Shown here one piece after another: positions 1 through 32,240 of a stretch of DNA of 32,240 bases. The DNA comes from Verrucomicrobium sp. BvORR106 (GTDB lineage: Bacteria > Verrucomicrobiota > Verrucomicrobiia > Verrucomicrobiales > Verrucomicrobiaceae), in NCBI RefSeq assembly GCF_000739655.1, contig NZ_BATR01000079.1:1-32240 (forward strand), given 5' to 3'. Below the pieces are notes generated by a model. It saw only the letters and a list, made by a program, of their open reading frames with translations. It was not told where the DNA came from and did no database searches. Every line of letters starts with the position of its first letter. Position 1 is the stretch's first letter. A program made the translations under genes and the position numbers.

Positions 1-178
1 CCCGGTAGAAGGCCATGCCGGGGCGGTCGTCAAGCATGCGCTGGAGCTGCTTCTGGCCGTGGCGCATCGCCGCGGAGATGGGCTCGGCGGCGCGGGAGGT
101 GATGGCGGACGCGCCGAGGACGAGGGCGACGGCGAGCAGGCAGAGGAGCTGGGACGCGATGGGGGCGCGCGGCGACAT
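1..178 (-). CDS. Partial secreted protein (N-terminal 59 residues)
   Basis: Reading the - strand from an ATG at 178 gives an open frame that runs off the left edge with no stop. The first 31 residues look like a Sec signal peptide: a short basic start (MSPRAP), a Leu/Val/Ala-rich core and a small-residue region ending near SRAA. The mature part starts around EPISAAMRHGQKQLQRML. Its codons mostly end in C, unlike the G-ending codons of the + strand genes that follow, so it behaves as a real gene on the - strand. It is divergent from everything else in the window and may mark host DNA at the left border. The function is unknown. Confidence 0.6.
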   Translation of the reverse strand, partial: MSPRAPIASQLLCLLAVALVLGASAITSRAAEPISAAMRHGQKQLQRMLDDRPGMAFYR

Positions 179-185
179 TGGTTGA

Positions 186-224
186 GACAGGATTAACAAG
201 ATTTTTGGAGGATTAACAAGATTG
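186..224. repeat. Copy of dispersed gattaacaagat repeat
   Basis: Two near-identical units, each carrying gattaacaagatt, lie just upstream of the left-edge gene. The same element (gattaacaggat form) recurs at 16259-16295 and 23611-23648, and a degenerate form lies around 13210-13227. Confidence 0.7.
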
Positions 225-229
225 GAATG

Positions 230-404
230 CGGAGAGATGGAGAGATGGAGAGATGGAGAGGTGGAGAGATGGAGAGGTGGAGAGGTGGAGAGGTGGAGAG
301 GTGGAGAGGTGGAGTGGTGGAGTGGTGGAGTGGTGGAGTGGTGGAGTGGTGGAGTGGTGGAGTGGTGGAGTGGTGGAGTGGTGGAGTGGTGGAGTGGTGG
401 AGTG
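230..404. repeat. Octamer tandem array (gatggaga, ggtggaga, ggtggagt)
   Basis: About 21 consecutive 8-bp units change in steps from gatggaga through ggtggaga to ggtggagt. All three frames are open because 8-bp units translate as an 8-residue repeat (EWWSGGVV), so the ORFs crossing it are artefacts. The strand is purine-rich with regular GG pairs. Confidence 0.9.
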
Positions 405-486
405 GGAAACTTGGGTGTTGACGTTTGGTGCAGGATCTGATGGGATGGGTGTGAGGTGGAGGCTGCCATGCTGAGAGGTGCTGATC

Positions 487-1398
487 ATGAATGAACGAAC
501 AAGAATCACGGAGACCGCGTGGCGGTGGGGGCTGGTGGTGGTGCTGATGAGTCTGGTGGGGCCAGGGGCGGGGGCGTTGTGGGCGCAGGAAGGGCCTTGG
601 GTTCCGCCGCTGCTGCCGCATGAGCAGATCCAGGATGCTGACCTTCGGGAGGCGTATAAGGACATTCAGACGCTGGGGTTTGCGTTGAATGAACTGGGGC
701 CTGCCATAGTTGAGAGCAAGCCCCGGGTTGCGACGGCGTTCCTGGCGCGTGAAGAGAATTTTCGCGTGATTCTGCGGGCGCTGACAGAGTTGGAGGCCTC
801 GCGTGCGGAGGACCGGCAGAGGGCGGTCCGCTCTGATTGCACGTACTCTGCGATCATGATGGGCATCATGTCCTGCCGTCCGGAGGCGATCCCGGTGCTG
901 AAAAGGCTGCTGTGGAGCCCGGAGCGGGAGATATGGAGCGCGGTTGCGGACGGGGATCAGTACAACAATCTGGAGGTGTTCCCGACGGATCTGTGGCTGG
1001 AGGTGACGCGGGCGTCGCTGGCACGAGTGCCGTGGAATTTCGCGATGCAGGGGCGAAACAAGGAGGTGGAGGAATTTACCTCCAACGTGGAAAGATTCTA
1101 TTTCTGGACGTATCCCAAGGACTGGTGGCTGATGGAGAGGATGAAGCGTCGCGGGCTGGGCATGTGCTACGGGACGGTGTACCATGAGGACCTGAGGGGC
1201 AAATTTGAGCAGACACAGGTGATGGCGGCGGATGCTGTGCACTACTTTAAGCGACCGGTGGGGCAGGTGGCTGGACCGTCGGGGATGCTGTCGTGGCAGG
1301 ATCTGGGTGGGATCCTCACGCTGGTGCTGGCGGGTGTCACAGCGGTGGGGTTCTGGCTTGGGTTCAAGGAAATGTCCAGGAAGGTGGTTGGTTCGTAA
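487..1398 (+). CDS. Secreted or membrane-anchored hypothetical protein
   Basis: 303 residues, not assigned to a family. The ATG at 487 is preferred over the in-frame GTG at 478 because gagaggtg lies six bases upstream as a Shine-Dalgarno. Residues 14-34 form a signal peptide or N-terminal anchor ending in ALWAQ, and residues 273-292 are a second hydrophobic segment followed by a basic tail, so the bulk may be extracytoplasmic and held at its C-terminus. The middle is helical with Trp-rich stretches (PKDWWLMERM near 210-220) and resembles a degenerate helical-repeat protein, but no motif can be named. It is followed by a short spacer and the first HEAT-like paralog. Confidence 0.75.
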   Translation: MNERTRITETAWRWGLVVVLMSLVGPGAGALWAQEGPWVPPLLPHEQIQDADLREAYKDIQTLGFALNELGPAIVESKPRVATAFLAREENFRVILRALTELEASRAEDRQRAVRSDCTYSAIMMGIMSCRPEAIPVLKRLLWSPEREIWSAVADGDQYNNLEVFPTDLWLEVTRASLARVPWNFAMQGRNKEVEEFTSNVERFYFWTYPKDWWLMERMKRRGLGMCYGTVYHEDLRGKFEQTQVMAADAVHYFKRPVGQVAGPSGMLSWQDLGGILTLVLAGVTAVGFWLGFKEMSRKVVGS

Positions 1399-1496
1399 TG
1401 CTGGGGTTTTGGTGAGATGCGGCGCGGGCAGTGGGCAGTGGGCGGCTTGGTGCTTGGTTGGGGGGGTGACTTCTTTGGCTTGTCTGAAGGGGGTGA

Positions 1497-2384
1497 TTGG
1501 TGGTAAATGTGGAAAAAATGCAGCCTTCTCTCCCGTCTATGTCTCGCGCAGCTCTCCTTGATGGTACTGAGTCGCTTGCAACTCTAGGTTGCAGGGGAAC
1601 AAAGAGTTCCTCTGTTGGTGAGGGCTCTGGGGTAGTGGCATTTAACCTGGTCGCTGCGCGCAGCCTCTGCGTGGCCATGGTGGTGATGATGTGCACGGCT
1701 GGCTTGGGAAGTCCGGTGGACGATGCGATCATGATCTTGGAGGATGTCGCGAGAACGCCCAAGGAGAGGGCAGATGCCGCCGGGCGGATCGTGCGGGGCC
1801 TGGAGTCTTCAGGCGGGCCCATCAAAGTGGAGACGAAAGACCACGACGCGATCGCGAGGGCATCCCTGAGGCTGCTCGACGACAAGGACGCGGATCTAAG
1901 AGAAAAGGGGGTGGAACTGCTGTGGTGCATCCCTCCGTCCAGTGTGGATGAGGCCGCTCTCCAAAAGATCACTGCAGGGGCTTTGAACAAGAGCTTCGCT
2001 GTGCGCCTGATTAGGAGCAAGGGGATGAAGTCGTCACCGGCTGTCCAGGTGCTCAAGGACTGCATCAAGGCGCGAACGGATTTCATCTCATTTGGACTGG
2101 CTGGCCAAGTCGCCGCGGCCCGGGGCATGTTGGAGGTAAAGGACGATCTGATTGCGGCGATAGTAGACCCGAGATTTGGGGTGCGGTACATGGCCGTGGT
2201 GGCTCTCGCGGGATTTGCCAAAGGAACGGTGCCGCGGACAGAGGCGCTGGAACGATTCCTGGCGGACACGGAAAAGGATCTGAAAAGGAAACAAGAGACG
2301 GAGGAGAAGGGAGGCTCTCCGGTGATGCCTGAGGAGAAACAATTTGTGGAAGTGCTAAAAGCGCTTCTGGAGGCCTCAAAGTAG
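1497..2384 (+). CDS. Exported HEAT-like helical protein, paralog 1
   Basis: Open frame of 295 residues from a TTG. The true start is uncertain: ATG at 1518 or 1539 and GTG at 1635 are alternatives, and the last would place a signal peptide (SLCVAMVVMMCTAGLG) at the N-terminus. After the cleavage-like site the sequence SPVDDAI begins a series of paired helices with the feel of HEAT or armadillo repeats (LLDDKDADLREKGVELLW; AVVALAGFAKG). The protein at 3846-4658 is a clear diverged paralog sharing MMCTAG followed by PxDDA, LLDDK, and the final VEALK/LLEA helix. Such repeats usually make protein-binding scaffolds; the partner is unknown. Confidence 0.75.
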   Translation: MVVNVEKMQPSLPSMSRAALLDGTESLATLGCRGTKSSSVGEGSGVVAFNLVAARSLCVAMVVMMCTAGLGSPVDDAIMILEDVARTPKERADAAGRIVRGLESSGGPIKVETKDHDAIARASLRLLDDKDADLREKGVELLWCIPPSSVDEAALQKITAGALNKSFAVRLIRSKGMKSSPAVQVLKDCIKARTDFISFGLAGQVAAARGMLEVKDDLIAAIVDPRFGVRYMAVVALAGFAKGTVPRTEALERFLADTEKDLKRKQETEEKGGSPVMPEEKQFVEVLKALLEASK

Positions 2385-2396
2385 GGTGAGGCAATC

Positions 2397-2510
2397 GGCG
2401 GAATGCGGAATGCGGAATGCGGAATGCGGAATGCGGAGTGGTGGAGTGGTGGAGTGGTGGAGTGGTGGAGTGGTAGGAGTGGTAGGAGTGGTAGGAGTGG
2501 TAGGAGTTGA
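2397..2510. repeat. Mixed tandem array: 7-mer, 8-mer and 9-mer units
   Basis: In order: atgcgga heptamers, ggagtggt octamers (from about 2437), then ggtaggagt nonamers (from about 2472). Three unit lengths sit side by side, starting 12 bases after the stop of the preceding gene. Confidence 0.85.
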
Positions 2511-2627
2511 CTCATGAACCGAGAGGGTTTGACCAGGCTCGACGGTGGGGGTTGGGCATGCGCCGCGAAGCGGAAGGTCCATGGCGGTGAAGGTCTGCGT
2601 GGGCGTGGGGCGGGAACGGTGTCAGGG

Positions 2628-2760
2628 GTGTGCCTTGCGATGGGCCTACCGCTCCGCGGTAGATTGGCAGGCGGGGGCTATCCAGTGGTAGCCCTCGCTG
2701 GGCTCGGTCGACCACTGGCTATTCATGGTGAACCCTCCGGGTTCGGGGAGGCGGCTGCGC
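2628..2760. repeat. Three-hairpin structured repeat, copy 1
   Basis: Stem H1 is CTACCGC (2646-2652) with GCGGTAG (2656-2662), loop TCC. Stem H2 is CCAGTGGT (2682-2689) with ACCACTGG (2711-2718) and encloses a small inner hairpin GCTGGGC (2697-2703). Stem H3 is GAACCC (2730-2735) with GGGTTC (2739-2744), loop TCC. Related copies are at 20205-20335 and 6109-6212, with compensating changes in the stems. Confidence 0.8.
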
Positions 2761-2863
2761 TGGTTGAGGGGGCGGTAAGCGGTGCGTCGGTGAGTGGTAG
2801 GCGGGTTTTTTCCAACGGTTTCGACAAACTGGTGTCGATGCCTCCTCAATGTAGTGATGCAGT

Positions 2864-3616
2864 ATGTCTATGAAGATTCTCTCTGTGCCTGGGCTTCTGG
2901 TTGCGTGGATCTGTGGTGCAAGTGTGCTGACCACGTCGGCGTGGGGTGGGGAGCGTTGGACGACGGGGGATCAAGCCTTCAGCGTGGAGCTGCACTCGGA
3001 CAGAATCGCGGGCACGGATGTGCTGATGGCTGCTGCGAAAGGGGAGGTGGCCGCGACGGTGGTGGATTCTCCGCTGATCGAATCGCCGGTGACGCGTGAG
3101 TACGGTGGTCTGAGCTGGCTGGGGGATGTGCTGCCGAGATGGGTGGAGGGGCGCTATCTGGTGTTTGAGCGGGAGGAACGGCTGGCGGTGGTGGATGCGG
3201 CGAAAAAGCGGCTGATCTTAAACACGACGTTTGAGGCGCTGGTAAGGGCCCCGAAAGGAGAGAGGTGGATCGCGGTCAAGCATCGGCCTATCGGCAGGCT
3301 GCAGGAGAAGATCACGCCGGGGTTCCGGGACACGGTCTATGGGATCGACCTGGCGGAGGTGATCAAGGTGTACGAGCAGAAGGAAGGGGAGAAGCCGGTG
3401 GTGCCGTTTTCCCACCTGAAGTCGCTCGTGCTACTGGGCCATGCAGTGGCCTACCCAAAATGGAAGGCGGACGGGAGTGTGGAGATGATGGTGTGGACGG
3501 GGAGTGTCACGGAGATGTTTGCCCTTGATCCCATGGACTTGCGTCTGAAAGGGAAGACGCGTGTGGCGATGCCGCCGGGTGATGGGGTGGTGCAGCTGCC
3601 GTGGATCGCGAAGTAG
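2864..3616 (+). CDS. Secreted hypothetical protein
   Basis: 250 residues. ATG at 2864, with a second ATG two codons later (MKILS) equally plausible; no Shine-Dalgarno is visible. Residues 5-28 form a signal peptide ending SAWG before GERW. The mature part looks beta-rich, with alternating short strands (RYLVFEREERLAVVDAAKKRLILNT; MVWTGSVTEMFALDPMDLRLKGKT) that resemble beta-propeller or WD-like blades, though no blade signature is clear. Periplasmic or outer-surface location is inferred. A heptad array begins on the base after its stop codon. The function is not recognised. Confidence 0.75.
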   Translation: MSMKILSVPGLLVAWICGASVLTTSAWGGERWTTGDQAFSVELHSDRIAGTDVLMAAAKGEVAATVVDSPLIESPVTREYGGLSWLGDVLPRWVEGRYLVFEREERLAVVDAAKKRLILNTTFEALVRAPKGERWIAVKHRPIGRLQEKITPGFRDTVYGIDLAEVIKVYEQKEGEKPVVPFSHLKSLVLLGHAVAYPKWKADGSVEMMVWTGSVTEMFALDPMDLRLKGKTRVAMPPGDGVVQLPWIAK

Positions 3617-3679
3617 TCTGGGCAGTGGGCAGTGGGCAGTGTTGGGCGTTGAAGTTTGAAGTTTGAAGTTTGCCGCATG
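3617..3679. repeat. Nine in-register heptads after a stop codon
   Basis: Starting directly after TAG (3614-3616), the bases fall into nine 7-bp units: tctgggc, agtgggc twice, agtgttg, ggcgttg, aagtttg three times, ccgcatg. Two unrelated heptad sequences share one register. Confidence 0.75.
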
Positions 3680-3830
3680 CCTGCCTTTGGGCGGCGTGGA
3701 GTTCTTCAGGTCTTCTTGAGCTTGCGTGGAGTGGGCGAATATTGGTAAACATGGAAAAACAATCCCAACGTGCATGTGTAAGACGAAACTTCCGGGTGGT
3801 GTTGATGTCCCCTTGCTATTGGCCAGGGTG

Positions 3831-3840
3831 AGAAGAGGGG
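3831..3840 (+). promoter_or_regulatory. Shine-Dalgarno deciding the start at 3846
   Basis: The purine run agaagagggg lies five bases before ATG 3846, whereas nothing comparable precedes the earlier in-frame starts at and after 3726. This supports the shorter protein with an N-terminal signal peptide. Confidence 0.5.
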
Positions 3841-3845
3841 CCTCG

Positions 3846-4658
3846 ATGGAAGACGTGGCGGAGAGCGCGGTGACTCGCGGGTTGGCTTTTGGGCGGCTTC
3901 GCCAATATGCCCTCTACTTTGCCATGACCATGATGCTATGCACCGCGGGCTTTGGGCACCCTCTTGATGATGCCCTGGCGGTTTTGGTCAATCCTGCTAG
4001 GCCGTTCAAACAGCGGGCGGGTGTCGGGGCGGAGTTGATGAAAAACCTGGCGAGTTTCAATGGATCCGCGCCTATGGAGGCCAGGGATTATGAGGCTATC
4101 GCCCAGTCGGCCCTGATCCTGCTGGACGACAAGGAGGCGCTCTTTCAGGAGGTCGCTGCCTGTCTGCTGTTGGCCGTTCCGCCAACGAAGTTTCATGAAC
4201 TGGCGCTTCCGAAGGTGCTGGCCGCTCCCCTGGGGAAGGGGTATGCGGTGCGCCTGGTCGCAGCCAAGGGATTGACGACGCCCGAAGCGATCCGGTTGCT
4301 CCAGGAGACCATCTCGATGCGACCTGACACGAGCTCATTCGAGCTGGCGGCTACGGAAGCCAGCAAGCGGCAGATGTTGGACATGAAGGGGGACCTTGTC
4401 GCGGCGCTTGCGGATAAACGAACGGGCATTCAGCTGGCTGCTGCCCGGGCGCTGGCGGGGTTCCCAAATGTAAAAGGAGCCGAACTGCCGAAAGCAACGC
4501 TGCAGCTGCGTCTGGCCGAGGCGGAAGCACAGCTGAGGAAGAGCGAAGAGTTCAAGATGTTTCTTCCTCAGTCAGGCGCTGCTCCGCTGCCGACGCAATG
4601 GCAGCTCCTGGTTGAGGCTCTGAAGGGGTTGCTTCAAGCGCCAACGGAGGGCCGGTAG
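3846..4658 (+). CDS. Exported HEAT-like helical protein, paralog 2
   Basis: 270 residues from ATG 3846; the frame is open back to 3726 but the Shine-Dalgarno and signal peptide favour 3846. Residues 20-37 (YALYFAMTMMLCTAGFG) form the hydrophobic core of a signal peptide, followed by HPLDDALAVL. The body has repeated helix pairs (LLDDKEALFQEVAACLLLAVP; DKRTGIQLAAARALAGFP) aligned with the protein at 1497-2384. The pair are separated by the secreted protein at 2864-3616, and their upstream DNA is also similar (attggtaaacatgg-type segment), so the duplication probably included the leader. Likely a periplasmic protein-binding scaffold; function unknown. Confidence 0.75.
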   Translation: MEDVAESAVTRGLAFGRLRQYALYFAMTMMLCTAGFGHPLDDALAVLVNPARPFKQRAGVGAELMKNLASFNGSAPMEARDYEAIAQSALILLDDKEALFQEVAACLLLAVPPTKFHELALPKVLAAPLGKGYAVRLVAAKGLTTPEAIRLLQETISMRPDTSSFELAATEASKRQMLDMKGDLVAALADKRTGIQLAAARALAGFPNVKGAELPKATLQLRLAEAEAQLRKSEEFKMFLPQSGAAPLPTQWQLLVEALKGLLQAPTEGR

Positions 4659-4696
4659 GCTGTGGGCGGCGACTTTACTTTGCCCGTCGGCTGCTT

Positions 4697-5800
4697 ATGA
4701 AGGACGGCATGAATTCGCCCCTTAACGAGAACGAGTGGAGTCAAACGCTGGATCTGGCCCAGCAGCACCTCGATCGCTCCGCCAGCGCGAAGGACTATCG
4801 TGAGTGGGCATCCGCCATGCTGGCGGCGGGACGCTTCTCCAAGGCGCTCTGCGAACTGGCCAAGGCTTCCGAATTCTATGCCACATTCATGAGGACAGAG
4901 TTTGAGCGGGCACTCGGTGAACTGGACGTCGAGATTCCTGACCTGCGTGAACGCACTGGGTTCTTCGGCCTGCAGAGCGCCTGCAAGGGGGGCGATATCG
5001 CCCGGGTGCAGATGTTTCTTTCCCGAGGGGTGTGCCCGCTGGCGAGCCTGGATGGGATGGTTCCCGCGCTTCAGGTCGCGCTCTACGAGGGGGAGGGGGA
5101 GGTCTTTGCCTTCTTTGTGTCTGAAGGGGTGCTGGAGCGTGCAGACAAGAAGTGCCTGAGTAGTCTCCTCGACACTGCGGTGGGCCTGGGCAAGGAGGCG
5201 GCGGCGGTGTCTCTGCTGAAGGCAGGCGCGGCGGCTGATTTCCGAACCTGGATCAAGGCTGAAGCGAAGGGGCTGCAACAGGTGCTGGAGACGCTGCGAT
5301 CGGTGGGGGTCTCGTCTGGTGAGCCGCAGTATGACATCGACGCCCTGTTCCTGCAGCATGGAAAGCCTTCGAGGGTGCGGAGGGTACTCGCGGAACTGCT
5401 TGGTGCCGCCTATCCTGAACTCTGGGTGGAGGAGAAGGTCCTGTTCGAGATCGAGGAGCTGGTTTCCGCCTGCGGCAACGGTATCGATATCCCGATTGCA
5501 AGTGGCAGGCACCACCGCATTCTCAATGCGATGCAGGCAATGAACATCCTGGGCGTCTCCCCGATGCTGGCGATGATGTCTGATCTGAAGGCGGCGTTGT
5601 GCAAGCGGGGTGGGGGAAATCTGGAGGAGGGGGATCTGGTCGAGGAGGGGCTGGATGATGAGACGGAACGATTTGATGAGGAGATCAGAGTTTTGAACCG
5701 ACGTTACCGGTCTGTGCTGCCGGAACTGAATGCGGCGATTGATCAGTACATGCTGGCATCGGTGCCTGCCTTGCGGAGGCGGAAATCGACGGGGGCGTGA
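4697..5800 (+). CDS. Ankyrin-like cytoplasmic protein
   Basis: 367 residues from ATG 4697, 38 bases after the preceding stop. There is no signal peptide or membrane segment. Residues about 90-205 read as three to four degenerate ankyrin units (GLQSACKGGDIARVQMFLSRG; LQVALYEGEGEVFAFFVSEG; AVGLGKEAAAVSLLKAGA). The N-terminal 60 residues and the C-terminal half are helical, with an acidic stretch near 315-335 (LEEGDLVEEGLDDETERFDEE) and a basic tail. Ankyrin proteins bind other proteins; the partner is not visible here. Codons are more balanced than in neighbouring genes. Confidence 0.75.
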   Translation: MKDGMNSPLNENEWSQTLDLAQQHLDRSASAKDYREWASAMLAAGRFSKALCELAKASEFYATFMRTEFERALGELDVEIPDLRERTGFFGLQSACKGGDIARVQMFLSRGVCPLASLDGMVPALQVALYEGEGEVFAFFVSEGVLERADKKCLSSLLDTAVGLGKEAAAVSLLKAGAAADFRTWIKAEAKGLQQVLETLRSVGVSSGEPQYDIDALFLQHGKPSRVRRVLAELLGAAYPELWVEEKVLFEIEELVSACGNGIDIPIASGRHHRILNAMQAMNILGVSPMLAMMSDLKAALCKRGGGNLEEGDLVEEGLDDETERFDEEIRVLNRRYRSVLPELNAAIDQYMLASVPALRRRKSTGA

Positions 5801-5877
5801 TCATGGAGGTGGATGCCGAGAACCCGACGCTATGCCGGAGAGAGGGGGTGCGGGTGAGGGTGGTGATCGGGGTTCCG

Positions 5878-5963
5878 CCGTCTCATCCGGGACGGAAGGG
5901 CGGGACGGGGATTTTGAGGGGCGCACGCATCTTGCGTGTAGCTGTGCCCGGCATCTTGCCGGG
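5878..5963. repeat. Cluster of three short hairpins
   Basis: CCGTC/GACGG (5878-5882 with 5891-5895), CACGCA-TCT-TGCGTG (5924-5938) and CCCGGCA-TCT-TGCCGGG (5947-5963). The last two share the TCT loop and differ in stem sequence, as in REP-like families. Confidence 0.7.
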
Positions 5964-6108
5964 GATGAGGGGTGGTGGGATGACGGAGAAGATGGGGTTC
6001 GAGGAATGAGGTGACGGTGCGGTAGGCAAGGTGGAAGAGCTGTCCCGGCTTTTGGGTGCGGGGCGTGTGCAGGGTGGCGGTTGTGTTGGGTGAAGTGAAC
6101 GTTGCCGC

Positions 6109-6212
6109 GACGCCCTCCGGGGTCGGGGGATTTCTTTTAGGTGACCGGAGGTATCAGTCGCTGCGCTCCTTCAACCGTCCGGCTAATGGCTGTGATGCCT
6201 CCGGCATCGGGG
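6109..6212. repeat. Three-hairpin structured repeat, copy 3 (diverged)
   Basis: H1 is GAC(G)CCC-TCC-GGGGTC (6109-6124, one bulge). H2 is CCGGAGGT (6145-6152) with ACCGTCCGG (6174-6182, one bulge) around inner GCTGCGC (6160-6166). H3 is GATGCC-TCC-GGCATC (6194-6208). The order, loops and trailing GGGGAG match copies 1 and 2 although the stem bases differ. Confidence 0.7.
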
Positions 6213-6392
6213 AGGGGGGCGAGCGGCGGGTTGAGGCGGCCGCGAGCACGAATGCAGTGCCTCATCTAGCGCCTGGGAAGCTGGTGGGGGGATGGCGGAG
6301 GGGCTGAGGTTCGAGGAATGATTGGGCGGTGCGGCGGGAAGTGTGCGGGGACGCGGTGGGCCGTTTGATGATTGACGGCGGCGGTTGTGAGG

Positions 6393-6573
6393 GTGATGGA
6401 GTGATGGAGTGATGGAGTGATGGAGTGATGGAGTGATGGAGTGATGGAGTGATGGAGTGATGGAGTGATGGAGTGATGGAGTGATGGAGTGATGGAGTGA
6501 TGGAGTGATGGAGTGGTGGAGTGGTGGAGTGGTGGAGTGGTGGAGTGGTGGAGTGGTGGAGTGGTGGAGTGGT
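6393..6573. repeat. Octamer tandem array (gatggagt then ggtggagt)
   Basis: About 22 units of 8 bp: a first block of gatggagt and a second of ggtggagt with an abrupt switch near 6511. It is the same family as 230-404, 9401-9438 and 15961-15984. Confidence 0.9.
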
Positions 6574-6652
6574 GGGTTCGAGGAAGTATCGCGGTTTAGA
6601 AAGGTTGGCAGGATGGGGAGGGGCGTTGCTGATGGGATCTGGTTGAAGGCTG

Positions 6653-6810
6653 AGGGCCTGGCTGGGCGACTCTCGCGCCGCTTTCAGGGTGCCAACTTGT
6701 GTGGGTGGGGGACCCAGGCCCTCTGTCCGCTTCGCGGCCTCCGTGCCAGGGCTGGGGTCTGTGGGCCTTTCAGGCCCGGTGCGGCGGTGGGCAGTACGTC
6801 CTCGCAGGAC
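6653..6810. repeat. Folded intergenic element
   Basis: A nine-base stem AGGGCCTGG (6653-6661) pairs with CCAGGCCCT (6714-6722) across 52 bases. It is followed by CCGC-TTC-GCGG (6727-6737), GGGCCT-TTC-AGGCCC (6763-6777) and GTCCT-CGC-AGGAC (6798-6810). It may be another member of the host REP-like repeats, or a structured leader of the membrane gene at 6884. Confidence 0.5.
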
Positions 6811-6883
6811 TCACCATGTGGGGCCGTGGGAGGTGATTTCATTCTGGACAGGGGTATGCCGGGGATTATCTTGATCTAACTCT

Positions 6884-7351
6884 ATGGCTGATCTCGTGAT
6901 TGGTTCGCTGCCGATGAATTCGCCGGGCATTGACCGCGGGGCGTTCCGCGCTTCCGCAATCAAGTCTTTCCTGCTCCTTGTCGCCCCTTTCGAGGTGGCG
7001 TCAGCCGGCTTGGTGCTGGCGGATTCGGAGGCGTATTCCTGGTGGACGGTGCTCCTGCCGAATGTGGTTTCGTTGATGGTGGGACTGGCGATGGTCCTGG
7101 CGTTGCCAAGGTCGGTGATTGGCTGGCTGGCTGCGAACTTTGGGATGGCGTGTTTGATGGGGGTGTTCGTGATGGCGCTGTCTGCCTGCTCCTACTTTGT
7201 TGCGCTGGACCTGCTGAGCTGGTGGCCGTCATCTCTGCGCTACTCGATGAAGTTCACCGGGGTCATCTGCCTTTTCTCGATGCCGTTTGGGGCGCTGTAT
7301 GGAGTGTTCCTGTATGGGGCGGCGCAGGCAAGTGCGTCGGAGCGTAAGTAA
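6884..7351 (+). CDS. Small integral membrane protein
   Basis: 155 residues with four predicted membrane segments near 28-45, 53-74, 82-108 and 124-147, and short loops between them. The N-terminus before the first segment is polar and the C-terminus is short and basic (SERK). No signature of a transporter or enzyme is seen. It stands between the repeat-rich spacer and a three-gene cluster of secreted proteins. A minor alternative is a start at the internal methionine at residue 11. The function is unknown. Confidence 0.65.
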   Translation: MADLVIGSLPMNSPGIDRGAFRASAIKSFLLLVAPFEVASAGLVLADSEAYSWWTVLLPNVVSLMVGLAMVLALPRSVIGWLAANFGMACLMGVFVMALSACSYFVALDLLSWWPSSLRYSMKFTGVICLFSMPFGALYGVFLYGAAQASASERK

Positions 7352-7436
7352 GAGGTGCCTGGTGACCAGCACTTGGTGCTTGGCAGATTGATGGAGAAAT
7401 GGTTGTCTCAAGAGATTGGGGAAGAAAGGTCACCTG

Positions 7437-8198
7437 ATGAAGATCCGTTTTCGAGTGAAGACGTGGTGGGGCTTGATGCTCTGTGTCTGTGGACCGCGTG
7501 GTCTGGTGGCGGGACGGGATGCGGTGATCGCGGACTATCTGCGCGTGGTGACGCCGGATCGCGCACTGTTCTGGCATGCGTTCAAGTCGCTCTCGACGGT
7601 GACGCTGGATGTGGACGGTGATGGGAGGCTGGAGCGTCTGGTGACGTTCAACGGAGTGGGAGGACGCTATGGGAGCACCTGGGAGGTGTATGCATTGGAC
7701 GGGGGCGGACACAGGAAGCTGAAGGGGCCTGAGCAGGGGGTGGTGTTCCGGGCGGATAGGTTCTTTGTGGGTTATGTGGAGGAGGTGAAGGCTCACTGCC
7801 TGCTGGCCTATCACCCCGGCAAAGGGGGAGGTGATCTGGAGGCGTATCTTAGGTCTGGAGATGCGATGGTGGTGCGGCAGCTTCCGCCGTTGGACTTTGA
7901 GAAAGCGGGGGATCGGGTCATCTATGACAAGTACTTCCGGGGCCCGGATGAAGGCCATGCTCACCGCAGTCTGGTGGAGCATCCGGTGCGGGAGATGAAG
8001 CTGGATGAACTGCAGCAAGAGGGCTATGACCTGGTCTCCATCGATGCGGCCAGGCGAAGTCGAGCCCAGGTGGACGCGGCGGTGAAGGGCCTGCCTGCGC
8101 ATCAACAGCTGATACAGCCCTCCCAGTCGGCGCCAGTGGTGCCGGGTAACAAGGATGCCGAACGGCATCGAGTGGAGGAGGGTCAGGAGAGCCGGTGA
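7437..8198 (+). CDS. Secreted protein with DxDxDG calcium-loop-like motif
   Basis: 253 residues from ATG 7437, chosen over TTG 7416 because AAAGG (7425-7429) lies seven bases upstream. Residues 1-26 are a signal peptide (basic start MKIRFRVK, hydrophobic core, cleavage near VAG). Residues 58-66 read DVDGDGRLE, the spacing of a calcium-binding loop of EF-hand/FG-GAP type, within a beta-rich region. The C-terminal 60 residues are charged and Gln-rich. It is a diverged paralog of the protein at 8751-9380. Its stop overlaps the next start (TGATG at 8196-8200), so the three genes are probably one operon. Confidence 0.75.
   Translation: MKIRFRVKTWWGLMLCVCGPRGLVAGRDAVIADYLRVVTPDRALFWHAFKSLSTVTLDVDGDGRLERLVTFNGVGGRYGSTWEVYALDGGGHRKLKGPEQGVVFRADRFFVGYVEEVKAHCLLAYHPGKGGGDLEAYLRSGDAMVVRQLPPLDFEKAGDRVIYDKYFRGPDEGHAHRSLVEHPVREMKLDELQQEGYDLVSIDAARRSRAQVDAAVKGLPAHQQLIQPSQSAPVVPGNKDAERHRVEEGQESR
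8185..8189 (+). promoter_or_regulatory. Shine-Dalgarno inside the upstream gene
   Basis: AGGAG lies eight bases before ATG 8198, within the end of the preceding gene. It shows that at least some genes here use Shine-Dalgarno initiation, in contrast to most of the virion genes. Confidence 0.4.
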
Positions 8199-8743
8199 TG
8201 AAAGCGAAACTCTTCATTGGTGCCGGTGTGGCTCTGCTGGTGGCTGGTGCATGGTGGTGGCTGGCCAATGGAGCGCGTGATCAGTCCGGAAGGGGGCGTG
8301 CCGAGGTGAGTCTCCCAAGGGGAGGGGCCGGGCTTGTCGATGGGGCGGGGGTGAGCGACAGGGAGCGGATCGCAGAGCTGAAGAAGGATCTGTTGGTCCC
8401 TGTCGATGGGGCGTCGGAGTTGACGGAGGCGCAGATCGCAGGGCAGACGCGCGCGATCCGGGAGCTGGCCATGATGCAGAACCCGCAGGCGTCAGAAGCG
8501 CTGGTATCCCTGCTTTTTGCCCCGAAGGAAGTTTACTTCACCGGTGGGCTCACGGAGAATGGAGTTCCCTGGCAGAGTTACAGTCATCACGTCATGTTCT
8601 TTCTCAGCAAGACGGTGGAAGGAGCTCCGGTGCCGAAGAACAAAGCGTACTGCACGACAGAGGATATTGACGCGTTTCGCAGCTGGTGGCGGGGGCTTGA
8701 AGGGCGCATCCCGTACAAGGCGATGGGTGCCGATCCGAAGTAA
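8198..8743 (+). CDS. Single-pass membrane or exported hypothetical protein
   Basis: 181 residues. The ATG at 8198 overlaps the stop of the preceding gene by one base; GTG 8195 would add one residue. Residues 5-23 (LFIGAGVALLVAGAWWWLA) form an uncleaved anchor or signal peptide, followed by a flexible Gly/Arg-rich linker and a helical domain (ELTEAQIAGQTRAIRELAMM). The end contains HHVMFFLSKTVEGAP and a DAFRSWWRGLEGR helix. It is translationally coupled to both neighbours: the gap to the next start is seven bases. No family is recognised. Confidence 0.7.
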   Translation: MKAKLFIGAGVALLVAGAWWWLANGARDQSGRGRAEVSLPRGGAGLVDGAGVSDRERIAELKKDLLVPVDGASELTEAQIAGQTRAIRELAMMQNPQASEALVSLLFAPKEVYFTGGLTENGVPWQSYSHHVMFFLSKTVEGAPVPKNKAYCTTEDIDAFRSWWRGLEGRIPYKAMGADPK

Positions 8744-8750
8744 GATTGTC

Positions 8751-9380
8751 ATGAAACCAATTTTCCGTCTCACGCTTCTACTCGTTGGAACAGGGCTCTC
8801 GGGTCTTCTCGTCGCTCAAGAAGCGAACGAGTACCGTGACTACCTTGCGCATTCCACAAGGCTCCCCGTGTACGTTGAGGTGGCGCAGGATGAAATCCTC
8901 CGCTTCGAAACGGATGTGACCGGAGATGGCGCGCCGGAGGTCCTTTTCACGAAGTCCAGCCTTCGTGATGGCAAACTCGGATACCTCTGGTCCATCTACA
9001 AAGGAAAGGCTGGTGGCGGCCTGCGTCTGCTAGGGGATGTCACTTTCCCTGAGAAGGTCCTCACTCCTTCTGCATGGAAGCAAGATTCAGGTAAGTACGG
9101 GTTTTACACCTTTTTCCCTTCGGGGGCCAGCCAGGGGACGCTGACCTTTTTTGAAGTCGGAGACACTGGCGTGGTCGAGCGGGAATCCAGGAAGATCTCG
9201 CCCAATAGCACTGATAAAGTGGAGTTCGACAGTCTGTTTGCAGCGAGGCTCACTGGAGCCGTTCCCGCAATAGAACCCAAGCGAATACCCGTCTCCACCG
9301 TCATGGCTGCTCCAGTCGAAGTGCCAAAAGCGCCAGCGTTGGAATCTGCCCAAGCACCCCCAGCTCCCGAGAAGAAATAA
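8751..9380 (+). CDS. Secreted protein with DxTGDG motif, paralog of 7437-8198
   Basis: 209 residues. The open frame extends back to 8517, but that part overlaps the preceding gene; ATG 8751 gives a clean signal peptide (MKPIFRLTLLLVGTGLSGLLVAQ, cleavage before EANEY). Residues 55-63 are DVTGDGAPE, matching DVDGDGRLE of the paralog two genes upstream, with similar strands around it (VLFTKSS; YLWSIYKGK). The last 40 residues are Pro/Ala/Lys-rich and probably disordered. The local DNA is less G-rich than its neighbours. A calcium- or ligand-binding extracellular role is possible but unproven. Confidence 0.75.
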   Translation: MKPIFRLTLLLVGTGLSGLLVAQEANEYRDYLAHSTRLPVYVEVAQDEILRFETDVTGDGAPEVLFTKSSLRDGKLGYLWSIYKGKAGGGLRLLGDVTFPEKVLTPSAWKQDSGKYGFYTFFPSGASQGTLTFFEVGDTGVVERESRKISPNSTDKVEFDSLFAARLTGAVPAIEPKRIPVSTVMAAPVEVPKAPALESAQAPPAPEKK

Positions 9381-9400
9381 CGCCCTGCGTTGGGCGGTAA

Positions 9401-9438
9401 GAGGTGGAGAGGTGGAGAGGTGGAGAGGTGGAGAGGTG
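9401..9438. repeat. Short octamer array (ggtggaga)
   Basis: Four to five units of ggtggaga lie 20 bases after the preceding stop. The rest of the spacer to the terminase gene shows no gene. Confidence 0.8.
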
Positions 9439-9616
9439 AGGGTGATGGGTGGTTTGGACGATTCCGCATTGCGACCAATGCAGCTACGAGTGCGATCTGG
9501 GGCGTGATGTGAGATGAGGAGGGGGAATGGACGGGGCAGAGAAATAATGACGCCCCGCCGCCGGAGATGAACAAGGTCCTTGCTATGTCTCAAAGGTGCG
9601 CTAATCTGTGTTGGCC

Positions 9617-10054
9617 ATGCCCGTACTGGAGAATCCACGTCATGAAGCGTTTGCGCAGGGGCTTGCGTCGGGACTGACGGCGGTGGAGGCCTATAAGCGG
9701 GCGGGGTACCGTGGGGGCGGGGCCAATGCCTGGCGGCTGCATGGGACGGAGGAGGTGCGGGCGCGGGTGAGGGAGTTGCAGGAAATCACCTCGGCACGGG
9801 CGGGGATGAGCCGGGAGGAGGCGGTGGCGATGTGCATCGAGATCCTGAAGGCGCCGCCGAGTGCGGCGCATCTGGAGCACCCGCTGTGTGAGCTGAAGAT
9901 GGGGAAGGACGGGCCCTATGCGATCTTTCCCGACAAACGCGGGGTCATGGAGCGCCTGGCGAAGATGCTGGGCTGGGATGAGCCGGAGAAACACGATGTG
10001 CAGATGACGGGGCCGCGCGGGGTGCTGGCGGGAGTGATGAGGCGTAAAAATTAG
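9617..10054 (+). CDS. Phage terminase small subunit
   Basis: 145 residues from ATG 9617 (in-frame GTG 9608 and TTG 9611 are less likely). The N-terminus NPRHEAFAQGLASGLTAVEA followed by YKRAGY is the DNA-binding helix-turn-helix pattern typical of small terminases (Terminase_2-like). Residues about 60-75 (MSREEAVAMCIEILKAPPSA) resemble the following oligomerisation helices. It recognises phage DNA and guides the large subunit in packaging. The large subunit follows after one small gene. The stop TAG (10052-10054) lies inside the first ttaggaa heptad of a repeat array. No Shine-Dalgarno is present. Confidence 0.85.
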   Translation: MPVLENPRHEAFAQGLASGLTAVEAYKRAGYRGGGANAWRLHGTEEVRARVRELQEITSARAGMSREEAVAMCIEILKAPPSAAHLEHPLCELKMGKDGPYAIFPDKRGVMERLAKMLGWDEPEKHDVQMTGPRGVLAGVMRRKN

Positions 10055-10320
10055 GAATTAGGAATGATGAAGTAGGAATGAATGCAGGGGAACCGCTGAC
10101 AGACGCTCACGGGACGCTGACAATGAGATGTTGAGAGGGATGGGAAACCACTCATTGGCACTCATGGAACACTGATGGGGAAGGTTTAGACAGAATTAAC
10201 AGAATTTACGGAATTAGGGTTTGGCTTTGAATGAAGGACGTGGCTGGGGCCGAATAGGGAGGCGGGCCGTGTTTTTCAGAACCATTGGTGTTTCGTTAGT
10301 GAACATCAGTGGTTTCAGAA
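10051..10320. repeat. Dispersed long repeat, copy A
   Basis: It opens with heptads ttaggaa, ttaggaa, tgatgaa, gtaggaa, then a block with ggggaaccgctgac, ttggcactcatgg, ggaaggtttagacagaatt, gccgaatagggagg and gtttcgttagtgaacatcag. The same order occurs at 12295-12522 (copy B); the second half also occurs at 23650-23832 (copy D) and partly at 16300-16400 (copy C). No gene is seen in this spacer. Confidence 0.8.
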
Positions 10321-10375
10321 GTCCCCCTCTGTGGTTTTCAAGTGCTTGAATTCTGGATTTGAAAGGGAAATTACG

Positions 10376-10630
10376 ATGAAACAACACGATCGATACATGC
10401 AGAAGGCGGACAATGGGCAGGCGTTTCGGGATGCGATCATCGCGGCGGGGGAGGCGGAGCGGGCGAAGAAGCGAAGGTCGGCGGGGAATCCACAACCTGC
10501 GGCCCCGGCGCAGACGGTGCCGGCGGAGCGGCGGACGGCGTTGCTGGGTGGTCCGGCACCGTCGCGATCGAGTGGTGTGGGGCCGGAGAAGAAGAAACAG
10601 CGTGGGTCTGGGTCGCTGTTGATGCCGTGA
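10376..10630 (+). CDS. Small basic phage protein between terminase subunits
   Basis: 84 residues from ATG 10376, with AAAGGG (10362-10367) eight bases upstream as Shine-Dalgarno; the frame extends to 10331 but without support. The N-terminal half is charged and helical (MKQHDRYMQKADNGQAFRDA), with a basic EAERAKKRRS stretch; the rest is Pro/Ala/Gly/Ser-rich and likely disordered. It ends four bases into the upstream in-frame GTG of the large terminase, suggesting coupling. It may assist packaging, but there is no recognisable domain. Confidence 0.6.
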   Translation: MKQHDRYMQKADNGQAFRDAIIAAGEAERAKKRRSAGNPQPAAPAQTVPAERRTALLGGPAPSRSSGVGPEKKKQRGSGSLLMP

Positions 10631-10638
10631 GGGATGTG

Positions 10639-12297
10639 ATGAGTGCGAACATGAACGCCAACGTGAACGGGACTGGGGAGTGGACGGCGGAGGAGCTTCG
10701 GGAGTTCGAGGAGTGCGTCTCCTCGAAGTCCTGGCGCCTGCGGCATCTGTACCAGATCCTGCCGGAGGACGGGGCGGTGATGGTGCCGTTTGAGCTGCGG
10801 CCGGAGCAGGCGCAGTTCATGCTGGCACGGCATACGCGGAACTTCGTGCCGAAGGCGCGCAAGTTGGGGATGTCTACCTTCATCGTGCTGGACTACCTGG
10901 ACACGTGCATCTTCACGCCGAACACGCTGTGCGCGCACATCGACAAGAAGGAGGCGGATGCGAAAGACAAGCTGCACATTGCCCGCATGGCGTGGGAGTC
11001 GGGGCCGCGGCATCCGGACCCGGCGCTGGCGGAGCTGTGGCGCTGGATCCAGGAGGAGAATCCGCTGGTGAAGGACAACGGCGGGTGCCTGGAGTGGGCG
11101 AACGGGAGCAGCCAGAGTGCGGATGTGAGCTTTACCGGCGGGACGCCGCAGCGGCTGCATGTGTCTGAGTACGGGCCGATCGCGGCGCAGAAGCCGGCGA
11201 AGGCGGCGGAGATCAAGAGGGGATCGATCAATGCGGTGCCGGCGACGGGGATCATCGACATCGAGACGACGATGGAGGGCGGGCGGTTTGGCGAGTGTTA
11301 CGCGCTCTTCAAGCTGGCGCTGGAGTCGGTGGGGCAGGATCTGACGGCGCTGGACTGGCGGCTGCACTTCTTCTCCTGGGTGAACCACCCGAGCTATGCG
11401 CTGCCGGGGCGGGTGCCGCTGCGGGCGGAGACGGTGCGGTACTTCGCGGAGCTAAGGGAGACTCACGGTATTGAGGTGCTGCCGGAGCGGCAGGCTTGGT
11501 ACGAGGTAAAACGTCGCGAGCAGGGGGAGGACATGTTCCAGCAGTTCCCCACGGTGGTGGAGGAGTGCGACCGCCATGTGGTCTCTGGCCAGATCTACAC
11601 GGAGATGACGCGCCTGCGGGCGGCGGGGCGGGTGCGGGAGTTCGCGCCGGAGGTGGGGCTGCCGCTGTACACCTTCTGGGACCTGGGCAGCAGCGACAAT
11701 ACGGCGGGCTGGCTGGTGCAGCCGGCGGGGAAGGATGTGAACTGGCTGGACTGGGCGGCGGGGGAAGGCCAGGGCGCGGCGGGCGTGGCGGCGGTGATCC
11801 GCGCTTGGGAGCGGGTGCACGGGCCGGTGGCAGGGCACTACCTGCCGCATGATGCGGTGATCACGGACAAGGGGAGCGGGAAGACGTACCGGCAGCAGTT
11901 GATCGAGGCAGGCATCCCGTCGCAGATGATCCATGTGGTGCCTCGAACCCCGGACGTGTGGGTGGGGATCAATGAGCTGCGCAAGATCCTGCCGCATGCG
12001 TGGTTCCACCGGCGGACGGATGTGGAGCAGCTCAGTGAGACAGGGGCGAAGCTGCCCTCTGGCGTGGGGAGGCTGGAGGGCTATCGGCGGATGCCGCAGA
12101 CGAGCAGCGGGGTGCTGCGGGATGCGCCGATGCATGACCTGTGCTCGCACACGGCGGATGCGGCGCGGACGTTCGCGGAGGCTCGGGCGGCGGGGATGAT
12201 CCGCGGTGGTGGTGGAGGTGGTGCGGTGACGGGCCTGGGCGTGAAGGTGACGGCGGGGTATGGGGGGGCGCGCCGCGGAGCGGCGAATTATAAATGA
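10639..12297 (+). CDS. Phage terminase large subunit
   Basis: 552 residues from ATG 10639 (gaggga just upstream); GTG 10627, which overlaps the preceding stop, is an alternative. ATPase half: a Walker-A-like loop KARKLGMST (72-80), of the deviant type common in large terminases; a Walker B RLHVSEYGP (172-180) with acidic E177; and a coupling-type TTMEGG (210-215). Nuclease half: an RNase-H-like strand FWDLGSSDNT (346-355) with D348, then YLPHD (401-405), and MHDLCSHTADAAR (498-510), supplying the likely metal-binding acids. It powers DNA translocation into the prohead. Its stop TGA is the first three bases of heptad tgatgaa, and repeat copies A and B flank this gene and its small neighbour. 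Confidence 0.9.
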   Translation: MSANMNANVNGTGEWTAEELREFEECVSSKSWRLRHLYQILPEDGAVMVPFELRPEQAQFMLARHTRNFVPKARKLGMSTFIVLDYLDTCIFTPNTLCAHIDKKEADAKDKLHIARMAWESGPRHPDPALAELWRWIQEENPLVKDNGGCLEWANGSSQSADVSFTGGTPQRLHVSEYGPIAAQKPAKAAEIKRGSINAVPATGIIDIETTMEGGRFGECYALFKLALESVGQDLTALDWRLHFFSWVNHPSYALPGRVPLRAETVRYFAELRETHGIEVLPERQAWYEVKRREQGEDMFQQFPTVVEECDRHVVSGQIYTEMTRLRAAGRVREFAPEVGLPLYTFWDLGSSDNTAGWLVQPAGKDVNWLDWAAGEGQGAAGVAAVIRAWERVHGPVAGHYLPHDAVITDKGSGKTYRQQLIEAGIPSQMIHVVPRTPDVWVGINELRKILPHAWFHRRTDVEQLSETGAKLPSGVGRLEGYRRMPQTSSGVLRDAPMHDLCSHTADAARTFAEARAAGMIRGGGGGGAVTGLGVKVTAGYGGARRGAANYK

Positions 12298-12522
12298 TGA
12301 ATTAGGAATTAGGAATGAATGAAGGGGAACCGCTGACGGACGCTAACGGAACGCTGACGATGAGGAATGAGAAATCACTTATTGGCACTGATGGGGAAGG
12401 CTTAGACAGAATTTACGGAATTGGGGTTGGCTTCGAATGACAGATGTGGCCGTGGCCGAATAGGGGGCAAACTGTGTTTCTTGAGAACTGTTAGTGTTTT
12501 GTGAGTGAATATCAGTGGTTTC
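12295..12522. repeat. Dispersed long repeat, copy B
   Basis: It begins with heptads tgatgaa (containing the terminase stop codon), ttaggaa, ttaggaa, tgaatga, and then follows copy A with small deletions. Direct orientation relative to copy A, 2.2 kb apart. Confidence 0.8.
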
Positions 12523-12825
12523 TTTCCGCCGTAATTCTGTCAACTCTGTTTAAAAGGCGTTCCTCTGTGTTCTCTGTGACTCTGTGGTTGGTTGGGGGTG
12601 CGTCGTGGGTTTCGTTGGAAGTCGGGGTGTGGGAGGGGGTGAGGCCGGGTTTCGCACCTGAGGGTGGGAGTTGTTGGTAGTAACCCAGGGCGTTGCCCTG
12701 GGCTGGTATGAGGTCGGGCCCTTGGCCCTGAGCTGCGATGCGGGAGGCAGAAGGCTGGCGCTGGGCGAGGTGGCTCGCGAGGGGATAGGACGAATAGGGA
12801 AGATGGGACTGATGGGGCCTCAGGC
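12523..12825. other. Gene-free spacer with host-type repeats
   Basis: It holds a 33-bp segment (12557-12589, core tcctctgtgttctctgtgac) that recurs almost unchanged at 16483-16516, and the double hairpin at 12684-12728. No gene is visible. Confidence 0.6.
12684..12728. repeat. REP-like double hairpin, copy 1
   Basis: CCCAGGGC-GTT-GCCCTGGG (12684-12702) followed by GGGCC-CTT-GGCCC (12716-12728). Copy 2 is at 17876-17920, with an A-T to T-A swap in the first stem. Confidence 0.75.
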
Positions 12826-12860
12826 ACTTTTGACTTTTCACTCTTAACTTTTCACTGCGT
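12826..12860. repeat. Pyrimidine-rich heptads reaching a start codon
   Basis: Five in-register heptads: acttttg, acttttc, actctta, acttttc, actgcgt. The last overlaps GTG 12859. This is the reverse complement of the agtgaaa heptads found after stops. Confidence 0.75.
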
Positions 12861-13281
12861 GAACGAAGCTATGGTTGTGAACCTGCGCCTGACTCCAGTA
12901 GAACTTGCGGCTCGGGTCTACAAGCTCGAGCCTTGTGCGAGAACGTTTCGGGAGGATCTGGAGGGGCATTTGATCAATGGGTATGTGTTTAATACGCCGG
13001 AGCTTTTTTTGATGGGGCGGGCGGTGGATTCGTCGGCGCCGTATGAGGTGGTGACGGATCCCTGGCAGGTGTTTGCGCGGGAGCGGTGCGATGCGTGGCT
13101 GTGCTACCTGGCGGCGGGGGATCTGACGCGGATGCCGGGGCTGATCCCTTATGAATTGCCGAAAATAGGGTTTGAGCGGGGGAATATCTTGCGTTACTAT
13201 CGGTACGGGAGATTAACGAACAAGATTCTATGCTCGACCACCCTGATACACTCGGCGGCCCGTATTTCGACCGCGACCTGA
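12859..13281 (+). CDS. Small phage protein upstream of portal
   Basis: 140 residues from GTG 12859, or 136 from ATG 12871. It is mixed alpha/beta with clear coding character up to about residue 115 (ELFLMGRAVDSSAPYEVVTDPW; RERCDAWLCYLAAGDL), so it is a credible virion-module gene. The last 17 residues overlap the start of the next gene in another frame and look like out-of-frame sequence, and the DNA just before (13206-13228) resembles the gattaacaagatt repeat. The original stop may therefore have been replaced. By position it may be a head or tail accessory protein, but no family is recognised. Confidence 0.6.
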   Translation: MNEAMVVNLRLTPVELAARVYKLEPCARTFREDLEGHLINGYVFNTPELFLMGRAVDSSAPYEVVTDPWQVFARERCDAWLCYLAAGDLTRMPGLIPYELPKIGFERGNILRYYRYGRLTNKILCSTTLIHSAARISTAT

Positions 13282-13622
13282 TTGGCCCTGATGGGCGCTT
13301 GAACCGCTTTTGCAAAGGCCAGTCGGCTCCGAAGCAGACGGCGACGCAGAAGAAGGCGGAGCTGAAGAACCTGGAGCTGATGGAGAAGATGCTGAACCAG
13401 AAGCCTGAGAAGATGCCGGAGATCAACATCCCGCCTGCTCCGGAGCCGGTGGCGATTCCCCCCGCGCCTTCCCAAAGCAGCGCGGATGTGGAGGACGCGG
13501 ACCAGGAGGCGCGTCGCGCGGCGGGCAAACGCTACGGTCTGCTGCGCACGACGTATGCGGGTGCGACGGGCGGCTATGGCGGGACGAAGCCGCTGGGGGG
13601 AGTGAGGTCGCTGCTTGGATGA
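13230..13622 (+). CDS. Small phage structural or accessory protein
   Basis: 130 residues from ATG 13230, overlapping the previous gene by 52 bases. It has an N-terminal region, a short helical charged stretch (KAELKNLELMEKMLNQKPEKM, about 45-65), a Pro-rich linker, and a Gly-rich C-terminus ending GGVRSLLG. Such a short coil plus a Gly-rich tail is common among podovirus small virion proteins encoded just before the portal (T7 has genes 6.7 and 7.3 there). That parallel is by position and style only. An agtaaaa/agtgaaa heptad array starts on the base after its stop. Confidence 0.6.
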   Translation: MLDHPDTLGGPYFDRDLIGPDGRLNRFCKGQSAPKQTATQKKAELKNLELMEKMLNQKPEKMPEINIPPAPEPVAIPPAPSQSSADVEDADQEARRAAGKRYGLLRTTYAGATGGYGGTKPLGGVRSLLG

Positions 13623-13657
13623 AGTAAAAAGTTGAGAGTGAAAAGTGAAAAGTGGGG
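13623..13657. repeat. agtgaaa-type heptad array after a stop
   Basis: Five heptads in register: agtaaaa, agttgag, agtgaaa, agtgaaa, agtgggg, starting immediately after TGA 13620-13622. Confidence 0.8.
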
Positions 13658-13661
13658 GGGC

Positions 13662-13733
13662 GGTTGAGTTGTGCCGCAAGCGGCACGTTGAGGCGCTACG
13701 CTGGTTTAGGCGGGCTACGCCCTGGTTTAGGGA
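13662..13733. repeat. TTGAG/TTTAG hairpin modules
   Basis: Modules start with ttgag or tttag and carry a short hairpin: GTGCCGC-AA-GCGGCAC (13671-13686), GCG-CTA-CGC, and GGGC-TAC-GCCC. The same modules with other stems occur at 15551-15616, 17474-17580, 20092-20147, 20339-20433, 21907-22058 and 22783-22850, and inverted at 23876-23941. Confidence 0.8.
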
Positions 13734-13854
13734 CTGAGGCGCTGGGTGGTTGGCTGCCTGGTACTTTGCTTGGATGCCTATGAAGATGCGAAAGATGATG
13801 ACCTGGAACCTGTTGGCGCATCGAACCTGACTTGGGTTTGGTTTTGGATGCCCT

Positions 13855-13882
13855 ACTTTTTACTTACTACTTTTCACTCCGA
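13855..13882. repeat. acttttc heptads before the portal gene
   Basis: Heptads acttttt, acttact, acttttc, actccga end eight bases before ATG 13891. They face the agtgaaa array at 13623-13657 as an inverted pair around the spacer. Confidence 0.75.
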
Positions 13883-13890
13883 TCTGCCTC

Positions 13891-15519
13891 ATGCCTTCCT
13901 ACAGCCCCAATGACACCGCCCGCCGCAAAGCTCTCGTCGACCGCATCATGCTGCGATGGCAATCGGCACAGGCGGAGAGGGGGCCTTGGCTGGGGCTGTG
14001 GCAGCAGATGGCGGACTATGTGCGACCGAACCGATCGACGGTGAAGGGGCGGATGGATGCGCCGAGTCTGGCGGGGTTTGAGTCGGTTTTTGATGGGACG
14101 GCGATCTCGGCGAACATGACGCTGGCGTCCGGGTGCATGTCGCGGCTGACGCCGGCGCAGGCGCCTTGGTTTGCGTTTGATCCGCCGCGGGAGCTGCGCC
14201 AGAACGATGCAGCGAAGCGCTGGTACGCGGAGTGCTCGGAGATTGCGCTGGAGGCGCTGGCGACGTCGAACTTTTACACGGAGCTGCATGAGGCGTATCT
14301 GGATCGCGGGGCCTTTGGCACGTGCTGTCTGCATGTGGAGGGGACGCAGAAGCATCCGCTGAACTTCAAGGCGCATGACATCGGGACGTATGCGTTTCTC
14401 AATGGGGCGGACGGCATGGTGGACACGGTGTTCCGCGAGCTGACGTACACGGCGCGGGAGGCGGCGCAGGTGTATGAGGTGAAGGAGCTGCCGGAGTGTC
14501 TGCAGCGGGTGCTGCTGGAGCCGGGCTCCTCCCAACAGGGGGAGCGGCATGACTTCCTGCATGTGATCTACCCGCGGGAGGATGCGGAGCGGGATGCGGC
14601 GAAGATGGACGGGGCGAACAAGCCGGTGGCCTCGGTGCACATCCATGTGAAGACGCGCACGATCGTGCGTGTGGGTGGGTACGAGGAAATGCCGACGATC
14701 GGCTCGCGGTATCTGCGCTGGGGCACGGGGGCGTACGGGATCTGCCCCACGTGGCAGGCGCTGCCGGAGGCGCGCCAGCTCAATGAGCTGCAGAAGAACC
14801 TGGACGTGCTGGCGGAGGTGGCGGCCTTTCCCCGGCTGCTGCTGCCGGATGACATGGAGGGGGAGGTGGATCTGCGGGCGACGGGGACGACTTATTTCAA
14901 AGATCCCAACCGGGTGCCGCGGGAGTGGCTGACGCAGGGCCGGTATGATGTGGGGCTGGATCGCGTGAAGGCGCGGCAGGAGGCGATCAAGTCGGCGTTT
15001 CACGTGGAGCTGTTCCAGATGTGGGCGGCGATCACGAAGCAGATGACGGCGTATGAGGTGGGCGAGCGGGCGCAGGAGAAGGTGGAGCTGTTCTCACCCA
15101 CGTTCACGCTGCTCTCCACGGAGATGTACGGGCCGATTTTGCGGCGGGTGTTTTCCCTGCTCATGCGGCAGGGTGTGTTCCCCATGCCGCCGGAGGAGGC
15201 GGTGTACCAGAATGAGCGGGGCATGTGGGCGGTCTCGGACCCGAAGCTGCGCTACACCTCCCGCCTGGCGCTGGCGCTGAAGGCGGTGAACAACCAGGCG
15301 CTGAATCGGGTGCTGGGCATGATGGGCCCGGTGATGCAGTTCAACCCGGCGGTGGCAGACAACCTGAACTGGGATGTGGCCATGCGCGACATCGCGCTGA
15401 ACGAGGGCGTGCCGGTGGAGTGGATGCCGTCGGAGGATGAGGTTGCTGAAATGCGCCGGGGACGGGCGGAGGCAGCGGCTATGGAGGCCCAGGCGGGGAT
15501 GGGGCAAGTGAAAAGTTAA
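13891..15519 (+). CDS. Phage portal (head-to-tail connector) protein
   Basis: 542 residues, close to T7 gp8 (536). The N-terminal segment RWQSAQAERGPWLGLWQQMADYVRP, then FESVFDGTAISANMTLASG, and the later LQKNLDVLAEVAAFPRLLLPDD and TAYEVGERAQEKVELFSPTF are the conserved style of the T7-type head-tail connector family (PF12236). Twelve copies form the ring at one capsid vertex through which DNA is packaged and ejected. No Shine-Dalgarno; the leader is a pyrimidine-rich heptad array. The last residues VKS and the stop TAA are encoded by agtgaaa/agttaag heptads, so the true C-terminus may have been trimmed or replaced by repeat sequence. Confidence 0.9.
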   Translation: MPSYSPNDTARRKALVDRIMLRWQSAQAERGPWLGLWQQMADYVRPNRSTVKGRMDAPSLAGFESVFDGTAISANMTLASGCMSRLTPAQAPWFAFDPPRELRQNDAAKRWYAECSEIALEALATSNFYTELHEAYLDRGAFGTCCLHVEGTQKHPLNFKAHDIGTYAFLNGADGMVDTVFRELTYTAREAAQVYEVKELPECLQRVLLEPGSSQQGERHDFLHVIYPREDAERDAAKMDGANKPVASVHIHVKTRTIVRVGGYEEMPTIGSRYLRWGTGAYGICPTWQALPEARQLNELQKNLDVLAEVAAFPRLLLPDDMEGEVDLRATGTTYFKDPNRVPREWLTQGRYDVGLDRVKARQEAIKSAFHVELFQMWAAITKQMTAYEVGERAQEKVELFSPTFTLLSTEMYGPILRRVFSLLMRQGVFPMPPEEAVYQNERGMWAVSDPKLRYTSRLALALKAVNNQALNRVLGMMGPVMQFNPAVADNLNWDVAMRDIALNEGVPVEWMPSEDEVAEMRRGRAEAAAMEAQAGMGQVKS

Positions 15520-15541
15520 GAGTGAAAAGTGATAAGTGGGG
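15507..15541. repeat. agtgaaa heptad array containing the portal stop
   Basis: Heptads agtgaaa (15507-15513), agttaag (15514-15520, holding TAA), agtgaaa, agtgata, agtgggg. The array begins inside the coding sequence. Confidence 0.85.
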
Positions 15542-15550
15542 AGGGGGGAA

Positions 15551-15616
15551 GTTGAGATGTGCCGCAAGCGGCACGTTGAGACGCTGCGCTGGTTGAGACG
15601 GCTTCGCCTGGTTGAG
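15551..15616. repeat. TTGAG hairpin modules
   Basis: GTGCCGC-AA-GCGGCAC again, then acgctgcgct, then GGC-TTC-GCC, each preceded by ttgag. Confidence 0.8.
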
Positions 15617-15643
15617 AAACTTCCGGGCGCTGGGCGAAGCTAA

Positions 15644-15679
15644 ACTTTTCACTTTTTCTGACGCTACTTTTCACTTCGC
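15644..15679. repeat. acttttc heptads before a small gene
   Basis: acttttc, acttttt, then (after eight bases) acttttc, acttcgc. Inverted partner of 15507-15541. Confidence 0.65.
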
Positions 15680-15730
15680 TGTCGACCGACTGAGGTTCTA
15701 GCGACTAACGACTCACAACAGCAGAACAGA

Positions 15731-15967
15731 ATGACCTTTGAAGAAAAGCTATTTGGGAAGCCGGAAGAGGCTCGGCGGTTCCGGGAGGCGGCGCGGGCGG
15801 TGTTTGGGTCTGCGGAGGGGCGGGTGGTGCTGGCGATGTTGTGTCGCGCGGCGCATCCGCTGCAGCATCGGCAGGGCATGACGGAGCATGAGCACGGCCA
15901 GTGCGAGGTGGTGGCGGCGCTGTGGCGGTTTGGGTCGGCGGAGGCGGGGATGAGGACTGCGGAGTGA
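15731..15967 (+). CDS. Small phage protein between portal and scaffold (1)
   Basis: 78 residues from ATG 15731, without Shine-Dalgarno. An N-terminal charged helix (TFEEKLFGKPEEARRFREAARAVFG), a central hydrophobic helix (RVVLAMLCRAAHP) and HRQGMTEHEHGQCEVVAALWRFG. Two Cys and several His are present but not in a metal-site spacing that can be defended. The compact helical character and position in the virion module support a real gene; the function is unknown. Its stop TGA lies in the first ggagtgat octamer of a short array, so the final residues may come from the repeat. Confidence 0.6.
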   Translation: MTFEEKLFGKPEEARRFREAARAVFGSAEGRVVLAMLCRAAHPLQHRQGMTEHEHGQCEVVAALWRFGSAEAGMRTAE

Positions 15968-15984
15968 TGGAGTGATGGAGTGAT
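15961..15984. repeat. Octamer array containing a stop codon
   Basis: Three ggagtgat units; the first supplies TGA 15965-15967. Confidence 0.75.
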
Positions 15985-16021
15985 GAGGGGTGGGGTTTGG
16001 ATTTTGAAGTTTTTCTGAACT

Positions 16022-16270
16022 ATGAAGACGAATCGAGTTGAAGAGGGAGTTTCTGGGGGGCGGAAGAAGAGGGGGAAGGTGGCGGATGAGGTGGAGGTGG
16101 TAGTCGCGACAGAGACAGAGACAGAGGCGGAGACTGGGATTCCGCCGTGTCCGGTGGAGGATCCGCGCTATGGGGACAAGACGGTGGCGGTGGTGGCGTG
16201 GTTCAAGGAGTATCGGCCGGAGGAGTTTGTGAAGCGGTACGCGGGGAGACGTTTTTTAAGACAGGATTAA
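16022..16270 (+). CDS. Small phage protein between portal and scaffold (2)
   Basis: 82 residues from ATG 16022. The first 30 residues are Lys/Arg-rich, followed by an acidic Glu/Thr run (about residues 28-40) and then a conserved-looking C-terminal part DPRYGDKTVAVVAWFKEYRPEEFVKRYAGR. The core likely ends at YAGR: the last residues FLRQD and the stop TAA are encoded by the dispersed tttttaagacaggattaacagg-type repeat. The function is unknown. Confidence 0.55.
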   Translation: MKTNRVEEGVSGGRKKRGKVADEVEVVVATETETEAETGIPPCPVEDPRYGDKTVAVVAWFKEYRPEEFVKRYAGRRFLRQD

Positions 16271-16520
16271 CAGGATTTTTAAAAGATTAACAGGATGGGG
16301 ACAGGAACCACTTATGGGCACTGATGGAACACTGATGGGGAAGGTTTAGACAGAATTAACGGAATTAGGGTTTCTGAAACACTAATGGTTCTGAAGAAGC
16401 AGGATTTGGGATCTGAGTTCCGGTCGCGTCTGTCATTAGAAGCTCAATCCAATTCTGTTAATTTTGTTAATTCTGTCTAAAGGGCGTTCCTCTGTGTTCT
16501 CTGTGACTCTGTGGTTTTAT
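16259..16520. repeat. Dispersed long repeat, copy C, with a ctctgtg segment
   Basis: It starts as gacaggattaac and gattaacagg units, then the ttatgggcactgatgg block and ggaaggtttagacagaatt as in copies A, B and D, but it lacks the later part. The 33-bp ctctgtg segment (16483-16516) matches 12557-12589. No gene lies in this spacer (16271-16573). Confidence 0.75.
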
Positions 16521-16541
16521 CGGGATTGGCTTTAGCGCATA

Positions 16542-16576
16542 ACACTTAACTCTTAACGTTTAACTTATAACTCATG
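16542..16576. repeat. Heptad array ending in the scaffold start codon
   Basis: Five exact-register heptads: acactta, actctta, acgttta, acttata, actcatg. The ATG of the scaffold gene is the last three bases of the fifth heptad. Confidence 0.8.
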
Positions 16577-17479
16577 ATGATGACGATGATGCTGATGGAA
16601 GAGGTGACGGATGTGGCGGGTGGCGAGGGTGGGGCTGGTGGTGGTGTGGGGACTGCGGCTGCGGCTGAGGCTGGTGGTGGGTTTGATTTTCGGGCGCTGG
16701 CGAATGAGCGGGGGGAGTTTGTGGAGGGGTGGCAGGACCGATTGCCGGCGCAGTTTGATGCGTCGCGGGCGACGCTGGCGAACTATCGATCTTTCGACAA
16801 GCTGGCGGAGGCGTTCATGGAGAACAAGCGGGCGGCAATGACGCGCACGGAGGGCATGATCCGCCTGCCGGGGAAGGAGGCGAAGCCGGAGGAGATCTCG
16901 GAGTTTCACAAGGCGCTGGGGGTGCCAGGCAAGCCGGAGGAATATGGGCTGAAGCAGCCGGAGAATCTGCCGCCGGGCACGGAGTGGAATCCGGAGTTCG
17001 CGGATGCCTTTGCGGGGGCGGCGCACAAGCTGGGCCTGACGAAGGCGCAGGTGGAGGGGCTCTCTGCCTGGCATCTGCAGGAGACGGTGGGCCGCATGCA
17101 GAATGTGGAGGTGGAGGGGCAGCGCCTGTTTGAGCAGGAGCAGTCGGAGTTGCGCCGGATCTTTGGCGGGGACTATGACAAGCGCATGGTGGATGCGCGG
17201 CGAGCGGCGATGACGCTGGGGCTGCCGGATGATCATCCGGTGTTCTACCGGGCGGACTCGATCAAGGCGATGGCGCGCCTGGCGGATCTGATCAGCGAGG
17301 ACCGGCTGATCTCGCCGACGCAGGTGCAGAACAAGTTATCCCCTGAAACCGCGGCGCGGGATGTGATGACGAATCCGGATCACCCGGACTACAAGGCGTA
17401 CTATGATCCCGCACACGGGCGGCATCGGGAGGTGGTGGCATGGGTGAATGGGCAGATGAAACGCGCCTACGGCGGTTGA
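16574..17479 (+). CDS. Phage capsid scaffolding protein
   Basis: 301 residues, close to T7 gp9 (307). The start codon is the first of a run of ATGs; residues 1-35 are Met-, Gly- and Ala-rich and probably disordered. After that: DFRALANERGEFVEGWQDRL, an anchor helix (FDKLAEAFMENKRAAM), and the segment EEISEFHKALGVPGKPEEYG typical of scaffold proteins of many tailed phages, followed by long helices (VEGQRLFEQEQSELRRIFG). It guides prohead assembly and is lost before maturation. The capsid gene should follow directly but is displaced by 3.4 kb. The stop TGA is supplied by the first ttgag hairpin module. Confidence 0.85.
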   Translation: MMMTMMLMEEVTDVAGGEGGAGGGVGTAAAAEAGGGFDFRALANERGEFVEGWQDRLPAQFDASRATLANYRSFDKLAEAFMENKRAAMTRTEGMIRLPGKEAKPEEISEFHKALGVPGKPEEYGLKQPENLPPGTEWNPEFADAFAGAAHKLGLTKAQVEGLSAWHLQETVGRMQNVEVEGQRLFEQEQSELRRIFGGDYDKRMVDARRAAMTLGLPDDHPVFYRADSIKAMARLADLISEDRLISPTQVQNKLSPETAARDVMTNPDHPDYKAYYDPAHGRHREVVAWVNGQMKRAYGG

Positions 17480-17580
17480 GACGCTGCGCTGGTTGAGACG
17501 CTACGCTGGTTGAGACGCTACGCTGGTTGAGACGGTGCCGCTCTGGGCGGCACCTGGTTGAGACGCGTTGCTGGGTTAGG
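17474..17580. repeat. Five consecutive TTGAG hairpin modules
   Basis: The ttgagacgctgcgctgg module and two ttgagacgctacgctgg modules, then one with GGTGCCGC-TCTGG-GCGGCACC (8-bp stem) and one with GCGTTGC. The first contains the scaffold stop codon. Confidence 0.85.
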
Positions 17581-17772
17581 GGAGGTGGGTGTGGCGGGGA
17601 CGATGGGAAGGTAGAGGGGTGACCGCATGAATGCGGAACTCCAACGTCGGTGCGTGGGTGGTGAGGGATTTTGGGTGTGATCTCGCGCTGTTCGGGTTTT
17701 TTTGATGATGGAGGCTTGAGCAGGGTGAGGTGGTGTTGAACTCTTTGGCTGTGTGGTGCCGGGGTTGGAGTT

Positions 17773-17792
17773 CCGTCCCGCATGCGGGACGG
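17773..17792. repeat. Perfect 20-bp palindrome
   Basis: CCGTCCCGCA followed by its exact reverse complement TGCGGGACGG. It shares ggagttccg and the CCCGCATGCGG core with the nearby CCGCAT hairpins. Confidence 0.7.
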
Positions 17793-17875
17793 GTCAGGAA
17801 GACGTTGGGTGGGAGAATAAGCTTGCCTGAATGAGGCCGGACCTTCAGCCCTCGGCATCTTTATCTGAGCCCCAA

Positions 17876-17920
17876 CCCTGGGCGTTGCCCAGGGCTGGTA
17901 TGACTCCGGGCCTTTGGCCC
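17876..17920. repeat. REP-like double hairpin, copy 2
   Basis: CCCTGGGC-GTT-GCCCAGGG (17876-17894) then GGGCC-TTT-GGCCC (17908-17920), parallel to 12684-12728 with the same spacing. Confidence 0.75.
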
Positions 17921-18031
17921 TCGGCTTCGGTGTTGCTGGGGTGGCGACTGGGTGAGGCTCTCGCAAGCGGGATGGTTGAGGGGAGATGGGTGTGGTGGGG
18001 ACGATGGGGTGAGGAGATTGTGGTGGGAGGA

Positions 18032-18205
18032 TAGTTTCCTGAGCCGCATAAATGCGGTACTCCAACCCCGGTGCGTGAGGCGGTGGGGGGTGGAGATGGT
18101 TGGGCTCTGTTCATGGTTTGTTCATGGTTTGTTCATGAACTGTTGATGATGGGAGGACGGAGGTTGGCGCGTGAATGCGGAACTCCGACGTCGGTGTGTG
18201 GGAGT
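18032..18205. repeat. Direct repeat of about 170 bp, left copy
   Basis: It shares atagtttcctgagccgcat, ATGCGGTACTCCAACCC, ggctctgttcatggtttg, ctgttgatgatggga and ATGCGGAACTCC-ACGTCGGTG in the same order with 20482-20650. The two copies bracket the two membrane-anchored paralogs. Confidence 0.75.
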
Positions 18206-18417
18206 TTGGGAGGGGTTTGGCCCTGTTCATGGTTTTGCGATCGGTAGGTCGTGGGGCTGTGGGCAGGGCTTTTTTGTGGGGCGTTGACAGGGTTGGTGGG
18301 TTGGGATAGGGGTGGGAGGTTCGTTGGTGAAAAACCAGCGGGCCTTCTCTTTTTTTGAATGACTGACCCTGCATGGGGAGGTGGTGCTGGTGGTTTGCTC
18401 CTGCCTTTCTTCCCCTT

Positions 18418-19221
18418 ATGTCTGTCGATTCCCGTGCTCGATCTATTGTGGTGCCCGTTGCTGCCTTTGTGCTGGGGGTGGTGGGTGGTCTGTGGTGGTT
18501 TCTACCGGGGTCGGGTTCGGCGGAGGTGGGTGGTGAGGTGTCGGTGAGGCCGCGGGAGTTTGGGGTGAGGCAGGTGGTGGCGGGGGCTGGTGCTGCTGGA
18601 GATGAGGTGAGGGAGGTGGTGCGGCAGGTGGGGCCTCTGCTGGAGGCGTATCCGGATGCGGCGGAGTGGCTGGAGGTGCCGGTGGCGCTGGTGCAGGAGA
18701 CGGATCCGGGCGCGATGATGATCACGCGCCTGGGCAAGACGGAGGCGGAGTTTCTGGAGCAGGCTCGTACGGCGGGCTACCAGGCGCTGAGGCTGGCGCC
18801 GGAGATGAAGGGGGCGCTGATTGGCGCGCTGCATGAGGCGCTGCAGACCTGGGCCGGGGTGGTGGCGAGGGGGGCGGTGCGTCTGCCGCCGGAGGAGGGG
18901 CAGACGGAGGGCCAGGTGAAATGGTTGCTCACGGTGGACCCGGCAACGATGAAACAACTGTCGGCGGAGCTGGAGGCGCGGCTTCAACAGGTGCTGCCGG
19001 CGGAGCGGGCACATGTTTACCGGGCGCTGGCGCACCGGGATCTGGCGTTCCTGTATGGCAACGCGAGTTATCGGGTCGCGGTCACGGAGGACGGGGTGGA
19101 GATCTCCCCGACGGCGCAGGGCACGAGTCTGGGCATGCAGAGGCGTTCGATCGCGCCATCGAGCCCGCTGGGGAGGATCCTCTCGCAGTTGCCGGAGCAG
19201 GGTTCTGGCTCTGTGCCCTGA
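18418..19221 (+). CDS. Membrane-anchored hypothetical protein, paralog 1 (insert in virion module)
   Basis: 267 residues from ATG 18418; the frame extends upstream to 18373 but the shorter form has a proper N-terminal anchor (VVPVAAFVLGVVGGLWWFL, residues 11-29). Behind it is a Gly/Val-rich linker and a helical extracytoplasmic domain: EEAYPDAAEWLEVP-like region, helices around FLEQARTAGYQALRLAPEM, then QLSAELEARLQQVLPAERAH and a beta end (YRVAVTEDGVEISPT). No virion protein family is recognised and T7-type phages have nothing between scaffold and capsid, so this is probably a host-derived or cargo gene. It is followed at 33 bp by a diverged paralog. Confidence 0.75.
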   Translation: MSVDSRARSIVVPVAAFVLGVVGGLWWFLPGSGSAEVGGEVSVRPREFGVRQVVAGAGAAGDEVREVVRQVGPLLEAYPDAAEWLEVPVALVQETDPGAMMITRLGKTEAEFLEQARTAGYQALRLAPEMKGALIGALHEALQTWAGVVARGAVRLPPEEGQTEGQVKWLLTVDPATMKQLSAELEARLQQVLPAERAHVYRALAHRDLAFLYGNASYRVAVTEDGVEISPTAQGTSLGMQRRSIAPSSPLGRILSQLPEQGSGSVP

Positions 19222-19253
19222 GTTGAAGCTTGAACCCAAGAAGACTTTTATCT

Positions 19254-20084
19254 ATGAGCACGAATCGATTCGCGACTTCTTCTGCGCCAGAGCCTGGGCG
19301 AGGTGTTCTGCAGCGGTGGCTGAGTTCTTTGGGGCTGTTGATCCTGGGTGTGGGGGTGGGTTATGGCATCTCTGTGCTGGTGCGTGAGGGGAGGGCGGAG
19401 GTGGCGAAGGCGGATGTGAGCCGGGTGGAGGCCAAAGGTCGCGCGAAGGTGAAGGCGGGGGCGGGGACGGCAGCGGAGGATGAGGTGACGCCGAAAGAAG
19501 GGGAGGGGAAGGCGGCGGTGCGATCGCCGTTTTTTCACCCGGAGGTGATCGCGAAGTCGCCGCAGGTGTGGCTGCCGCGGGAGGTGGTGAAACTCTACTC
19601 CTGGAGCCTGGGGGACTATGGCGAGCACTTTGACGTGACGGACCAGGCGAAGAAGGTGCTGCGGCTGAGCAAGGAGGAGGCGGTCGGGTTAAAGGAAACG
19701 CTGGACCGGCATCTGCAGGCGCTGCGTGGACTGGAGCGCAGCAAGGTGCAGATCCTTTCGCAAACGGATGAGAAGGTGGAGCTGAGGCTGCCGGGGGATG
19801 TGGGCGGGGAGTTTGCGCCGGCGCGGGAAGCTCTGCGTGGAGAGGTGCGGGAGATGCTGGGCGAGGCGCGGGGGGAGTTGTTTCTGCATGCCCTGAATGA
19901 GGAGCTGGCGTTGCGCTCGCCGGTGTACAGCGGTCAGGAGTGGCGGATCGACGTGCAGCTCAAGGAGGGGGAGATGATGGAGGTCTCGATCCAGAAGCCG
20001 GCGGGAAGTTCGGGGTATCAGGGGAATGCGATTCCGGCGGGGTTGAGGCATTTGGTTGGAGTTTTGGAGGATGGGAGTTTGTGA
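19254..20084 (+). CDS. Membrane-anchored hypothetical protein, paralog 2 (insert in virion module)
   Basis: 276 residues from ATG 19254. Anchor at residues 23-43 (LSSLGLLILGVGVGYGISVLV), a Lys/Glu/Ala linker to about 90, then a folded domain. It aligns in layout with the preceding protein: helices EEAVGLKETLDRHLQALRGL, a strand VELRLPGDV, helices ALRGEVREMLGEARGELFLHAL, and final strands EWRIDVQLKEGEMMEVSI. The pair thus arose by duplication and probably acts together at the inner membrane with the domain outside. Function unknown. A GGCCGC-AA-GCGGCC hairpin and TTGAG modules start ten bases after the stop. Confidence 0.75.
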   Translation: MSTNRFATSSAPEPGRGVLQRWLSSLGLLILGVGVGYGISVLVREGRAEVAKADVSRVEAKGRAKVKAGAGTAAEDEVTPKEGEGKAAVRSPFFHPEVIAKSPQVWLPREVVKLYSWSLGDYGEHFDVTDQAKKVLRLSKEEAVGLKETLDRHLQALRGLERSKVQILSQTDEKVELRLPGDVGGEFAPAREALRGEVREMLGEARGELFLHALNEELALRSPVYSGQEWRIDVQLKEGEMMEVSIQKPAGSSGYQGNAIPAGLRHLVGVLEDGSL

Positions 20085-20091
20085 GCGGTTA

Positions 20092-20147
20092 GGGGCCGCA
20101 AGCGGCCTGTTGAGACGCGTTGCTGGTTGAGACGGGCTTCGCCCTGT
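20092..20147. repeat. TTGAG hairpin modules
   Basis: GGCCGC-AA-GCGGCC (20094-20107), ttgagacgcgttgctgg, and GGGC-TTC-GCCC. Confidence 0.8.
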
Positions 20148-20204
20148 AATTGGGGAGGTGGGGGTGGGATCCAGTGCGTCAGTGCGCCAGAGGGAGGGGG
20201 TGTG

Positions 20205-20335
20205 GGGTGTGCCATGCAATGGGCCTACCGCTCCGCGGTAGCGTGGTGGGGTGGTTGTCCACGGGTAGCCCTCGTTAAACTCGGTCGACCCGTGGCTATT
20301 CATGGTGAACCCTCCGGGTTCGGGGAGACGGCTGC
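20205..20335. repeat. Three-hairpin structured repeat, copy 2
   Basis: H1 CTACCGC-TCC-GCGGTAG (20225-20241). H2 CCACGGGT (20259-20266) with ACCCGTGG (20288-20295) around inner GTTAAAC (20274-20280). H3 GAACCC-TCC-GGGTTC (20307-20321). Relative to copy 1, H2 has changed G-C to C-G and T-A to G-C, and the inner stem C-G to T-A and T-G to T-A, all preserving pairing. Confidence 0.85.
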
Positions 20336-20338
20336 GCC

Positions 20339-20433
20339 TGGTTGAGACGGGTTGCTGATTGAGATGGTGCCGCCGGGGCGGCGCCTGGTTGAGGCGCTGC
20401 GCTGGTTTAGGCGGGCTTCGCCCTGGTTTAGGG
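20339..20433. repeat. TTGAG/TTTAG hairpin modules
   Basis: They include GGTGCCGCC/GGCGGCGCC with one G-T pair, gcgctgcgctgg, and GGGC-TTC-GCCC, each framed by ttgag or tttag. Confidence 0.8.
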
Positions 20434-20481
20434 GAGGTGGGTGCGGTGGAGGTTGATTGGTTAGGAGGTGGTGATGGATGA

Positions 20482-20650
20482 ATAGTTTCCTGAGCCGCAT
20501 GAATGCGGTACTCCAACCCTGCTGCGGGCGTCGATTGGGGGTTTGGGGAATGCTTGGCTCTGTTCATGGTTTGCTCATGATCTGTTGATGATGGGACGGT
20601 AGAGGCGTGACCGCATCAATGCGGAACTCCAACGTCGGTGCGGGAGTCCC
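20482..20650. repeat. Direct repeat of about 170 bp, right copy
   Basis: Same landmarks as 18032-18205, including CCGCAT-GA-ATGCGG (20495-20508) and CCGCAT-CA-ATGCGG (20611-20624). Confidence 0.75.
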
Positions 20651-20940
20651 ACCATTTTTTGAATGGGTTGAGGCGCTGTTGGGGCTGAGGGGGTGTGAAG
20701 ACGAGATGTTTACTCTGTGCCCTCTGTGGTTGGGCTGGTTTCCTCCGGCTGACGGAAAACTTGAAACTGAAAACTCCAATTCCCCCTTGATTGGGAAGCG
20801 AGCTTAGCGCACCTTTGGTTATCCTTGGTAGACCCGATGAGGATTCTCCGCCGGGGACCGTCAGAAGCTCGACCCGCGCGGCGGATTCTCGATGCGGACG
20901 GAAGAAGCAGTGAACTTCCCAATCCAAACTTACAAATCAG

Positions 20941-21870
20941 ATGCCGACGGCATTGGACATTCCAGAATTCGCAGTGCGCTCTTTTGAAACCCGCTGGGGC
21001 CATGTGGTCCAGCAGCAGGTCTCGAAGCTGCGCGACAAGGTGACGATCGACGAGTTCCAGGGGAAGGAGAAGGTCTATCGCGACCTTTCCACCCTGGTGT
21101 GGCGTGAACGTCTGAACCGGCTGGGGGACTCGCTTCCCCAGGAGATCCAGGGGTACAAGCGCAAGCTGACGAAGCGTGACTTTGCCTGCCAGCACATCAG
21201 CGACCGCAAGGACGCGGAGTACATCGTGGCGCAGCTCACGACGCCGGGCTCGGAGATCGAGCAGGCGATGCGCATGAGCTGGAACCGCAAGGTGGACGAG
21301 ATGATCGCCCAGGGGGTGAGCGCGACGGTGTATGGCGGTGCGGAGCCGTATGTGACGCCGATCACGCTCACGGGGAGCCGCCAGGTGGCGGTGAACTATG
21401 TGAAGCCGGGTGACACGCCGGCGAACTCGGGCCTGACGCCGTGGAAGCTCATCGAGCTGGCGCGCAAGTTCGAGACGCAGGATGTGTTCCTGCAGGGTGA
21501 GGGCGCGAGCCAGGTGTACCTGGCGATCGGGCCGAAGCAGAAGCAGGATCTGTATGCGTATGTGGCGGCCTCGCCCAATGACGTGTGGGCGCAGATGATG
21601 AAGCCGTTCCTGGCGGACGAGTCGCAGAAGCTGTTTGGCTTCCACATCGTGATGTCCAACCGCCTGACGCTGGACGGGGCCACGGATGTGCGCACCTGTG
21701 TGGCCTGGGCGCGCGAGGGCATGGTGGTGGTGCCGGAGAACATGCAGATCATGGTGGACCGCCTGCCGGAGAAGGACCACGCCATCCAGGTCAGCGCCTA
21801 TGCCGACTACGGCGTGATGCGCCGGTATGAGGAGAAGGTAGGGGAGGTGTATTGTGATGAGAGCCCGTAA
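20941..21870 (+). CDS. Phage major capsid protein
   Basis: 309 residues (T7 gp10A has 345). The N-terminus PEFAVRSFETRWGHVVQQQ, the segment EIQGYKRKLTKRDFACQHIS, the long helical spine region (PGSEIEQAMRMSWNRKVDEMIAQ), and the C-terminal WAREGMVVVPENMQIMVDRLPEKDHAIQVSAYADYGVMRRYEEKVGEVYCDES are the pattern of HK97-fold capsid proteins of podoviruses. The C-terminal part matches the usual ADYGVMR-type P-domain strand found in such proteins. It forms the icosahedral shell around the portal. It follows the scaffold gene functionally but is separated by the paralog insert. Confidence 0.85.
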   Translation: MPTALDIPEFAVRSFETRWGHVVQQQVSKLRDKVTIDEFQGKEKVYRDLSTLVWRERLNRLGDSLPQEIQGYKRKLTKRDFACQHISDRKDAEYIVAQLTTPGSEIEQAMRMSWNRKVDEMIAQGVSATVYGGAEPYVTPITLTGSRQVAVNYVKPGDTPANSGLTPWKLIELARKFETQDVFLQGEGASQVYLAIGPKQKQDLYAYVAASPNDVWAQMMKPFLADESQKLFGFHIVMSNRLTLDGATDVRTCVAWAREGMVVVPENMQIMVDRLPEKDHAIQVSAYADYGVMRRYEEKVGEVYCDESP

Positions 21871-21906
21871 GGGTGGCTTGGACGGTGCGTGAGATGGAGG
21901 GGGTGG

Positions 21907-22058
21907 GGTTGAGACGCTGCGCTGGTTGAGATGTGCCGCAAGCGGCACGTTTAGGCGCTGCGCTGGTTGAGGCGCTTCGCTGGGGTGGTTGGTCTACACA
22001 GGCGGAGACTCGGGTTTGGGTCTCCGCTGGTTTAGGCGGGCTACGCCCTGGTTTAGGA
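21907..22058. repeat. Hairpin modules after the capsid gene
   Basis: ttgagacgctgcgctgg; GTGCCGC-AA-GCGGCAC; tttaggcgctgcgctgg; ttgaggcgcttcgctgg; then gcggagac...gtctccgc (GCGGAGAC at 22002-22009 pairs with GTCTCCGC at 22019-22026); then GGGC-TAC-GCCC. Confidence 0.75.
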
Positions 22059-22138
22059 AATGCGGGCGCTGGGCTTTTGGAGTTTTGGGTCGCGGGGCGG
22101 CTCAGGTCTGGGGTCTGGCGTCTCTGACTGGCTCCCTT

Positions 22139-22173
22139 ACTTTTCACTTTTTACTTACCACTTTTCACTGGGT
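22139..22173. repeat. acttttc heptad array
   Basis: acttttc, acttttt, acttacc, acttttc, actgggt in register; about 58 bases before the next start. Confidence 0.8.
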
Positions 22174-22231
22174 CGCCGGTGCGACTGATTCACAGAGTTA
22201 AAGGAAACAATCTTCAAAATAACGAAATACC

Positions 22232-22714
22232 ATGCCAACTACTTATAAATCTGCTGAGGCTGCGGCGCAGGACTCCCGGGCGGTGTCCCGTGAATCCCAT
22301 CCCAATGCCCGGCTCTTGCAACAGACGGTGCGTTTTGCGAAGTTCAACATCACGCTGTCTGCGGTGCTGCTGGCCAATGACATCCTGAAGCTGGGCTCGC
22401 TCCAGATGGACGGGGCGGTGGTGATCCCGGAGCTGTCGCGTCTGACCCGCGTGACGGCGGGGGGCGGTACGGCAATCAATACGGCGTTCAAGCTGCAGAG
22501 CGTGCTGGGCACGGCCGCTGCGGTGGATGAGAGCGCCAGTGCGACGCTGAACACGGGCACCTCTGCCACGATCGTCCTGGCCCGCACGACCGCGGCCGTC
22601 AACACGGTGCTGACGCCGGACTCTGCGCTGCAGCTGCTCATCGGGACGGTGACGGCGGCGGGGAATGCGGGGGACGTGGTTGCTGTGGAGGTGGCGTATC
22701 GGGCGGTGAGTTAG
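22232..22714 (+). CDS. Probable minor head or decoration protein
   Basis: 160 residues from ATG 22232, with an A-rich leader (caaaataacgaaatacc) and no Shine-Dalgarno. After a short N-terminal helix it is rich in Ala, Thr, Val and Leu with alternating strands (ATIVLARTTAAVNTVLTPDSALQLLIGTV; VVAVEVAYRAVS), resembling small beta-rich head or fibre proteins that many podoviruses encode between capsid and tail genes. No family signature can be named. Alternatives are a capsid decoration protein or a head fibre. Heptads and hairpin modules follow. Confidence 0.55.
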   Translation: MPTTYKSAEAAAQDSRAVSRESHPNARLLQQTVRFAKFNITLSAVLLANDILKLGSLQMDGAVVIPELSRLTRVTAGGGTAINTAFKLQSVLGTAAAVDESASATLNTGTSATIVLARTTAAVNTVLTPDSALQLLIGTVTAAGNAGDVVAVEVAYRAVS

Positions 22715-22742
22715 TGCTGGGTGCGGCGGGCGGGGAGGGAGT

Positions 22743-22777
22743 AGTGAAAAGTAAAAAGTGGTAAGTGAAAAGTGGGG
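22743..22777. repeat. agtgaaa heptad array
   Basis: agtgaaa, agtaaaa, agtggta, agtgaaa, agtgggg, 28 bases after the stop. Inverted partner at 22954-22981. Confidence 0.8.
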
Positions 22778-22782
22778 CTGCC

Positions 22783-22850
22783 GGTTGAGACGGCGCAAGC
22801 GCCTGGTTTAGGCGCTCCGCTGGTTTAGGCGGGCTACGCCCTGGTTTAGG
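22783..22850. repeat. TTGAG/TTTAG hairpin modules
   Basis: GGCGC-AA-GCGCC, gcgctccgctgg and GGGC-TAC-GCCC, framed by ttgag and tttag. Confidence 0.8.
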
Positions 22851-22953
22851 TCCTGAGGGTGCCTTGGCCGGAGTTCACTTCTCTCCCTGTCCCGCTGCAT
22901 CTTTGTAGTTCTAGGAAATGCATGAGGTGCCGTCGCGGTGCTCAGTATTTTTC

Positions 22954-22981
22954 ACTTTTTACTCTCAACTTTTCACTGCGC
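22954..22981. repeat. acttttc heptad array
   Basis: acttttt, actctca, acttttc, actgcgc in register, 40 bases before ATG 23022. Confidence 0.75.
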
Positions 22982-23021
22982 TGCGGTCCCACCCCACCCC
23001 TGACCTCCAAATAAAACCCCC

Positions 23022-23612
23022 ATGACCTCCACAGAAATCTGTAACAAAGCGCTGGCGCATCTGGGTGATGCGCGGATCTCGGACTTTCACGAGGTGTCGG
23101 TGGCGGCGGAGAAGTGCCGCACGCACTATGACCATGAGCGGGACAGTCTGTTGCGGCTGCACCGGTGGAACTTTGCGCGGGCGCGTACGCTGCTGACGAG
23201 GCTGGTGCAGAAGCCGGCGTTTGGCTGGGCTTTTCAGTATGCGATGCCGGCGGACTGCCTGCGGGTGCTGGAGTTCAACGGGGTGGAGTCGGGCGTGGAT
23301 CACGATGATCACTATGAGCTGGAGGGCGGTCGCCTGCTGACGGATGCGGGTGAGGGCTGGCTGGTGTACACGAAGCGGGTGACGGATGCGTCTCTGTATG
23401 ATGTGCTCTTCTGCGATGCCCTGGCGTACAAGCTGGCGGCGGCGCTGTGCAAGGAAATTACCAACTCGAACAGCGAGAAGGGGGCGCTGCTGCAGATGTT
23501 CGAGCGCAGCCTGCGCGATGCGGGCTGGACGGATGCGGTGGAGAACCGGGCGCGGGTGGTGCCGCCGACACGCGGATCGCGGACACTCAGCGCGAGGGCG
23601 GGGGCTTTTTAG
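23022..23612 (+). CDS. Tail tubular protein A (T7 gp11-like)
   Basis: 196 residues, the same length as T7 gp11. The N-terminus ICNKALAHLGDARISDF, then AAEKCRTHYDHERDSLLRLH and RWNFARARTLL, are the hallmark of the podovirus tail tubular A / gatekeeper family. It forms the adaptor ring beneath the portal. ATG 23022 has no Shine-Dalgarno; the nonamer tgacctcca occurs both upstream (23001-23009) and just inside the gene (23023-23031). The stop TAG (23610-23612) coincides with the first bases of the dispersed repeat copy D. Confidence 0.9.
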   Translation: MTSTEICNKALAHLGDARISDFHEVSVAAEKCRTHYDHERDSLLRLHRWNFARARTLLTRLVQKPAFGWAFQYAMPADCLRVLEFNGVESGVDHDDHYELEGGRLLTDAGEGWLVYTKRVTDASLYDVLFCDALAYKLAAALCKEITNSNSEKGALLQMFERSLRDAGWTDAVENRARVVPPTRGSRTLSARAGAF

Positions 23613-23832
23613 GACAGGATTAACAGGATTTTTAAGGATTAACAGGATGGGAACAGGAACCACTTATGGGCACTGATGGAACACTGATGGGGAAGGTTTA
23701 GACAGAATTAACAGAATTAACGGAATTGGGTTTGGCTTCGAATGACGGACGTGGTTGGGACCGAATAGGGAGGCAAGCCGTGTTTGTTCAGTACTATTAG
23801 TGTTTCGTTAGTGAACATCAGTGGTTTCTCTC
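23611..23832. repeat. Dispersed long repeat, copy D
   Basis: It opens like copy C (gacaggattaac units, ttatgggcactgatgg) and continues like copy A (cagaattaacggaatt, gaccgaatagggaggc, ttagtgtttcgttagtg). It is thus the most complete member. The rest of the spacer carries inverted hairpin modules (23876-23941). Confidence 0.8.
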
Positions 23833-23875
23833 AGCCCTGATCCTGCGGGCTTCTTCCCGGTGAGAAGCTGTATTG

Positions 23876-23941
23876 CCTAAACCAGCGAAGCGTCTCAACC
23901 AGCAACGCGTCTCAACGTGCCGCTTGCGGCACATCTCAACT
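23876..23941. repeat. Hairpin modules in inverted orientation
   Basis: ctaaaccagcgaagcgtctc, accagcaacgcgtctcaac and GTGCCGC-TT-GCGGCAC are the reverse complements of the modules found elsewhere; the array ends about 40 bases before the tail tubular B start. Confidence 0.75.
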
Positions 23942-23978
23942 TCATCACCGGAGCCCAGGGCTTCCATTTTAACACAGC

Positions 23979-26288
23979 ATGCCACGCCGCCTGATCGCTG
24001 CCTTTAACGCGGGAGAGATTTCTCCGCTGCTCGATGCCCGGATGGACATTGAGAAGTACCAGAATGCGGCGCGGATCATGGAGAACTGTGTGCCGAAGAT
24101 CTATGGTGGGGCGTTTGGCCGGGCGGGGATGGAGTGGATGGGGGCAGTGAAGGATCACGGGCGGAAGGTGCGGCTCATTGAGTTCATCTTTTCTGCGACG
24201 ACGAATTTTGTGCTGGAGTTTGGGCACTTGTATGTGCGGTTCTGGAGCAACGGGGTGCAGATCCCCACGCCGGGGAATCCGGCGGTGCCGCTGGAGATCG
24301 CCTCGCCCTATACGGAGGAGGATCTTTTCAGCATCCAGTATGCGCAGGCGAATGACGTGATGTACCTGGTGGACGGGCATCAGCCGGCGCAGAAGCTGAC
24401 GCGCCTGGCGGATGACTCCTGGACGCTGACGACGGTGCCGTGGAAGTACCCGGCGCTGCTGGTGGAGAATGTGACGGCGACGACGCTGGCCTGCTCTGCG
24501 ACGACGGGCACGGGGCTGACGCTGACGGCGTCCACGGCTTTGTTCAATGCGGGGCATGTGGGGGGTTATTTCCAGATAGCCCACCGGCGCAGCGGGGCCT
24601 TCACGGAGCTGGCGCTGACGGCGACGGCGACGGGCAGTGAGATCCGCATCCTGGGGAAGTATGATGTGTTCACCTACGGCACGTGGAACGGCACGCTGAA
24701 TCTGGAGCGCAAGAATGAGCTGGGCGTGTGGGAGGTGGTGCGCACGTGGTCGAGCAAGAATGACCGCAACGTGCAGGTCTCTGGCGAGCAACTGGACGAG
24801 GCGGCGCTGCGGTTTAACTACACGGAGACGGCGGCGGAGGGCAGCAGCCCGCCGCGGGCGGTGCTGGAGGCGGCGGACTCCCGCATCTATGGCCTGGTGA
24901 AGGTGACGGGCTACACGAGTGCCACGCAGGTGACGGTGGATGTGATCCAGACGTTGCACGCGACCACGGCGGTGACGACCTGGACGGAGGGGGCGTGGAG
25001 CGACTACCAGGGGCACCCGCGCACGGTGGCGATTCATGAGCAGCGGGTGATCTTTGCCGGGACGGACAAGCAGCCGCTGACGATCTGGGGATCCCTGCTG
25101 GGGGACTTTGAGAACTTCCGCCGCTCGACGCTGGCGGATGGGGCCTTTGCCCATGTGCTGGGCTCCAGCCGGGGGAACTCGATCGTGTGGCTGGCATCCA
25201 TGAGCGAGCTGCTGGTGGGTACGCAGGGGGATGAGTGGGTGGTTCGAGGAAGCGATGAGTTCCCCATCTCGGCCACGACGGTGAGCATCAAGCGGCAGTC
25301 TGGCTACGGCTCGGCGTACATCGGGGCGCTCATCTGCAATGACGCGGTCATGTTTGTGCAGCGGGGAAGGTTGCGGTTGCGGGAGTTTGTGTACCAGTTT
25401 GAGCGGGATGGCTACACGGCGCCGGACCTGACGCTGCTGGCGGAGCACATCACGGCGGGCGGGGTGGTGCAGATGGCCTTTGCCACGAACCCGGATCCGG
25501 TGGTGTGGGTGGTGACGGGCACGGGGCAGTTGCTTTCCATGACGTTTGAGCGGGACCAGTCGGTGGTGGGTTGGTCACGGCATCTGACAGATGGCCAGGT
25601 GGAATCGGTGGCGGTGATCTACAGCGCGCCGGGGCTGGCGGATGAGATCTGGGTGGCGGTGCGCCGGCACATTGTGGATGCCTCTGGCGTGGCGCAGACG
25701 CGCCGGTACATTGAGCGGCTGGACCCGGCGAAGTGGGCGAAGATCGACTCCGGCGACATCGCGCACATGATCTATGTGGATGCGGCGAAGGTGATCACCC
25801 TGGAGCCCGCGGCCAGTGTGGTGACGGGGCTGGAGCATCTGGAGCGGCGGAACGTGACGGTGCTGGCAGACGGGCGGGTGCACCCCGTGCGCACGGTGAA
25901 TGACGGGGCCCTCTACCTAGAGCGGCCGGCCAGCACGGTGGTGGTGGGCCTGCCCTATACGGTGCGCCTGCAACCGACGAAGACGGATGTGCCCCTGCCG
26001 GATGGCACGGCCCAGGGCCGGAAGTGGAAGACGAACAAGGCGACGGTGCGCCTGCACAAGACGCTGGGTGGCGAGTATGCGGATGCGCCGGACCGGGAGT
26101 TCTATGAAATGATCAACCGCACGGTTGACACGCCGCTGAATACGCAACAGCCCCTGTACTCGGGCGATCGCGAGCTGCTCATGAAGAGCACGCACCGCGG
26201 CGGGCTGGACATCACGCTGCGCCAGCGCCTGCCGTTGCCGTTTCATGTGCTGGCGGTGGTGCCGGAGTTTGATGTTTCTGGTGCTTAG
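23979..26288 (+). CDS. Tail tubular protein B (T7 gp12-like nozzle)
   Basis: 769 residues (T7 gp12 has 794). The N-terminus RRLIAAFNAGEISPLLDARMD followed by KYQNAARIMENCVPKIYGGAFGRAGMEW is the signature opening of podovirus tail tubular B / stabilisation proteins; NAGEISPLL in particular is highly conserved. The body is strand-rich as expected for a beta-propeller nozzle. It forms the end of the short tail. ATG 23979 lacks Shine-Dalgarno. The final residues Gly-Ala and the stop TAG are encoded by the first gtgctta heptad of an array that continues downstream. Codons are strongly G-ending. Confidence 0.9.
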   Translation: MPRRLIAAFNAGEISPLLDARMDIEKYQNAARIMENCVPKIYGGAFGRAGMEWMGAVKDHGRKVRLIEFIFSATTNFVLEFGHLYVRFWSNGVQIPTPGNPAVPLEIASPYTEEDLFSIQYAQANDVMYLVDGHQPAQKLTRLADDSWTLTTVPWKYPALLVENVTATTLACSATTGTGLTLTASTALFNAGHVGGYFQIAHRRSGAFTELALTATATGSEIRILGKYDVFTYGTWNGTLNLERKNELGVWEVVRTWSSKNDRNVQVSGEQLDEAALRFNYTETAAEGSSPPRAVLEAADSRIYGLVKVTGYTSATQVTVDVIQTLHATTAVTTWTEGAWSDYQGHPRTVAIHEQRVIFAGTDKQPLTIWGSLLGDFENFRRSTLADGAFAHVLGSSRGNSIVWLASMSELLVGTQGDEWVVRGSDEFPISATTVSIKRQSGYGSAYIGALICNDAVMFVQRGRLRLREFVYQFERDGYTAPDLTLLAEHITAGGVVQMAFATNPDPVVWVVTGTGQLLSMTFERDQSVVGWSRHLTDGQVESVAVIYSAPGLADEIWVAVRRHIVDASGVAQTRRYIERLDPAKWAKIDSGDIAHMIYVDAAKVITLEPAASVVTGLEHLERRNVTVLADGRVHPVRTVNDGALYLERPASTVVVGLPYTVRLQPTKTDVPLPDGTAQGRKWKTNKATVRLHKTLGGEYADAPDREFYEMINRTVDTPLNTQQPLYSGDRELLMKSTHRGGLDITLRQRLPLPFHVLAVVPEFDVSGA

Positions 26289-26355
26289 TTCGTAGTGCTT
26301 GGTGCTTGGTGCTTGGTGCTTAGTGCTTAGTGCTTAGTGCTTAGTGCTTGGGGCG
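26281..26355. repeat. gtgctta/gtgcttg heptad array containing the stop of tail tubular B
   Basis: About ten 7-bp units in one register from 26281: gtgctta, gttcgta, gtgcttg three times, gtgctta four times, gtgcttg, then decay. Confidence 0.85.
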
Positions 26356-26392
26356 GAGTGATGGAGTTTGGGATTTGCGGGTGGGCGGCGTC

Positions 26393-26427
26393 ACTTTTGA
26401 CTTTTGACTTGTAACTTTTTACTTTTT
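26393..26427. repeat. acttttg/acttttt heptads reaching a TTG start
   Basis: acttttg, acttttg, acttgta, acttttt, acttttt; the last base of the fifth heptad is the first base of TTG 26427. Confidence 0.75.
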
Positions 26428-26840
26428 TGAACGAACCTCTTTACCAGATCAGACGATACGGCGAGAAGCTGGGGGACTACCAGATGGTGGATGCCTGGTG
26501 GGGTGAACGTGGTCGGGGGCAGTTTCTTGAGAATCTGCTGCCGCCGGATGGTTTCATCATTGAGCGCGATGGCGAGGCGGTGGCTGCCATCTGGCTCTAC
26601 TTCTCCTATGGCATTGGCATGGCCTTTATGGAGTTCGCCGTCACGCGACCTGGGCAGACTGCCATCCAGAGCAAGGAGGCATTCAGACATCTGGTGGGCT
26701 TTGCAAGGCAACTCGCCAGATCGCGTGATTTTGGTCAGATCTGGGCGCACACCTACCCTTCAATCGCAGCCTTCCTGAAGGAGGATGGGTTTCACGTGTT
26801 CCCAGAGAAGCTTGTATCCGTCATCACCTCCACATCATAG
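26427..26840 (+). CDS. T7 gp13-like virion protein with GNAT-like fold
   Basis: 137 residues; T7 gp13 has 138 and sits at the same place between genes 12 and 14. The sequence looks like an acetyltransferase-type fold: FIIERDGEAVAAIWL (strands 2-3), GMAFMEFAVTRPG (strand 4), a helix SKEAFRHLVGFARQLA, then FGQIWAHTYPSIAAFLKEDGFHV, the W...FLK..GF pattern also seen near the C-terminus of T7 gp13. No clear acetyl-CoA loop is seen, so enzymatic activity is doubtful. TTG is the only start giving the full N-terminus. It is the first gene of the compact, repeat-free block. Confidence 0.7.
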   Translation: MNEPLYQIRRYGEKLGDYQMVDAWWGERGRGQFLENLLPPDGFIIERDGEAVAAIWLYFSYGIGMAFMEFAVTRPGQTAIQSKEAFRHLVGFARQLARSRDFGQIWAHTYPSIAAFLKEDGFHVFPEKLVSVITSTS

Positions 26841-26842
26841 CC

Positions 26843-27700
26843 ATGGTTTTAGGAACTACAGCCGCAACCGTCATGATGTACTCTGCCATCGCCACCGCCA
26901 TTGGCGGCGGGATCAGCGCGTACAATTCGTTCCAGAGCGCGGCCACGCAGAAGAACATCGCGAACTACAACTACGCGATGCAGCAGCGCAACGCGAAGAT
27001 GCAGCTCATGAGCAACACCGTTCAGGTCAAGCAGATTGAGCAGCAGGCGCGCTTTCAAAAGGCAGAGGCGGAGATCAATGCGCGTCTCGCAGAGAACGAG
27101 GCCCAGGCGCGCAACAACAATGCGCAAAACGAGCGCAACGTGGCGCTCGCACAGGCCAGCGTGGACCGGGAGAACATTCGTCGAGGCAACATGGACGCCG
27201 ACCAGAAGAGGGCTGTTATTCGCGCCTCCCAGGGAAAGAGCGGCGGCCAGCTTGATGCCGGAAGCCTCATGGAGACAGACGTCAAGGCTGCCCAAGACGC
27301 AGAGATTGCCGCCGAAGAGCAGCACCGCATGAGCGACATTGGCTACCGGCAGTCCTTTGCCAAAGCGGCTCTCGAGGACTTCGGGGCCGAGATGGCGCGT
27401 GCTGGTGCCTCTATGGACCTTGCCACGGGGCTGGCAGAGGCCAGGCTCACCCGTTCATCCGCGGCGCTCCAAGAGGCCACGGGAAAGTCCCAGTATCTCA
27501 TGGACCAGAAGCGCGCTGAAATCGCACGCGTGTCCGGCTATGCCGATGCCAAAGGCTCGCAGCTCTCCGGCTGGGGCTCGCTATTCCAGACGGCCGGCAG
27601 CGTCGGGAGCAGTTGGGCCAACTGGCAGCATGTAGGCCCTAGCAGCAGTTGGGGTGGCAAAGCTAACTCCACCTCTCAACGCCCGCCGGGCTTCGCTTGA
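26843..27700 (+). CDS. Internal virion protein (T7 gp14-like)
   Basis: 285 residues (T7 gp14 has 196). Residues 1-35 are hydrophobic and Ala/Gly-rich with a membrane-like stretch, followed by a long Gln/Asn/Ala-rich coiled coil (about 45-125; QQARFQKAEAEINARLAENEAQARNN in part) and then IRASQGKSGGQLDAGSLMETD, a segment typical of gp14-type ejection proteins. The C-terminus is Gly/Ser-rich. In T7 this protein is ejected and forms a channel in the outer membrane during infection. The start lies two bases after the preceding stop, and the stop TGA overlaps an in-frame TTG of the next gene. Confidence 0.75.
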   Translation: MVLGTTAATVMMYSAIATAIGGGISAYNSFQSAATQKNIANYNYAMQQRNAKMQLMSNTVQVKQIEQQARFQKAEAEINARLAENEAQARNNNAQNERNVALAQASVDRENIRRGNMDADQKRAVIRASQGKSGGQLDAGSLMETDVKAAQDAEIAAEEQHRMSDIGYRQSFAKAALEDFGAEMARAGASMDLATGLAEARLTRSSAALQEATGKSQYLMDQKRAEIARVSGYADAKGSQLSGWGSLFQTAGSVGSSWANWQHVGPSSSWGGKANSTSQRPPGFA

Positions 27701-27702
27701 TT

Positions 27703-29880
27703 ATGCCTGAAATACCTCTCTTCAACGGTGGTCAGACCATCAAAACGGGCAACATTCCGCAGATGCCCATGGACACGGAGCGCAGACCGCGCGCCGATTT
27801 TCGAGGCATCATCGCGGGGATCAACCGCATTGCTGACGGCCAGGCGGATCTGGCGAAAGCCGCCATGCAGCCCACGCTCGACCCCCAGATGTTCGCCGGG
27901 CTGGACAAGGGTTACCAGGCGTTGGCGGCGGGGATCACCAGTGTGGGCGAAGTTGCCCAGAAGTACGCGGAACGCAGACAGGATGCCATCAATCAGAATG
28001 ACATCGGCAAGGCCAAGTCCGTAATGCAGGCGGAGTACATGACGCACCTTGCAGAGCGGGACAAGGCAAATCCTCGAACCTGGAATGCCGATTGGACCAA
28101 GCGGGCGGAGGCGTTGCGCCAGCGGTTTGGGGCGGACAAGAACATGTCCCAGTACGCGCGAGAAGCCATCGTCGCGGACCTGGATGGTTTTGATGCCGCG
28201 ACGAATGGCCGGTTGCTCTTTGAAAGCTCGGAGGCGATTCACAAGGAGAATGGTGACATGCGGGAGGCGTCTGCGCTGGAATCTCGCGAAGCGGGGGATG
28301 TCAACGAGGTGATCCGCAAGCGCACTGAGCAGGCGGCCAACGGCGATTTCTCGACGGGCGTCGCAACGCAGTTGATCCTGCGCGACAGGGAGTACATGCG
28401 CGTGAAGGAGCAGGACAAGGCGTCCGCCGATCTCGGGACGGGGGTGCTGATGGGTGATGAAACGATGATTTCCGCTGCGCTCAAGCGGGGCGAGGCTGCA
28501 GGATGGACCCAGGAGGATCTACGGCTGAAGGGAACGCGGGCCAGAAAGGAGGCGCAGGCGGTGCGGGAACAGAACTTCGCTGACAAGGAGCGCGACACGC
28601 TGGGGAAGATTGCCTTCCGCATGGCTTCTGGTGAGAAGATTGTGCCGTCTCAGATTGAGGATCTGGTGAAGTCTGAACAGCTCAGTTACGAGCGCGCGGC
28701 CCCTCTGATGGAGGCGGTGAAGCGTGAGGATCACCCTCTGCCTGGTGAGTGGAGCAAGTTTATCGATCAGACCCAGTTGTACGACAGGTACAACGATCCG
28801 AAGAAGGAGAAGCTTCGTGAACTGGTCAGCCAGATGATTTTCATGAACCCCGACCGGGCCCAGGCGACCCAGTTCAACGCCGTGCTGAATGAGGTGACCT
28901 CGCGCGGGGAAGGGGGCGTCTCTGAGAACCAGATGCTGGCAGCGGCCCGGAGTGAGGTGAGAGAGCTCTTCTCCAAGGCGGGGATCCAGCGGGTCTGGAA
29001 TGAAGACCTCAAGATGGCCCTTCAGGATCCGGCGAAGATGGTGGCATTTGGCATCGGCAAGGAGAAGGCAGAGGAGATCAAGACCCTGATGCAGGGGAGC
29101 AAAAAGTCACTGTGGGGCGATGGGAAGGATGTGGCCCAGGATCACGCGGCGGCGTTCCGGGAGTTCAAGCTGGCGGCCTCCACGCGGCTTGACAAGATTG
29201 CGGCGGGCAAGGCCGGGCTGTCTTCGTGGGCCTATGATTTGTTTGCCAGGGCGGCGACCTCCAATGAGGACGGGGAGTTTGCCGATCCCGAGAAGGCACG
29301 TGAGGCAGTGATGGATGTGGCCGAGGTGATCTCTGGTCTGAACGATTGGGCTGCGGAGGAGGTTCGCAAAAACAAAGGGGTGTTTCCACGAAGGGAGGAA
29401 ATAATCCTGAAGCAGGGCGAGCTGGTGAACAAGGCCCTGCAGGGGGTGGCTGCCCGGGGGAAAACGGCATCGGTGGACGTGCGGTCCAGTCACCGCATCA
29501 CATCCTACGGTTATCCTTCTGACATTTGGAAAGATTCGGCCTCCCTGGCTGGCATCGGGGCCTTTGTTCCAGACGCTGAAGAGGCGAAGATCAGGCGCGG
29601 GGAGGAGTCCCCATACAAGCTGCGTGAAAGCGACTTTGCCGTGTCTCCGGATGTGGAGAAGCAGCTTCGCAAAGCCGGGGTCTCCCCGGGTGAGACGGTG
29701 AAGCTGAAGCTGTCTGACGGGAGCACTGTGTCCGGGAGGTGGATGGACCGTACCGTCACGGACCGCCAGGCCCCCAAGCAAGGCCTGTCCCCACTGAGGG
29801 GAAGGTGGGATCTGTATTCCCCGGCGGGGCCCAACGCCAAGGATGGCGTGGGTGTGATTGGATTTGAAACCGCCAAATGA
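27703..29880 (+). CDS. Internal virion protein (T7 gp15-like)
   Basis: 725 residues from ATG 27703 (TTG 27697 would add two residues); T7 gp15 has 747. Almost entirely helical and charged, with no signal peptide: an N-terminal motif EIPLFNGGQTIKTGNIPQMP, long helices through 600, and a small C-terminal beta domain (SPGETVKLKLSDGSTVSGRWMDRTV, about 655-680). No lytic transglycosylase triad is visible. It would be part of the internal core that is ejected to bridge the periplasm. It is packed against both neighbours. Assignment rests on gene order, length and overall composition rather than on a clear motif. Confidence 0.7.
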   Translation: MPEIPLFNGGQTIKTGNIPQMPMDTERRPRADFRGIIAGINRIADGQADLAKAAMQPTLDPQMFAGLDKGYQALAAGITSVGEVAQKYAERRQDAINQNDIGKAKSVMQAEYMTHLAERDKANPRTWNADWTKRAEALRQRFGADKNMSQYAREAIVADLDGFDAATNGRLLFESSEAIHKENGDMREASALESREAGDVNEVIRKRTEQAANGDFSTGVATQLILRDREYMRVKEQDKASADLGTGVLMGDETMISAALKRGEAAGWTQEDLRLKGTRARKEAQAVREQNFADKERDTLGKIAFRMASGEKIVPSQIEDLVKSEQLSYERAAPLMEAVKREDHPLPGEWSKFIDQTQLYDRYNDPKKEKLRELVSQMIFMNPDRAQATQFNAVLNEVTSRGEGGVSENQMLAAARSEVRELFSKAGIQRVWNEDLKMALQDPAKMVAFGIGKEKAEEIKTLMQGSKKSLWGDGKDVAQDHAAAFREFKLAASTRLDKIAAGKAGLSSWAYDLFARAATSNEDGEFADPEKAREAVMDVAEVISGLNDWAAEEVRKNKGVFPRREEIILKQGELVNKALQGVAARGKTASVDVRSSHRITSYGYPSDIWKDSASLAGIGAFVPDAEEAKIRRGEESPYKLRESDFAVSPDVEKQLRKAGVSPGETVKLKLSDGSTVSGRWMDRTVTDRQAPKQGLSPLRGRWDLYSPAGPNAKDGVGVIGFETAK

Positions 29881-29888
29881 TCTAGCGC

Positions 29889-32240
29889 ATGCCTTACTAC
29901 TCTCTCGAAGCCCCCCTCCCCGCTCCGTGGATGGATGTGGAAAAAGCCGCCACGGACTGGGACGGCTGGATGCAGACGCTGGACGAGGAGAAGCGCGCGG
30001 AGGTTGACCGCGCCTTCACGTTCTCCACACCCGAGACGCTCCAGGCGGACCGGAAGCGGTTTATCAGCGTGGCCTCCGTGGCGCAGGATACTGGCATTGA
30101 TGCCATGGAGATCTCGACCCATTTCGAGAACCTGTACCAGCCGCTGTATGCCAACCAGGTTCTGGGAAAGAACGAGGTGGGCGTGGGCATTGAGCCGTTC
30201 TTCAACGAGATCGTGGGCCGGAAGAAGAAGTCGCGGGAGGAGATGGAGATGCTGCTCGGGCTTCCTGAGGATCCCCAGAGTGGCTGGCTTAACAAGGCGT
30301 ATGAGGGCGGCGTGCGGGGGGAGCCGTGGGTGTACAGCTTTGCCAGATCCCTCCAGGAGATGCAGGGCAAGCCGGGATTCGACGTGGCGAACAAGGACGT
30401 GTACCTGTGGCAGTACGCAACGACGTCACGTGCAGCAGCTGAGCAGGTGGCCCCATACCGTGCCCTCATTGATCGCTCCGCGCAGCAGGCGAAGGCCATC
30501 ATGGGGGTCGAGGGAAAAACGGACCAGACGATGTGGGACATTGCCACGAGCCTGATCCAAGTGCCGGCCAAAGATCGCAAAATGGTGATCAAGGCCATCG
30601 GCATCACTGGCGCGAGCGACGCCAGCGGGAAGGATCCGCTCCAGATACTTGGGGAGAACATCGCCCGGGGCACCGCTGATTTCCTGACGGATGGTTCCTC
30701 TGCGACGGTTCGAAAAGAGCTGATGCTGATCAATGATGAGCTCAAAAGCGGCCTGTTCCCGGGAGATGCTCCCATTGCCAGCGAGCGGGATGCCATTGGT
30801 ACCATCGGCGAGGCGATTCTCCGCAAGACGCTGGTGCAGTTCGGCCCTGCGGAGGGAGACGCGTCCGACCCAGCACGGTTGCCCAAGCGTCAGGTGAGCG
30901 AATCTGAGAAGGCTCTTGCCACTGCAGCGGTGGTCAAGCTGCGGGACATCTTGCAGTTGCGCTCCGACATCAAAGAGGTTGCTGAGGGCGGCTACGATTT
31001 GCAGACAGGAAGGATCTTTGGCATTGATCCGGCGACAAGCACCAGCGCCTGGCCTCGTGGGATCTACAGTGCCGCACGGTCAGCGCCAATGACAGTTGGT
31101 TCCTTTGTCCCTGGTGGATTCTTTCTGACGACAGGACAGTTCGAGGAGGACAACTATCAAAAACTGCGCCGTGAATTTCCCGGCATGTCTGATGAGACGG
31201 CCCAGGATCTCGCCTCCTTTGCAGCTCCAGCGCAAGCCCTGATCGAGACCATCGTCAACAGGGCGGTTGGGGGCACGTTGACGAAGTTCATCGGCGCGGC
31301 ACGGCTGCCCTCTGTCACCCTGGGCGGACTGCTGCGGAAGTTCGCCGGGGGGCAGGTTTCAGGTGTGACGATGGAGATGGGGGAAGAGTACGCGCAAGCC
31401 GTGATGCCCTATCTGGCGATGGAACTTGCCAGAGCCTTGCAGATGGACATTCCGGAAGTGCCCTGGCAGCGGGTGGTGGGAGACCTGAAGAGGAACTCAG
31501 GTGAGATCTTCCGTGCTGTGGTGCCGATGGTGCTGGTGATGAATGGCGGGGCCAGCATCATCGACTTCTCTCACGGGAGATCGCTGGCATCGGATCCGCT
31601 GGCGTTGCAATCCGCCGGATTGTCTGAGGCTGCAGCGGTGGAGATATCCAACGCTGCCAAGTCTGGCGACTGGCGGAAGGCGCAGGACCTGATGCGGGCG
31701 GAGTGGAAGGCGGGGCGTGTGGAGATGGATGGTGCCAAGCTGCAGACACAGCGCGATGCTGCTGCGGCTGCCCGGCAATCTGGTGAGCAGCGCGCAAACA
31801 TGGCGAACGCTCGTCTGGAGGCGCTGGGGGTGCTGCCACCGATGGTGAAGGTGGGGAATGAATACGAGGTGCGTCTGGACGATGGAGGCAAGCTCCGGTT
31901 TCCCACGCTCGAAGCAGCGCAGATGGCGCGGTGGGAGCTCCCGGAAGTGGCGGCCCTGGGCTTCCACGCCTCCGTGCGAGAGGTCATCGACAGCAGTGAG
32001 CGGAACCTCGCCAGAGGTGAGGGCAATCGTATCGAGATCGCCGGGGAAGCGCACACCGCCGATAGCCAATCCTCCGCCATGGAGAAGGGTGCAGAAGCGG
32101 TGGCGGCTCAGAAACCGTTGGAGACGGGCGCTCAAAGCACTGCGCCCGACCACAAGGGCAGCAAGCAGCAGACTTACGCGGCCGCAACGGCGGTCGTGGA
32201 CGCGACCGCACAATCACCTGCTGAGGCGAGGGCGGCGCGC
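29889..32240 (+). CDS. Large internal virion protein (T7 gp16-like), 3' end outside window
   Basis: ATG 29889 lies eight bases after the previous stop, and the frame is open through the right edge, giving at least 784 residues; T7 gp16 has 1318. The N-terminus PYYSLEAPLPAPWMDVEKAA is helical, and a helix-rich body follows. Around residues 475-560 there are hydrophobic stretches, including FRAVVPMVLVMNGGASIIDF, preceded by GVTMEMGEEYAQAVMPYLAM, a style common in the giant ejection proteins of podoviruses. After about 720 it becomes a low-complexity Ala/Gln/Ser region. T7 gp16 carries a transglycosylase at its N-terminus; no such catalytic glutamate motif is seen in this part. Confidence 0.75.
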   Translation, partial: MPYYSLEAPLPAPWMDVEKAATDWDGWMQTLDEEKRAEVDRAFTFSTPETLQADRKRFISVASVAQDTGIDAMEISTHFENLYQPLYANQVLGKNEVGVGIEPFFNEIVGRKKKSREEMEMLLGLPEDPQSGWLNKAYEGGVRGEPWVYSFARSLQEMQGKPGFDVANKDVYLWQYATTSRAAAEQVAPYRALIDRSAQQAKAIMGVEGKTDQTMWDIATSLIQVPAKDRKMVIKAIGITGASDASGKDPLQILGENIARGTADFLTDGSSATVRKELMLINDELKSGLFPGDAPIASERDAIGTIGEAILRKTLVQFGPAEGDASDPARLPKRQVSESEKALATAAVVKLRDILQLRSDIKEVAEGGYDLQTGRIFGIDPATSTSAWPRGIYSAARSAPMTVGSFVPGGFFLTTGQFEEDNYQKLRREFPGMSDETAQDLASFAAPAQALIETIVNRAVGGTLTKFIGAARLPSVTLGGLLRKFAGGQVSGVTMEMGEEYAQAVMPYLAMELARALQMDIPEVPWQRVVGDLKRNSGEIFRAVVPMVLVMNGGASIIDFSHGRSLASDPLALQSAGLSEAAAVEISNAAKSGDWRKAQDLMRAEWKAGRVEMDGAKLQTQRDAAAAARQSGEQRANMANARLEALGVLPPMVKVGNEYEVRLDDGGKLRFPTLEAAQMARWELPEVAALGFHASVREVIDSSERNLARGEGNRIEIAGEAHTADSQSSAMEKGAEAVAAQKPLETGAQSTAPDHKGSKQQTYAAATAVVDATAQSPAEARAAR

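Follow-up and report, generated by a model that had tools for sequence, protein, structure and literature searches.

In the 32,240-nt contig NZ_BATR01000079.1 of Verrucomicrobium sp. BvORR106, analysed over its whole length and called the window here, many virion genes end within short repeats, which raises the question of whether these repeats act on stop codons and C-termini or lie there for another reason.

Repeat arrays at the coding ends of the virion genes

A gene-by-gene check confirmed what a sequence-only reading had reported, that virion-gene stops (eight) lie in or against repeat units. GAATTAG-family heptads (10049..10081, +) cross the stop of the small terminase gene (9617-10054), with its TAG (10052-10054) inside AATTAGGAATTAGG, and heptads of the same family (12286..12316, +) cross that of the large terminase gene (10627-12297), where the TGA (12295-12297) opens TGATGAATTAGGAATTAGG. 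The portal gene (13891-15519) ends in an AAGTGAA-family left arm (15506..15538, +) that contains its stop (TAA 15517-15519, inside AAGTTAAGAGTGAA) and encodes the portal residues VKS. Octads of GGAGTGAT (15961..15985, +) contain the stop of the 78-aa ORF (15731-15967; TGA 15965-15967, inside GGAGTGAT), and GTGCTTA heptads (26281..26349, +) contain that of tail tubular B (23979-26288; TAG 26286-26288, inside GTGCTTAG). The TAA (16268-16270) of the 82-aa ORF (16022-16270) falls inside GACAGGATTAAC within a GACAGGATTAACAGGAT block (16261..16297, +) that is not a 7- or 8-nt array, and the TGA (17477-17479) of the scaffold gene (16574-17479) lies inside the first GTTGAGAC module of a run of 17-nt GGTTGAGACGCTACGCT modules (17474..17534, +). 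For tail tubular A (23022-23612), the repeat edge does coincide with the stop, but the TAG (23610-23612) immediately precedes GACAGGATTAAC instead of lying within it, the GACAGGATTAAC block (23613..23650, +) being directly 3' of the stop.

Further arrays stand at both kinds of gene edge. AAGTGAA-family heptads form a left arm (13622..13654, +) directly 3' of the stop of the 130-aa ORF (13230-13622) and, inverted, a right arm (13853..13878, -) ahead of the portal start at 13891. The same family supplies a degenerate inverted right arm ahead of the 78-aa ORF (15643..15676, -; coordinates and family read by eye, the equivalent in the sister being detected as an array), a left arm (22743..22775, +) 28 nt past the stop of the 160-aa ORF (22232-22714), and an inverted right arm upstream of tail tubular A (22948..22978, -; coordinates and family again by eye, the equivalent detected in the sister). 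The family strand is on minus, with polarity into the gap, in AAGTGAA-family heptads just upstream of the 140-aa ORF (12825..12856, -), and on minus also in AAGTGAA-like heptads (26393..26426, -; family by eye) directly ahead of the next ORF (26427); degenerate TAACTCT heptads (16540..16573, -) are directly ahead of the scaffold start at 16574. Two arrays had been said to begin on the base after a stop: that at 13622-13654 (TRF) touches the stop ending at 13622, and the other, placed at 3617, consists of TGGGCAG heptads (3619..3641, +) whose TRF start is two bases past the stop of ORF 2864-3616. Over the 27 ORF ends listed for the window, the stop is inside a repeat unit at seven, a TRF array lies within 20 nt of five more (the 130-aa ORF, tail tubular A and the ORFs ending at 2384, 3616 and 9380), and the remaining 15, absent from the earlier reading, have neither.

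Abundance and position relative to stops

Noncoding DNA of a 1.21 Mb sample of the same genome (∼14% of the total) holds 104 period-7 arrays where 1.3 are expected and 43 period-8 arrays where 1.7 are expected; G067 holds 21 period-7 arrays against 0.7. A 7- or 8-nt array overlaps 34 of 973 called stops in this sample and 5 of 26 in the contig itself. Arrays at -60 to +13 of a stop number 57 of 155, compared with 32.8 for random positions in the same gaps (300 draws, maximum 48), and convergent gaps carry arrays more often than divergent ones (30/129 versus 11/139, Fisher p 6e-4).

A stop inside a unit is largely automatic, since the stop triplet of a 7- or 8-nt unit comes into every frame after a few repeats; stops lie inside arms because the arms abut the coding end and because such a unit soon closes any frame. 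The arrays could on this ground be selfish, functionless simple repeats that sit wherever gaps and last codons tolerate them and, not being triplets, end any frame that enters them, an argument that MacGregor 2015 also made for TAACTGA repeats (PMC4679880). Stop overlap in unrelated viral contigs is at chance (15 observed, 14.2 expected by random re-insertion), and protein tails tolerate change, as judged from the 78 orthologous 3' ends described below. However, the positional excess in the own genome survives a random re-insertion null that models stop-catching (155 arrays, 12 draws), with 35 stop overlaps against 18.3, 33 sense-oriented arrays overlapping a stop against 11.1, and 22 sense-oriented arrays 1-20 nt from a stop against 7.0; moreover, of 64 arrays near stops, 37 have no strand on which all three frames are stopped. 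Under the same kind of null, stop overlap in G067 is not clearly enriched (7 against 4.8) and arrays 1-20 nt beyond stops are (15 against 3.6). Enrichment at stops in the own-genome sample is about twofold, but not at an exact position 0, the excess being spread roughly from -14 to +13 with no spike.

One strand of 12 families runs from gene into gap

The deeper rule is one of polarity, which holds at stops and starts alike. For 12 families the family strand is inward in 83:0 cases; with the families frozen, hold-out DNA gave 27:1 (22:0 after removal of three loci chosen from earlier hits), and unrelated viral contigs gave 15:0. The purine strand is the sense strand at stops (55:6 in the own genome, 19:3 in G067) and the antisense strand at starts (19:2 and 5:1), the bias at stops vanishing beyond 50 nt (5:8 at 51-100 nt). 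Against the re-insertion null, start edges of the own genome have 18 inward arrays for 6.9 expected and 2 outward for 8.2, and G067 has 14 inward arrays 1-20 nt from stops for 1.6 (40 arrays, 20 draws). TTGAAGT arrays break the rule (3:4 in the main sample, 0:2 in the hold-out), unsorted arrays follow it less strictly (17:3), and start edges within 20 nt in the viral contigs are mixed (GAATTAG 5:3, AAGTGAA 1:3). Stop-catching alone explains neither the 83:0, 27:1 and 15:0 ratios, nor the inward polarity at starts, nor the inverted same-family pairs described below, and we regard it as unlikely.

Read in mRNA sense, the polarity places purines after stops and pyrimidines before starts, and the repeats might act in translation by tuning the release of ribosomes, SD mimicry or S1 binding. 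For TAACTGA repeats upstream of starts, a regulatory role in translation has been suggested by MacGregor (PMC4679880), and ribosome stalling has been reported for REPs that lie no more than 15 nt from a stop (PMC12306157, citing earlier work). Such a role appears highly improbable to us, given that the same polarity is seen in families that are not strongly purine-rich, for example GAATTAG, that inner arrays show it too (51 inward, 21 outward), and that same-family inverted pairs are not predicted.

Inverted pairs across cores with no second copy found

Same-family neighbours in one gap are inverted and face inward in 26 of 26 cases (20 in the own genome, 6 in G067), in 7 of 7 in the hold-out, and in 4 of 4 in its blind part. 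The main-sample pairs occupy 18 tandem, 8 convergent and 0 divergent gaps, and one hold-out pair sits in a divergent gap. Arms sharing a gap match in family beyond permutation, both in the own genome (mean score 13.8 versus 8.4, 0/1000) and in G067 (13.1 versus 6.9, 1/1000). Among own gaps with arrays, 42 of 109 hold at least two, and many arms have no detected partner. Pairs of this kind, along with the inward polarity at start edges, lend no support to the earlier suggestion that arrays spread from a stop-adjacent seed.

Arm-core-arm sequences fold with a mean z of -2.62, 18 of 26 being below -2. In hairpin content the cores do not exceed convergent gaps that lack arrays (mean z -0.63 versus -0.79). 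As for the U-run that follows the hairpin of an intrinsic terminator, a T run of at least five (the longest in the 3' arm plus 12 nt) occurs in 16 of 52 arm ends, a count that has no control set. Arms of one gap are no more alike than same-family arms of different gaps (0.706 versus 0.703, 431/1000), a result that speaks against both tight selection on base pairs and recent arm-to-arm copying.

Inverted arms, intergenic location and several families would also suit MITE-like or REPIN-like mobile elements that insert at gene ends and carry the heptad arrays as terminal arms; presence and absence between sisters (C118:9798; scaffold) fits such elements, and Porphyromonas gingivalis has a MITE holding a minisatellite (PMC4596501). 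We consider them quite unlikely here. None of 17 cores (25-123 nt) has another match at E 1e-3 in the 1.21 Mb, a search limited by the shortness of the cores, and the shared internal sequence of a MITE was not found among them; in a by-eye view of aligned gaps (phage versus sister, and C118:9798) no target-site duplication was noticed.

Family switching and protein tails in the sister phage

We compared 11 phage genes with those of the sister phage in Verrucomicrobium sp. BvORR034. At the small terminase stop the sister carries a GGGAAGA-type array and a different protein tail, and the large terminase tail differs as well. An AAGGGAA-type array occupies the place of the left arm of the 130-aa ORF, and the right arm of this gap, before the portal gene, has also switched family, so that both sides have changed, as at C118:9798. 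A single arm has switched alone at tail tubular B, where the sister has GGGATAA-type heptads and the same C-terminus, and at C170:41120. At the 78-aa gene of the sister an additional GAATTAG array precedes the octads and contains the stop, and the 17-nt scaffold modules are absent from the same place, where the last residues are identical.

The tails of the small terminase, large terminase, portal and 78-aa proteins diverge near the array start; in the 82-aa protein the only differences are substitutions. Across 78 orthologous 3' ends, tail change is commoner where arrays cover stops (10/17) than where they do not (7/61); for this contig alone the values are 4/7 and 2/6. The proposal that repeats trim C-termini therefore survives in part, in that changed tails accompany arrays that lie on or shortly ahead of stops. 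General trimming is not supported, as the products of the 130-aa ORF, scaffold, capsid, 160-aa ORF and tail tubular A and B retain their final residues, with no more than single substitutions close by. Alignments of tail tubular B with homologues from six other genomes extend to residue 767-769 of 769, and for portal, capsid and tail tubular B the profile matches stop no more than 3 residues short of the end.

A proposed class of border arms

The repeats are host-genome families. We lean, with a little more confidence than doubt, towards a joint explanation, in which they are not phage-specific stop-codon elements but the arms of intergenic border repeats, a class that spans the genome and is common to host and prophage, and in which their fold acts on RNA, with a two-way hairpin at 3' ends as its most likely form. 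Each arm is a brief run of 7- or 8-nt units that abuts a coding end, with a fixed unit strand from gene into gap, and same-family arms often stand opposite one another around a core without a second copy in the 1.21 Mb, so that DNA or RNA through the gap can fold into a long stem. Arms turn over between sister species: the number of copies, the unit variants and, in places, even the family change, sometimes on both sides, and an arm reaching into a 3' end supplies the last few codons. Some tails differ between relatives, and many stops lie inside repeats, because the repeats adjoin gene ends and point into the gap, often mirrored. The fold may terminate transcripts or protect their ends, the repeats may have a part in 3'-end formation, and the arms probably arise by slippage and exchange and not by transposition of one element.

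A more radical idea, which we hold to be very improbable, is that a dedicated process writes and rewrites arrays at coding borders, recognising the edge of a gap and laying down one of a dozen interchangeable 7- or 8-nt units in a fixed strand sense; it could exchange the family at both edges of a gap and leave part of the core in place, act on resident phages and host genes alike, and edit protein tails as a by-product.

Relation to known repeats

One published counterpart is Rehm et al. 2015 (PMC4692102). Its account of G-rich heptameric repeats (GGGAATC in Xanthomonas, GGGGA(C/T)T in Nostoc) describes them as intergenic, with the sense strand near or over stops and the antisense strand near starts, commoner between convergent than divergent ORFs, variable in length between relatives and, in two Xanthomonas, arranged as inverted convergent pairs (70 and 75 cases) (PMC4692102). 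Stop-proximity, polarity and inverted pairs are thus already published for the G-rich Xanthomonas heptads, and all three recur here, as does the 7-nt tandem enrichment in noncoding DNA; the additions here are the many families and family switching. That account deals with a single G-rich family in each genome, interprets it as G-quadruplex motifs and has few pairs for Nostoc. In the present genome and its phage, by contrast, one polarity is shared by 12 named families, most of them lacking a G-tract, and a given place can change family from one sister species to the other. On inspection, AAGGGAA and GGGCAGT units carry a G-tract of three; GAATTAG, AAGTGAA, GTGCTTA, GGTAAGT and GGAGTGAT have no three-G tract that could form a quadruplex.

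TAACTGA direct repeats of Beggiatoaceae, cyanobacteria and Bacteroidetes (MacGregor 2015, PMC4679880) are likewise heptads found over stops, 13 sets covering the stop of the upstream gene, which is explained there by stops in all three frames. They differ, as described there, in being a single-sequence family mostly oriented to the downstream start, with one inverted repeat only. REP, BIME and REPIN elements are palindromic and intergenic, some right after stops, with reported translation effects (PMC12306157); the arms here are instead tandem arrays, and no core has a second copy in the sample. The arrays also resemble the STRR and LTRR of heterocystous cyanobacteria as short tandem intergenic repeats, for which passing mentions in the literature give no stop or polarity rule. 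STRRs are heptanucleotide repeats.

Short tandem repeats between bacterial genes are easily dismissed as neutral or treated family by family. Any explanation is strongly constrained by a near-absolute strand rule that holds across a dozen units, together with mirrored arms and family switching in place. The arrays also show a simple route by which C-termini can diverge between close relatives.

Repeat arrays at the ends of virion genes

The window is the entire contig C131 of the 8.69 Mb genome of Verrucomicrobium sp. BvORR106, and PHROG matches (small and large terminase, portal or head-tail adaptor, major head protein and two tail proteins) place a prophage-type block over most of 9.6-26.3 kb. 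The names "scaffold" and "tail tubular" are taken from the sequence-only reading; the scaffold matches a family of unknown function and, weakly, also a protease family. A sister prophage (portal 96% and tail tubular B 97% identical) spans two contigs, L042 and L068, of Verrucomicrobium sp. BvORR034 (G065). A second relative of the same genus, G067, is a single contig of 8,220,857 bases, which we take to be V. spinosum. Within the block, a 140-aa ORF (12859-13281) and a 130-aa ORF (13230-13622, orf130) share 52 nt; the former had no PHROG match at E 0.01, and an Rfam scan of the window found nothing reaching the gathering score.

Eight virion-gene stops had been described as falling in intergenic repeats, and all lie within or adjoin repeat units, that of tail tubular A being placed just ahead of its unit and not within it. 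An array reported near 3617 is present and starts at 3619. Among 27 ORF ends examined, the stop lay within a unit at 7, an array was at most 20 nt away at 5 more, and neither applied at 15. The suggested exact coincidence of arrays with stops gave way to a broad excess. General trimming of C-termini, also proposed, was not borne out: the last residues are kept in 6 of 11 phage genes compared, a seventh differs by substitutions only, and full-length tail tubular B likewise rules out trimming as a rule.

Other repeat blocks accompany these arrays. Composite blocks of ~140-240 nt stand 3' of four virion genes (10082-10316, 12317-12522, 16262-16400 and 23613-23828) and have common pieces such as CACTGATGGGGAAGG and GACAGAATTAACAGAATT, with TTAGTGTTTCGTTAGTGAACATCAGTGGTTTC-type sequence in three of the four. 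Modular GGTTGAG/GGTTTAG arrays (13655-13713, 15543-15601, 17474-17560, 20077-20450, 21905-22060 and 22774-22850) are joined to small interchangeable hairpins, GGGCTTCGCCC and GTGCCGCAAGCGGCAC, as judged partly by eye. Very long octad arrays of 21-23 copies, of GGAGTGGT/GGAGTGAT type, occur at 238-405 and 6393-6575, outside the phage block.

Abundance and position of heptad and octad arrays

The repeats belong to the host. Dozens of sites in BvORR106, G065 and G067 match pieces of the phage gaps, and the repeats are not phage-specific, as the same families are spread throughout BvORR106 and G067. Main counts were made with a period-7/8 array detector, which superseded TRF and a strict detector, and with our own gene caller; for the purine-strand and hold-out counts, arrays were left out if at least 90% of their length fell in a called gene or if they were not flanked by called genes on both sides. 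Noncoding arrays far outnumber those expected in second-order Markov sequence, both in 1.21 Mb of BvORR106 (104 against 1.3 for period 7, 43 against 1.7 for period 8) and in 400 kb of G067 (21 against 0.7 and 12 against 0.3). Density across 16 sampled contigs ranges from 0 to 7.75 per 10 kb, highest in the window contig; since many main-sample contigs were chosen by earlier matches to phage-gap repeats, and some G067 stretches lie at such matches, these densities are not genome averages.

Compared with random positions in the same gaps, the interval from -60 to +13 of a stop is enriched in BvORR106 (57 of 155 arrays; 32.8 expected, maximum 48 in 300 draws) and in G067 (18 of 40; 10.0 expected, maximum 17). 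TRF likewise counted 37 arrays from -60 to +20 where 16.2 were expected. As the random-position null is blind to an array ending any frame that enters it, each array was also removed and put back in either orientation at a randomly drawn position within its gap ±30 nt, with genes re-called afterwards (12 draws for BvORR106, 20 for G067). Stop overlap was then 35 against 18.3 expected in BvORR106 and 7 against 4.8 in G067, and the 1-20 nt class 26 against 12.8 and 15 against 3.6; because this null puts 17.4 of the 155 arrays inside genes, where 2 were observed, its remaining classes are about a tenth too low. On viral contigs other than that of the sister, the same control applied to 32 GAATTAG arrays gave a stop overlap of 15 against 14.2 expected, which is thus accounted for by chance plus stop-catching.

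A shared strand polarity

Strand is a stronger signal than position. The purine-rich strand is sense at stops (55:6 in BvORR106, 19:3 in G067; arrays obeying versus breaking the rule) and antisense at starts (19:2 and 5:1). The bias continues beyond stops, at 16:3 for 7-20 nt and 13:4 for 21-50 nt, with no such excess left at 51-100 nt (5:8); persisting over 7-50 nt, it is therefore not produced by stop-catching alone. Once sorted into 12 families named by their unit, edge arrays had the same strand of each family running inward, from gene into gap, without exception (83 of 83); those outside families were 17:3 inward and TTGAAGT was 3:4.

Because families and strands had been named after the data were seen, frozen families were applied to 780 kb of unused DNA, giving 27:1 inward and 0:2 for TTGAAGT. 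Three of the 20 BvORR106 loci in this hold-out (L219-L221) are on contigs matched in earlier searches, the others being mostly continuations of contigs sampled before; removing the three left 22:0, the sole exception having been among them. On viral contigs, GAATTAG arrays over stops are 15:0, against 7.1:7.1 under re-insertion, and start edges are mixed (GAATTAG 5:3, AAGTGAA 1:3). The viral AAGTGAA tally of 9:5 is inflated by one L176 array counted four times; counting each array once gives 4:0 for stop edges within 20 nt.

Inverted pairs and their cores

Fifty pairs of neighbouring arrays share a gap at a spacing below 250 nt. All 26 single-family pairs (20 in BvORR106, 6 in G067) are inverted and face inward, as are 7 of 7 in the hold-out, of which two, at L219 and L220, had been found earlier by an inverted-pattern search; without loci picked from earlier matches the count is 4 of 4. 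The 26 pairs occupy 18 tandem, 8 convergent and no divergent gaps, and one of the seven hold-out pairs, among the loci dropped for the smaller count, is in a divergent gap. Arms in the same gap agree in family far above permutation. Direct copying of an arm onto its partner is unsupported in the GAATTAG family, same-gap arms being no more alike than arms from different gaps.

The DNA between facing arms, the core, is 25-123 nt long in 17 of 18 matched pairs. A transposing element with a shared core is unsupported, as none of the 17 cores had another match in 1.21 Mb of BvORR106, a search weakened by short cores. Arm-core-arm sequences gave more stable folds than their Markov shuffles did (mean z -2.62; below -2 in 18 of 26). 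Cores alone did not differ in structure from array-free convergent gaps, and a role of cores as hairpin terminators is unsupported, with structure not above these controls. Single cores look terminator-like by eye, for example C114:73741-73863.

Turnover between relatives

Arrays are present in 32 of 79 orthologous gaps compared with the sister and in 10 of 29 compared with G067. Switches of family in place are given here as individual cases. After orf130, AAGTGAA-type heptads in the window correspond to AAGGGAA-type heptads in the sister; the right arm before the portal is switched likewise, with the left part of the core retained, and left arms are switched at the small terminase and tail tubular B. 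In the convergent gap C118:9798-9893, BvORR106 has a GAATTAG pair and the sister an inverted CACAGAGG-type pair with another core and its left arm directly after the stop, as read by eye where the detector made no call. At C170:41120 the left arm is CACAGAG-type in BvORR106 and GAATTAG in G067, the right arm being retained. Elsewhere both the family and its arms are retained, as in four consecutive octad gaps common to G067 at C183:35477-39068. The gene row there is co-directional, three of the four gaps were aligned, and these three form long stems on folding.

Protein tails were compared at 78 of 79 orthologous 3' ends, one being skipped, and were scored as changed when agreement fell below half across the final 8 residues. 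Where an array covered the stop in either species, 10 of 17 tails had changed, compared with 7 of 61 where none did (Fisher p 1.5e-4); for the window contig alone the figures were 4 of 7 against 2 of 6. Arrays may also be tolerated at just those ends where change is, which leaves cause and effect inseparable here. The comparison of C170:8502-8648 with L119 shows an AAGGGAA-type array of BvORR106 that supplies residues close to the C-terminus of a chromosomal protein (GKGSRDEGEGVKS), and the end of the sister protein differs.

Discussion

We think that the arms would form the halves of intergenic hairpins acting in both directions at the ends of transcripts: they are inverted and lie against stops, and divergent gaps seldom contain pairs. 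An outward-facing pair would fold equally, so pairing alone leaves the inward strand rule unexplained. Rho is present (two PF07497 matches), which would make Rho-dependent termination on the pyrimidine strand possible; YC pairs recur every 6-7 nt in an uncontrolled count. In one report, Xac RNA-seq had transcripts starting or stopping more often at quadruplex-forming heptads than at control repeats (PMC4692102). The same report describes, for a single heptad family of Xanthomonas, sense orientation near stops, antisense near starts, and inverted pairs (PMC4692102), and TAACTGA arrays over stops appear, with a three-frame argument, in another (PMC4679880). A literature search, with most subscription papers outside its coverage, returned nothing on these repeats in Verrucomicrobia. 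Relative to the literature searched, what is new is one polarity held across many families in one genome and its phage, together with the switching of families in place.
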